Assembly: GCA_037043015.1 (NCBI GenBank)
Contig: CM073321.1
Coordinates: 42,428,420 to 42,492,419 of the forward strand
DNA from: Bryum argenteum
Taxonomy: Eukaryota; Streptophyta; Bryopsida; Bryales; Bryaceae
Direction of reading: 5' to 3'
DNA length: 64,000 nucleotides
The position numbers were made by a program, and so were the translations under genes. The notes beneath the pieces were generated by a model, which had not been told where the DNA came from, did no database searches, and was given only the letters and a program-made list of their open reading frames with translations. Positions 1-64,000 of this stretch are shown here, piece after piece. Every line of letters begins with the position of its first letter. Position 1 is the first letter of the stretch.

Positions 1-587
1 AGGATACTTAGAGTTTAGCTAGCTCTAAGTAGTGACATAAGTATGAACAATAGAGGTATTCTTAAGAGGGACCCTAATTTTCTTTGAGATTAATAATGTA
101 AGGCTTGATCATCCTAATATTATTATCTTGTATTATTTGACCCCTACTAATAAGAAACATCAATTTAAGAGTGCTTTGTAGATTGAAACCGGAATAATGG
201 AGATAAAGACATAAGCGACTTAAGGAACAAATAGGGAAGGACTAAAGCAGACCTTGATAAGCTTCCTAACCTTAAAACTCATTGAATTGGAAGAGTGGAA
301 AAGTAGTCAATTTGACTTAAGACCTTCAAGTACAGAATGACAATTTGACCATAGCACTATGACCATTCGACCCATGAAGATAGTCAATTTGACCAAGATC
401 AAGCTTGATCGTACGATGTATAATTGACCAATGGGATTATCTTGAGATTGAGTGGTTGTAGAAATTGATAAGTAAGTCTAGAGTACCTTCGCTTGAGTTT
501 AGAAATCAAACTATTTATTAACATATGACGTTAGTTGCATAAAAACGTTAGACGCATGAAACCTTCCATCTAAAGATCCCCCACTAA
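1..587. other. AT-rich stretch without a recognisable gene
   Basis: All frames are short and none shows a domain. The short phrase 'caatttgacc' recurs around 308-380 but no organised repeat is evident. I see no promoter that I could assign to the remnant starting near 588. Confidence 0.5.
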
Positions 588-1445
588 GGATTTATTCTTG
601 ATACATTCATCCGGGATAAAAACCCTTCTATAGCAGTGACCAAGAAGAAATGCGAGTCCCACATTGTGCAGAACGGGAATTCCGCACCTGCACGAACTTA
701 CACCGGGATATGGATGCCTCCTCAAAATGGTCACCGCAAGAAGGTGGAAAAGTTTTATTTCTACCCCGACAATATTGAGGGGTGTGTGAAGGGCACTTGT
801 TGGAAGTGGGTGGAGCCGTTCTCTCGAACTGAAGATCAACCCCCTATCCCAACAATCTGGCCCGTGAAGTTAGAGACAAATCTGACACGTTCGGATATGG
901 AGGCGTTGGAGAATTCTCGTATCCGACTCCCTTAGAAGGAGAGACTTCCACTCAACCGCACTTTCAACACTGCCTCTGCGCCACGGGACCTGTCACATAT
1001 TCCAGTGCCGGAGAATGCAGATGTCTTTCCAAAATCAAGGAAGTCAAAGAACCTCCGGCGCATCTGCAACATAACTCCCAAACACACACAGAATATTGAT
1101 TCCGCTGGTGCGATGTAGGCAAAGATACTAAAGGTCACTATGGTCCCGTCGCCAGGGATTGGATGCATTATTTCTATGGAGTCAGATTCGCAAGCAATTT
1201 ATCAACTATCAATAGGTGCATTACCAGATTGCACTGTTCTGGTGTTTACAAGCACGATTACAAAACCGGGGCGGAGAAAAGAACCGTATAGACCTTGCAA
1301 GCACCTATACTATGTCGTTGTGTTGGTGTGCATGTTTGAACCAGATGTAAACCTCTTCATCCATGCGCCTACCCTAAGTTTCAACGAGGTGAACATGATC
1401 ATGGAGAGAGGCATTCTTGAGCACGCCACAGTTGACATGTCATAG
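588..1445 (+). pseudogene. SWIM zinc-finger-like protein remnant
   Basis: One reading frame stays open from just after a TAA at 585 to 1445 apart from two in-frame TAG codons at 933 and 1116. The first part is rich in Trp, Cys and aromatics (GCVKGTCWKWVEPF). The last part has a Cys (CTVLVF, about 1228) followed after a basic linker by RPCKHLYYV (about 1290) and a hydrophobic helix, then FIHAPTLSFNEV. This resembles the CxCx(n)CxH SWIM finger followed by its helix, as seen in SWIM-containing ubiquitin-ligase-like and transposase-derived proteins. The second Cys of the CxC pair appears replaced. No ATG is obvious at the 5' end, and the two stops argue for a pseudogene. The family call rests on motif shape only; it could be another Cys/His protein. 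Confidence 0.42.
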
Positions 1446-2207
1446 TTTTCCACACTAAACTCCCTATTCACCCTAAACCTAGACTGTGTAGTTAACAAGT
1501 TGTGTGACAATATTTTGCAATATTGCATTAATAAAAATATATTAGTATCGTCAAACCCTGATTTTTCTGTTTTGCCTAACTTAGATTCGGGTAGTGGTTA
1601 GTACTAGGAAGTTATTAGAATAAAGGCTTGTATAATGGCCTATCCGAGTAAGGACCGGATAACGATGGTTTAGATGGGAACCTACCTATCCGGGAACAAC
1701 CTCAAGCTTAGGGGGGCAGTATAGATGTAGCATTTTTTCTTATTTTCGTTTGCTACCAATTCGGGTTCAGCCTCTCCGGGCCCAGTCCGGCCACTGGAGA
1801 TTCGGACAGGGCTTGGTTGAAACGTCGCAAGCCCAGATGCGACCCGGGCTGAGACTCCCCGACTGGATGTTGCCTGATCGGGTGTCGCCCGACCGGGTAT
1901 CACCCTGCCGGGCATGAACGCCGGGCCGGGTATGGTCGACGGACCGGGTCGGGAAAATGCTAGCGGCGGCGCCGACAGTCCTGGGCTGACACGCTCGTGA
2001 TTATGACGCGCCGCCAATTGTCCAGCCACCTCCCTACTTTGTTTTTTAACTTTAGCGCGGAATTTTGTATATTAATGCCCTTTTCGCTTTCCTCGTATTC
2101 TGTGCTCGCCTCGCCGACGCTGTCGCCCCCCGTTTCTCGCACGCGCGCTCCAGCCCTCCACTCTTTCGTCTGGCACGCCATAGCCAGGAGACGGAGTATA
2201 CGGAAGA
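1446..2207. other. Non-coding stretch upstream of a gag-like ORF
   Basis: An AT-rich first half (1446-1740) changes to GC-rich sequence from about 1740, matching the composition of the gag-like ORF that follows. It may be the leader or LTR side of that retroelement, but I could not find a matching second LTR downstream of 5446. Confidence 0.35.
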
Positions 2208-5200
2208 ATGGCCGGAGAGAGAGCTGTGCGTATCCAGAGTAAAATCATCCAAGTTGGCATCCCAATGGCGGAGGATGCTCGGGCTCAGTTGGTCCAAGAC
2301 CTCACCCGGATGGGGTGCGCGGGGCTGAACTGGGTCCCCTGGAATTTGGAGGACGCAGGGATATCGGAGAGGCGGTGTTCGAACAGGACCCACCGCATTT
2401 CGCGGACAACCCTGTCCGAGCTAAGCCGCAGTTCTAGCAGGAGGCGTGCTGGAGGGCGACTAACGGCTTCCCGAAATCCTCCACAGGTTACATTCACGTG
2501 CGGAACGACACCTCACTCAGCCAGATGTTCCACAATCCGGCGCACGAGCACGACCGGTACTGAGTGGAGGACTGCGTGAATGCCAGGGAGCGGCGTTTGC
2601 TCAGGTTCCTGGCGCCGATCTTCAGTCTAGAGAAGCCCCTCTTCGTCTCCAACCGACTCCTGAAGGCGATTATGGAGTTCTACCGAGGCCGGAAAATGAT
2701 AGGATGGGGGCACATTCTCGAGGAGGTGATTACCCGGGCCTCGAAGAAGACCACCAGCACAAAGGCTGCCCCTTGGCGCCGTTCCTGTACCATCTCTACG
2801 CACACTACGAGTGCCTCAATCCGGGGGAGATCACACATCTCCAGATTGTCATGGAGGGGAGGAGGGACATGTTTCTCGAAGAAGAAGTCTCTGCGGTAGG
2901 AGTCCCCGCAGCTGTCAGGATCCTCCCCAGGGCACCCACCCCTGGAGCAGGGGTACCACCACCACCAGCGCCACCAAGACCGCCGGGCCCCGAACAACAG
3001 GGACTTTGGAGACCAGGACCAATCGCACCCGGACCGGGAGCACCGGGACCCGGTGCAAGGGGAGCAACCATTTCATGACAGTAGGAAGTGGCATCGTTAC
3101 CACTGCCGGAGGAAGGCACCCCACCCCGGTCAGCCACCACACATAAGATGGCAACCCCGAGTGCAGCTGCGCCTGAACCCAGCCACCAGAGTCCGACCAT
3201 GCCCGGGGTAGGGGAAGGATCTCCGGCAGCCATGTCGACCCCTCCAGCTCCCGAAAGTGCCTCCCTACCACCTCTCCGACCTGTACAGAGGAGTGACAGT
3301 GACGGGGAAGACTTCCCTGTCCTGCAACGAAGAAAGCCAGGACAAGCCCTCCGATTTGGCGAGGCCGACTCGTCCTCTTTGCCGGAGGAACATAAGGGAG
3401 ACGCCGCCCTGAAGCCAAGAGAGGCCGAGGCCGAGGGAGCTCCGCAAACAGCGGACCTTGCCCGGGAGGAGGAGACCCCAGCAAGAGAGGTACAGGCTAG
3501 GTAAATCCCCATTGCAGTTCTTCTCCTGACCGATAGCCCGACAGAGGTCAAGCCACAACCTTGGGAGGAATAGAATGAGGGGAATCAAAGTACAGGAAGA
3601 AGAAAAAGGTAGACCCTCAATTCAAGAGTCCTCTACCCCAAGTCCGGAGGAAGGTAACCAAGCCGAAGGAGGACACTTCTCCACCCCCTCTGGCATCTCC
3701 TGTTGTTCGGGCCGAGCCACCTGAGCCCAAGGTTGTCATATCGGGCGTGTTGAGGTAATCGAACGGGCAAAACGGGCATACAAGTTGTCCCGGACGGACG
3801 GGCGTGCGCGCCCACCTTAATTATAGGGAATGTGTAACCTTTCGTGGATAACAAACTTTGCAGTAAAAAGCGTGTGTGGCGTTCCACGCGGCCCGTACGC
3901 GGCGGCCAAGTAGCTTAGTTCTCACTTGAATCCGTGCCACATCGTCGTTTTTTTACCTTAACCAAAAGTCAGCTGCCGTTTGACCCTATCGGGCAAGCCA
4001 CAACTCAATCGGACGGACAAGGCGGACGCACGGGCGGGCGGCCTGCCCGCACGGTATGACAACTTTGCCTCCCCCGTCCACACTACCTAGGGACAGGGAA
4101 TTGCGGCCCCATCCAACGCAACCCAGTTGCCAGGGTGGAATGACTTCACCCCGAAGAGGCCGGAGTATAATCCGAGCCTACCCGTCCCTCCATTCCGGAT
4201 TACGGAGGACGACCCCCTGCAGCCCATCGCCCATGCTTTGCATATGTGCACGCAGGAGCAATTTCCAGATGCGTAAGGCCCTACGAGGGATAGCGGTGGC
4301 ACTCCGGACTAACCAGGTCGAGCAGTACCCGGTCATGGTTCGGGAGTTAGTCCGGGAAACTGCAGCGGCCCGGACAAGCATCAATGAGGGGTCCCTCATT
4401 ATTTTACGTCAAGCCCGAGAGAAGAAGCAGTTGGAGGAAGAGCTTTCCAAACAGCAGGGGTACGCTCGACAGCACCTCTTTGGGCTCCGGAAACTCCTGT
4501 ACGCACCTGGGGAGGCCCAGCTGAAGGCCCAGCTTTTCGACGCCCAATTCCACGCATACGGACTAGATATCCCGACTCGGATGGCTGCCTACATGAAGAG
4601 GGCCACGGAGCGGATTGAGGGAGCTCTCCAGGAGATGAGGACCCTGATTGGGGAGATGGCCCGAACCTTCACAGGAGAAGCGACCCTATTAGAAGGGGCC
4701 GAGAACCCGCCTACCCTTTCCAACGCCGACACGACCGCAGCTGTCCTAGCAGAGCAAGAGGAATCAACCAATCTGGTGGCTATGGAAGAACCAGGTCCGT
4801 TAGCAGTCCGAAGCCCAGAGGGGACCTTGACGGAACCGGAGACCTTGACAACCTTCCCCGGAGAGAGTCAGGAGAGGGCGGACTTGAGTAGGGAAGGAAT
4901 ACCCTATGTGGAAGGAGAGGCTTCCTGGTAGCGGAAGAGGGCAGCCGGGTGAATACCTCCTCATCGGTTCCACCGGACTGGATGGTGGTTCCCATGGATG
5001 AGAGCCCTCCTCCCATCCAGGAAGCCACGATCCAACTTGGGGAAGACGTGGGGGTCAACACCCGGCAACGAGGACAAGGGCCGGGGATACACCTATCACC
5101 CCGCGGTCGGGACGTAATCTTCCTGTCTGAATTTCCTGACAGCGAGGCCGTCACGGTGGTGCCTCGAACCCCTGAGGCCCCCTCTCTCATCCTCAAGGAG

Positions 5201-5446
5201 ATGGTAGATATCCCGGAGACTGGGGAGGTACTGCCGGATACCTCAGCTCCAGTTCCCTCGGGGGACACAGAGATCTTGGACGTGGAGGGATTTTACCCAA
5301 CACTCGAGAGGATGGGAGACGAGGAGGAAGTCACCTCCCAGCCCGGGTTAAAAGCGAAGGTAGTTGGCACCTCCGAGACTCCCGAGGCTGCACGATCACC
5401 AAGCGAAAGAGGGACGACCGAGACCCAGGTAGTTATTAGTAGATAA
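2208..5446 (+). pseudogene. Retroelement-like gag/coiled-coil ORF, frameshifted and split by a MITE
   Basis: A GC-rich coding tract can be followed through several frames. It starts at ATG 2208 (MAGERAVRIQ...), shifts near 2355 to a frame reading FADNPVRAKPQF with stops, and contains the segment LFVSNRLLKAIMEFYRGRK at about 2640. It shifts near 2745 to LAPFLYHLYAHYECLNPGEI and on to a Pro/Gly-rich linker (GPGAPGPGARG, about 3040). A Ser/Pro/Glu-rich region follows to 3504, with in-frame TGA and TAG near 3076-3084. A basic block (KKKVDPQFKSPLPQVRRK) at about 3607 is followed by the 340-bp insertion at 3728-4067. Coding resumes (GWNDFTPKRPEYNPSLP, about 4135), shifts near 4270, and gives a helical coiled-coil region (AREKKQLEEELSKQQ, about 4410) and an acidic tail in two pieces ending 4931 and 5446. 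Layout (globular N-terminus, Pro-rich linker, coiled coil) parallels the ORF at 61.7-64.0 kb. No zinc knuckle or reverse transcriptase is visible. Family is inferred, not proven. Confidence 0.5.
3728..4067. mobile_element. 340-bp hAT-like MITE inside the gag-like ORF
   Basis: The ends are inverted: left CAAGGTTGTCATATCG, right CGGTATGACAACTTTG. Inside the ends both sides carry GC-rich words (GGGCGTG..., GCGGGCAGGCC on the opposite strand). The interval has no ORF. Flanks of 8 bp are CCTGAGCC and CCTCCCCC, identical at 5 of 8 positions, consistent with a decayed 8-bp target-site duplication of the hAT class. Coding character (basic/Pro-rich before, Pro-rich after) is present on both sides and absent within. 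The terminus closely resembles the CAGGGTTGTCA ends at 31908 and 50860, so it may be mobilised by the same transposase family. Confidence 0.62.
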
Positions 5447-6870
5447 CTCTGACCGAGGCTAATTAGAGCTAGGTAGCATAGCAATATTAAATGGGGTTAG
5501 GAGAATAGCGGCGCACGACTGACAGGGTTAGATTTAGGAAAGATTCTTGAGCGCGGAGTTTTGTCTTCTTCTGGGAATGCCCAGCGAGGATCCGCTACTT
5601 AGCCGAGGAAAAAAGACTCCCTCAGGGTCTTTTTGTGCTTTCACAATACCCTAATTCAACCGCAAGAGCATTTCTTCCTCCTATTTCTCGCGTTTGTAAG
5701 CTCCCTTGTTTCCTGTCTCGCATATTGGGTCGGGGTTTTGTGTGGAGTCCAGAGGGCCCTTGCTGTCCGGGCAAGAGAGAGCGGTTCCGTCTGTTGAACG
5801 GAGAGGAGAAAGAGAGGCAGAGAAGCTGAGAGAGGAGGAGTGCGGCTAGTGAACGGCACCTCGCGCTGAGAGAAGAGTGTGGTCTGTCCCCTCAGCTTTC
5901 GGGATCACAGCGACCAAGAAGGGATTCTTGTCGCTTAACCGACTCCCGAGAGAAGTTTTGGTTGAGCTCCCCTAGACTGCTGGAATCTGGATAGGAAGGC
6001 TCGTGAGTAGGTGCTAGCGGTGAACTCCGGGCTAGTCGCACCACCCCATTTTGGTGACCCAGGATCTACTGCCTCAGATAGTAAGTCGTGATAACCAGGT
6101 AATGGGAGAATCGGACACCCCGTTAGTGACATGCGTGCGGGTCTAGAGTCTCGGGCGTAGAGGGCGGTGTAAGGAAAGTACCTAAACAGGGTAAAGAGAG
6201 AAAGAACGCGGTGATCCTTCTGGTCACAATAATAAACGGAAAGAGTGGCCTAATCTCTCCAATTACCTAAGTCCGGGAAAATCCCTCTGAGGTGGATACA
6301 GAGGTTAAATTAAACCAAATCCCCTTCCCCTGTCCGGGTAGCCACACTGGGACATGATACATGGCACGTGGGCAATCAGGAAATACCCGGATAGAGCAAA
6401 TCCGGGTTTGCTGACCGGTGGGACTTGTTGTTCTTGCACTTCACAGGATCTTCGTGGACAAATACTCGGGTTGTTGTCTTGGAAGTCCCCTTTTACCACA
6501 AAATAGGGTTATCTGGACGAAAACTGGGAAAACACGTTATGACAAGTATCTATGTCTACAAAATTGTTTGACTCATGTCACACCATAAGTGTCTCCATGT
6601 CTTTTGAACGTTGTTGAAGTTTGCCAAATTTCGGATTTTTTTCCCTCATTTCCACGGGTTTGGGTTCCAAATCCAAGGTAATAAGTGAGGAATATTCAAA
6701 TATTCTCTAAAATATTTTGTATAAATCTAGAATTTTTATATTTTTAGTAAATTTTTGCAAAAAAATGTTCTCACCACTGCTCTTCAATATGAATTTCTCC
6801 GCTCTACGCTCTCTGCTCTACGCTCTCTGCTCTACGCTCAAGCCCAAGTAACGTCCCTTATTGCCTTTGG
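5447..6870. other. Non-coding region after the gag-like ORF
   Basis: No convincing coding frame. Around 6800-6840 a 14-16-bp word containing 'ctctgctctacgct' is repeated three times. The GC-rich part up to about 6250 could be 3' untranslated sequence or LTR of the preceding element, but no second copy is present in the window. Confidence 0.4.
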
Positions 6871-7279
6871 TTTAGAGTAGTTGATTTATAGTAGTTAGAG
6901 AAAAGCTCAAACATTACTCATTAGACATGCAATTATTTTTGTTTTTTTTGTGAGTTTAGGTGTTATGATGCCATCTCTGAGTAAGGAGTGTGGAGAAGCA
7001 TGGTTGTGAAGGTATGTCTATTTCCTTCTTTTCCTTTCTTCTTTTTTTGTTTGTAAGCGCGGTAGGAACTTCAAACAAATGGTGATTAGAAACCCTGAAG
7101 TAATGTATTTAGCAGCCTAACACGTAAACAAAGATGAGAGAATACACGCATGCCAATAATGAAGCCTACCAAATTTTTTCAGCACTAAATCTTCAAGTAC
7201 CTCGGCAGTCTTGAAAACCCTAATGTTGTCGGCGCCGCCATACTAGGGCTGAAATTTTAGGGTTTTGATCTTAATACTA
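6871..7279. repeat. About 409-bp dispersed repeat, copy 1
   Basis: This segment matches 54456-54859 in the same orientation almost throughout. Shared anchors are TTTAGAGTAGTTGATT at the left, TCTGAGTAAGGAGTGTGGAG in the middle, GTAAGCGCGGTAGGAA, and GAAATTTTAGGGTTTTGATC at the right. No ORF covers it. Copy 2 abuts a kinase-gene fragment, so the segment may be the 3' end or the untranslated part of a mobile unit. Confidence 0.8.
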
Positions 7280-7689
7280 TAGTAGAGATTCAAAGTATGA
7301 CTAGTAAAAATCCATGATGCACATTTCCTACTTGATTGTGTTGTATTTCTAAATTGCTTGGTGTAATTTACAGTTGTGCAGGAGGTGTTTTGTTTTATTC
7401 TAAATATGACAAGGTCTAAGGTAGTATCATGCCACATGAGTAGCATTTTCAGCAGCAAGGACGAGATTTATTTCAAAAATATTGTTGGCACATAGCTAAT
7501 AGGTATAGTGTAGGCTTGTTAGTCTACGGCGCACTTGACGGAGTCTTTAGACTATAAAGCAAAGTAATTGTCATGCCAGAGTCATAACAGAGACATTTTT
7601 TAGTCATTTATTATTATAAAGCAGACAATGTGTCTAAGTTTGGTTAGTCCATGTGTCTAGGCTAGTTTTACGGTGTAATTCATGTTGCG
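7280..7689. other. No gene seen
   Basis: AT-rich, with only short open frames and no motif. Confidence 0.4.
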
Positions 7690-7775
7690 TCAAGTAGGCC
7701 GTGGTTGCCCAATTGCCTTTATTGCTACCGCCTTGGTCGCCGTCGTTGCCCTGTGACGTCAGTCGGGTAACATTT
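7690..7775. repeat. Short GC-rich duplication, copy 1
   Basis: The run CGCCTTGGTCGCCGTCGTTG followed by CC(C/A)TGTGACGTCA occurs here and again at about 14172-14212, same orientation, with weaker similarity on both sides (to 14140 and 14235). In both places it lies at the downstream edge of a minus-strand remnant. Confidence 0.7.
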
Positions 7776-7876
7776 TGTCTTCCCTGTGAGAGCGCAATCC
7801 GCCCCCGGATTGGTCAACGCTTGGATCGTCGGTCGGCGGGCCTCCTGTCGGGACGAGTCTGTTCCCGTGGCAGCTG

Positions 7877-8403
7877 CTAGTGTCGTCTCGGCAGAGGTTC
7901 GTTGTTGTACAATGCTCTGAAGGCTGCAGCGATTCCCTTGTGCAGCAGCCTTCGGTTCCGAATCGTATTGGCATGCTCATAGACTTCATGCACCGTTTTG
8001 CCCAACATTTTATTACAACGAGGACATTGTGCATCACCGGCAGTCAGATCCATGAAGCGTTGTGCAAGATCCGGGTGTTGGGTGAAGTATTTCTGGACTT
8101 CATCGTGAGCGTCTTGGAACTCCTTGTTAGCCCCACTGTCATCGTCGGGTTCCACATTCTAGGTATTATCCGACATTTGTATTAGATTGGTGACGTGCAT
8201 TGGTGGCTGCTCGCAAATGGTGACCGTGGTGTCAGCGTTGAACAAGAGGTTACCCAAGCAAGCTGTGGCGTGATGGATCTGAGCCTCTTTGTTAGCCTCA
8301 AAGTACCCTGCCTCGGTGACAACCGCTTGGCGTCGCATCTCCAGGCTCTGTGCGTCTGGATTGGTCGGGTTGGTGTCAATCAAGTTCCGGCATTGCTGAC
8401 GGA
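7877..8403 (-). pseudogene. C-terminal part of an unknown Cys-pair protein
   Basis: The minus-strand frame reads QQCRNLIDTNPTNPDAQSLE, then a helical stretch, then an in-frame TAG at 8159, then continues with an acidic segment to CPRCNKMLGKTVHEVYEHAN and ends at 7877 (NNEPLPRRH). The CxxC pair followed by spaced His residues suggests a zinc-binding end, but I recognise no family. The frame is the same on both sides of the TAG, so this was probably one protein. It may be the C-terminal part of the coiled-coil remnant at 9727-10929, with the PAL fragment lying between them. Confidence 0.45.
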
Positions 8404-8865
8404 GTCACTACTAGACAATTCCACTTATAATCAACTTCTGGTGAAGAGAAGTTACTTGATCACGTCTGTTGAATCGGACCAGTTGATTCGGACAAAGGGC
8501 AGTGACTTCAGTTGATTGCTGGCTGGGTCAGGGAAATCTTCATACAGGCTGAGGATTCTGAAATCCTCATACAAGCTGAGATTTTGGAAATTTTGGCAAA
8601 TTAGGATATTTGAAATCTTCATGTATGCTGATTTTGGAGGATTGTGGAAAATTTGGATCCGGAGGAAAGCTGAGATTCCACATTAGCACTCCGCGCAAGC
8701 TCGCCTACGTCCATTAGGATCACGGAAGATAACAACAGTACCGGAACCACTTCTGTCAAAAACCTTTTCTTTCTTCTGAACCCGCATCTTGAGTCTGGCC
8801 AATGCAAACACCCGTTTAAGCATGTGGATCAAAAACTTCCGACATAGTTCTTAGCCTGCGAATTG
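8404..8865. other. Non-coding gap with short repeated words
   Basis: The words 'gaaatcttcat' and 'catacaagctga' recur three times between 8535 and 8640. A minus-strand frame (8619-8807) has no recognisable domain. Nothing else is evident. Confidence 0.35.
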
Positions 8866-9305
8866 TCATACTCCGCAATAAGCTTCAAACAGTAGGTCCT
8901 TCTCGCAGAATCGAGATGGCACGAGCGTCCCGTCCTTGCTTGCGAAGAACGTCTTCTTTGCCGCTTGCAACACCACCTGCTTCACTGCACTCTGCATCGT
9001 CTCCTCCACGTGCCAGAGTCGATGGCTTGGCACAGCCCCACCAGGAACGTCGAGCTCATGAGCTTCGGAATCACCACTGCCTCCTCCGTCTTGCCGGCTG
9101 AGACGAGTCCCAGCGAGTTCACGTCCTGGTTGTGCTGCTCCGCGCTCTCCACGTGGGTTGTCACGGGGTTGGCCAGGTAGTTGAGCTCTGAGAGATATGA
9201 GGCCATGGCAATCTCCGCGCCTTTCATGCTGTAGTCCAGGCTAGGGTTCGGTCCCCCAATGAGATTCGACTGGAGTCCATTGTTGTAGTAGTCATTCACA
9301 AGCAA
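8866..9305 (-). pseudogene. PAL: Phenylalanine ammonia-lyase fragment
   Basis: The frame from 9305 reads [13 protein letters not shown], then [53 protein letters not shown] and [20 protein letters not shown]. These are landmark segments of the C-terminal half of the aromatic amino-acid lyase core, including the conserved [12 protein letters not shown] active-site region. Near 9030 the frame shifts and continues as [13 protein letters not shown] to SRFCEKDLL, another PAL landmark, ending with TGA at 8866. PAL deaminates phenylalanine to cinnamate at the head of phenylpropanoid metabolism. Only about 140 of the usual 700 or so residues remain, the MIO-forming Ala-Ser-Gly is absent, and there is a frameshift, so this is a non-functional fragment. 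It has no introns and sits among transposon debris, consistent with capture or duplication by a mobile element. Confidence 0.88.
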
Positions 9306-9726
9306 AATTTTGATACTCTTACTCTACTCAAACTGCGCCGCTTTTTGCGCCACTTACAACAGCACCGGAACCGGGTCACATAAATGTTCCAACCATTACG
9401 AATCTATCAAACAAGCAGAAATTGGCAGTAAGAGTTGTTTGCACTTCCCAAGCGAGGTACCAGAGACTGTGCAGGAAAGCGAGGAATGCAAGCGGGGGAG
9501 AGAGGAGGCAAGAGGGCACCAAATTGGACCTAAACCTTAAACCCTAACCCTAAACCCTAACCACCTCACCGCCACATCGACAACAGCCTTCTAAACTAAG
9601 TGACACCCAACACTTATCACTTGTTTAGATAGATCCCTAGACTACGAAGTTAACCCCATTTTGCGACCAACTACAGAACTCTTGCAGTGTTACTTACAAG
9701 AGAATCCTCTTGTTTTTTATTCGTTA
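9306..9726. other. Junction region upstream of the PAL fragment
   Basis: PAL homology stops abruptly at 9305; the codons further upstream do not match PAL. A telomere-like tract lies at 9531-9562. No gene is seen. Confidence 0.45.
9531..9562. repeat. Interstitial telomere-like tract
   Basis: Contains about four copies of CCCTAAA/CCCTAA, the plant telomere unit. It lies about 230 bp from the PAL fragment edge. Short interstitial tracts like this can arise at repaired breaks. Confidence 0.7.
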
Positions 9727-10929
9727 TCAACATGGGATTCTAGTATTGAGTTTGTCATTTTGGATTTCTAGGGATGTAATCTGCTCCTTTGTATTGTCCC
9801 TCTCCTTGCTAACCCCGTTGAGCTGCGCAGTCGTGGCCTACATGTCGATCTTACGTGCCGCGAACTAACTTTTAAGGGTCTGGGCCGCGCGGTTAGCCTC
9901 GTCTATGTGTTGGTTGGCACGGACTTACTCTTCTTCCTTCTTGCGCAGGAGTGTTTGCAGATTCTGCGTGGTTTTCTCGTACCGCGCCTTTTCTTCGCGA
10001 AGTTGACGCTGTTGACGCTCCGTGGATTGCAGTTGGTGTACCACCTTCTGCACGGATGCTACCATGGCCGTGGAGTGGTTGCCCAGTTGTTCCGCCAGTG
10101 ACTATTCGGTATCCTCGGAGGCAGCCTCGTACTCTGTCCTTGGGCGCTTGCTGGAACTCGGTGCCGTGGCGTCTCTGACTGGTTTCATTGGCAATGTGGT
10201 TTTACAACGTTGGATGTCCAGGAAGTTGGCAAGAGGTGGCAGCTTGTTATTTTACCTCTGGTACTTCATGAACCGCAAGATGTATGTAGAGTGGAAGGGG
10301 CCAATGGAATAGGAGTAGTTGGACTAGCGCTGATAGTTTTGGAGCTCTACGCTTAGGTTGTCCTCGAGGAGCATACCCCAGTTTATCTTTGCTCTTGCAT
10401 CCGCTAGCAATAGCAACTCTAGCTGCGCGAGTGTTATTCCGTTACAGTTGCATTGATAGTATATTTGAACGAGGATACCGCGGATTCGGACAAACCAAGG
10501 TTCCCTCAGCTGCGCTCCAACCGCGAAGACATCGTAGCCGCGCTTGCTGTCCGTCTGCATCCCTGGTAGCCTCTACGCGATGTTACGTTTTGAAAACCCA
10601 CAGGCTTCCGTCCACCGCCTGATACCGATGCCATCCTATCCGTAGTGGTTGGATGGATAGGCCGCACAAAATTGAATTTGCACTTTGTCCACTATGCCTG
10701 CAAAGAACCCTCCTCCACAGCTCTGGGGCGCCATGGAATCCACAAACTGCCTAGAGTGGTCGACGTTAAGTCTCCAAATCTTCATGTCCTCCCAAAAACG
10801 ATGCACTCTGGTGTTCCGCGTCCATTCTCCATCGATCTTGGTGCGCCAATGAAGCACCTGTTTTGGCATGTAGAACGGCAGCTCCGGTTGCTTATGAGGT
10901 GTGAGACTTTGGGAAGACATGGTTTCCAT
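9727..10929 (-). pseudogene. Degenerate coiled-coil protein of unknown family
   Basis: Reading starts at ATG 10929 or 10920 (METMSSQSLTPHKQPEL) and gives a 90-residue globular part (MPKQVLHWRTKIDGEW, GGFFAGIVDKVQI). After a stop, a shifted frame has a second block (FAVGAQLREPWFVRIRGI, LAQLELLLLADARAKINWG). The C-terminal third is a clear coiled coil (AMVASVQKVVHQLQSTERQQ, REEKARYEKTTQNLQTLLRK) running to about 9727 with further stops. The order (N-terminal globular part, then long coiled coil) resembles the ORFs at 2.2-5.4 and 61.7-64 kb, so I suspect a retroelement gag-like protein. No zinc knuckle is seen. The remnant at 7877-8403 may be its C-terminus. Confidence 0.45.
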
Positions 10930-11099
10930 GGAAAGAGAAGAAACGGATAGTGCGAGGCGCGTCGGAAGAACCGTAGAGAGGGACAAAGAGCAGAGAGCGC
11001 GGAGTGAGTGAGAGCAGGGAGTAAGGCAGCGTGGTAGCTAGTGATGGCCCAAGTGAGGGCATGGAGGCCGTCGTGATACCTTTAAGTACGCCTTGGTAT

Positions 11100-13322
11100 C
11101 CACAGCCCTGGAGTTAGAGCCCTGGAGTTGGCGTTAATTTTTACATTCTTCGGCTCTTGTGTGGTACCAAGGTTAACCAACTCCACCTGTTCTTTAGATC
11201 CATGCGTCCATTCCATCACCACCTGTTAACTCAAGGCCTTGGCTGCCGGAGTGTTATCAACGGTGACTCCCTCGAAAACTTCCTTGGTAAACCTTGGCGG
11301 GATATCAAGCGTCTCTTCCTGAAAGACCACGCTGGCCAAGTGAATCTTTGCTAACGAAACCTGATCCGGATCGACGTAGAATTCCAAGGCCTCTTGTTCC
11401 TGAGTGAGTCCTTTGTCCCATCTTGTGCCACCATGGTTTTGTATTTGTTTGACCTTCTGTTGAGTGATACAGCTGTTCACGGGGATTATCATGGTTTTTC
11501 CATATCTCCGGATTCTAATTTGGTTCCTTGCCTAGTCATGAATTGCATTCATGTCTCGTAACCAAGGTCGTCCTAGAATCATAGGGAAAGGTTGCCGGTG
11601 TAGAAATACCGTGGGTAGTGATGGCTATAGTGGCTAATATCCCTAACGGAGTTACCGGAGAGTCGTTTGCCATTCTTAGGCCAAACAAGGCTATTGTTGG
11701 TGTTGGAAGTTCTAATTGTTGACGCGGGTGGTTGCTGATCACGTTGACTCCAGAGCCTCTATTGACCAATACATTGGCCAATTCATGTTGTCCTAAGCGT
11801 ACATGGATGACGGCGACATCGGTGTTCATTGTGGTTGCATTGACTTCCACGGTGGCCATGGCCGTATTTGTTGTCTTGTGAATATTTTGTATGTATGATT
11901 GCAGTTTTGGACTAATTTTCAGAAAATCAGCTAAGGTGATCCATACGTTAGTTTTGTTCAAGACATGTTGCATGTCTGGGTCCAGAGGTGTTTCAAGGTC
12001 AGCTTGAATCTCCGCCCTGAGGTAATGTAATCTCTCCCAATGTTGCTCTGCGGAAGGTTTGCAGTCTTCCACCACGTGGTTGTCTTTGATAGCTTTGGAT
12101 CTAGTGGTTACCGCGGCAGTGCTTATAGTAGCTCCATTGGTTCCGTGGACTTCTGGAAGCATAACTCCCCCTTGCCGATTGGTTGGATTTACTTCAGAGC
12201 TACATGTTGTTGCCTTCATCTTTGTAGAGGTACGGGTGTTGGCCCAGCGTTGTATCAAAACCGGGCATTGGCCCCGTCTATGATGAAGTGATCCACATTC
12301 CCAGCAATCGTCGCTCGTGCCAGGTTGGAAAGAATCCACGTTGATTTCATCCGGAAACATGGTTGCGGCCGTCGCCCACGTGGGTCGAGTGTCATTGTTC
12401 CTTGCCAATCTGTTAGAAAACCAACAACGCTCGGCGTGTAATTTTCCACAGATTGAGCAAGGTGCGAGTGTAGAACGGGTGGTTGCTCGAGATGTTGGGA
12501 GTGGTAAGAACTGTGTCTCAGTCTTATTAATGACGCTAAACTCCTTGCTCATATCGTTGGCGGCGGCTAGTATGTCGTGTAGTCTTTTGACAATACAGAT
12601 GATGATACGTTGATGTATCCATGGCAACAATCCTTTTTTGAACCATTCACACAGTTAATCCTCCTCGGGTCGTTGGCTAAGTTTGTTTGCTAGTTGTTTA
12701 AATTGGTCGTAAATTTGTCAACAGGTTTGTTTCTTTCTTGCTAGATGTTTCCTAAGGTCAGTAGTATTTTGGAGCTTGTCTTCAGTTTTCAAAATTTTTG
12801 TAAAAAACTCCGCTCCATTTCTTCCCATGTTGGCAACAGGTGTTCGGCCTCAAAATCAATGTACCAATTTATGTGGTTGCCTTAGAGCGTAGTTCCAAAT
12901 ATGTTCCGCAAATCCTCAGTGCTCGTCACTCCGTTGGTTCGTGCTATATCTTTAAATCTGAGGACATGTCAATCTGGGTCGCCAGAGTCATCAAAGACTG
13001 GATAAGGTATTTTTGGTAGCTTAATGAGCCTGTTGCGTTCCCTGGATGCCATGAAAGCGACCACTGTGGGATCGATGGGCGACAGTGCTAATGGTTCTAT
13101 GGTTACCATGGGTGGGTTTGGAACGTTTGTGGATGCTCCTATTTCATGTAGATAGTGCAAATTTAACAATTCGATCTTGGCATTGGACGCGTTGTTCTTT
13201 GCCACTAAATCTGTCATTTGTTGTATCATCCACTAGAGTAATTCTCTCGTGGTATTTGAGTCATCTTGGGGTGTGGCCTCCTCGGGTTCCGTGTTCTTCT
13301 CTATCGGTTTCCGTGCAGCCAT
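11100..13322 (-). pseudogene. Ty3/gypsy gag-protease remnant
   Basis: ATG at 13322 opens a gag frame (MAARKPIEKNTEPEE) with an in-frame TAG before WMIQQMTDLVAKNN. IKLPKIPYPVFDDSGDPD is followed by a stop where the related copy at 51.5 kb has Trp. A stop-ridden stretch follows (12.65-12.95 kb) and then a long frame, 12630-11536. That frame holds the capsid C-terminus (PWIHQRI), a zinc knuckle CWECGSLHHRRGQC (CX2CX4HX4C), the TRSK linker, and a protease region NVLVNRGSGVNVIS in which the catalytic Asp of D(S/T)G is replaced by Asn. Downstream, GRPWLRDMNAIHD lies in a shifted frame. A final piece ends near 11226. No reverse transcriptase or integrase follows, so this is a 5' half only. Confidence 0.82.
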
Positions 13323-13380
13323 GGTATCTCGTTTTGATGTGGTTTTATCTTTTCCAAGATAACTCAACATTCCATCCCTA

Positions 13381-13401
13381 GCATGGTCGCCAAAATGTTA
13401 G
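13381..13401 (-). other. LTR end and primer-binding-site-like sequence of the gypsy remnant
   Basis: On the minus strand the sequence reads CTAACATTTTGGCGACCATGC. The same join (CTAACATTTTGGCAACCATGC) occurs at 51004-51024 in front of a related gag. The shared position suggests LTR end ...CTAACA followed by a primer-binding site starting TGGC. I cannot name the priming tRNA. Confidence 0.5.
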
Positions 13402-14239
13402 CGTGGGTTAGGGAGGATGGAATGCTTTACGAGTTCATCGAAAGAAGCAAAATAGTTTCTTACGGCAACAGGGAAGGAACAAGACTGGGGGCAACTCGCG
13501 CCTTGCGAAGAGGGCATCGGCTGAAACTACGGTATCGTTAGAGTCAGGAAGGAGAAGTCTTTGCTTTCTATCTGTAGAATCTTTGCAGGAATATAGATAT
13601 CGAGGATGATTGTAAGGGAGGCTACGCTATGTTAAGGAGGCGAAGGAGGACATGGAAGACGTCGATTAGGGTTCTGTGACTCGAGGCGAATGAGGTTGTC
13701 AAGGTAAGGTGGAGACGCTTGGAATCCAAGCTGCGGTTACTGTGATACTGCGGAGAACGTTGACGAAACAACGACATAGATTAGAGATCGAGGGGTTAGA
13801 TTTCGGGCCATGGCAACTGAGCAAACATAGTCATCAGGCAAAAAGGGAGAGAAAGAGATTAAGTGTGGGAGAGAGAAGTAGATTGGCTATTGGCCTTTAA
13901 TTTCATGCCACGGAATCTGAGTATATTGGAGGGCCGTTGAACTAGCCTGAAAGTGTACTTCTATGGTGACTACTACGAGTTCCTCTTCACATGTTTTCTA
14001 CTGCTTATATCCTACGCCGCACCGTAGAGGTCCTCGGAAACCGGGCGGTGCCCTTATCCGAAGTGTCGTGGTGTCTTTGATCAGCAGCTCTCGCCTCCGC
14101 CTTGGACGCCATGGTGCCCTGTTTGGTGGCTATGGCCTCCGTCAAGTGTGTTGTGGTTGCTCTGTTGCTTTATTGCTTACGCCTTGGTCGCCGTCGTTGC
14201 CATGTGACGTCAGGCAGGCAACACATTTGTTGACGCAGT
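13402..14239. other. Probable LTR/leader sequence and flank, no gene
   Basis: The first few hundred bases should be the LTR of the gypsy remnant read on the minus strand, but no partner LTR is found in the window. The rest holds no supported gene. The duplicated GC-rich word of 7.7 kb recurs at 14172-14212. Confidence 0.35.
14140..14235. repeat. Short GC-rich duplication, copy 2
   Basis: Second copy of the 7690-7775 segment, sharing CGCCTTGGTCGCCGTCGTTG and the following TGTGACGTCA. Confidence 0.7.
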
Positions 14240-14774
14240 TCTTCAAAGAACACTTCCTCTGGAACATCGCCCAACCCATCCCGATATTCAAACTGCTAAA
14301 CCAAATTATCTTTGATTGCCAGCAGCAGCAATCGTGAATGCAATTTGAAATTGTCCACGCTCTAGTCCAAGTCTCAAGAATGGCCATGAAGTTTTGTTAG
14401 CCAATCAATCCTACGTGCTCTCGTAGGATACCCTGCATCATCAACTTCAAACCATAATGCCCTCTCCTTCTCTACGGATCTCTTCATGTTACGCCTCAAA
14501 TCCTTCAACTTGGACTGACGGTGTGGCAATAATGCAAGATTCCTAACCTTCTTTCGTAACTCAGCAGGATCTGCACCCTTCTATTCCCTCCACTTCAAAA
14601 CCCCAAGTTCATGTAATTTGATCTCATCCATGACTTTTGTGCACGCTCGGGTGGTGCCTCCTCTTTTTCATCGTCACTGTAGTGGTCTTGCTCAGCCTCC
14701 TCTTCTGCTTCAGACCTGAGGATGGTCTCATTGTCACCGTTGATCGTGCTCTCCAACAGTGTCGCAGAAGCCAT
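14240..14774 (-). pseudogene. Acidic/basic protein remnant of unknown family
   Basis: ATG at 14774 gives MASATLLESTINGDNE and an acidic run (EAEEEAEQDHYSDDEKEE). Near 14637 the frame shifts to a basic helical block (MDEIKLHELGVLKWRE, then DPAELRKKVRNLALLPHRQS, KLKDLRRNMKRSVEKERALW, FEVDDAGYPTRARRIDWLTK). The same frame continues with stops as far as about 14240. The acidic head followed by a basic helical part resembles the N-terminus of a plant transposon-encoded DNA-binding protein, but I cannot assign a family. The frameshift and stops show it is broken. Confidence 0.4.
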
Positions 14775-15343
14775 TTTGCTCTTCTTTGGACAAAATCGAG
14801 CACTCTAGGCCCTAGACTTATTAATAGAATGACGTACCACCTACAAGAAGAAAATTAGATAGAATTAAGAGATTGCTTACAGTTGATGGTTGATTACCTA
14901 GTCAATATTACTAGAACCAGTTCTTTTTATTCATTTATAATTGCAGGTAGTCATATTTACAGCAACATCACTACAACCAGTCAAATATTCAAGTCAACAA
15001 CATCACTACAAGTAGACATTATCAAACTTCTTTTTCATAATCAAGTTAATTCCTAGTTATAGAACAATTATTTTTAGGACTTTGATTAAGTGAAGGGTGC
15101 TTTACAATACAGAACATGAAGATTGGTCATTTGCTCTAAAATTTGATATACAAAGCGTTGTTTGTTTGACTTTACTTCACACTATCTTAAAGGAGAAAGA
15201 ATGATTACAAAGTTTGAGTCCCTAACTTACACAAATTTTTCTAAATTGGAAAATGTTCCTTGGTCTAAGTTGAGTCTGTTTATTTTTTTATCACGACATA
15301 TACATGGACATTACAGAATTCTAAGGCACGAGAGAGACCAGAA
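14775..15343. other. AT-rich gap, no gene
   Basis: Holds two close copies of 'caacatcactacaa' (about 14964 and 14997). No coding signal. Confidence 0.4.
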
Positions 15344-15553
15344 ACAATAAGAAGCATTAGTCATATTGGTGTACAAGTATATCTTATAAAGTAGATGACT
15401 TACAATATAGTTCAAAAAAGGTAAGTACATGGTCAAAGATGACCCTAAACTACAAGGCGATGGCAAAGGTGCCAACTATTACTAGGTGGTTGAAGGTTCA
15501 GAGCTTGTTGGTTGCAGATTCAAAGCTTCTCGCTAGTAAGTTCAAAACTTGAT
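15344..15553. repeat. 210-bp direct repeat, copy 1
   Basis: Matches 19043-19250 in the same orientation with scattered substitutions. Anchors are AATAAGAAGCATTAGTCATA at the left, GATGACCCTAAACTACAAGG in the middle and GTTCAAAACTTG at the right. The 3.5 kb between the copies contains the small remnants at 15.6-18.3 kb, so the pair may be the ends of an LTR-like or duplicated unit. Confidence 0.8.
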
Positions 15554-15556
15554 GAG

Positions 15557-16021
15557 CTAAGGTAGAAAATTAAAAATCTTCAGTACATCACTATTATCCT
15601 GATTCTGTAAAAGAATAAATCCAACCCAACAGTCATGTAGCTCCACGGTTTGACATTCTAAATTACATCTAAGCAAATTACATGAAACAACGAGGCACAG
15701 TGTTTGGCAACTTGCCTTTTGTTGTTTTGTTTGGAACTGCTCTTCAAAGAGTTCCTCCTCACTGTTGTCCTCTTTGCTGCTCTCTCCCTCTGAAAGTAGC
15801 CTCTTTTGCGTTGAACAAGTGCGCGACGGCTTCACAGTCAAAGGTCCTTCCATTAGCAAGGTATGGCTGCTCTCAACAACATCCGCAATCTCAACCGAAG
15901 TCATTTCTAAGATTGACAAGGTAATCGCTAGAAAACAAACAATAGTACGAAAAACTTCAATTTGTTCATAGTCCAATAGGTTAGCAATGTCTCTTATCAC
16001 TTTTCCAACAAGATTAGCCAT
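15557..16021 (-). CDS. Hypothetical ORF, unknown function
   Basis: ATG at 16021 gives a 154-residue frame. The N-terminus is amphipathic and hydrophobic (MANLVGKVIRDIANLLDYEQ, FRTIVCFLAITLSILEM), the middle acidic (EGESSKEDNSEEELFEEQ), and the end Cys-rich (CQTLCLVVSCNLLRCNLEC). The hydrophobic block could be one membrane helix. I recognise no family, and it sits among transposon fragments immediately inside the 210-bp direct repeat. It may be a first exon of a transposon protein, or chance. Confidence 0.22.
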   Translation of the reverse strand: MANLVGKVIRDIANLLDYEQIEVFRTIVCFLAITLSILEMTSVEIADVVESSHTLLMEGPLTVKPSRTCSTQKRLLSEGESSKEDNSEEELFEEQFQTKQQKASCQTLCLVVSCNLLRCNLECQTVELHDCWVGFILLQNQDNSDVLKIFNFLP

Positions 16022-18189
16022 ATCCACATAATTTATAACTACTCCAAGTCACTGATGTAGCTTAATGTGACTACAGGAAGTCACGATCTCTGCACATACA
16101 ACGCCACGGTCTCACAATACTCATTACAACTTCATTCATGACATTAGGGTTTCATGTAAATTACTGAAAGTTTTTTAATTGCACATACATTATTCCAAGA
16201 AGACACTTCAAGTAGTTTCTAGTACAACTCAGTAGTTTCTAGTTTGAACATTCTCCATCCAAAACATCAAAAACAATGCATGGAAATAGGAGAATTGGCT
16301 AAGACTCAATATCTAGGCGTCAGCAATTCCCTACACACGTTCTCGAGAAGCTTGACTTCATTGCACCGATTCAAAGAACAAAAAACTGGGGTAATCCTAG
16401 TAACTTTTCTAAGTAATCACAACAGAAGCATGATAAGTATGCAACTGCTCACCATCTAGCGTCGTAGCGGAGGAGACTCACCACAGTATATGAGCATGCT
16501 CACGTTCAAATTTGGAATTCATGGTTGAGATCTACTACAAAATTGACATCGGATTTGAGTTGCTCAAGTTCCAAAGTCCTACATTGGCCTACTATACAAC
16601 TAATTCAACCAGTATTTCAGCTCCCGAATCAAAAATGTAAGCAACGAGGCTCTACTTTATAAAGTGCCGCAATATGCTACTTTGTCTCTTGAAGGCTTCC
16701 GAAGCAACCAAGGCTTTAATATCAGCACTGAACAATAATCTGCGACACCAGGATCTAAAGGAATGGAATTGTTGTTTTTTTTTATATAGAAACCCTCTCT
16801 TAGATGCCTTGGGATGTAGAAGGCTAGCAGTCAGATATGACTTTGTACATGATCTCAATTCCATTGCCTACTACTCACTATTTGACAAGCACATTCAACA
16901 CTATTTCAAATATTGAGCAACGTTACAAATAATTCAAGTTCCATAGCACATCTACATCTCATCATAAGGAACACCTACGATGTCTATGGTAACACTGGAA
17001 CATATTGAAAAGAATCTTCAACTGTCCATTGTCCATAACGGACATATCTTAGGACCCACAATTACGAACATGGCAAAGACTAGCATCATGTACAGCCAAA
17101 TTTGGTTGTGCCACTTTCCAAGCATTCGATCATTGCAGCTTAAACACCGACAGTCCAATCGAGCACCGATGCACATCTATCGCCTTCAATTGCTTGAATT
17201 TAATAGCCAAGAATGCAATCTAAGAAAATTTTGTGTCCATCACGAATATTAGCCTTTGGTATCGGATTTCTCACACCATTTGTGCTGTGCATTGATTCTT
17301 TGGTGAGCCCCCTCAGAGCAGGATGTCTGAATATTCAGCTTCCACATCTCCTGTCGGAATACTAAACCTCAACTGATCAATAAATAAGCGAGATGCTCAG
17401 ACTGTAACCCGGACAAATACTACACCTGAAACAGGTTAACTCGAACAAATACTACACCTGAAATTGTCGCCGACGATGAAAATTGAACACATTCTCTTTC
17501 TCTATAGAATCCATTTAGAAGATGGTTTTTATTGAAAGAGCATTCTAGTTGAGATTTCATGAATTTACATTCAAGAAGTCAATATCGGTGGAGTTGGAAC
17601 TCAAAAGACGTTTAAAACTTGTTCAATCTATGAACAGAAGAGACTCAGGCAAGTCCAAACAAGATGATCTGTAAGTGGGATACTTCTTTTTCAACAATCT
17701 CAAAGCAGTCCAATCGATCGAGCACCAAATATGGTTGCTACTTCGTCCTTCTAAGCGTTTTGGAGCTCGTTTCAAAACCCTAAACAATAACTAATGCTTG
17801 AAACCCTAATCGATGCATGAAGCCATGAAGGGCAACTTGAACAAAGAACCGTGAGGAGGGCACTACTGTCGGTGAGGAGGTAGGGAGGGCGATCAATTTT
17901 GTTAGTGAGGAGCACCATCACCGAGATCACCGAGGTCGATCACCGCAAGGCAAAGTTCCGGCGGAGGGCGATAGGCCAGCCGAGGGCGATAGGCCGGCCG
18001 AGGGCGACAGGCTGAGGAGCTGAATGCAGCCTCGAAGAGATGGACGCCCGAGTTCCCGCGGGGTGGCTCAGCAGCAGTACGCGAAGCTCCGTAGCTCTAC
18101 TTTGGACTGAATTCAAGAGGCAGGCAAGAGGCGCAAAAATTTCAGCTCACCTCTTGTCTTGGGGTCGCTTGCAGGCCGTCGTTGCAGAT
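16022..18189. other. Mostly non-coding stretch with weak fragments
   Basis: Minus-strand pieces around 16652-16864 and 17150-17180 have protein-like composition, but no motif allows a call. Near 17400-17460 the phrase 'acaaatactacacctgaaa' is duplicated. Near 17975-18010 the phrase 'ggccgagggcga' is repeated. Otherwise nothing is supported. Confidence 0.35.
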
Positions 18190-18310
18190 GAAGCCACGGC
18201 AAGCCTAAACCACGCATCACCTCTTTGTTCTTGGCAATTCTGTTATTTCTTAGCTTCTCGTAATCAGATGCATCATGCCTGATCACTATCTTCGCCCGTG
18301 AGAAACGCAC
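18190..18310 (-). pseudogene. N-terminal fragment of a plant transposon-type protein
   Basis: The frame from ATG 18310 contains SDYEKLRNNRIAKNKEVM followed by RGLGLP. This 'YE.LR..RI..N...L..LGL' opening is a recurrent N-terminal signature of plant proteins, many of them transposon-derived. Coding character is lost after about 18190. Only the fragment remains. Confidence 0.4.
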
Positions 18311-19709
18311 GATTGCACTCGAGAATGGTCGTTACCATGAGCTAGGGTTCCGGTGTGTGCCACGTCGCCCTGGTAAACCAGCGTTGACCTGTCTCTGCCA
18401 ACTACTATGTCGGTTACAGGCTCCAATTAGGCATGTTACTGCCTTTAGTCATTCGCTTGTATTTTGTTACAGTCTCCTGTCATTCACGTTGAATTGGTAA
18501 CAGACTCCAGTTATCACCCATAATACTATCTTCCATGTACCAGTAGCTTGTCTGTTGTAGTAACTTACCGCTTGCTAAGTCTGATGTATTTGTCATGTCA
18601 TATATATTATCCCAATTTTCTCAATCTCATGTGGAAAAATAAAGGTTAAAGATTGGATTCTGTTGTCAAAACTACTTTCCAATATGTACTTTCACTATTT
18701 GATGGCAACCTAGAGTAGAAGCGCAACATGCTAGGTCATACTTTGTGAAAGCAGATGTCACATTGGATTTTAGAGTTTATAGGGATCCGTGAGTTTGAAA
18801 CATAGTAAGGTGTCGAGGGCCTTGTCCAAAACGGGTGATTTCAACTTAGATAGATCAGCCTCTCATATAGATCAAAATTTCAAAGAAAGCACTGGCATGT
18901 GACAATAGTCAATACAATAATTCAAGGGTTAGAATTTGGTAACAGAGAAGTTCTCCATTCTTCTATGGGATTTGTATAAATTTTGTTGTTAAGGCTAGAG
19001 TCAATTTGTTGAAGTAACAAGGGTGCCTTATATAGAAAAATAAGAAGCATTAGTCATATTGTTGTACAAGTATATCTAGTAAAGTAGAGGATTTACAATA
19101 TAGTTCAAAAAAGCTCATTACATGGTCAAAGATGACCCTAAACTACAAGGCGATGGCAAAGGTGCCAACTCTAACTAGCTGGTTGATGGTTCAGGGTTTG
19201 TTGGTTGCAGGTTAAAAACCTTCTTGGTAGTAGGTTCAAAACTTGTTGGCAACAAGTTCACCTTTTGTAAAGCCAAGCTTACCTTGACGGATTGAGAAAG
19301 TGTGTAATTTGGGGAAAAGAAAAAATAGTTTGAGCATTAGTTTTTCTTTTTCTTGCGGTGTTCGGTGTTGCGATTGGGTGTTATATTATAATTTATTGAT
19401 CTATTTCTAGATTAGATTATGTGGTGAATGATTTGAATCTTGATTATAGATTCTCTAAGTTTTATGACAACTTCCAGTCACATATGTAGTATTTGGAAGT
19501 CATATAACACCCTCATGTCATTTGCATCACTATCGCTTGTAATAAATATGGTCGTTTTCTCTTATATGACTTTCTTCTAGTGATATTTTGTTGCACAAAG
19601 GTATGCGGATTTTAGTATCTCAAGTGGCATGCAATGTGGTGCAAAATTGTATTGTCATAGCCTCGAAGAGCTCCTTGTCCCCCTGAACGTGTGTTTTGGT
19701 TCCTTGTAG
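18311..19709. other. Intergenic, includes the second 210-bp repeat
   Basis: AT-rich, with no gene. At 19568-19583 the sequence TTTCTTCTAGTG looks like a CACTA-type right end but has no convincing partner. Phrases such as AGTCATAT at 19490-19580 resemble the subterminal repeats found at 30.76-30.97 kb, so the 5' end of the CACTA element described next probably lies here. Confidence 0.4.
19043..19250. repeat. 210-bp direct repeat, copy 2
   Basis: Second copy of 15344-15553, same orientation. Confidence 0.8.
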
Positions 19710-20639
19710 ACAACGGAAGAAGGGGAAGTCCAACACTTAAAGCATCTACAATTATGGCAAGAGGAAGAGATTCAAGCGGATAACTTGCGATTAACAAAAT
19801 ACCCATGTCCATGCACTGAATATGCAGGAGGGAAAGTTCTTAATCGAGCCACAATTCGGAAGCATCTTCGTAGTCAAAAAAGGGACCGCGTTTTTACAGC
19901 GTCGATCTCGGTAAGTGATTGCAACCAACGAGTCCTTCTAACTTAAAGCGATGTGGTTCTATGTACAGCTGTAGACTTTAAAAGTTTGTATTCCCAAATC
20001 ATGTAGGCTCGGTGGCGACCCATTGTCATATCAGCATGTTTTAAATCACTGTCAACATTCTTAAGTCAAAAAGAGTCCTCCGATCACGCCATATCCACGC
20101 CTACATCCACAAGAGTCAGTCGTTTGCGGAATTGGCATTCAGATGTGTACGACGGACAATGGTGCGACGGACCCATTCCAAAGCTAACACGATTCTTATA
20201 TTGGAAAAGAGATTGGAAAGTGAAGGTGTCCAAATTTCTTTTCATGGGTTGGGGTCTGTTTGCAATGCAACCTGCCAAAGAGAGTCAGGAACTGCTTCCT
20301 TTTGTAGAACCACAATACACCTCCGCGGAATACAAAACATTGAGCAAGGCACACCCTCGGATGAAGTTGTACGTGATGCGTGCGGAGTCGGACTTGTACA
20401 TTGACAGAGATGTACTGAAAGGGAATGTAGCTGGATTCATTAATAGTTCCATTGGGCGCAGTGACATAGGAAATGTTGTGTGGGAGTTTCGCATGTTCCC
20501 TAAACCGTGGAACACTTTGGAATGGGGATATGTGATCACCATAGTAACAAGGGACATCCAGGCAGGAGAAGAACTCTACGCACATTACTCCCTGCAGCAA
20601 GGCAGCATTAGCAAACGAGTAAATGTAATGAAAGACTAG
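19710..20639 (+). CDS. Two-exon CACTA-associated protein with a SET domain (5' partial)
   Basis: Exon 1 (19710-19910) follows a CTTGTAG acceptor and ends at TCG|GTAAGT. Exon 2 starts at 20007 after ATGTAG and stops at 20637-20639. Both exons are phase 0 and give 277 residues. Exon 1 encodes TKYPCPCTEYAGGKVLNR and TIRKHL, the Cys-pair/TIRKHL segment found at the N-terminus of plant CACTA proteins. Exon 2 carries a SET-like domain: SKFLFMGWGLFAM (the GWGLFA opening strand), DLYIDRDVLKGNVAGFINSS (normally D...G...RFxNHxC) and DIQAGEELYAHYSL (GEELxxxY). SET proteins methylate lysines. Here the catalytic NHSC is NSSI, so activity is doubtful. No start codon lies in exon 1, so upstream exons are expected. 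It directly precedes TNP2 coding sequence on the same strand. It has no internal stop, unlike TNP2. Confidence 0.72.
19911..20006 (+). other. 96-bp intron, phase 0
   Basis: Donor GTAAGTG and acceptor ATGTAG|GC. Joining the flanks keeps the CACTA-type Cys motif and the SET domain in one frame with no stop. Confidence 0.65.
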
Positions 20640-20871
20640 TTGAGGCTTGAACGGCAGAATTACAATCCCCATCACTAGTATATTACTCAGAGTATAACTA
20701 GTATATTAGTCAAATTTTTTTCAAGATGACTAGAAAGAATCACTATTCCCTATTGTAATGTGATTACTGTCAGTCATATTCTGCACAACATGCATTCAAT
20801 GAGTACCTTCCTTGCGTGAACAACCTTTAACAACATGGATACACTTGTCATGCACGTGAATGGGTTTGCAG

Positions 20872-23800
20872 GATGAGTACAGCCCCTTGAATTTGGTCCA
20901 AAATATAGAGCGGAATACTGAAGACAACGACTCTATGTCTAATTATACATTGGATAGCAACGAAGTTGGAGAAGTAGATGTTTTGCGCATGGTGGCCGAT
21001 TGCTTCAACAAGTATGACAATGGCAACTCAATGGGGAGCGACACCAGCCTTTCTCATCGTGACGGAGTTGATGTTGCGTTTGTTGAAGCTTCGCATTGTC
21101 CGGACGATGGCTTCCTAGTGAGTGACAACAAAGGTTGCGATGACAATGCACAAGAAAAGAACAACCCTATGGAATTAAGAAGGACAACCACGAACATGAA
21201 CGACGCTAGCGGTATTGTCGTGAACGCCCTATTATGCGAAACAAGACTCCACTTTTTATAGGGAGCTCTTCCAACCGTCTGACCTCCACGCTCATGCTAC
21301 TTGTTTGTTGCAGCACATTTAGTGTACCAAACAACTTTGTGGACGAGTTGTTGAAGTTATTGCAGGAGACAATATTTCCCAAAGGCAACACTCTCCCAAA
21401 TACATTTTACGCAGCAAAGTGTTTTTTGACGAAGTCGGAATTGTCCTACAACTCTATACATGCATGTAGAGATGGATGTTGTTTATTTGAAGAAAGATTT
21501 AGAGGATGCAACACAGTGCCAAGTTTGCCACAAATCCCGGTAACTATGCCGACAACTCCTGAATTATACTTGTCAAAGTATTGATATACTTTCCATTGAT
21601 ACCTCATTTGCGAAGAATGTACAGTTGCCCGCAGTCGGCGGAGCTCATGAAGCGGCAGACATGCGGAAAAAACAAGGACAAGGTAATGAGATCTGTGGTT
21701 GACTCAAAGGCATGGAACCACGTGAATAATAGATGGCCGAAGTTTGCAAACGAAGAACGGAATGTTAGGCTAGGCTTGGCACTAGAAACCCGTTTCGAAA
21801 CCAAAGCCTTAGCCACTCAACATGGCCTGTCGTCATGCTAAACACAATCTTCCCCTTTAGCTAGTGACCAGATACTTCTTTCTGATGCTCACATTACTTA
21901 TACCTGGAAAAGAAAATGTGATGGATAAAAATGTGGATGTATACCTAGCACCATTAATTGAGGAGCTACAGGAGCTATGGGAAAGGACCAATTGCATAGA
22001 TGGATCACAACAAAAAACCGGTGACAATACATTCAAGCTTCGAGGTATGTTATTGTGGATGGTGAACGACTTTCCGGCATATGGATTGATTTCTGGCCAA
22101 GTCACAAAAGGACAAAAGGCATGTCCCGTGTGTGGACCCAACATAGTAACGTGGCGCTCAAAAGCGCTAGAGAAAAATGTCTACCTTGGCCACAAAACGA
22201 TATTTGCCAATGGAGCACCAATGGAGGCGGCAAAGGGTTAATTTTGATGGCCAATCGAAAATGAGACCTCCTCCACGAAGGATGAGCGGTCAAGAGCACT
22301 TGCAATCTGCAAATGAGCAACAACAATGGACGGCAAACAACTGTGCAAATGAAAGAGGACAGACGCCACACCCAATACATAAACATGCAGTGAACAGAAG
22401 GACATGTCTCTTTCACCTTCCGTACTGGAAAGTACGTGTTTCTAACGCAGTGTTGTAGTGTAACATGACTGTACGTAGTGATTTTATGGGTAGCATGTTC
22501 ATATGGAGTGATATGATGAGGAATGTGACTAAACACTTTGAGAATGATTGTACTATATGGAATCTAATTTGTGACTGGCCGGAGTCACTGTTCAGGATCT
22601 TCTGATTTGACACACGTTGGATGCTATGCACTGTGAAAAAATCATTGCCAAGAATATCATGAAGACCATATTAGGAGAAAAATATACCCTTACAGCCCGC
22701 CTCGATATGAAGGAAGCAGGGATACGCAAACATCTTTGGCTTGTACGCAGTAAAAAACACGGCAGCGTTATGTTACCTCGTTCATCATACATTCTTAGGA
22801 AAGAAGAGCAACAAGTCTTTGTAGACCAAGTTAATACCTTGCGAACCCCTACTCAATAACTGATATTTAACTAATTATGGACTTACTTGCAACTTATGGA
22901 TGTATTGCAACTAATGAAGAACCTTGGTTTTATCTGCAGCCGATACATCCCGACATCAGCGACTTTCAAAAGGCCATAACTCACTCAAATTTTGTCCAAA
23001 TCAAACATATGAGGTGTTTTTTGACATCTACATTTTTGTAGAAATCAAAAAACACCTCACATGTTTAATTTGGACAAAATTTGACTAAGTTATGACCTTT
23101 CAAAGATTACTGATGGAATTTAAAGGTAATATCGGCAGATAGCCGACATCATTTCTGGACTATGAATTTGTCCATAATTAGTTAAATATCAGTTCAATAC
23201 GTCGGGCAGCTAAAGAAGCGGATCAACATGGACGGGCAAATCAATGGCCTTAAATCACATGACTACCATGTTCTTCTTCAGCAAGTGTTGCCACTATGTG
23301 TGCGCGCTACAATGATCAAGGAAGTCTGTACGACAATAATAATGTTGAGCCGGGTATTTCGGCGGATGTGTGCTAAGTCCATTGATCTTAAGGCAATAGA
23401 AGATACGAGATGCAAAGCGGCCATCGCATTATGCATGTTGGAGAAGGGGTTCCCCCCGTCATTGATTTCTTTGACATTATGAGCCACTTGGTTATCCACC
23501 TTGTAGAGGAAGTTGAAATATGTAGACTTGTGCATACTCGATGGATGTACCCTACAGAGAGGTACTTGAAGACTCTCAAAGGCTACGTTTGAAATTGATG
23601 TCAACGAGAAGGCAGCATGGCTGAAAGCTACGCTGTAGTACAAGCACTTGGATTTTGCACTGAGTATATGCAAGAATACGACTACTAGACGAAGAGTGTG
23701 GGATGATAAAGAAGACTCGTCCATGTACGACAAGATCCTTGAAGGCAACGAGCGTCCACGCCGACTGTCACGTGCTGGCAACTGTCACGACTGTCTATAA

Positions 23801-24065
23801 ATTGGTCCCTACCAATGTACTGGCCTTGATGCTACCTCCATCAGAGTACGCAAAGTTGTATCGATCCATGTATGCATTCGGGAACCACATACGTGTGAGG
23901 AGTGCAGAGGCGCATTTGACAACCGCGGACTCGAGAGTAGCCGCAACCTTTCATCAAGCTTGTCGTGCGGGTAGAAAAGATACATATCTTTCAGTTGCAG
24001 AGTTGGAGAATGTGGGGTGGTTGGAGGAAATTCTATTAGTGAACTATGGACGATTTGAGGTTGTG
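20872..24065 (+). pseudogene. CACTA (En/Spm) TNP2 transposase, 5' and central part
   Basis: An acidic exon (20872-21261) follows a TTTGCAG acceptor. After a frameshift near 21240 come hallmarks of the Transposase_21/TNP2 family in order. These are STLMLLVCC and NNFVDELLKLL with YNSIHACRDGCCLF (21.3-21.5 kb); YFPLIPHLRRMY with NVRLGLA (21.6-21.8); LRGMLLWMVNDFPAYG with KACPVCG (22.0-22.14); RRMSGQEHL (22.29); LDAMHCEKIIAKNI and ARLDMKEAGIRKHLW (22.6-22.75); GLKSHDYHVLLQQVLPLCVR (23.24); VHTRWMYPTERYLKTLKGYV (23.54); and VGWLEEILLVNYGRFEVV (24.01-24.07). TNP2 cuts and pastes elements ending in CACTA...TAGTG. Several frameshifts and stops, a MITE and a retrotransposon interrupt it, so it is inactive. 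Confidence 0.9.
22859..23193. mobile_element. 335-bp fold-back MITE in TNP2, 6-bp TSD TCAATA
   Basis: The termini are a perfect 24-bp inverted pair starting ACTGATATTTAACTAATTAT. Further inside, 22984-23035 and 23044-23095 form a roughly 52-bp imperfect stem (CAAATTTTGTCCAAAT arms), so most of the element folds into a hairpin. TCAATA lies directly on both sides (22853-22858 and 23194-23199). Removing the insert plus one TSD brings the TNP2 frames on either side into register, which confirms the boundaries. It encodes nothing. I cannot name the superfamily; a 6-bp duplication is uncommon for hAT (8), CACTA (3) and Mutator (about 9). Confidence 0.88.
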
Positions 24066-24324
24066 TGTATGAGTCTAGCTGTCAAAACAAGCAAAAACTA
24101 CAAAAGAAATATATTGATCCAAGACTTAGGTTTACAATGAATAAGAGTCCCTTATATACTAATCTCTTGGCTCAACTGCCGAGGCTATACTTTAGCTCTA
24201 CTGCCGAGGCTATACTTTAGCTCTACTGCCGAGGCTATACTTTAGCTCTACTGCCGAAGTTCTATTTATAAAATTAATAGCGAGTGAACATCCAAGCTTA
24301 TCAACGAGGCCTTGGCCCATGACA
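24066..24324 (-). repeat. 3' LTR (259 bp)
   Basis: On the plus strand it runs from TGTATGAGTC to CCCATGACA, so it begins TG and ends CA. It contains three tandem copies of a unit containing CTGCCGAGGCTATACTTTAG. Pairs with 29390-29649. Confidence 0.93.
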
Positions 24325-24399
24325 AATGCCTCCTCCTCCTCCTCCTCCTGTGCTGATGAATTAACAAGTGTCATAGAAGAGAATGTGCCCAGGAATATC

Positions 24400-25040
24400 G
24401 ATACCAGGCACGCGCGCGCAACAAGCGCTCGTAATCGTCTAAGGCCATGACATTTTGTAATTGGCAAAACAGGTTCCCAAGTAGGCTCCGGCCATCTGTC
24501 CACTTTACAAGTAGTTGCCAACCGCGCCCACGACGTCGATGTTGCAACACTCTTTCAACAAAGATACTCGTCCCTCGCTAGTGGATGCCTCGAAAGCGGG
24601 ATTGCTCAAAACAACACCAGGCTCATTATCATGAGGTAGTTGGGAAGGCAACGGATCCTCATTTGCCTTCTTCACTAAACTCACATGAAAAGCAGGATGA
24701 ATACCGGCGGTGTATTCAAACGAACCGCATGTGTACCTACGCACTCCAATACACGATAAGGAAGAGCAATCCAATCAAGCTTCTTGATTGGCGGGACGTG
24801 TTGATGTTCTTCAACTTCAACCACACACGATCACCCGGACGAAAATCCTCGCCACCGAAAGCGTCGTATTTGGTAGCGTTCTTGAGTCTCTTGCGCAATG
24901 GCCATTGCCGTTGTTGCCGATTCACTTGAATTACGCCCGATCTGCTCAACAAGCTTGCGTCCTTTTTCCGCCCGGTGACAACGAAGAACCCGCCTCCTCG
25001 GGTATAGTAATATTCATGACCGAATGATGATAACCGTGAG
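24400..25040 (-). pseudogene. Integrase C-terminus and chromodomain-like tail
   Basis: The frame at about 24880-24830 reads KYDAFGGEDFRPGDRVWLKL, the SH3-like end of gypsy integrases. A second frame reads AGIHPAFHVSLVKKANED, the usual linker before the chromodomain. Near 24480-24520, VDRWPEPTWEPV in one frame and LLVKWT in the neighbouring frame together give the core of a chromodomain (LVKW...WPEPTWEP) with a frameshift inside. Chromodomains steer integration to marked chromatin. The piece is split over at least three frames and is inactive. Confidence 0.75.
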
Positions 25041-25760
25041 TCATAAAAATGCGACATACCTATAGATCTGCGACACACGATTATTCAATGCCATCATCGC
25101 GATCGGCAAATCGAAAAGCCCAATCTTCTTGCTCAAATGTCGTGAAAATACGAAGATATGTTTCAAGCTCTTGATTCGCCCTCTCTGTTGCACCATCTGT
25201 CTCTGGATGGAAAAGTCGCCGACAACCGACGACGCGTAATCTTCATCAATCTGCATACTTCGTCCAAAGCGGACTAACAAATTGACTACCACGATCCGAC
25301 ACGATTCTTTGTAGGCAATCCGTGATCTTTGAAAAACTTGCTCTAAAAGTTTGTGAGCCACATCAAGTGCACGAATTGTCTTCATAGGCAAAGAATGATA
25401 GATTTGGACAAACGGTCATCACAACCATGATATTTGTACGATCGCCGCTTGGTGCCAATCCGGTAATAAAAACAATGGAGAGCGGTCCAAATCCGTGCGG
25501 AATTGGCAAAGGTTTTAGCAACCCCGCTTCTCGCTCCCGCCAAATCTTCGATTTTTCCACACGTTGCAGTTCCGTACAAATCTCCGAACATCTTGTGTCA
25601 ACCCAGGCCACGTATATTCACGTGCAATCAAGTCACGCGTACCCTCACGACCTGGATGTCCTGCTAGTGGTGAATCATGAGTAGATTGGATCAAACGCGT
25701 CCGAAGAGGTTCGTGCGCCGGAATCCATATTCGTCCACGCCAACGCAATCGATGACTGAA
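25041..25760 (-). pseudogene. Integrase zinc finger and catalytic core
   Basis: The H2C2 finger is visible at about 25530-25710: STHDSPLAGHPGREGTRDLI, then YTWPGLTQDVRRFVRNC, with the last Cys replaced by Trp (CNVW). The catalytic core follows in shifting frames: FITGLAPSGDRTNIMVV near 25440-25480, SQFVSPLWTKYA preceded by DRG near 25270-25290, and [13 protein letters not shown] near 25140-25170. The D, D and E positions of the DDE triad can be placed but lie in different frames. Confidence 0.78.
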
Positions 25761-25796
25761 TCTACAGGAACACTCACTAATCGTGATAGGTAAGCC

Positions 25797-26662
25797 TCAT
25801 TCTTTAGGTAGTCGGCGCTCACCATCCATAACCGCCTTTCGCATCTTCCAATAACGATGATTTGTTTGCAGGGCAACATCCCATAATGCAATCATCTCTG
25901 CGTCAATAAATGAACATATGGGACGCGGGGTCATTATCGACTCTGTAGCAGGAGCCTCTTTCTCTGAATCTGCATCACCATCTGTGATCCATGCGGATTT
26001 AGCGACAACCTTCAAAGCGCCATCATCTCCGTCCAAAAGCTGATGATATCGATTCATGATTCGATCATCATCTGCGTGTTGGGGAAGATCCTATTCCCGA
26101 CGAGAAAGTGCATCCGATTGAACTTGATCCTTGCCAGGCTTGTGCACGATCTCAAAGTCAAAATCATTCAACTCGTAGGCCCAACGCATTTGCCTCTCGC
26201 TCAAATGTTGCTTCTTCTGAAAATAAGCCAAATTGCGATGATCTGAACTCACTTCAAAATGTTGGCCAACAAGTAATGTACGCCACTCGCGGATGCAATG
26301 TACAAATTGCTAGCATTTCCTTGTCATGAATCGGATAATTGGACTCCATTTGGTGTGTTTCTTGAGAAATAAACAACCGCATGCCAAAGTCCGTCCACCT
26401 TTTGCATTAAGGTGCCACCAACAGCATAACCAGAGGAATCACATTCAATGGTTGTTTCCAAACCTGGAGTCCATTTAACGAGCACCGGCGCATGAATTAA
26501 TGCCTCCTTCAATCGATCAAAGGCATGTTGACATTTCAATGTCCAATGGAAAGGTTGATCTTTTCGCGTTAGTCGAGTAAGAGGTTCTGCAATGTTAGAA
26601 TATCCATCTATGAATTGTCGATAATAATTGCAGAAACCTAAAAATCCACGAACTCCTTTCAC
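25797..26662 (-). pseudogene. RT connection and RNase H
   Basis: The frame from 26662 reads VRGFLGFCNYYRQFIDGYSN and RLTRKDQPFHW, the connection region after reverse transcriptase. It continues with ETTIECDSSGYAVGG, the first catalytic Asp strand of gypsy RNase H. After a stop near 26324 the DALSRRE signature appears at about 26090. A further open frame 26057-25797 links to the integrase finger. Confidence 0.82.
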
Positions 26663-27990
26663 TTTTGTTGGCGGCTCCCATTGACGAATTGCCTCAAGTT
26701 TCTTTGGATCACCGCAAACCCCAACCGGTCTTCACCAAATATCCAAGATACTTAATAGTGCCGCTTCAAACTCGCTCTTATCAAAATCAAGTTGAAGCCT
26801 GCGTTAGCAAGCTTACGGATGATCGAGAAGCGCATCACGATGTTTTTTTGATTATCACTATAGATCACCACATCATCAATATATGCGGAGCAGCATATAT
26901 CCAATTCGTCGCGAAGTATCCAATTGATATATCACTGAAAAGTTGCAGGTGCGCCCGTCAGTCCAAACGGTGTGACCAACCACTCATATAAGCCAAAGCG
27001 TGTTTTGAACGCCGTCTTCCACTCGTCACCTTCTTTCACACGTATCCGATGAAACGCAGAGATTACATCAACCTTGGAGATATATTTGGCTGCAGCAATG
27101 GATCTTAACGTCTCATCAATGCGCGGAATCGGATAGCTGTCCTTCCGACTCATCTCGTTCAATCGCCGATAGTCAACACAGAATCGCAATCCTCCGCCAG
27201 GTTTCTTCACAAATATGACCGGAGCTGCTGCAGGTGAATTACTTACGCGAATAAATCCATTATCCAACAACTCCGTAAGGGTCTTGCGCAAAACTAATAA
27301 TTGATCCTTGGACATTTGATACAGCGGCATGGCAGGGATGTCATCATTAGACTTCCCTTCAATAAGATTGATCTCGTGATCAACCCCTTTCCTATGCGGG
27401 GGCAACGACTTTGCATCTTGTCGATTAAAAGCGTCAATAACTGGCATGAGCCAGTCAGGAGCATGTTGTGCCGGGTCCCTATACACCTTCTGTTGTAGTG
27501 CCTTCTGGATGTCAACCAAGCTGGCACTAAAAACCTCTACTGGTTCACCGCTTCTCTGCAAAGTTTGAATCACTGATGCACGTATCTCTTGCATTGGCTC
27601 CAACGTAATCGGTCGAGTCTTCACAATCATCTTGAAAGGTTTTCGAATGCAAACCTCTTCTTTAGCAGGTCGAACACTTGCATCATGTCGCTCCATCCAA
27701 CCTTTTCCCAAGATTATATCATCTATCTGTCCTGGAATAACATAGGCAACAATCTTCTCCTCCATACCATCAATATCGGCCATAAAATTTGCAATTTGGC
27801 AAATCATAGGCCGCTTCTTCATTGTCGTAACTTGCTCCAAAGATCTAGGTTGAATAGATGACGCATCCAACCCTCTCCGTCGAACAAATTGCTCGCATAC
27901 GATTTGCAAAGCATTGGCATCCAGAATCACACAAAGCACGAGTAGATATAATTGAGTTTATTAAAACATCAACATACATACCACCCCGTG
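26663..27990 (-). pseudogene. Protease and reverse transcriptase
   Basis: A protease active-site strand, STRALCDSGCQCFA (about 27930), is followed by a one-base frameshift into VCEQFVRRRGLDASS and ILGKGWMERHDA. The long frame 27939-26932 then carries reverse transcriptase blocks: AAAPVIFVKKPGGGLRFCVD, YRRLNEMSRKDSYPIPRID, SKVDVISAFHRIRVKEGDEW and TPFGLTGAPATFQ. A stop follows. The catalytic box YIDDVV is at about 26868-26885. RT copies the element RNA into DNA for reinsertion. One frameshift and at least one stop make it inactive. Confidence 0.88.
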
Positions 27991-28082
27991 TCTAAGTTCG
28001 TCTCCTAGATTCTTCAACTTTGACAACCGCCTCCACGCCTCCGATCGAGTCTTATGCGGAAGTCGCTGCTCGTTTTCCGACT

Positions 28083-29181
28083 CTACATCAGAGTCACAAC
28101 TCTCCATCTCTTTGACCTCCTCTGTCTTGACATTGCTCTTCTTCTCACTGCGCGCACTATCGAAGTTTTGTCCGCGCTCTCTTTCTTCTTCTTCTCATTG
28201 CCTTCACCTTGCTTGGATGAACAGTCATTTGCACGGTGGCCTCGCTTCAAACATAAAAAACAGCGTCCCTCTTGGCGACACCGTTGTTGTTCCTCCAAAG
28301 TCAGACGTCTCCGAAGCTTGCTTATTTGGACTGTAGACATCCAATCCATCTCATCTCCATCTGGCCATACGCGATTTGATGTCGCGATCGGAGCTGCACG
28401 ACCCTTCTGATATTGCAAGCAATCAAGTTGAGAGCCGACCGCCAACAAAGCTTGGACAAACATACCATAATCGATGTACGTCACGGGTTCAATCATCGCG
28501 CGTTGCATCTCTGAGTTGAGAGCACCGCGAAGATATCCTATCTTCACCATATCCGGAACCATGGTAAGTTGACTCTCACCAAGCTCCTTCTCAAACTTGG
28601 GCAAGAATGTTGCGAATGACTCCCTACCCCGCTTCATTGCTTGAAGCCGATTCAATATACGCTCGCCGCATTCGGGTCGATGTAAATTTGTCAAGATGTT
28701 GAATAAAAGTCGCCGCATTGCAACCACGTTGATTTTGGTAGAAAGATACTACCATCATCTGCGCCTTCGCGTCCATCCTCGAAAACAAGTATGCGGCTTG
28801 ATCTTGAGGTGTACCAAGATGACTCCATCAATTGAAGCTTGTTATCGCTTCGACCTTCCATATCGGGTAGCCCTTGCGACTCCCGTCAAACTTTGAAATA
28901 TCTGGCAATCGCTTGCGCAATGCGACAACAGTTCCTCCATATTGTTGCTGCATCGATTGCGGCATCATCTGCGATGAAGACGAACCTTCTAAACTCGTGA
29001 ATTGTCTAGCCGCTGGAGCCACCTGCGACTGCTGTGCAACCAACTGCTCGATAGCCAACTTCTCAGCTTGCTGAGAAGCTTGAAGTTGTGTGCGCAACCT
29101 CACGATCTCCTGTTGATAGTCTTCCGCCGTAATTTCTCCTTGCGCCTGCTGCTGCTGCTGCAAGATCTCATCATCGATCAT
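28083..29181 (-). pseudogene. gag with CCHC zinc knuckle
   Basis: The first ATG in the long frame is at 29181 (MIDDEILQQQQQAQGEIT). A Gln-rich coiled coil (EIVRLRTQLQASQQAEKLAI) leads to LPDISKFDGSRKGYPIWKVE, a typical start of the capsid domain. There is a TGA near 28828, the frame continues, then a shift near 28640 leads to ESFATFLPKFEKELGESQL. The knuckle CFLCLKRGHRANDC (CX2CX4HX4C) lies near 28220-28262 and is followed by a basic tail. Gag packages the element RNA. Confidence 0.85.
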
Positions 29182-29389
29182 CTGGGCGTTCTCTATCTCA
29201 AAAAGCAACACCTCTCAATCAACTCTTCAGGCTTCGCAAAGCCTTCAAATGCGTCCCGGTTCTGTGGCTATCTTCAATCACTACCACGAGGGTGGATAAG
29301 TTCCTCAATCTAATCAATGTCCTACTTTTGTCGTTTGAAAAAACAAGGGAGGATGAAGCCCTTCAGAAAATCAAAAGAAGTCTTGGATT

Positions 29390-29649
29390 ATGTAAGAGTC
29401 TAGCTGTCAAAACAAGCAAAAATTACAAAAGAAATATATTGATCCAAGACTTAGGTTTACAATGAATAAGAGTCCCTTATATACTAATCTCTTGGCTCAA
29501 CTGCCGAGGCTATACTTTAGCTCTACTGCCGAGGCTATACTTTAGCTCTACTACCGAGGCTATACTTTAGCTCTACTGCCGAAGTTCTATTTATAAAATT
29601 AATAGCGAGTGAACATCCGAGCTTATCAACGAGGCCTTGGCCCATGAAA
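29390..29649 (-). repeat. 5' LTR (260 bp)
   Basis: On the plus strand it runs from TGTAAGAGTC to CCCATGAAA. It differs from the other LTR at only a few positions, including the terminal CA, so the insertion is fairly recent relative to its host element. Confidence 0.93.
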
Positions 29650-30073
29650 TTGTGGTTCTATATTGCAATTGGGTGATTGCAAATATGAGAGGAGATGGCT
29701 CTACAATGAAGCGCGATGATTACAGTTTCACCACCGTAAACTTGGAGAGACTAATCCCATACTTTGCACAATTATTTGTCTTCCCACTCCACATCGAATA
29801 GGTTTTTTTTGCATCTGAGATGGCCAAGCGTGGATGGGAAGTTGTGTTGCGGAGAGAACCGAAAGGAGCTCGGTCCTCCTCCAAACATCACATCTCCGAT
29901 GAAATCCAATGCATATCATTGAATAGAGCATGTGATTTTCCCGGTCTCGAATCTACGAGCCTAGATTTGGATGTCTTACCACAGACACCTATTCTCGTTG
30001 GTGCAGTGGAAGTAGCCCCAGAGGTGGTTGCCAAAGTATTAGATCGCTTTAGCCAAAATGACACATCGCAATA
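29650..30073 (+). pseudogene. CACTA TNP2 transposase, 3' end
   Basis: Reading resumes directly after the TSD with VVLYCNWVIANMRGDGSTMK, RDDYSFTTVNLERLIPYFA, FVFPLHIE then a stop, and EMAKRGWEVVLRREPKG. These are the C-terminal landmarks of TNP2, continuing the part that ends at 24065. The frame ends at the TAG at 30072. Confidence 0.88.
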
Positions 30074-31046
30074 GAGTCTCAATCGTGCAATGATTAAATA
30101 GAGTCTCAATAATTAAATAGAGTCTCAATCGAAGCACGATTGAGACTCTATTTAATCATTGACAGTTTTATACATTTCAATCGTTCACCATATATATAGA
30201 AACATATATTCACATGTGCAAACAGAATGACCAAACACCTATTGGATCTATATACATCACAACTATCCATTCATGCATGTTTGGTCATATCTAGTACAAA
30301 TGAAAATGCAACTTAATGTAAACAGAAAACGCATATAACTCTGCAAACTATATGATCAATCTTTCAAAGTTTACAATAGTTTAGAGTCACGTCGTAGATT
30401 AAGGTACTATAATACAACCCTTATACAAACTAGAGTTCTCTCATACCACTAAACCTAGTCACACCACTATGTTCTAGAAGTATTACAAAAAAGTCTATTG
30501 AGTCTTTGAGCGATTTATGTCTTCATCAAATGAATTATAAAACCTAAACTACAATTAACCCTTAATTTCATTGTGCCAAATTAAAAATGACTAAATATTC
30601 GACACAAATCATCTTCATTAAATGAATAAACTAAATTCCCATACTATGCAGTGAATGGAAGGGCCAAAATATATGTTCCCTTTCCAAGGCAGTCTATATA
30701 ATCTTATGCAGCCTGATTAATTTTTTTTTAAAAAAAAGAAAAAAAAAAACTGTAGATAAAATATGACTGCAAAATATGACTCCTCCTAGTATATAACTGC
30801 AAGATATGAATGGACGTACCTTGCAATCGTTCTCGTTTGTTCCCTATGAAGGTGTACGACCCTCCCATGCACTATACGGTACAACTGGCAAATATGACTG
30901 TAGAATATGACTACAAGACATATTTTCAACTTCACGATCCACTGACGGTTTTGCACTTTCGCCCCAAAAAAATATGACTGCCTCTAGTCGCTTGTCATCC
31001 CCAGTTATATCTTCCTAGTCATTAAGTGTAGTATTCTGCCGTAGTG
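30074..31046. repeat. CACTA 3' subterminal region and right end
   Basis: No gene. 30073-30161 holds TAGAGTCTCAATCGTGC and its inverted copy GCACGATTGAGACTCTA with extra copies between, forming a strong hairpin. From 30764 to 30975 the word ATATGACTGC (with variants) occurs about six times, as expected for transposase-binding subterminal repeats. The sequence CTGCCGTAGTG ends at 31046 and is a candidate CACTA right terminus (TAGTG); the sequence beyond it belongs to a gypsy gag remnant. I did not find the matching left CACTA end. Confidence 0.55.
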
Positions 31047-31900
31047 ACGTCTTCATCCGAGCGATCGACCTTAACTGTCAAGTCGGGTGGGAGGAGTCGC
31101 TCCACTCGACTGCGTACCAGTGTATTTAAAGCGGGTGACAATTGAAGAAGATCCTTCCACGTCACCTGCAATTTGCAATCTTGGACCTTGTCCCAGATCT
31201 TCTAGTGCAAGTTCTACATTGCCGACGCTGTTATGTCGGGTGTGTGTTTGTATGCTCGGGAGTCGACCGTCTATGTGGTATAGTCGGTTGCTGTGGTAAC
31301 GCCTCTAATCCTAGTCGGATAAATCCGCAGTCGGCTGTTGGCGATGTAGGTTCCATCTCGGCCTGGAGCTGGCGGACCTTATCCATCATGTGGTCGCGTA
31401 GAATCTCCTGGGCTTGCCAGTCGGCAGACTCCAACTCTTGTTGGTCGGGTATCGACTGGTCAGGTGTCTGCTTACTCCTTGTCACAGCTGCTACAGTCAC
31501 TATGCCGACGAAAGGTGACGGATCCCCTTCGATTACGACAGATGACGTGCTTGGCGTGGTGTCCCTCGTCTCTTGGCTCAAAAACTTGACTACTCGTGGA
31601 TCTGTGAGCATGGGGCACAAATGGGTCGAATGGTCCATACTCTTTCAGAGACAGCATGGGAACTGTCGAGGGCGGCGCAAACTCGATGTCAGCTGGACTA
31701 GTGCAGCTGATGCTGCGGAAACTGTCGTGTCTCTGCGGCGCGTTTCTTAGCGTAGTCACTTGTCGGGTTGAGCACACTTGCCTTTCTTATAGGTTGGCAT
31801 GACTACTGGCTTTGTGGCCGTTGTACGTGACTGCAGACTAGGGGGCGGGTTACTGGACTTACTTGGTCTTGGAACGGCCGTTCTTACATAGCTCGTCGAC
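31047..31900 (-). pseudogene. Ty3/gypsy gag-protease linker remnant
   Basis: On the minus strand, after several stops, the frame reads DPRVVKFLSQETRDTTPSTS and VTVAAVTRSKQTPDQS, then AQEILRDHMMDKVRQLQAEM. After a shift comes LQVTWKDLLQLSPALNTLVR. This matches the order of the 12-kb remnant: TAAVTTRSK, a helix, then an LxDFLKISPKLQ-type segment before the protease. No zinc knuckle or protease remains. It is cut on one side by the CACTA end (31046) and on the other by the hAT-like terminus (31908). Confidence 0.62.
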
Positions 31901-31907
31901 CGAGTAC

Positions 31908-31918
31908 CAGGGTTGTCA
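31908..31918 (+). repeat. hAT-like left terminus
   Basis: CAGGGTTGTCA, a typical hAT end. Its inverted partner is at 50850-50860, and a variant pair bounds the 340-bp MITE at 3728-4067. Confidence 0.65.
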
Positions 31919-32310
31919 GGACGACCGGACGAGGGGGCGACCGGTCGACCATGGTCCGGTCGTCCTCAGCCCCTAGGACCTGTCGGTGACATAACGGGTT
32001 TTTTAGAATTTACCAGGGGTAAATTACCGTCCGACCGGTGGCCGACCGCACCCCCGTCCGATCCTTTGACCAGCCGACCGCACCCCTGTCCGACCGTTTG
32101 ACCGGCCGACCGCACCCCCGTCCAACGCTTGGTCCGGCCGACCGGTGGTGGGACCGGCGTTCCCTAGGCCGACCGGTGTGCGGACCGGCGAGGTCGGCTG
32201 CCGACCGCTGTGGCGACCGGCGAGGTCGGCCTCCAACCGGGGTGACGACCGTCGAGGTCGGCCGCCGACCGGGGTGACGACCGGCGAGGTCGGCCGCCTA
32301 CGAAGGCCCG
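31912..32310. repeat. GC-rich CCGACCGG-type tract 1
   Basis: Repeated, variable words such as GGCCGACCG, GACCGGCGAGGTCGGC and CCGACCGCACCCCCGTCC. Apparent ORFs inside are translations of the repeat. The tract lies between the hAT-like terminus and the promoter of the transposase. Just after it, CGGTCAAATTTCAA is repeated about three times (32310-32355). Confidence 0.85.
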
Positions 32311-32369
32311 ACCGGTCAAATTTCAACGGTCAAATTTCAAATTTCAACAGTCAAATTCAGGGTTGAAGG

Positions 32370-32406
32370 TATATAAGAGAAGAGACACAAGGCCTCATTT
32401 CACTTC
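32370..32406 (+). promoter_or_regulatory. Putative core promoter of the hAT transposase
   Basis: TATATAAG at 32370, followed about 20 bases later by GCCTCATTTCACTTC. Nearly the same pair (TATA-like box, then GCTCATTTCCCTTCACT) occurs at 45.72 and 60.75 kb, each just after a GC-rich tract. Confidence 0.55.
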
Positions 32407-32575
32407 CGAATTGTGAATGCGACCCAAGGTCTCTGAGCTGCATAACTTTATGTTATGTGTCCGTTGCTTGGTACGTATTGAGTTCGGAAGTGCAGAGTTC
32501 GTTTACGAACTCTTGACATTTTTTCTACATATCTACTACCACGTTTGTTCATTTTGAGGTGTCTTACCTATCAAA

Positions 32576-35470
32576 ATGGCCAACAAATCATCCTCACCTT
32601 GGTTCACTGATGTTCATGAAGTACAAGGCCAACCTACCGCGACCCCAACGGTCCAATGCAATCTCTGTCATAAGGTTATGAGCAAAAGGCTAGAACGGCA
32701 GCTCAGTCACCTTGGCTATGAAGGCAAGCGTGGGGTCCGCCTTAATACAGTAACGCTTTGTCCAAAATTGAACACCCGAGTGATGGATTTATTTCGAAGA
32801 TGTGACGGGCGGTTCCCTCCACATAATGGAGAAATGAGCGGTGCACATTCAATCCCATCGTCATCAGAAGTTCCAAATGTTGGCACGCCAAGGTCCACTG
32901 GGGGAGACTCTTGCGTGGGATCCTCTCAAGCTACCCCTTCGATTCCATCAACACCTTTAGTTGGATCAATCTCCACCGTTCCTAACTTTGCGGGACAAGT
33001 GAGGGTTGGTGGGCATATCAGTAGGGCAATGAAACAATCTGTGATTGAAGATGGTTTTGCTGAAGCGGATAGGCGGGAACTAGACATACTTTGGGCAAAG
33101 TTTTTTTATGAAGCAAACGTACCGTTTGCTGTAGCACGGAATCCCGCCTTCAAGGAAGCTGTAATGAAAACTGCGTCTTTCCGAAAACCATATGTCCCTC
33201 CTTCTTACCATGACATTCGGACAAGGTTGCTGGGACAAGTAAAAAGTGATCTAGAAGGAAAACTAGATAGTAGACTCAAGGAGAGCCTTCGGAAGTTCGG
33301 GGGAACTTTAGCCATGGATGGATGGTCATCGTGAGTAGTCGTCGCCCTCTTGTGAATGCAATGCTAGTGACTCTATTTGGAGAGCTTTTTCTTGGCGCCC
33401 GTCGATACTCACGGCAAAGAAAAGAGAGAATGTATATGGCCTCTATCATGGTCAAGTTCATCAAACAAGTTGGCCCGAGAACGTTGTCCAAGTCCGCACG
33501 GACAACGCTTCGTAATGATTAATGCCTCTCGATTAGTCGTTGAGGATTATCCCCATATATTCATTCGAGTGCGCCAAGCATGCGATGGATTTGTTGTTGG
33601 AAGATTGGGGAAAGGCGTCATGGGTGAAAGAAACTTTGGAAAAGGCCAAGGGCTTGGTCAAGTTCATTAAAAATCGTCAAATGCCTTTAGCCGTGTTTCG
33701 TAAACACGAGACAAGGTTTAGCCTATTGATGCCAGGAAAACAAGATTTGCGTGCAATTTTATAATGATAGATCGCTTAATGCGGGTTCGGGAATCATTGG
33801 AGCAAATCGTTGTAGATCCCGGTGGTTGTCATATGCCACGAAGAAGTCTCTATCGCTAGAGATAAATTCTTCGGAGTCCCATAACGTAAGAAAAGTGGTT
33901 TTGGATGACGGTTTTCGGAGGCGTTGTACAAACTTCCGAGATATGGTGGCCCGATGAGTGTATGCTCTTCGGGAATTCGACGGCAAGGAGCCTTGTACGG
34001 GCAAGGCTTTGCATATCGTTCGTCACTCGAGAAGCATGTCGACGCTATCTCTGAACCATTTTCTCTCCCGACGGATTTAGCGGACATTGCGAAGGAGAAC
34101 TTTTACGCAAGGAAAAAGATGATGACAACAGATCTGCATTGTCTTTGGTGCACTTTTGAATCCTTATTTACTACATGACAAAGAGTTAGCGAGATGATAC
34201 CGAGGTCTGGCATGGGTGCAGGCGTGTTCTAAAAACTCTATGTGCTCCGGGCACTTATCATGATGTGGCAAATGAATATATGGCATTTCGAATGAGGAGT
34301 GCACCATTTCATGAGATGTTGGATCCTAATGAGTCGAAATGTTCTCCCTTTGTTTGGTGGGAAATTGAAGGGTTTGTTGGAAAACTCCTTGCTCCGATTG
34401 CAAAGCGAATCCTAGCACAAATAGTGTCATCGTCGGCGTGCGAACGCAATTGGAGCAGTTACTCTTTCGTTCACGATAGGAAGCGGAATCGGTTGCTACC
34501 GGAAAGGGCTGATGCCTTGGTCTTTGTATACACCAACTCAAAGTTACTTGCAAACGCAAAGTTAACGGATGAGAAGAGGTGGTACTCGGAGAACTTGCAT
34601 GTAGAGGATCGTGACGTACGTAACTCCGAGGATGAAGAAACCCCCCATAACTCAATTGGTGAAGGCCTTGCGGATCACGTTTTAGAGGACCTAGAAGATG
34701 ACCTCAATAGCATCCCCGCTATGAGCTTGCAAGATGCTTTGAACGTCCCGACCACCACGTATGACTTTGTTGACGATGATGCTGAGGCGGATGATCCAGA
34801 TGAATTGTTGCCCCTAGCTCATTTACCATGGTTTCAAAAGGATACCGACAAAGTCACTTGTGATAATACCCCTCGTACCGGACTAACTCCAAATACGGAC
34901 GAGAATGAGGTTCTGAATGAGAAAATCGTGGGGGATGATACACATGGCTGTACAGTAACGTTTGATCCAATCACGGGAAATATGACGTCCGCCACTAGGG
35001 ACGAACCTGCGTTTCCTACTGTTGCCTCTCGGTCTCTATTTCAAAAATGTGCTGTAGAGGTCCCTACAGTGATGGAGAAATCTTCCAAACGTTTGGTGTC
35101 CCTTTCAAATCAAGTGCGACCCCGAACACTACGTACCAATTCCGGCGGAATCTCTAGTGACTCGGATGTACCGCTTCTTCAATTGGGATACAAAAACCTT
35201 CCAGGAGGTTCAAGGCTACGGAAGAAGGAGCCTCCAAGAGTTATGACGAAACGTAAAGCTCCAATGCTTCCGTTTCTTCATGATAAACCGAAGAATCCCC
35301 TTGATGCCATTGAGAATGCGGGAAAATTCAAGATCATTCATCCGGGAAGTCACAAACGAAGAATCAAACAAGAAGTTAGTACCGATTTTGAAAATGACCC
35401 TACGGGATCTAGCGGAGCTGAAGTCAAAGGAGACAACAATTACGCAATTCCCACCAATGTGGATGAATAG
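32576..35470 (+). pseudogene. hAT transposase with BED finger and DUF659-type core
   Basis: ATG 32576 opens MANKSSSPWFTDVHEVQ. A BED-type finger follows: QCNLCHKVMSKRLERQLSHL. After a Ser/Pro linker comes ELDILWAKFFYEANVPFAVA with KPYVPPSYHDIRTRLLGQV and GGTLAMDGWSS, the hallmark start of the DUF659/hAT core. The frame then shifts near 33325 (RRPLVNAMLV), with further shifts to about 34180. From 34265 a long frame carries the C-terminal dimerisation domain (APIAKRILAQIVSSSACERN, WSSYSFVHDRKRNRLLPERA) and an unusually long acidic-then-basic tail of about 300 residues, ending at 35470. hAT transposases move elements with 8-bp duplications. The central part has several frameshifts, so this copy is inactive. 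It faces the RING and coiled-coil genes on the other strand. Confidence 0.88.
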
Positions 35471-35786
35471 AAATTAATTACATGCTCAGACACGTATTAG
35501 AGGTCAAGCATACTTCGTGTATGTTTCGGATAGTATAGCTCGTGAAACTTTATTACCAAACAGTTGATGTCTTCGTACTTTATTTTGTCTGAAAATGTTG
35601 GTGAATAGTCAACAAAAGACTATTACATCATAAGAAATAAAAAACTTCATTACAAAAACCATGCATTACAAATCCAAAATGGTACGCGACTCTATTCCGG
35701 GAACTATAACCGTTCTAAACCGTCTACGCTTCTATTGGATTTCTATTACATCGCAACTGAATGCTCTTCTGTATCAATCGTATGTG
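35471..35786. other. Convergent intergenic spacer
   Basis: AT-rich gap between the ends of the hAT transposase and the RING ORF, which point at each other. It probably contains both 3' untranslated regions. Confidence 0.5.
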
Positions 35787-37417
35787 CTATACTACGAGTC
35801 CGGGGTCTTTGGCTTTAGCAATTCTACCGCCCTCGTCGTATTCTTGATCCACTGCAACAATTTCTCTGTTGTTGCCCGACATCCAACTCTCATCGCTCTC
35901 ATTGCCATCATCCCTTTTCCGTTTCTTGGGTGGGTTAGCATTTTTGGAACGGAAGATTTTCATGGCCTCCTCGATTCGTCCCACCACATCCTTCACAAAG
36001 GAGTCCTCTGCCGTGATAGACACCAATAACACCGGCTTGGGGCCTTGATCATTGTCGTCCAATGAGTAATGATGTTCTTAATGCGCCACTCAAATTTCTC
36101 TACCGCCTCCCAGAAAGTACAGTCTGCGTCTTTGAAAGATTCCTCCTTCGTTGAAATCTGTAAGTGTGCGGCCTCTTCCAATTTCGCTAGGACTAAAATC
36201 CTTCCAATCGGGCTATCATCGTACTTCTTGTACTCCTCTTCAAACTCAATGTCACTTGTTACCTCATGCCACAAACCATCTTCTCCCTTCTCCACTCTCT
36301 TTGGAGGGAATCGGAAACGATTGTGTTCGGTACTCCAATGTCCTCCAAAGTTGCGGCAAAACATCTCTCGTTGCTCGCTGTCTTCAATATCTCGCGCCCT
36401 AATCTCCACCTCGTAGTCACGTGTCATCCAAAGAAATGGATCTGTCTCGCCTACATACTGCTTGAGGAGCTGGTGTTTTGATGTTGAACTATCCCATTCA
36501 AGTGCTTTCCCCCACTCACGAAAGTTGTGAAGTTTCTTTGGAAGTTGATCCAAAGGGAGATTCCATCGGTTGAACTCGTGCCCAGGTGGCATGACATCGC
36601 GCATCCCCATCACTTCGTAGAATCTCGTGCTAATTGGAGAACGACATATAGGACATGATGATTTTCCCCGGGCAGCGCTTGCTATGCAAGTAACATGAAA
36701 GTTATGGCCACATTGGCCCAGTGTGTACGCTCCTTCTGGACCGAAATGATATCGGCACATGCCACATTTTTCCTTCAGTATTGTCGGGGGGGGGGGGTCG
36801 TTTGTGTAAACTATATTTCGATTTGATTCCACAAAATGCGATGAGAATGAGTTGTATGGCACCCATCCTTCTGCCACTTCCAAACTCCAATCAAAATCAT
36901 CATCTTTTCCCATCCGATTGAAATTTGTTCGCTCCATCATCTCCTCCACATCACCCCAAATAGTGACCTTAGTAGGTTCGTGTTCTCGTAATCTTTCGTA
37001 TTTTTTAAATTCCTCCAATGATGTATTCACATGTTCACTCGAACCATATGATTTGGCGGCGATCTTCTTCAGATCATGTTGTGCCTTTGAAACCATGGCC
37101 TCCCTATCTTGTAGTCGGTGAACCCAAGCCAACCAAGGCAATATGTTCTCTTCGCGTGGTGTATCCACATTTCTTAATGCCATTCGTATGGATTCTAGTT
37201 CAGCTCGTGCCTCATCTCTCTGCTTCATCATTGCCTCCAATTGCATTTCCAATGTTTCTTTAGGACATTGATTATGTAGGCAAGCTTTTCCCTTCGAATG
37301 TGTATCATCCCCTACACGCACGCCTCTCCTTCCATTGTCCTCCGATTCCGTATCATCTTCCAAATTGATGATTTGTTTTCCTTTATCCTCGCGTATTGAA
37401 CCGTACTTCCTTCTCAT
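35787..37417 (-). pseudogene. RING-H2 protein with coiled coil, one late frameshift
   Basis: ATG 37417 gives MRRKYGSIREDKGKQII, an acidic head, a coiled coil (LEAMMKQRDEARAELESIRM), and at residues 218-258 a RING-H2 finger. The ligands are C218, C221, C236, H238, H241, C244, C255 and C258 (CGMC ... QCGHNFHVTC ... CPIC). The rest has conserved Trp/charged blocks of no known family. Near 36050 the frame ends early; in the next frame PKPVLLVSITAEDSFVKDVV, an NLS-like PPKKRKRD and an acidic tail continue to 35787. RING-H2 proteins are usually E3 ubiquitin ligases. A run of 12 G at 36786-36797 encodes prolines and is prone to slippage. It lies downstream of, and on the same strand as, the coiled-coil gene at 37628, with possible read-through or fusion. 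It is carried inside a hAT-like element. Confidence 0.72.
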
Positions 37418-37627
37418 GAATGTCCTCTCTTTGTCTCGTAGGGCCCAGGCTCGCGTGATGGAGTACCTTTCATCTCCGGGCCATCACTCTTATTATTCCC
37501 ATCATAATTAGACGGGGAAAAGATCACCTTCCCTTTCGATCCTTTCTTCAATTTTTGAAATTGGAGAAATATCTTTGGGTTTAGGGAAGATCTTCCACAT
37601 CACCTTCTTCGGGAGCATTCAAAATGT

Positions 37628-39019
37628 TCATCGCTTCCTCCATGAGTTTGCGATGAGTACGGATTTTCTGCGCTCATATCCATTAAGTTTGAAATCATAA
37701 ACCACCTTTTCAATCACGGCAATTGCTACGGAATACTTCGCCTCAAGACTACAAATATCCTCCAAATCCTTTATCCTTGATTTCATAAGCGGGAGAAATT
37801 TCTCGATAACTTCTCGTAGTCTATAGTCTGCGTCTAGCATTCGAGGCATCATTAGGGCAAAAGTTTGAGACATTTCTAAAAACTGTGGAGCCATAGCAGC
37901 AAGAACTTCAGTCCCGATTTTCATATCGGCCCCAACTTGCAATATTGAGGTTTTTTTGGTCTCTTCCCACTTCAACTTCGTCACACCATCCGGAGCCGAA
38001 TCCTCCCATATGATCTTCGCCATTTCTTCACAATAAGTGAGAAACTCTCTTAGTTTCTTGTTGCTTGGTACTCCTTCATATATCTCTTCGAAATTTGACA
38101 TCCAATCCTTCTTCATCAGCGGAGTAATGGAATCTGGCATGGATGTTGTTTCCATTCGTTTACTTGGCCCTGCCTCATTCGATTTTGGATTCGAGAAGGT
38201 CAAATTTAGGCCATTGGGAATAATAGGGTTATCTAGAATGAGAGGGGACAGTACCTCTTCCACTACATTCTCTAAGTCCCCCACCTGATCTTGCACTGCA
38301 TTCGCCTCTTCCAGTGACTGTTCTCCAACTGCTTTTACATCCCGAAGCCTATCAACTGAAGATTGTTCGTTTGATAGACCATCCGTGGCAAGAGGAATGT
38401 CTTTATCCTTTGTAACGACATTCTCATCATCTGTTGTATCCTCCACAGCCTTTGTTTTTTTTTTTTTCCTCAAAAGCTCCAAAATATGCTTTGTCAAGGC
38501 TGATTGTGGATCAAAGCAATCTGGGATATGCTTCTGCTTCCTCTCAATTCGAAGCAGATGTTGAGTATTAGTTTGGTACGTGCTCCAATTTATCTTCCGC
38601 TGCAGTATCTACTCAGCATACAGCATTGCCAACAATTGGTAACAAAAGTACCCTTTTGTTTTGGCACGATCCCCGAACAAGGCCCGCCATACTTCCTCTA
38701 CACGGTGGATAAAGTGATCATCCTTGCATGTTGTCGGGTTGCAAGAAAAGTTCTTGGTATGAACTGTATGACATTCTTTAGGCCAAAGTTTGCAAATGTG
38801 AAACATCTTCACATATTTCTTGCAAATTTGAGCGGTCCAATACTCCGTCACCTCCAGTTCCCAACCACGTTCCGCTTTAATGTCTTCATTCTCTAAAATC
38901 TCCCAATTCAGCCCATGAGTTGCACCTTTTTGTTTATTCCACTTCTTAGGCGCCTCTGCTGATATCATCGAATTCTCCACCTCCATACTCGTGTTCACGT
39001 TCTCAGTCGACGTCATCAT
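37628..39019 (-). pseudogene. Zinc-module (KKYVKM) coiled-coil protein, one in-frame TAG
   Basis: ATG 39019 gives MMTSTENVNTSMEVEN. The module reads QICKKYVKMFHICKLWPKEC, later TCKDDHF, matching C(A/T)MCKKYVKMxH...CxxxHF in the genes at 45.9 and 57.2 kb, although here the first Cys is lost. Then LLAMLYAE, a single in-frame TAG near 38607, and ILQRKINWSTYQ (the others have AEIVLHKNVNWST). After it comes a basic stretch (ELLRKKKKTKAVEDTTDDEN), a long acidic region, and a C-terminal helical domain (ADYRLREVIEKFLPLMKSRI) ending at 37628. I read the module as a BED-like zinc finger, so DNA binding is plausible, but that is inference. The reading frame is otherwise intact for over 450 codons. It could be a transposition accessory protein of the hAT-like element. 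Confidence 0.62.
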
Positions 39020-39162
39020 GCAAGTATCACCGAAAGATCCACGGGACGAAGTAGCCGCAACAAATGTGAAAAAAAACCGACCCCCTTCTCCTCTCCAACT
39101 AGAATGCAGCAGGCGCCTTAGCAACTGGAGAACATTCGAATTGGGTTACCATGAGGAGAGAA

Positions 39163-39197
39163 AGTGGTGCAAAATGAAGCCGGACGGCCCTTTATAG
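39163..39197 (-). promoter_or_regulatory. Putative core promoter of the zinc-module gene
   Basis: On the minus strand CTATAAAGGG (39197-39188) is followed by GGCTTCATTTTGCACCACTT, the local version of the TATA plus TCATTT(C)CCTTCAC arrangement. The GC-rich tract 39203-39486 lies just upstream. Confidence 0.5.
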
Positions 39198-39202
39198 TGC
39201 CC

Positions 39203-39486
39203 TCATGCCGGACCGGCCGACCGAACCGCCGACCGGGCCTGGCCGTCGGAAGCCCCGGACCGGCCAACCGATCGCAGGACCGGCCATCGGGCATTTCGGG
39301 ACCGGCCGACCGATCCCCCGGACCTGCCGACCGATCCCCCGGACCTGCCGACCGATCCCCCGGACCGGCCGTCGGGCCATTCGGGACCGGCCGACCGATC
39401 GCCCGGACCGCCCGAGCCTGGCCGACCGACCCTGACCGCCGAACCTTCGCACGCGGGGCCTGGCGGACCGGCCGCCGGCCGCCGCT
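39203..39486. repeat. GC-rich CCGACCGG-type tract 2
   Basis: Tandem words such as GGACCTGCCGACCGATCCCC (two adjacent copies, with a third variant) and GGGACCGGCCGACCGATC. It ends at CTAAACCCTAACCC (telomere-like). Positional mirror image of tract 1 around the hAT/RING gene pair. Confidence 0.85.
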
Positions 39487-42400
39487 CTAAACCCTAACCC
39501 AAAAATTTCTTGGGCCCGTTTACAAACCCTATGCATCAACCAATGATAATCTATCTCTCTCTAAAATTTTAAATTTGGGCCCTCGAAGTGGGCATTAGGA
39601 CTTTATATTGCAAGATCCACTCTATGACCCACTTTGTAAAGTAGAGCTAAAGTTAAGGCCCACTTTAAGTCCAAGTGGGCTCAACTCCAAATGGGCCCAA
39701 CTTCAAATGGCCTCTAATATAAAGTGGCCGTAAAAAGTGCCAAAACCCCTCAAAACCACCTTGTTATGAATTTCACTTCAATCTGAAAATGATGAAATTT
39801 CATAAATTCTCTTGTGTACTAATACATTATCATCTCGCAATCTATGAGGCTCTATGAATCAAACTTTTATCCACATGACTTACAATAGTATGTGTATTAG
39901 GGCATCCTCAATGGACACTAAATAAACGCCCTCTGTACCAAATTCTATCTTTTGAGTGATTGTGAATTAGAAAATACAATTACCATCGTTAGAAGCGCAT
40001 GTAAATAAACGTGAGATAGATCTCAAGAAAAAAGATATGTGGATAAAACTTTCTTCCCAAATTGAATAAACTTTCTCTACCAATTTGAAGTTTTTTTTTT
40101 TAGGTTTGTTTTAGGTTTTTTTTAAAAATTAGACCTAGTTGCATAAAAGTTCCTACTTAACCGTCTCCCTTGGAACGAATTTCTTATACTAATAGGATAA
40201 TTATAAACTGGTAATTAGTGTTCTTCAACAAGATAGATAGATAAGAATTCCAATTTTCATATCGAATATAACAATTGTATATAAATATAACCAAAGAACT
40301 CACAACAAAAAATAGTCCCTACCTTCTTACCCACGAGTTTATATATCCACCTAAAAGTCTTTCTATAGTCTTTTACTTTCCTATTTCTAAAAATAAATCT
40401 TATCAATAGATCAATTAGAGAAATCTAACTCTTCATGTATTTAAACTATTTATATTTAAAGTAGGATGTGTATATTTATGTATATACTATGTATTAATAA
40501 ATTAGAATATGCATATTTATGTATGTACTTTCTATTTTCAAAGTGGAATATGTATATGAAGGTATTTATTATATATAATATATATTATAATTGTATTGTA
40601 TTATGGTTGAATATATAATAAATATATTATTTACTATATACATGTATAGTATGTATATTTATCTATTTAATTTTTGAATTATAGTTCTAGCACACAAAGT
40701 AGAATTGATTTGCTTTACCTCTAAATATGTGTTTAAAGAGAACCACTATTTATATAGAACTAGTTTACCTCTGAATAAATTTTTAGCCTTAAATCGCTAT
40801 TTATGTAGAGTGACTTTACCTCTAACTATGTTTTTAGCGATAACCGCTATTTATGTAGAGTGACTTTACTTCTAAATATGTTTTTAGCGAAAACCGCTAT
40901 TTATGTAGAGTGACTTTACCTCTAAATATGTTTTTAGCAAAAACCGCTATTTATGTAGAGTGACTTTACCTCTAAATATGTTATTAGCAAAAACCGCTCT
41001 ATCTTTACCGTATAGTGTATATATATTATTTATTTAATTCTTTTCATTTCAGAGGGGACCCGAGTTCAGAACCAGCATCCGGGATGAGACTATAACATGT
41101 CCAATATATAATAAAGGAATTAGCCTACAAAGGTTTGTAAAATAATGTATTGGATATGGAAAAATAAAAAAATTAGCCAGGAAAAATTAATAAATCCTAG
41201 ACCATAAACCTTAAATCCTATCCACAAGTGATTTTATCCACAATATACTCTAAATGAAAAAGCGATGGCTATTCAAAATATTCTATTCTCTAAACAATCA
41301 ATCGAAGATTCTAATATAAGAATAATCAACTTCTTTTAACATAAAATTGAAGTACTATACGTGTACAAGATCAAATATGATTATAACTTTATAAGTTGAT
41401 GCCATTATTGCCATATGTTAAAAACTTATAGGGTGCGATATTTTCATAAATTTATTTGTAACGCTTTTTACTTCTCGTAATTTATGATCACAAAATAGAA
41501 AACAATAGAACTGTATTTCTATTACCTTTGTAAGAGGTAAATAAATAATTACTCAAATAAATACACTAAGAAAAATGCTACAAATAATTATTTAACGAGA
41601 ATATGTGCAAATTAAGTACAATTATATGTACTAGGATATAAATATACTCTTAGCATAGTTCAAGGCTGTCCAACAAAAATAGCCAATAATAGAATTAGTT
41701 GTTTAAGCACAATGTTTTTTAATAATAAGTACTACTAAATTAGATACACAACGATGAAGTTATTTCTAAATGCACATCAAATAATATAGACCATAAAATG
41801 TGGACAACTTAAGGGCTAAATAGGAAGTTTAAATATTGACTAATACGGTAATACCAAAGTTATGAAGACAAGATACTCACACATGCTCACCTACATTTAA
41901 TATATACTTAGATCTCTCCAATGTTAGACATAAGTATACTCTCATCAAGGAATAGCTAAAAGTCTCGAACGTGATATGAGAGGATTTAGGGCCACCTCAA
42001 AGTGCACAATAGGGGCCAAGCCATTAATGGGGCCAATACATGAGAACATCTCGTTGGAGAATGGATCAATTTTTGACAAAAGTTGGAACATTCAAGAAAT
42101 GAATGTCGATTCATGGCCTAAAAGCGTTTTCTTCATTCAAATTAAGAAGGAATATTTTTAAAAAATAAAATCAATGAGAACAAATCAAAAACATGGACTC
42201 TAGCTAATAATAAGAATTGGCCCCATAACCTTCGTTTTCCTTCTAGAAATGGGCACCAACTCCCAACACCTTCACAAATGGGGGAATTGGCATGGGAGAT
42301 ATGTTGGCCTTGACTCCTCTTGTAAAGAGTCCCTTATTATAGAATTATTTAGAGCCTAGAGTATCTTTGTCATAAAACATTCTTGTTTCTGACAAAGAGA

Positions 42401-42569
42401 TCTTCCCGACATTCCCTTGTCAGAACATTCCCTACCCTGATTTAGATGCCACGTGGACGAGAGACGCTAAATATAGAAATGCAAATATGCAATGCAGGGA
42501 AGTGAGAGAAGTTGTGGAAACGGGGAGTTTTGGGGAGAGGCAAGAAGAGGAGGGGGAAGGAGGTACGCG
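39487..42569. repeat. AT-rich non-coding arm, copy A
   Basis: No gene. TTTCACTTCAATCTGAAAAT at 39771, the minisatellite at 40.7-41.0 kb, and blocks at 41.2, 41.4, 41.6, 42.0, 42.3 and 42.44 kb recur in reverse order and orientation at 57.8-60.05 kb. An example is GATGCCACGTGG at 42447 against CCACGTGGCGTC at 58136. The arm ends on GC tract 3. The first block recurs at 43.03 kb (same orientation) and at 45.08 kb (inverted). Confidence 0.7.
40715..41010. repeat. 50-bp minisatellite, about six copies
   Basis: Unit boundaries at 40815, 40865, 40915 and 40965 are exactly 50 bp apart, with two more diverged units to the left. The unit contains TTTACCTCTAAATATGTTTT and CCGCTATTTATGTAGAGTGA. No open frame and no unique spacers. 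Confidence 0.9.
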
Positions 42570-42745
42570 GGCCGACCGGTCGGTCGCCAGGCCGACCGCA
42601 GGCCGCCCGGTCGGTCTCCGGGCCGGTCCCCGGTCGCTAGGCCGGTCCCCGGTCACCTGGTCGGTCGGTAGGCCGGTCATGCGGTCCCTCAGATCGGTCG
42701 GCCGGGCACGAGCGGCCCAGATTGACCGATCGTACATCACCATCG
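42570..42745. repeat. GC-rich CCGACCGG-type tract 3
   Basis: Words such as GGCCGACCGGTCGGTCGCC and CCGGTCCCCGGTC. Left neighbour GAGGCAAGAAGAGGAGGGGG matches the left side of the inverted tract 57.8-58.0 kb. The right neighbour (poly-T) matches the inverted tract 60.5-60.7 kb. No gene follows. Confidence 0.85.
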
Positions 42746-45419
42746 AGCCGGCCGCTTGGGGTTTTTTTTTTCTTTTTTTTTAATTCTTGGTTTCCAATGT
42801 ATTACTGAAATCTTTCAAAATTTCATAGGATCCTTTTTAAATTTTAATCCCTCTCAGATTTCTGTTATTAGATTCTCAGTGATTATTACACAATGAAAAA
42901 AGGAATCCTATGTTGATTTGTGAAATGCTATATATTCTTTATTCACGGATAGGGTTTAGTGGTTTAGGGTTTAGGGTTTAGGATTTAGGTTTATGGTTTA
43001 CTTGGAGATTTCATAATTGCAGTAGCTTTGTTATATGAATTTTCACTTCAATCTGGAAATGATGAAATTTCGTTAATTCTCTTGTGTACTAACATATTAT
43101 GATCTCGTAATCTATGAGGCTATATGACTCAACTTTGGGCCACATGACCTACAACTATAACTCTATTACAATATTGCATGGTTGAGAATGTAAATTGAGC
43201 ATCCTCATTTTAATATAGGACCCTTATTTTTGAAATGCGACATTTGGTTAAAAATGGGCACTAAGTTTGGGGAGTCTATAATCTTAGATCCCCTATGTTG
43301 AATGTTGAAAATACTACCAATGTATTCCTTGCAATAAACTTGTGATTTATTCCATGTCAATAACATCTTCAAACAAAAATAAATAAAAAATAGATTATTT
43401 TGCAAATAATAACAATGCGATGGAGAAAAGTGGCATTGTAATCGATTAAAAATATAATTCAATACTACACCATACATACACGAATCCATTATTTTCATTC
43501 CACACACAATTGAGTTTCCAAAGATTTCCAACACCAATCTTTATAAGTTGATGTCATATGTTAAAAACTTATAGAGTGGGATATTTTCAAAAATTTATTT
43601 GTCTCCCTTTTTACTTCTCTTTATTTGTGATCGCGAAATAGAGAACAATAGAACTGTATTTCTATTACCTTTGTAAGAGGTAAATAAATAATTATTCAAA
43701 TAAATACAATAATAAAAATGCTAGTAATAATTATGTAAAAAGAATATGTGCAAATTAAGTACAATTATATGTCCTACAATATAAATATACTCCTAGCTTA
43801 GTTCAAGGGTGTCAAACAAAAATAGCCAATAATAGAATGAGTTGTTTAAGCACAATGTTTTTTAAGTTAAGAGTATTCTTATGTCTAAATGTGGTCAACT
43901 TAAGGCCTAACACGGTAATACCAAAGTTATGAAACTAAATGGTCACACATGCTCTATAACTCTATTACAATATTACACGGTTGAGAATGTAAATTGTGCA
44001 TCTTCATTTTAATATAGGACCCTTATTTTGGAAATGCGTCATTTGGTTAAAAATAGGCACTACGTTTGGGGAGTATATAATCTTAGATCCTATTGCAAAA
44101 AAAAAACTTATTTTGTTCCTATAAGTCATTTTGAAGTATTCTAATTATAATGTGAATAAGAATGATATTAGAAAATATGAGTAATTATTATATACGGTAT
44201 AAATAAAACCACGTCCATTTACATAAAATTCAAGTGGGTTAGACTCAACGAATTTGAAAGAAACATATATGATAATAAAATTAAAGAGTATATGATGAAA
44301 GTAAATGATGAAATTTTGCTTTTAGAATTAAATTTTTTCTAAATATAGTATGTAGGTTGTAGAGTTTAATATTCTCAAGTATACATATAATGAACGTTTG
44401 AACTCAATACTATTGTAAGAATACGAAATGCTAGAATGAAATCCAATAAGTACATATAATTCATACAGGAAGCCAAAAGAATACAAAGCATGAATGTGAG
44501 AAAGATTCATTATAATGTAGGAGTTAGGAGTAATGATCAAACGCATTTTATATTATTTATATGCATTCTCTATGCTTAAACATTACCTCTACATAAGTTA
44601 ATTTATATCCATAAGAGTCTTATAGAAATATAATATTTTAAACCTCATTCACATGGAAGACACAAATTAGGATACACTAGATTCTATCATCCCTGGTTCT
44701 AAATTTGGGATGCATGTATGTATAATGGAATTTATATGTTATATGTTTTATACCTACACATATTTTCATGAATGCCAATAGCCTTCTATTATAGTTCATG
44801 ATAAAATTTATTTTTTTGCTAATACATGTTCATTGTAAGTTTGTAACCCTTAACCTCAAATGCCCAAGGGGGGTGTAGACTCTAGAGCCTAGAAACACAC
44901 GTTTTGCAAAGTGCGAGAGAGGAAAATGAAGGTTAGCTATCTAGATCTCAACCGTACAACATTGTAGAAGACTTGGTTTAGGTCATGTGGAGGAAATTTG
45001 GACTCATGAAGCCCCATAGATTGCGAGATCATAACATATTAGTACTCAACAAAGATCATAAAATTTCATCATATTCACCTTGAAGTGAGAATGCAATTAT
45101 TATAGGTATTAGTGTGGATTGAAAAGTAGGTCCTTTGCTCAAAAGTGAATGGCATATCTTCGTCGCATCTTGGATGGAAGTAAGGTTTCCGGTAGAAAAA
45201 CAAGTTCCAAAGTCAAATACAACCGAACTAACAAAATTGAAATCCAACGATGGATGAATGAGAAACTTCTGCTAAAAAACCATGTATTATTTTAACTTTT
45301 CCAAGATAGAACATCATTGCAAAATAATCCAAGACCTAAACTATTAAAAAAAAATTCCTTTCTTCGTGGGCCATGGGAAAGCATGCCCCATGTTTAAAAA
45401 AAACAAAAAACAAGACTTG
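42746..45419. repeat. AT-rich non-coding arm, copy B, with telomere-like tract
   Basis: 42.8-43.4 kb matches 60.48-59.7 kb inverted. 42950-43000 is a run of TTTAGGG/TTTAGGA-type units. The segment near 43.14-43.28 kb recurs at 43.97-44.07 kb. 44.59-44.81 kb matches 52.79-52.98 kb in the same orientation. 44.98-45.11 kb is an inverted copy of the 43.03-43.2 kb block. No gene is supported. Confidence 0.65.
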
Positions 45420-45735
45420 CCGACCGGGCGGGGGGACGACCGACCGCCTTGGAGGCCGGCGACCGCATCGGACGGCCAGCGACAGCCCACGCGACCCCGT
45501 CGGACGGCCGCCGTCGGATCCGTCGGCCGCAGTAAATCGGGCGGCCGCGATGGACCGGCCGGATCCGACGGCCGCGATGGATCTGTCGGCCGATTGGGCG
45601 GCCTGGATCGGTCGCCATTGCGGGCATCGGATTGGCCGACCGATGGCGGAATTCACCGCTGCCGACCGAGATCGGACGGCCGGGGCCAGCGGACGAATGC
45701 CGACCGGCCCCGATCGGCATAAATAGCCGACCGGG
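45420..45735. repeat. GC-rich CCGACCGG-type tract 4
   Basis: Repeated GGATCCGACGGCCGCGATGG-like words and GGCCGACCG. Preceded by an A-rich run (45395-45412) as at 60.5 kb. Long ORFs on both strands are repeat translation, not genes. Confidence 0.85.
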
Positions 45736-45753
45736 GGCTCATTTCCCTTCACT
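45718..45753 (+). promoter_or_regulatory. Putative core promoter of the zinc-module/GY-rich gene
   Basis: CATAAATAG at 45718 is followed by GCTCATTTCCCTTCACT at 45737-45753, identical over 17 bases to the segment at 60766-60782. A long poly-T (about 45838-45852) lies in the leader before ATG 45869. Confidence 0.55.
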
Positions 45754-45868
45754 CTGGTGTGCGCCCTGGTCATTTGTGGTTTTCCATGTCGATTGCGCTC
45801 TCGAGTCCCCTCTTGATAATCGACCCCATTTTTGCGTTTTTTTTTTTTTTTTCTTGTGGGTGAACAAT

Positions 45869-47405
45869 ATGCCGAGGAACGACGTACTAGTGCACCCAAG
45901 GGCAAGGCCCCGGAGATGGGAGGAAGCAATCGATGATCCAAATTGTGTCGCCGAAGATGGATGGGAAGATGAACGGCGAGAATTTGGAATTGCACCATGT
46001 GCAAGTGATATGTGAAGATGAAACACCTCATGAAGTTATGGCCAAGAAATCAAGCGATTATATCGGGGCCACGACGCGAAGGTCTAGCAGCCGTGATTTG
46101 CACAAGTCAACATTTCACGCCGATATCATGAAGTGACCATTGCCGTTGGAGTACGGAATACTAGGTCGGAAATCATGTTATATTCCAACATGGCTATGGT
46201 TTGGGCAGAAATCGTTCTACATAAGAACGTGAATTGGAGCACCGTGGCAGGTTTGAATGTTGCCGAATTGGATCGGAGCAATGATTTCATACCAACTAGT
46301 TGGCTTGGACCCAGTGATTGTATGCCCCTTTGGTCGAATCGGACATATACGGAGATGTCGGAAGTTCAAGATGAAGAAAGTACACCTCCAAGGAGATATG
46401 GAGGTCAAACTCGAATATCTCAAGATACACCTCCGAGGGGATACGAGGGTCAAACAGAACATCAACAATATACACCTCCGAGGGGATATGGGGGTCACAC
46501 AACAGATAATTATAATCGCAGCAATAACAGGGGTATGGCACCAATATCTTTTGGCATAGGAAGTGGTGGGTATTATCCCGGTAGCAATATATACGGTCCG
46601 GGAACCACTACTCTCCCCGAGACATATAGGGCGAGCATCCAAGGGATACGTACCAATCCGGAGGCCAACACGATACAAGTCCGAATGCTGGAGGAAGATA
46701 TATGCCAACATATCCTCGGGATACATACGAGTCAGGAGGCCGATACGGTGGAAGGAGTGCTCCGGAGAGCTATACGCCAACATATCCTCGGGAATCTAAC
46801 GATGTCCCCGACCAATATGGTAGAGGTACCAGTAGTCCAGAGTACCATATCCCAACACATCTAAGGGACACATACGAGTCTCGAGGCCAGTATGGGAGAG
46901 GACCTAACATTCGAGAAAGGTACCACAACGTATCCTCTTTGGATCATACGATGCTCACAACCAATACGGTAGAAGACCTGAGGTTCCAGATAGCTTTAGA
47001 CCAACGTATCCAAGAGATACGCATGATCATCACGGCGAGTACGGTAGAGCTATTACCAATCCCGAGTACCGTACTCCAAGTCAAGCAAGAGATGAATACG
47101 AGCCCAGTTGGAATTACCCGAACAAGGATCGTGAAGAGCATATCACTCAGTACCCATATCCTGGGTATGGCCAATATGCATATGGGAGTTACGACACACC
47201 CCCGCCACCATTCCGAACTTGTGAAGAAGAAGATGCAGAGTTTGAAAGACAACTACGAGAGGCAACAATTCAAAGTCAAGCGGAGTACATCCGCAAGCTT
47301 GAAAATGATCGTATTTACGACGAGCAGCGCTTGTATGATGCTTATTCGCGAGGGCGGTACTCAGACCAAGCAGGGCCAAGTGGAACACATGATGATAAGG
47401 ACTAG
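45869..47405 (+). pseudogene. Zinc-module/GY-rich repeat protein, copy 1
   Basis: ATG 45869 opens MPRNDVLVHPRARPRRWEE, then DDPNCVAEDGWEDERREF. In the next frame the module reads NCTMCK(stop)YVKMKHLMKLWPR ... CTSQHF. It is followed by EVTIAVGVRNTRSEIMLYSN and MAMVWAEIVLHKNVNWS. Then come low-complexity repeats: TPPRGYGGQT-type units (46.38-46.5 kb) and YPRDTYESGGQYGRG-type units over 46.6-47.1 kb, spread over two frames. The C-terminus (47.12-47.4 kb) has YPYPGYGQYAYGSYDTPPPP and a charged coil (EEDAEFERQLREATIQSQAE), stopping at 47403. At least three frameshifts and the stop inside the module break it. Gly/Tyr/Arg-rich tails are known in RNA-binding and condensate-forming proteins; function here is unknown. 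It converges with the kinase-like gene. Confidence 0.62.
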
Positions 47406-48613
47406 GATGCAAAGTAATTACATTTACATATAGGCATGTTGTAATGTACTGTACGTACATGTAGTATTTGGATGAGAACTCTATTCTCCATATGGTAGAG
47501 GTCATTTTCTAAGACCTTCTTAACCATGTTTTGTTGGTAAACGGACATCATATGAATGATATAAGGAATGTAGGACCATGACCTATATTACACATTTATT
47601 TGAGTAAATATGTTATCATTCCATTCATTAACCACTAAGAATTTTAGTGTTTTTGGAAGCTTGAAAGTTGAAACCTCCTGCTCAAAACTACGATTTCCTA
47701 CGTCTATGTACTCTCGGAGTATGTACGAATTATTTTTATCTATTTAATACATTCAACCGTAAGATCGTGAACCGAAGCCTATTAGAAGTTACTATTTTAA
47801 AAAGTGACCTTAGGATGTTTATCATTTGCGAGATCCTAACATCCAAATTTTGTTTAAAACTTTATTTGGGATTTGCACCGGAGGCAGTGTCTCCACGGTG
47901 CAAAGGGGGAGTTGGAGATTGCTACCAACAAAATTTTGGTCATATTTTTTCCCATGTATGTAATCAAGTGTAGTAAATTCATGCAAAATTTGGGAGCCTC
48001 ATTCCTCTTGATTGACATTCATGCAAGCTATTTTCTAAAAGCAGGTCCGAAAACAATACTATAGTAAAACATGCACGTCGTTACGTATATTTCGTATTAT
48101 AAAGAACTTAAAGTGGGTTATGTGAGTGTAGGAGTTTGTGATTTTTGAGGTAACTTATTTCTAAAAGTTTTCCATAATCTAAAGTTTTGACAAATTTAAA
48201 TATATATAATTCATAATTTACTAATACATTTTGAGCTTGTGTTGGTAATTTCTGGAGGCTGCCACTGTAAAATTGGTAAATATTATGACTTAAATATTTT
48301 TGGAATTTCAGTAGTGATTGGCTTATAAACATATGAGAAGAAAAATAGAAGATAAATCGCTAATTTTGAATTACCCAACCAACACTTAAAAATTGAATCA
48401 ATAGGTTTTTTTGGGCTTTACCCTAAAGGCCTCATCCAAATGGTGCAAAGGGGCAAAATATTATAATAAACATAAGTGTACTTGGTGGGCCAAAATTTGA
48501 AAGGCATGCATCACATTTGAAACAAAGAGTATTGTTGGAGTGAAAATAGAACATGCATACTAATTCATAAACTATAATAAAACCGATATGTGTAAAACAA
48601 ATTCTACGTTTTC
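47406..48613. other. Convergent spacer between zinc-module and kinase-like genes
   Basis: AT-rich. Two related phrases ending GGTGCAAAGGGG(C/G) lie at about 47890 and 48455. No gene. It presumably holds the two 3' untranslated regions. Confidence 0.5.
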
Positions 48614-50098
48614 CTATTCGTAATTCGTCCGAAAATGCTCATGAGGCGTGGGCCAATGAAACATTTCGCTAAAGCGTGAGATGATATGGGACAACCCTCC
48701 AGCGCCGTCACGGCTCTCGTTGCATACTCTATCCATGTAAAGATGGAAAGCTTGTGCAAGGTCTTCATTGGAGAATACCGAAGTATTTCGGTTTCCACGT
48801 TGCAAGCTCTCGTACGCCGTAGACATGGTCATCCCAGTAATTCTTTGAGCTATGCGGTCCGTGGCAAACTCCTCCGAAGCAATCGAGTATTTTGGAATAA
48901 TCTGTAAATCCTCACCCGCTTTGTACAAGAACGCCACTCGTGGATATACCCAATAACGTTTTCGCAGGGTCTCCACGATGTCCTCACGTTTTGTGAATGT
49001 ATAAAGGGATTGCATTGGTTCCTGAACCGTTGTGGAAAAGCCCCAATCGCATACTCCGATATACACTCGTGATTCATCAGCAGGGAAGTGGAGAAGGATA
49101 CTATCTGGAGATATATCGTTATGGAGGTGGTGGCTCTTGTGGACCTCGTTCATGATATGCAACAACGCCCAAGCAAGCTCTGTCCGTTTTTTACGGAATT
49201 GAATCAGTTGATGAGCCCAAATAATCTCGTCATCGGGGTAATTCCCAAAGTTCAAATGTACAAAGATATCGTCACCATAATCCATATCGCGGTTCAGCAT
49301 CTCTCGAATAGTCCCGCCATTCCACCAAAACGCATAGCCTTGATTCTTCACTGGATGAATGGCCACAAAGCGGATCACACCAGGGTGTCTAATCCTTATC
49401 GCCATAGACTCATTCATATCCTCCAATTTTGCCAACTCCGGTCGTGTCAACAAGTGAATGGAAGTTTTTACAGCAAATTCCCAAAATGGTTCAATGCTTG
49501 CAACACCTTCAAAGCGAACTTTGATAATAGTACCATACCGTCCCTTCAACCTTGTGTTGTCAACTCGTATGATTTCGGCTGTATCCGGAATGGTAACCAA
49601 ATGAGTCAATCGCATGGTTTGAGTTTGTCGTCCCTCAATGGATTGCCACCATGTTCCAGAGCCTCGACGGTGTGAATTCTTTGAAAATGCCCTCATTTGG
49701 GCAGAAAAACAATCAGCCCTATTCACCACGTCAACAAAATCCTCATCACCCTTCCAGAACATCCTTCCATATTTGGCTATTACAACCTTGGGATTCCAGA
49801 GTGCATCGTTCACCCTATTATCCATCCACCACATGAACCCCCGCTTCTCTGTCTCTGCTACCCACCTCGGATGCTGAAGCACTTCTATCATGAGTTCTCT
49901 AATTTCGAGCTTGAACTTCTCGATGCCCTCCTCCTGATATCTCACATATTTGCTTTCCAATGCTCGATGATCATTGGCCTCATAGAATTTGACGGTAAAT
50001 TCTATCAATACCTTACAAGCGTCACCCCGGACCTCATGAGCCTCGAACTTCTCAAACAAGTTGGCTACACCAGCCTTCTTGTTCTTCTCCTTTGGCAT
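48614..50098 (-). CDS. Protein-kinase-like protein carried by a hAT-like element
   Basis: An uninterrupted 494-residue frame from ATG 50098. Residues 1-170 are a charged N-terminal domain of unknown family (FMWWMDNRVNDALWNPKVVI). The kinase-like domain follows: glycine loop GRYGTIIKV (186-194), AVK with Lys211, a helix with Glu candidates near 221-230, and a catalytic loop LHNDISPDSILLHF. In that loop HRD is HND (Asp328 kept) and the usual Asn is Ser. The DFG equivalent is DWG (351-353) after YIGVC. The C-terminus ends HWPTPHEHFRTNYE. This is the only long, unbroken gene among the cargo, suggesting recent function or selection. Loss of the catalytic-loop Asn and the altered HRD/DFG suggest weak or no kinase activity, perhaps a pseudokinase. 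A fragment of a second copy lies at 54896-55044. Confidence 0.72.
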   Translation of the reverse strand: MPKEKNKKAGVANLFEKFEAHEVRGDACKVLIEFTVKFYEANDHRALESKYVRYQEEGIEKFKLEIRELMIEVLQHPRWVAETEKRGFMWWMDNRVNDALWNPKVVIAKYGRMFWKGDEDFVDVVNRADCFSAQMRAFSKNSHRRGSGTWWQSIEGRQTQTMRLTHLVTIPDTAEIIRVDNTRLKGRYGTIIKVRFEGVASIEPFWEFAVKTSIHLLTRPELAKLEDMNESMAIRIRHPGVIRFVAIHPVKNQGYAFWWNGGTIREMLNRDMDYGDDIFVHLNFGNYPDDEIIWAHQLIQFRKKRTELAWALLHIMNEVHKSHHLHNDISPDSILLHFPADESRVYIGVCDWGFSTTVQEPMQSLYTFTKREDIVETLRKRYWVYPRVAFLYKAGEDLQIIPKYSIASEEFATDRIAQRITGMTMSTAYESLQRGNRNTSVFSNEDLAQAFHLYMDRVCNESRDGAGGLSHIISRFSEMFHWPTPHEHFRTNYE

Positions 50099-50299
50099 CT
50101 TGATCCCAGAAAAGGAAATATGTAAAGAAAGTGTAGTAAGTTTTTACAAAAACTTTTCAAAAAAAAACAACAAAAACTCCCCCTGTATAATGAGTCACTT
50201 CCTTCCTCCAAAAGACAAGGAGCCAGTGGACAGGAATTACAAGAATTCCTAGCCAGAGACACTCCGCATCCTCTCTTCGTGAGAAATGGAGAAAAGAAG

Positions 50300-50665
50300 T
50301 GGAGGAAATGGAGGCCGGTCGGCCTGGATCCGACGGCCGATGCATCGCCTGGCCGACCGATCGGACGGCCCGCCTGGATGGCCGACGGCCGATCCGTCTG
50401 GCCAACTGATCGGTCGGCCGCGCCCGGATCCGATGGCCGTCGGGCATGCGGCTGGCCCGCCCGCCTGGCCGACCGATCCGATCGATCGGACGGCCCGACC
50501 GCCTGGCCGACCGATCGGTCGGCCGCGCCCGGATCCGATGGCCGTCGGGCATGCGGACGGCGGCCCGATCCAACGGCCCGCAAGCGCTTACAAATGATCC
50601 GACGGCGAGGATTTGCTGCCGTCGGCCGCCGTCCGATCTGACGGAGCGACCGAAGGTTGGTCGGC
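50300..50665. repeat. GC-rich CCGACCGG-type tract 5
   Basis: A 75-bp block beginning CGGTCGGCCGCGCCCGGATC is duplicated (about 50411 and 50514). It lies upstream (minus strand) of the kinase-like gene and inside the right hAT-like terminus. Palindromic words (AGTCCGGACT, CCATGGTCCGG) follow to 50820. Long ORFs inside are not genes. Confidence 0.85.
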
Positions 50666-50849
50666 TAGACCGGGGATCAAATTTTGACGGCTGAGATGTG
50701 GCCAGGTGGATGATCCAACGGCCCCAGAAGTTACCAGGGACCGGGGTAACTCGCATTTACCCTCCCGGACCATGGTCCGGACTATGGTCCCAGTCGACAT
50801 AGTCCGGACTACGTCCGCGGACTAGATTTACCCCGAATGTCGACCGATT

Positions 50850-50860
50850 TGACAACCCTG
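50850..50860 (-). repeat. hAT-like right terminus
   Basis: TGACAACCCTG, the exact inverse of the first 11 bases at 31908. Directly followed by LTR sequence of a gypsy element, so the element appears to have inserted into that LTR. Confidence 0.62.
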
Positions 50861-51009
50861 AGTAAAACCCTCGTCCAAGGGATACTCTCGGACTTTCCCC
50901 TTGCCTTATAAAAAGTAACACGGACACAGCGTAGTTACTGTATTTCTCCTCGCCTCTTCCACGCCCCTATTCTTTACCTCGAGCATCACTATCGCTTACC
51001 TGACTAACA
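50861..51009 (+). mobile_element. 3' part of a gypsy LTR
   Basis: Contains TATAAAAAG at 50907 and ends CTAACA (51004-51009), followed by TTTTGGCAACCATGC as at the 13.4-kb remnant. Its 5' part is missing at the hAT-like terminus. Confidence 0.55.
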
Positions 51010-52016
51010 TTTTGGCAACCATGCTAGGGAGGGTATGCTGAGGTAAATAAGGAACCGCGGAAAGGATACCTCACGTAACACACAAGCAAAATGCCCGTGA
51101 AATGAAATGTCGCGGATAATGCTGCGAGAAATGCCGCAGACCGAGCCGCGAGCGTAGAAGAAATTGCACAAGGAGATGTGATCAAAGAATTCTTGCAATG
51201 GATGAAAGAGCAGATAACAAATTTGGCTGTAAAGAATGATGCAACAAATGCGAAGCTGAAATTGCTTAGCATTCAATATTAGAACCTCTAAGGCCATTGA
51301 CAACCTGAGGTGATTGCTTCCACGCCACATACCGCGGGAGAACGCGTAGAGGCTATAAGGTCTATCACAATACTTCGAGAAAATCACACGGTGACCCATC
51401 AAATACCTCGGAATTACCAGCACCATCACCAACAGTAGCGTCCATAATAGCACCTACTGTAACTCACGGCCCCGAAAACCTCAAGGTTTATACCAAGTTA
51501 TTCAAGATACCATATCTCGTCTTTGACGAGTCTGGTGATCCAGACTGGCACGTCACACGTTTTAAGGTTATTGCCTGGACGAATAATCTCCCCGAGGAAA
51601 AATATATGTGTGAGTGGTTTAACAAGACTCCTTCCATGGATACAACATGGTATTGTTATCTTGGGAGTCAAGACGTCGCCAGACATACTTTCCACGGCCA
51701 ACGACATTAGCTGTGAACTGACCGCCTTGAGACAAACCCAAGCGCCATTGTTGTCCTATCTTACAGTAAGGCAAGACGCAAGGGTGACACCCCCACTCTA
51801 TGGAATTTGTGGGAAACCACACCATGGCCGATGTTAATTCCCTACAAATATTTCCCCGTCCCAAGATAATAGGCGCCCACGAAACACCACGGCAACATCA
51901 TACCAAGGAAGTAGACGTGGATGCGTTCAAACCAGGACACAGTGATGCATGCTGGGAATGCGGAGCTTTATATCAGAGAGGGGGCCAGTGTCCAGTACTA
52001 AAACAGAAGTGGGCTT
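51010..52016 (+). pseudogene. Ty3/gypsy gag remnant related to the 11-13 kb copy
   Basis: After stop-ridden leader sequence (51165-51300), the frame near 51490-51615 reads KIPYLVFDESGDPDWHVTRF, matching the 13-kb copy but with Trp where that copy has a stop. It continues with ANDISCELTALRQTQ, GICGKPHHGRC and CWECGALYQRGGQC, a zinc knuckle whose His is replaced. The capsid region between CEWF and the knuckles is shortened, and coding ends at 52016 before the protease. Confidence 0.75.
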
Positions 52017-54455
52017 AAGGCAGGCAACCCCAAGATACGAACACCTCAACAGGGGTACCCACTATCAATCCCACAACCAATCATAGGAGAGGAGTGACAC
52101 TAACCGAGGTCCATGGGACAAATCCAACATCTGCACGATCTAAAATTTAAACCATACTTTAGTTACTTTTGCGAATTGATTGATGTTTCATTTAATCTTA
52201 TTATCATGGTCCGGAAGATGTTACTTACTTCGTACTACTTATGGCATGTTGATGTTTAAAAATTAAAAAAAGAAAATAATGTTCATGTGTTTTCTAGTTT
52301 AAATTACGTATTTTTCTTCTATGCCCAAATTGCAAACTTTAGAAATAAGCCTAATGTCTTAATTCACTCTGAAGGGCATTTAGTATTTTGGGCGTGTAAG
52401 TTCTTACTGTCATTTGCCAAAAACACATAGCATCATAAGGGTCAATTAAGATAAATAGAAAATCTTTACTTGAGAATATGAAGACGCTTCCACAAAGATT
52501 ACTTTTATTCCATACAAATTTTATTGCCATATAAATCAAATGGAGTTAATATCATCAAATGGCGATGTCTTAAAATAATGTATCATTGTATATTTGATCA
52601 TGTAGTAATATGAATTGCTATAATAAGATAATGAAGATACATCACTTTCTACAAAAACCAAAAATAATATACGTTATAAACGTAGACATGACTCATCTTT
52701 ATTCAGGAGTTTTGAACATTTTCCAAGAACAATCATATGAAAAATCTATATCTACATATTGCCACTACGCAAATTGTTAAATGATTAGGAGAGTCTTATA
52801 GAAATATAATCTTTCAAACTCGCGCATACACTTGAAAGACAAATATTAGCACATACTACTTTGTACCCATGTACTTCTCAATTTGGGTTGCATGGATTTG
52901 TATTGCAAGTTTTATGTTATATGTCATTTTACTTCACATATTTATATATTTATATGATGCTAATAGCCTTTCAATATATTACATGATTGGATATTCACAC
53001 TAACGCTCAACCACTAAAGGCCCAATCAACCATTTTGTGATCTATTCCAAATTTGACAAGATGTATCTGATTTAAAAAGGATTCTTGTTGAACTTACTAT
53101 TTACCTTCAAGATGTAAGATGGGTTGGGAACCTTATTTACATTACAAAATCTAGTTTGGAATCATGTCTTGTTCACACCAACCCTTCAATCACATACATG
53201 ACAAGGTTTGCATAACATTGAATAATTTATTATAAAAGGAAACTAGTTGTATTCTTCATAGATAAGTATTGCCCTTTAATATTTTATCATATAAGATAAA
53301 TTTAAGGAAACCAATTAAATAAGTACTAAGAAGAGAAATGAGAATTTTATTTTGCTATTGAAACTTTTGGTGTCCTTAATCTATTACAAGAGAATTATTA
53401 ACTATTATGAGGATTTCAACTATAACAATTTAATCTAAGCATTAAGGTTTTTGTATTGTCTTTGGGGAGAAAGTTGAAAAGAGTTAGGAAACTCACATTT
53501 CTTAACACATTTATTTTTCCTTCACCCCCCCCTAGGCTTTAGGAGTTAAATAAACAACCACCTATTTGGATTTAAATAAAATTTGCTTAGATACTTAGAT
53601 CCGTAAGTAGTTAGCAACTATAATATTTTTCATTATCATAAGTCAATGTGAATATATTGCAAATTTTATCAAATCATGACATTGTATCTGTAAAGAATTC
53701 CAAGTTATTCATGGATAGTTAAGATTCATATGAACAATAAGGGGTTATTTATAATAAGTTCTATTTTTCATGTGTCTCTAAGCCCATAAGATCTTTTGAA
53801 TGAAAAAGTCTCTTCTATGAAAAGTAGATCTTCCCGACATTCCCCCTGATAAAATCGGCATGTGATTAATGCCCTAATTTAGGTTGTGGATACAATGTTA
53901 GGTACCTAAAATTAGAAAATTCTTAAATGCAGGCAAAAGGAAGAAGAAGAAGAGGGAAGTAGAGAGAAGAGGGAGTGTTGGTGAGTGAGAGAAGAAGAGA
54001 GGAGCGCAAGACGCCGACCGCGATGTCGACCGATGTCGACCAAAATGTCGATCGGTCGAAACGCTGAGATGGCAATACAATTCTTCAAAATATCATTATT
54101 CTTATCTAATAGAGCTAACAGATGACAAATTTAGGCCTTGTGACAAATTTCATCAGTCTTTGAACATGACCGCAGTGTTGAGATAAGACCCATTAATTAA
54201 TGTGAAATTGAAATTTACAACAATTAGTGTACTAGGCAGAACGGTCAAAAATTAATGTGGTTGACCTTATCAACCCCTAACCCTAACTGCACCCCATATT
54301 ATAGTCTGCACCATGTCTTACACTCTTTTTTTTTGGTACCATTTTCTGAAGTTTAGATTACTCTCTCTCTCCTCTTAATGTGAAGCTCTCTTTTTCTTGA
54401 GTTTTTTTGTTAAACTTCTACTCTTCTCTTGATTACCTTGCACTTTTGCCTGTAG
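52017..54455. other. AT-rich non-coding region
   Basis: 52.79-52.98 kb matches 44.59-44.81 kb (CTTATAGAAATATAAT and following). The end, 53.82-53.99 kb, matches the arm end at 42.40-42.55 kb (GATCTTCCCGACATTCCC, then purine-rich AAGAAGAAGAGGGA) and leads into a short GC tract at 54011-54060. No gene is supported. Confidence 0.5.
54011..54060. repeat. Short GC-rich tract 6
   Basis: GATGTCGACC repeated three times with variants, a minimal form of the CCGACCGG-type tracts and in the same position relative to the arm end. Confidence 0.65.
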
Positions 54456-54859
54456 TTTAGAGTAGTTGATTCATAGTTGTTAGAGAAAAGCACAAACATT
54501 ACTAATTAGACATGCATTTATTCTTGTTTGTATTGTGAGTTTAGGTGTTATGATGGCATCTCTGAGTAAGGAGTGTGGAGTAGAATGGTTGTGAAGGTAT
54601 GTCTATCTCCTTCCTTTCCTTTTCTTTGTTTTTTGCTTGTAAGCGCGGTAGGAAGTTGAAGCAAATGGTGATTACAACCCTGAAGTAAAGTTTTTAGCAA
54701 CCTAACACTTAAACAAAGATGAGAGTATACACACAAACCAATAATGAAGATTACGAAAAAAATTCAGCACTCAATCTTCAAGAATAGTACCTCGGAAGTC
54801 TAATGTTGTCGGCGTTGCCATATGAGGGCTGAAATTTTAGGGTTTTGATCTTAATACTA
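54456..54859. repeat. About 404-bp dispersed repeat, copy 2
   Basis: Matches 6871-7279. Here it is followed within about 40 bp by the 3' end of a kinase-like gene. Confidence 0.8.
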
Positions 54860-54895
54860 ATGAGAATTTGCAACATACAACAGGGCCGAACTGTT

Positions 54896-55044
54896 GGTCA
54901 AATCAAGACTTTGCAAATACTTTTGACAAATACTTGGAGACGGTGGAAGACAAAGGGTTTACGTTGACCTACTTTGTCAACCGATTCATAGAATCACAGC
55001 ATTGGCCGGTGTCCAATGAGCATTTTTGAACCAAGTACGAATAG
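54896..55044 (+). pseudogene. C-terminal fragment of a second kinase-like gene
   Basis: The frame reads NQDFANTFDKYLETVEDKG, then FVNRFIESQHWPVSNEHF, a TGA, and TKYE followed by TAG. This aligns with the end of the 48.6-50.1 kb protein (NEDLAQAFHLYMDRV ... FHWPTPHEHFRTNYE), including HW.....EHF and T.YE. All of the kinase core is missing, replaced on the left by the dispersed repeat. It converges with the zinc-module gene at 56.1-57.2 kb, the same arrangement as the intact pair but inverted. Confidence 0.72.
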
Positions 55045-56082
55045 TAAATGAGTACTGCACATTTGTTGTAGTTCTTGCAGCTTTATTAGCTTTTTAGATT
55101 GTTTATCGAAGTCCTAATGTAGATGTAGGCAATTTTTTGGAGTCAAATATATTACATGCCTTCTATATGTAGGTACTTCAAGTACATACTTGTTTTTATA
55201 TACCTTGCAATGAATGACTTCCTTTCCATTGTGTGATATTTTGGTATGTAGATTAACCTATGGTTTGATTAATTAGAAGTATCTAGTTTTTTCCTTTTTA
55301 GTAACTTCTCTTCTATAATTTTTGTAGAACAAATTCAAAATAGGTGCATGGCTTCCCAATTGTATTGCACAAAATCATTTCTGACAATACTTACAACAAT
55401 GTTGTTAATTTTTCATTAGTGTTAAAGCCATAAAAGTTTCTGATTTACATCTCATCAGCGCAACATTTACCCAATTCCAAAGATTTACCCAGCTTAATAC
55501 CTTCAATAAATATATTTTTAAACCTTGACCACCAATATCGGAGAATATATATTGAACTATGATACTTCTTTATTATATCTACCTCGCGTAGTTGTGTTAT
55601 TAATGGTTTCTCCAAAGTCAAATCACGCATAATATGACTTTTCTTACATATGGGGGTTTTTGTGTACATTAATGAACTTAGCATATGTTAGGACCGTGAA
55701 AAGAGGCTTAAAGCCAAACAAAGGAAATTATCACCGCCATGTGCACTCATAGTAAAAATACAAGAAATCCTGATAAAATCCCTTGATATTATCAAATTGC
55801 ATAATATATTAATATATGATATGGTCATACATTTGAATTATCCATTCATAAACAAAATATGGATTTCAAGATCTTCAAAATTGGCTCCTAGCAAGGCGAA
55901 AAAGAATTTAGGCTTCATCCGTTGCAAAAAACTACAAAACCTTTACTATAATGGCACTATGTATGATAATACAGTCATTTTTCACTTGAGTCTATATCAT
56001 CATGTTTACGACTTGGTGGAGCGCTATGTGTACATGGTACTTGAGAAGATTCTCCAAAGAAGTTTGTTTGCCTAAAGTTGCT
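55045..56082. other. Convergent spacer, no gene
   Basis: AT-rich 3' flank between the kinase fragment and the zinc-module gene, the counterpart of 47.4-48.6 kb. Confidence 0.5.
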
Positions 56083-57181
56083 TTAACCTTCAAGTTGTTC
56101 AATGTATTCCTGCTGACTGCGTAGACTCGCTTGTTGCACATCTCGTTCGAATTGCGCCTCTTCTTCCTCACGAGATAGGAAAGGTGTTGAAAGTATGTCG
56201 TTACTCCCGTATGCAGTTTGACCATATCTTTAATTTGTATAGTCAAAAATATCTTATCTTCTATCATATTGGCCTCCATACTCGTATTTATCCTTCGGGT
56301 GTAATGGCCTAGAGTATTCGGGACTTCCGAATGTTGTATCGTATTCGTTCTCACAATTGTATGGGTTTATAGCATGAGTTGAGCTTGAGTTGCCTTGAAC
56401 ATTGGATCCGCTACTCTGCCCACCTCGTAAACCATGTGTACCTCCTGTATACATTGGAGATGGGTAGTTTGAACTATACCCACGTCTACCGTATTTGCGT
56501 TCAACTCCGTACGTATGTCGCTAATGGGGTGGCATATAACTCACAAGAGTACCAAATTGGTGGTTACCATGGTAATACCCCTCACTTCCTGTGCCAAAGG
56601 ATACTGGTGCCTGACGACCGTCATGGTTTGTACCTTGGGTAGTGCCTCCCATATCTCCTTGGAGTTCCATGTTGTTGAAGTTGGGCATCCATATCAGTTG
56701 AACGTTCTGAAGAGCATGTATAACAACTTCTTGGTCCCATCCAATTCGTTGGTATGAATCGGTTGCTGCGATCCAATAAATGCACGTTCAAACCTATCAC
56801 AGTAGTTTAGTCAATATCCTTGTGAAGAACTATTTCAGCCCAAACCATCGCCATGGTAGAAAACAACATCAGCTTTGGCCTTGTGTTCTTCATTCCAAGC
56901 TCAATTGTGATTTCATGATATTGGTACGCAAAATGGTTGCTTTTGCAAGTCTTTACTAAGCCTTCACGTCGAGGACCATGTCTCCATGCTTTCATTATAT
57001 GATGCATCTTCACATACTTTTTGCACATGGCGCAATTCCAAATCTTTGCCCTCTCCTCTAGCCAACCTAGCTCTGCAACGTAGTTTGGGTCACTCCATGC
57101 TTTCCAATCCATTTTTGCAGGATTGCCCTTTGGTTGTAAACAATTGGAATCGCCCTTCAGTCGTGAAAACTTGGGCGCCAT
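56083..57181 (-). pseudogene. Zinc-module/GY-rich repeat protein, copy 2
   Basis: ATG 57181 gives MAPKFSRLKGDSNCLQPK, then DWKAWSDPNYVAELGW. The complete module follows: CAMCKKYVKMHHIMKAW ... TCKSNHF, then EITIELGMKNTRPKLMLFS, MAMVWAEIVLHKDID. Near 56810 a stop or shift occurs. The frames then give LNVHLLDRSNRFIPTNWMGP, GY-rich pieces (GDTHGLRGG-like, YEYGGQYDRR near 56260) and the C-terminus YGQTAYGSNDILSTPFLSRE with DVQQASLRSQQEYIEQLEG, stopping at 56083. It is homologous along its length to the 45.9-47.4 kb gene but with a shorter repeat region. Frameshifts break it. The intact module here is the best guide to the motif: C-x2-C-KKYVKM-x-H, then about 20-30 residues, then C-x3-H-F. Confidence 0.68.
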
Positions 57182-57814
57182 TCTCAGCAGCGAGAAGGTA
57201 GCACAGCGTGGACGCGGGTGTCCCACGAGGATCCTGAGGGACGCAATCGACAAAGCTTTAAGAAAAGCGACAACGTCCAGCCTGTTAACCAAATATTCTC
57301 CGAATATTCCCTTAGGCTAAGTTTGACTAGTCGACACCTAGTCGATAGTCGTCCCGATCGATATCCGGTTGATATCTGGTAGAGAGTGCAAGAAATAGGC
57401 AGGTTCATACTCGACCTAAGCAGCCGACCAGTCAGCCGACACTGCAGGTCGGCTGACTGGGTCAACCCGACCAGATCGGGCAGACCGGGTCTGACACAGT
57501 GTCAAACTTGGGACTGTATGTACCCCCTTCTCGAGTAGAAGGGTGTTGCTCTTCATTTCATATTATGTTTGTCTCCTTCTCTCAAGCAGCCGCCTCTTGT
57601 TTTTTGGTATTTGTTTGTAGTCGACTTCATCCTATGTCACATGAGTCTGTTCGATTTCAGCTATTGTAGCAATATGAGGTTATGAGTGAATGAGATACTC
57701 AGTAGTGGTAATACTCAGTCATATACTCCTTCCTATTGTCGACTCGTTTTTTACTTTCTATGCAATCCTGTGTATTTAGGGATACAAATTTTGTATCGCC
57801 TCAAACAAATTGTA
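57182..57814. other. 5' flank of zinc-module copy 2, with a perfect hairpin
   Basis: 57428-57440 (CCAGTCAGCCGAC) and 57448-57460 (GTCGGCTGACTGG) form a perfect 13-bp stem with a 7-base loop. Around it are CCGACC-type words and, at 57496, CAGTGTCAAACTTGG, possibly a hAT-type terminus without a found partner. No TATA box is evident. Confidence 0.5.
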
Positions 57815-58025
57815 CGACCGATCGGGGCCGCACGATCGATTCGCCAATGGCGGCTCACGATCGCGCTTTCGATTGGTCGATCTGGGCCGTTGCTGCTCGG
57901 CCAACTGATCATAGTAACCGGCAAACGAGTAGAGCGAGCGGGGACCGACTCGGCAACTGGCTCGGTCCCTCGGGCGACCACTCCAGCGCCCTCGGTCGAC
58001 TATCGGCCAGTCGCCCGCGTGCTTC
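57815..58025. repeat. GC-rich tract 7 (inverted orientation)
   Basis: Less regular than the others (CGATCGGGGCCGCACGATCG, GGGACCGACTCGGCAACTGG). Identified by its right neighbour, which is the reverse complement of the purine-rich GCAAGAAGAGGAGGGGGA that precedes tract 3. Confidence 0.65.
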
Positions 58026-60519
58026 CTTCCCCCTCCTCTTCTTGCTTCTCCCCAAAACTTTGCTTTGCTCAACTTTTATCACTTTCCTACATTGCATATT
58101 TGCATTTGAAAAGTACTATATTTAGCCGTCTTTGGTCCACGTGGCGTCTAAATCAGGGCAGGGAATGTTCGGACATGGGAATGTGCGGAAGATCTCTTTG
58201 GCAAAAACGAGAATGTTTTATGACAAAGATACTCTGGGCATTAAATAATTCTATAATAATGGACGCTTTACAAGGGGAGTCAAGGCCAACAAATCTCCAT
58301 GCCAATTCACTCACATTTTGACTTTTTATGCCCAATTGGCTTCAATTGAAGAAGAAATTTAACAATCAATAAAGTGGGGCCAATTTCCCCATGTGGGAAG
58401 CTCTTGGGGCCCATTTCTAGAAGGAAAATCAAGGCCATGGGGCCAATTCTTGTTATTAGCTAAAGTCCATACTTTTGATTTGTTCACATTATTTTTTAAA
58501 AATATTCTTTCTTAATTCGAGTCAAGAAAACGTTTCTAGGCCATGAATTCACATTCCTTTGTTAAATCTCTCAAATTTTGTCTAGACTTCGTCCATTCTC
58601 ACAACAGGATTTTGCCATGTATTGGCCCCATGAATGGCTTGGTCCCTAGTGTGAATTGTGAAGTGGCCCTAAATGCTCTCATAAAACGCTCTAGGAATTT
58701 TTGTGATTCTTTCATGAGAGTAGAGTTATTTCTATTATTGGAGAGATCTAATTATATATCAAATCTAGGTGAGCATGTGTGAGCATTCAGTTTTCATAAC
58801 TTTGGTATTACCGTATTAGTCAATGTTTTAACTTCCTATTTAGGCCTTAACTTGTCTACATTTTATAGTCTATATTATTTGATGTGCATTTGGAAATTAC
58901 ACCATGGTTGTGTATCTATTTTAGTACTATTTAGTATCAAAAACCACTTTGCTTAAACAACTCATTCTATTATTGACTATTTTTGTTTGACACCCTTGAA
59001 TTAAGCTAGGAGTATATTTATTTCGTAGTATAATTAATTGTACTTAATTTGCACATATTATATTTAAATAATTCTTTGTAGCATTTTTCTTATTGTATTG
59101 ATTTGAATAATTATTTATTTACCTCTTACAAAGGTAATAGAAATACGTTTCTATTGTGTTCTATTTCGCGATCATAAATTAAGAGAAATACAAGGGGAGT
59201 CAAATAAATTTAGGAAAATATCTCACTCTATAAGTTTTAACATATGGCATTAAATTATAGTCATATTTGATCTTGTACACTTATAGTTGCAAGACTTTAT
59301 GTTTAATAAACTTTTTTATCCTCATGATTGAAACTCCAATTGATTGATTTGGGAATATTATCTTTTGAAGAGCCATCACTTCTTCATTTGGAGTTTCTCT
59401 TGGATAAAATCACTTGCCAATAGGATTTAGGGTTTACAGTTTAGAATTTAGAAATTAGGGTCTAGGGTTTGGGATTTAGGGTTCAGGGTTTAGGGTTCAT
59501 GGTTTAGGGTCTTGGGATTTGGAATAGATTCCATTTTAATTTTAGTTTTGGTGTTGGAAAGCTTTGCAAATTCAATTGTGTGGGGAAGGAAAGTAATGGA
59601 TTCTAGTACGTATGGTGTAGTTTTTAATTATATTTTCAATGGATGATAATGGCAATTTTCTCTATTGCATAGTTATTATTTGCAATATAATCCATTTTGT
59701 GTTTATAACTTTTGTATGAAGATGTTATTGACATGGAATAAATCAGGAGTTTATTGCGAGAAATATATTGGTAGTGTTTTCAACATTCAAAAAAGGATCT
59801 AAGATCCTAGACTTCTCAAACTCACACCCTAATTTAGCCGAATGACACATTTCCAAAAAAAAAGTCCTATATTAGAGGATACACAATTTACATCTCAATC
59901 GTACAATCTTATAATAGAGTTGTTGTAGGTTATGTGGCCCAAAGTTTGAGTCATAAAGCCTTATAGATTACGAGATCATAACGTATTAGTAGGCAAGAGA
60001 ATTTACAAAATTTCAATATTTTCAGATTAAAGTGAAAATTCTTACAACAAAGCTAATGCAATGATAAAATCTCCAACTACAAACTTAATCAAATTTATCT
60101 AACTATTACCGTTGTATCAAAAAGTATGTTCAATGAAACTTCTTGGTTGAAAGCATCGCGTTCGAATGATAAAAATTGCCAAATAATTTACAAAAGGAAA
60201 ATAGAGAAGAAGGAAATTGTTTGGAATCAAATGTATGCCTTATGTACGAAACATCTTTGAATTTGTGAAGATTTGTACTATAAAGAGAAGACTCGAAATG
60301 GTTTCGATCCCAAAAATTAAATTGAAGATCTATCCGTGAATAAAGAGGATATAGCATTTTAGAAATCAACATAAGATTCTTTTTTTTCATAATGTAATAA
60401 TCATTGAGAATCTAATACTAAAAATCCTTGAGGGATCAAAAACTTTCCAACCAAATTTTCTCAGAATTCATTAAAACATCTGAACAATTTTTTTTTTAAA
60501 AAAAAAAAAAACAAAGACC
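58026..60519. repeat. Inverted copy of the AT-rich arms, with telomere-like tract
   Basis: Reverse complement of blocks at 42.5 down to 41.2 kb, then of 43.4 down to 42.8 kb. 59425-59520 is a run of TTTAGGG-like units with variants. No gene is supported; short frames have no motif. Confidence 0.7.
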
Positions 60520-60735
60520 GGCTGACCAGCATCGGTCGGTTAGATCGGTCGGCCGTCATCGGTCAGCCAGATTGGTTGGCTGGAATCGGACCTCCGGATC
60601 GACCGGCCATGATCAATCTGCCGGAGTGGCCGGCCAAGATCAGTCAGCCGGATCGGCCGACCAGGATCAGTCGGTCAAATTAGCCCGCCAACATTGGTCG
60701 CGGTTTGATTGGCCGACCAAACGGTCGTTAGGGTT
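60520..60735. repeat. GC-rich tract 8
   Basis: Words of the form GATCGGTCGGCCGTCATCGG and GGCCGACCA in about 21-26-bp steps. Preceded by an A-rich run as at 45.4 kb and followed by a core promoter. Confidence 0.82.
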
Positions 60736-60747
60736 GGAATTTTTGAT

Positions 60748-60782
60748 GGATAAAGGGCCCTTGGCGCTCATTTCCCTTCACT
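60748..60782 (+). promoter_or_regulatory. Putative orphan core promoter
   Basis: GGATAAAGGG followed by GCTCATTTCCCTTCACT, identical to the segment at 45737-45753. No zinc-module or kinase gene follows; coding sequence has been lost or replaced. Confidence 0.5.
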
Positions 60783-61720
60783 TCTTCTCGAATCCATCCA
60801 CCTCAAATGGGCTGCAGCTGTGGGCATTAGCTTCTTGTGTGCTGCATGTGTGTTGCCGGGGTGGAGTTGTAGAATCTTTTTCACACAGGTTAAAGAAACC
60901 CGAGAAAATAGAGAGTGGGGGTTCTTCGTTGGGAGAATCTAAATTGGTTGTAGTTACGCAATTAAGGTCACAATTAGGAGTCAATTAGACAATAATTTAG
61001 AATTCACCTTCATGCATCATCTTTATCCAACTCCTCTCTCTTTTATCAATAATTGGAATTGATAACTCAAAGTTTGTTTTTATTGTACAATTCAATATTC
61101 ATAATCTTCTTTGACCATAGGCTTGGAATTTCAAACACATTTATATCCTAGGTGCAATTATATATGATTCTCAAAATAACCAAGCACATAGGTAAATTGT
61201 AACTTCTAACACTTCTCACAATTTCTCAATGTAATGTTTAATATTGCAATCCAAGTATAGACTTCATAGTTATTCTTTAAGCATTTCAATGACCAACAAA
61301 TCCAATTTATACTTTTTCACAATTCAGTTTACTCCAAGGTATATATATTATAACTGTTGTTAAAACAACAGTTTGTATTACAAATTGTTAGAAGACAAAA
61401 GATTTAATTCAATGGATACACATTTCTCTTTGAATGTGTTCAAAGGAAAAATGAGGCTAGTCTCCTACTTGTACCTCAAACTTGCTCATTCGCAACTTTT
61501 CATTTGACTTGTGTCTTTTCATTTTCTACTCTTTCTTTTAGATTCTCCTTTTAAGTTCAATTTTGTTCTTATTCACACATAACAAAGAAAATGAAAGGAC
61601 TTTAGACTTTATTTATACAAAAAAAATAGAAAAGTATAGCTCAAAGGCAAAAGAAGTGTATGACATAGCCCCCTCCTCTATGTGTTTGCGTCCCCGCAAA
61701 CAAAGGTAGTACAAAAGTCT
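60783..61720. other. Non-coding region after the orphan promoter
   Basis: A short frame to 60988 has no recognised motif. 61352-61373 is a perfect palindrome (AACTGTTGTT, AA, AACAACAGTT). The rest is AT-rich and presumably 3' flank of the minus-strand ORF that ends at 61721. Confidence 0.45.
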
Positions 61721-64000
61721 CTAACGTCGGTATGCATCTCTAGAAGAAGTTCCCATCCTATCCATACGGTCAATGGCTCCATTAATGGCCAAGTCTGTAG
61801 CTACCAACTGTGGATTGTCCCGACGCTGCATCTGAAGAAAACGCTGAATAGGCCTCATCCTCAAATTGCCAAACTCATTTATCATGGTCAAGTGAGCACC
61901 AATGATGAAATGAGTCAAGCACATCGCCTCCAAAAGCCTATTCACTCTAGTACACTGGTACTGGAGCTTAAGTGTGAGCCAAAACTCCGGGTGACCCACC
62001 GTATGAGGAGCAACTCCATCATTCCGTATGTCTACATCAAGCCACACTCCAAAATCTAGGCACCACTTAGCAAGAATCTTGCAAAAAATGGCAGCCCTAT
62101 AGCAAACTGGGTCCTGGCAATTTCGGTGCTTAGCCCAAAAATTCATGTAATAATCATGACACTGCTGCGGGGTGTTCTTCGTCCCTGGTATAAGTGGCCA
62201 GTTGTATTCAACAGAGTCTAGGGTTTGCCTCTGGGTTCCACCGATTTCTTCTCTGACAGTCACAAAATCTTGGATCGTCACGTACTGCTGGTGGTGGGCT
62301 TCGGGACCAATGGTAAGAGGCCTTCCTGTAGACCACATCAGCTGGAATCTCCTCCATACGAGATTGACCATAGTCTTTAAGAATCCATGCAATTGCCTTC
62401 CATGAGGGTATCGGTTGGTCACTTAACTGATCAAACAGGCTGTCGTAATTGCCTTGGTACTGTTCCTGCATCTGGAAAGGAATCGGCTGGTCCTTGTGCT
62501 CCACGACTATAGCCTTTTGTGCCTCCTGCTGGCGCCGAGCCTCCTCCAGATCTTCCATCAACTGAGCTCTTTCCCGTTGAAGATTCGGAATCTCGCTCAA
62601 TCGATCTTCAGTCTCCATGAGTTCCCTTCTTAGTTCGTCTATAGTCTTAGCTGCGGCCATTCGATCGTCCTCCTCTTTTGCTTTTCGTGCTTGCTGCGCC
62701 TTTAGGTTTGAAAGCTCCTGATTTGCAATCTGCAATTAGGCTTGAAGATCGGCTATGGTCTTATCTTCATCTTGCTTTCTCTGCTGCTGAATCGTCTTCA
62801 AGGCTTCGGAAGTCTCTCCAAGCTCCTTATTCAAGCCTTCTATAGTCTTTTCGAGGGTTTCACATCTCCTGTCCTCTTCGATAGTTGGTCTGGGCTGTCT
62901 TGCAATTTCGAGCTCTGCCTTTACTGTTTTTAACTCATTTTGCAAACGGACTATAATATTAGCTTGTTCTTCCTGTATTATGCTCATCTTCGCCGCTCGA
63001 TCTGCCTTTGACTTCTCTTCTTGGAATTTTTGCTGAAGCAGGTCTATAGTCTTTTCTTGCTTTTGTGAGTTCTTCAAACCCTCACGTACTTCGCTGAGCT
63101 CCTTGCGTAGCCGGTCTATAGTCTTTTCATGGTTTCCTTCCTCCCTGGTTTTGCCGGCTTGCCTCAGCGTGGTGAGCTCATCCATTGCCACTTTCAGCTC
63201 CTCCTGAAGCTGGACTATAGTCATATTCAATTCCTCAATTGTGCTGGCCGTCTCCTTGCGTGCTGCAGTCAACATATCATCCTTTCTCTTGGCTGCAGTG
63301 GTCATTGCCTTGCGAATGGAGTCTCCTCGGTCTATGGTCGAGTTCAGGTTCGTGATTACTTCATCTTTCTCTTCGATAAAATCAGCCTGCTCCTCTGCTT
63401 GGGCGAGTAGATCCCGTATTCGATCCTCCAGTTCAGTTACTCGGGATGCCTCTGTTGCCAGGCGTGACTCCAATTCTTCTCGTGCTACTTCATCGAATTC
63501 TCGTGATGCAGGCTGTATCTGTTGCTTCTTTGGTGGAGGTCTTTCTGGTGTTTTTGTCTCTGCAGGTACTCTCCCACGTTTTGCTGCAGGCCTTGCTGAA
63601 CTTGCACCTCCTGTTGAAATGGAAGGGCTGGGAGGTATGGACTTAGTTGCAGCATCCAAACACAGCATATACATGTAAGTTCTCAACTCCTTGTTTTCTG
63701 ACAAAATTCCGGGTTGCTCCCACAAAACACGTCGTAGGTGTTTATCCACCACTCTTGCCCAGTCCAATCGAACTCCCTTCCATGCTGCTACCGCCATGAC
63801 TAGCATTTCGTAATTAAGGCCCATGGGTGATTGCTCAAATGTAAACATTTGGTTGATGAATACAAACCATTCTCTCCATGGTTCATTGGCCTTGTCAATT
63901 CTCCAAAATGTTTTCTCATCAGCAGTCATTCCTCCTCCTCCAAAAATACTGATCAATTCGTCTCCTGATAGCTTCTTGTGCGCACTGGGGTGTAGCCCAT
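61721..64000 (-). pseudogene. Long coiled-coil retroelement-like ORF, 5' end outside the window
   Basis: The frame is open from the window edge (LSGDELISIFGGGGM), then a globular part (NEPWREWFVFINQMF, DWARVVDKHLRRVLWEQPG, LRTYMYMLCLDAATKS), a Pro/Ser-rich basic linker, and about 300 residues of coiled coil. The coil has recurrent 'KTIDRLRKEL'-like units spaced by 25-30 residues. A single in-frame TAA lies at 62738-62736, after which the same frame continues (IANQELSNLKAQQARKAKEE). Near 62330 the frame shifts into a helical C-terminal domain (VTIQDFVTVREEIG, YYMNFWAKHRNCQDPVCYRA, LLEAMCLTHFIIGAHLTM) ending at 61721. I recognise no family. Architecture parallels the ORFs at 2.2-5.4 and 9.7-10.9 kb, suggesting one class of plant gag-like proteins without zinc knuckles. 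Only two lesions in 760 codons make it young. Confidence 0.55.

Follow-up and report, generated by a model that had tools for sequence, protein, structure and literature searches.

Autonomous hAT elements are usually small and carry a single gene. The Ceratodon genome paper reportedly notes cut-and-paste elements of an undescribed group, and there might be some overlap between these and the giant moss hAT described here. In the available sections of a survey of plant hATs, the terminal inverted repeat follows the pattern [T/C]AGNGNNG, the longest consensus, at 7,144 bp, belongs to Chlamydomonas Gulliver, and mosses yielded no hAT (PMC6027215). The accessible part of another source gives 5-27 bp for hAT terminal inverted repeats and describes the fungal ToxhAT/ToxTA, a 14-kb cargo-bearing DNA element once filed as hAT and since reclassified by its TA duplication as a likely non-autonomous Tc1/Mariner (PMC12506042). 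Here we analysed a window of 64,000 nucleotides from Bryum argenteum, in which an initial annotation had placed three separate units, and we report a giant multigene moss hAT transposon with 11-bp ends, 8-bp target duplications and at least two old families. Our literature search found no description of such an element, in agreement with the initial annotation, which knew of no named family with this gene set.

Structure and copies of the element

What had been taken as units 1 and 2 is a single giant hAT-type DNA transposon at 31,908-50,860 (forward strand, 18,953 bp), with 11-bp inverted CAGGGTTGTCA ends at 31,908-31,918 (+) and 50,850-50,860 (-). The hAT-like ends noticed earlier around these units were correctly seen at 31,908 and 50,860, except that both enclose one element; no exact end lies between the two units, and all ten other fetched copies hold both in one colinear stretch. 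These ten copies were drawn from 14 other end pairs spaced 17-21 kb among the matches listed, and they are 92.7-97.1% identical to the window copy over the aligned columns, some of them lacking about 1 kb internally. The gene order is fixed: the hAT transposase, a zinc-module plus RING-H2 gene, a zinc-module plus GY-rich gene and a kinase-fold gene. Genome-wide, the exact CAGGGTTGTCA end sites number 148+165, against 24+25 for the reversed control. When adjacent sites were paired among the 100 of 313 sites listed, a spacing of 17-21 kb was found in 15 of the 33 '+-' pairs and in none of the '-+' (0/32), '++' (0/13) or '--' (0/20) pairs. As the counts lie above the reversed control and this spacing occurs in '+-' pairs only, the end sites and their spacing are not due to chance.

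Exact 11-bp terminal inverted repeats are present in the window copy, in the copies C9 (family A) and B2 (family B) and in a shorter derivative, L037. Perfect 8-bp target duplications flank 8 of the 10 fetched pairs and C9 (9 of the 12 family A copies examined), and also B2 and L037. The duplication is absent at the window copy (CCGAGTAC / AGTAAAAC) and at two other copies. The ends of another copy, B1, were looked for and not found. Also, no shared neighbour that would indicate a common origin of the window copy's two flanks was seen (left, 8 matches; right, the best 40 of 59), and Rfam gave no match at the gathering threshold in the window. The colinear copies with target duplications show that units 1 and 2 form a single element, and its past transposition is supported. 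Going by what is established for the superfamily, the hAT transposase likely excises and inserts the element and would mobilise derivatives that keep its ends.

The four genes

The components named by the initial annotation were all recovered, namely hAT transposase pieces, a KKYVKM zinc module, a RING-H2 domain and a zinc-module/GY-rich gene opposite a kinase-like gene. The transposase gene (DUF659 + Dimer_Tnp_hAT; 32,576-35,470, +) is broken in the window copy and has an open frame of 972 residues in copy L019/L020. The transposase protein P0001 matches PF05699 (1e-06) and PF04937 (1.1e-36), both above the curated cut-off, and so has the C-terminal dimerisation region of hAT transposases. 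At the positions that we take to be the catalytic D, D and E, D315 is invariant while D254 and E631 are kept in at least 90% of 18 sequences.

The second gene (35,993-39,019, -) encodes the KKYVKM zinc module, a coil and RING-H2, and is split in the window copy by one stop and one frameshift. The zinc and RING reading frames had been listed as distinct; a 1,122-residue frame in C9 is open across both, which rules out two genes. The RING-H2 profile PF13639 matches at residues 793-835 (9.9e-08, above the gathering score). The third gene (45,869-47,405, +; frame broken in the window copy) combines a zinc module, KRYVKM in C9, with a GY-rich part, so that the module is common to two genes of the element. 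No match to its fold was found among 17 chains, the model being of low confidence, and none of the four proteins reached the cut-off of an NCBIfam model, the kinase having two weak kinase-type matches far below it. The kinase gene (48,614-50,098, -; ATG at 50,098) is open in the window copy. Its product has the conserved Lys, HxD, Asn and DFG-equivalent Asp and also the three-dimensional kinase fold; across 31 sequences K226, D343 and D366 are invariant and N348 near-invariant, the window copy having Ser in place of Asn348. The Ceratodon protein M758_3G001500 is 77% identical to the element kinase and is probably, judging from this similarity, the product of a transposon gene and not of a host gene. 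Annotators may note that it is labelled 'hypothetical protein'.

Families and genome-wide linkage

Two families were found, A of ~18.3 kb and B of ~17.4 kb, with an identical four-gene set, order, orientation and end type, whose kinases are ~54% identical. Between the families dN/dS is 0.08-0.36 across all four genes, near saturation, and purifying selection on all four is supported by the sequence comparison. The linkage analysis covered 84 of the 89 kinase rows listed and 86 of 89 RING rows, after dropping second pieces of a gene already counted, and 150 of 151 zinc rows, the remaining one being absent from the listing. Among the matches listed, 47 of the 84 scored kinase matches have a zinc module opposite them at no more than 4 kb, against 0 in the controls, and the remaining 37 are without a scored zinc partner. 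The genome-wide co-occurrence envisaged in the initial annotation is borne out, as at many places the genes are linked and convergent, within hAT ends that are flanked by 8-bp duplications.

GC tracts, motif arrays and spacer

A GC-rich tract had been reported on each outer side. These CCGACCGG tracts are present, but the window copy has five tracts (segments with GC of at least 60%) and not the outer ones alone, since each of the four genes has one immediately upstream and the fifth lies in the AT-rich spacer. Counting the 8-mers GGCCGACC and CGGTCGGC as motif copies, the tract at the left end and upstream of the transposase gene (31,908-32,307) has 7 CGGTCGGC and 7 GGCCGACC, that upstream of the zinc-RING gene (39,108-39,507) 7 and 4, the orphan inside the spacer (42,508-42,807) 3 and 3, that upstream of the zinc-GY gene (45,408-45,807) 5 and 1, and that upstream of the kinase gene and at the right end (50,308-50,807) 6 and 6. 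Such dense arrays, rare in the flanks, occupy all five tracts of the window copy and of C9, whereas family B keeps the tracts but has the motif in only 3 of 5. The spacer tract lies at the matching relative place in C9 and B2; in B2 it is without both 8-mers, and the left-end tract of B2 has neither. With arrays of such density in front of the genes, it is plausible that the zinc-module proteins bind DNA.

The spacer itself (39,508-45,407) has no conserved long ORF that we could see and gave no codon-phase signal, and its blocks are 77-87% identical between the families, above third codon positions. Strong structure was not found in it, the fold energy being -226 vs -214 (sd 10) in family A and -216 vs -216 (sd 17) in family B, each against 12 shuffles.

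Unit 3 and a non-autonomous derivative

The so-called unit 3 (54,862-60,867, -) is a fragment in inverted orientation that derives from a third, mosaic lineage and holds the last ~60 kinase codons, the zinc-GY gene, spacer and the start of the zinc-RING gene; its coding parts are family-B-like and its spacer family-A-like. It had been described as a truncated, inverted version of the unit-2 pair. The inversion and the partial repetition stand, but it runs to about 60,867 and keeps only those few kinase codons. Allowing up to one mismatch, no correctly oriented end was found between 51,000 and 62,500, the only site (54,672-54,682) being wrong-facing. Unit 3 is an end-less mosaic fragment and not a passenger.

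A non-autonomous derivative does occur elsewhere as L037 (7,350 bp), whose outermost ~400 and ~540 bp match the element and which has a weak spacer match (65%). Its only two open frames of at least 150 residues both lie over the right GC tract. It keeps both terminal tracts with motif copies and has 12 more CGGTCGGC outside them.

Possible roles of the accessory genes

On balance, and only just, we favour a giant multigene moss hAT whose other three genes are element functions that would keep promoters and ends accessible. We infer that these genes are not random captured host DNA, and their proteins may have a regulatory or anti-silencing role. The two proteins with the common zinc module, one bearing a GY-rich tail, would recognise the GGCCGACC/CGGTCGGC arrays that precede the genes and mark the ends; the RING-H2 ubiquitin-ligase-type domain of the other could clear a bound repressor of the host or restrain the transposase, and the kinase might modify a zinc-module protein or a host silencing factor. 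Acting jointly, the three would hold promoters and ends of the element open, the part that VANC proteins play for Arabidopsis VANDAL, though by means of other proteins. A bolder form, which we put forward tentatively and hold to be unlikely as a whole, is an ancient moss giant-hAT lineage with its own regulatory apparatus, in which two paralogous zinc-module proteins (one of RING ubiquitin-ligase type, one GY-rich) would read a private motif code before genes and at ends and, with the kinase, disarm host silencing, the spacer being exchanged between families. If true, sequence-specific targeting, ubiquitination and phosphorylation would be combined in one transposon's anti-silencing system; we know of no earlier one that does so.

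The zinc-module proteins may instead be parts of the transpososome, binding the end arrays so that the transposase can pair the ends, a role proposed for the second protein of En/Spm, with kinase and RING tuning transposition and not silencing. The arrays at both ends of family A, the retention of both motif-bearing terminal tracts in the 7.35-kb derivative and the joint conservation of four genes in both families are consistent with this, yet 3 of the 5 tracts are internal, two of them preceding the zinc-RING and the zinc-GY gene and one lying in the spacer, and both the motif-free left-end tract of B2 and the derivative's 12 outlying CGGTCGGC also speak against it, so that we consider it rather doubtful. 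That the kinase and RING genes were captured from the host as passengers, of no use to the element or for the host's benefit, is disfavoured and in our view very unlikely. Both are widespread plant domains, plant DNA elements are known to capture genes (Pack-TYPE) and 37 of 84 kinase matches are without a scored zinc partner, although absences among the matches listed say little; against it stand the low dN/dS of all four genes, the zinc module common to two of them, and the identity of gene set and order in two families that differ at about 46% of their kinase positions. The element is not itself of Pack-TYPE, i.e. non-autonomous with captured host fragments, as it codes for a transposase of its own and its gene set is conserved in both families. 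The original proposal of separate small units, in which unit 1 would mobilise units 2-3 as its non-autonomous passengers, could draw on the convergent gene pairs, the partial repeat of unit 2 in unit 3 and the existence of an end-sharing derivative. It is hardly credible now and the three-unit layout is rejected, as unit 2 is the right half of unit 1's element, both halves forming one stretch in the ten colinear copies, and unit 3 is a truncated mosaic without usable ends.

Comparison with known systems

A hAT of 17-19 kb that is repeatedly amplified and has purifying selection acting on its four genes would extend the superfamily in known size and gene complexity, and the element offers a compact test case for a possible use of kinases and RING proteins by transposons against control by the host. 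As in our favoured reading, a second element gene besides the transposase is known from MuDR and En/Spm, which differ in belonging to other superfamilies and in their smaller gene sets, in which no kinase or RING-zinc gene is known; VANDAL elements are Mutator-type and not hAT. As far as the available sections of the sources describe them, the VANDAL elements of Arabidopsis (VANA/VANB/VANC) resemble the moss element in having accessory genes beside the transposase and dense short-motif arrays in non-coding stretches that are rare elsewhere, but no kinase or RING is seen in those sections (PMC5735166, PMC10398659). By analogy with VANDAL, we propose that the moss element may practise sequence-specific anti-silencing. 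ToxhAT/ToxTA, going by the part of the source available, is likewise a large DNA element with cargo (PMC12506042); the moss element differs from it in its 8-bp duplications and in coding for a hAT transposase of its own. With plant hATs of the Ac/Ds type and Gulliver, as covered in the sections of the survey at hand, it shares the 8-bp duplication, ends fitting [T/C]AGNGNNG and a transposase with DUF659 and hAT dimerisation domains, but it reaches 17-19 kb with four genes against the 7,144 bp of Gulliver (PMC6027215).

Element ends and colinear copies

The exact end sequence CAGGGTTGTCA was found at 148+165 sites in the genome searched (259 Mb), against 24+25 for the reversed control. Among the 100 sites listed, 15 of the 33 adjacent '+ -' pairs are spaced at 17-21 kb, compared with 0/32, 0/13 and 0/20 for the '- +', '+ +' and '- -' orientations, and such pairs numbered 3.7 on average and at most 9 when the strands of the listed ends were shuffled. 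The window covers C1:42,428,420-42,492,419, and the ends of its own element, at 31,908 and 50,860, belong to the 15 observed pairs. Ten of the other 14 were retrieved, and all 10 copies are colinear with the window element (18,953 bp) from end to end at 92.7-97.1% identity over the aligned columns, with inner blocks missing from some (for example ~1 kb in L011/L012 and 0.9 kb in L015/L016). A perfect 8-bp target duplication was found in 8 of the 10, and also in C9, a further copy selected for its open kinase and RING frames. Therefore units 1 and 2 (32-39 and 45.4-50.7 kb), which the initial annotation had taken as separate, are the two halves of a single hAT element, whose four genes encode the transposase, a zinc-module protein with RING-H2 (zinc-RING), a zinc-module GY-rich protein (zinc-GY) and a kinase-fold protein. 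The 8-bp duplications proposed around the ends are borne out in these copies, but are absent at the window copy and two others; among the matches listed, the flanks of the window copy have no common neighbour elsewhere that would account for its missing duplication. It may be noted that a second CAGGGTTGTCA end with another subterminal sequence lies 1.2 kb outside one family-A copy (L017:501-511) and probably belongs to a further hAT family.

Linkage of the genes was scored on the best 84 of 1,107 candidate kinase matches, the best 86 of 855 RING matches and the best 150 of 1,245 zinc-module candidates. For 33 of the 84 scored kinase matches a RING match was found within 25 kb that shares the strand of the kinase and has the expected order; 0 have the order reversed, 3 have the RING match on the other strand, and the random mean is 0.54 (contig sizes partly assumed). 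A zinc-module match faces the kinase at 1.8-3.8 kb in 47 of the 84 and in 0 for both controls, so the suggested facing pairs do co-occur genome-wide; the other 37, coming from best-ranked subsets, neither show nor exclude unlinked genes. The kinase was also expected to lie inside terminal repeats, and an exact repeat is present just outside it in 19 of the 24 C1 matches of at least 77% identity, among the matches listed. In other assemblies, relatives of the kinase and of the transposase are both on contigs sized 27,639, and those of the transposase and zinc-RING on contigs sized 8,444; the equal sizes suggest, without proving, that each pair shares a contig. The window kinase is 92% identical to a protein of another assembly and 77% to a hypothetical protein of the moss Ceratodon purpureus.

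Elsewhere in the window, at 20007-22241 (+), a SET-domain ORF (PF00856, 2.5e-9) is followed 1.2 kb downstream by a fragment of a CACTA-type tnp2 transposase (PF02992, 1.4e-27), and may be a histone-methyltransferase-like gene carried by, or adjoining, a CACTA element. A Ty3/gypsy-type RNase H with a weak gag zinc-knuckle match is present at 26324-28748 (-).

A second family, selection and probable exchange

Two further loci, B1 and B2 (family B), were reached through kinase relatives of ~54% identity. B2 (17,364 bp) has CAGGGATGTCA ends, a TTCATCGC duplication on either side and the four genes of family A in unchanged order, while the end-pattern search found no ends for B1; CAGGGATGTCA occurs at 290+326 genomic sites against 51+51 for its control. 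Between the families, dN/dS is 0.27 for the kinase, 0.28 and 0.31 for zinc-RING, 0.19, 0.32 and 0.36 for the transposase pieces and 0.08 for zinc-GY, rough values because dS ranges from 1.07 to 3.8, and we read them as purifying selection on all four genes. Inside the families the kinase ratio is 0.63 for B1-B2 and 0.48 for window-C9, values in keeping with post-insertion decay.

For the long spacer blocks, BLAST gives an A-B identity of 77-82% (some short or repeated pieces lower, to 70%) and gapped local alignment one of 84-87%, the latter revealing no codon phase; third codon positions, unlike this more similar spacer, are 43-55% different. In unit 3 (54,862-60,867) the zinc-GY gene is closer to B (80-82%) than to A (66-67%), whereas the spacer is closer to A (80-84%) than to B (76%). 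This mosaic of B-like coding and A-like spacer sequence suggests recombination between the families, and such exchange would be the simplest reading of both the mosaic and the spacer likeness, with constraint as the alternative. Unit 3 has about the last 60 codons only of the kinase gene, and the sole end-like site near it (54,672-54,682) has one mismatch and the wrong orientation.

Motif tracts and candidate mechanisms

Five tracts of at least 60% GC are present in each of the window element, C9 and B2 at matching relative places. One is at the left end by the transposase, one in the spacer and one at the right end before the kinase; the other two precede zinc-RING and zinc-GY. CGGTCGGC is present in every tract of the window element (3-7 per tract) and of C9 (2-10). 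Shuffled versions of each tract gave 0.04-0.20, and the remaining sequence of the two elements has 0 and 1, respectively; in the 31.9 kb of the window left of its element there are 2 copies of it and 0 of GGCCGACC. Three B2 tracts have CGGTCGGC (2, 3 and 7), and neither 8-mer was found in its left-end and spacer tracts. The spacer tract of the window element (42508-42807) is an orphan whose adjoining non-coding blocks are alike in A and B, and is a possible promoter of a putative transcript.

A non-autonomous derivative of 7,350 bp (L037, 201-7550) has a perfect ACCCCAAC duplication and shares ~400 bp on the left and ~540 bp on the right with family A. It matches the spacer weakly (65%) and the element genes not at all. 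Each of its terminal tracts carries copies of the motif, and a further 12 CGGTCGGC lie inside. L037 may be a member of a family of its own; the 5-9 kb class comprises 5 of the 33 '+ -' pairs among the 100 sites listed, and only L037 was retrieved from it.

Arabidopsis VANC proteins bind short motifs that form dense arrays in the non-coding DNA of the elements they belong to (PMC5735166, PMC10398659); the array layout is alike in the moss element. Because of this resemblance we marginally favour a mechanism in which the zinc-module proteins would read the arrays by putative binding and, with the RING domain of one of them and the kinase, keep the element accessible. That they are instead parts of the transpososome, binding the end arrays and helping in pairing, appears rather unlikely, as the motif is missing from two B2 tracts, one at the left end, yet present inside L037. 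The same distribution makes the favoured mechanism slightly less likely too, and likewise the doubtful idea that the element carries its own regulatory apparatus of zinc-module proteins and kinase disarming host silencing.

Comparison with known elements

The initial annotation knew of no named family with this gene set, and the literature searched likewise gave none. Neither hAT nor kinase occurs in the main text of a giant-transposon review (PMC6431247), hAT is absent from the searched text of a Physcomitrium transposon paper (PMC7466625), and both hAT and 'DNA transposon' from that of a Pohlia genome paper (PMC9247546). The available part of a survey of plant hAT elements gives a longest consensus of 7,144 bp and none in moss (PMC6027215). 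We rate the present element, though giant and with four genes, as a hAT by every feature tested. The 14-kb ToxhAT was also filed as a hAT and then reclassified through its TA duplication (PMC12506042), whereas the duplication of the moss element is of 8 bp.
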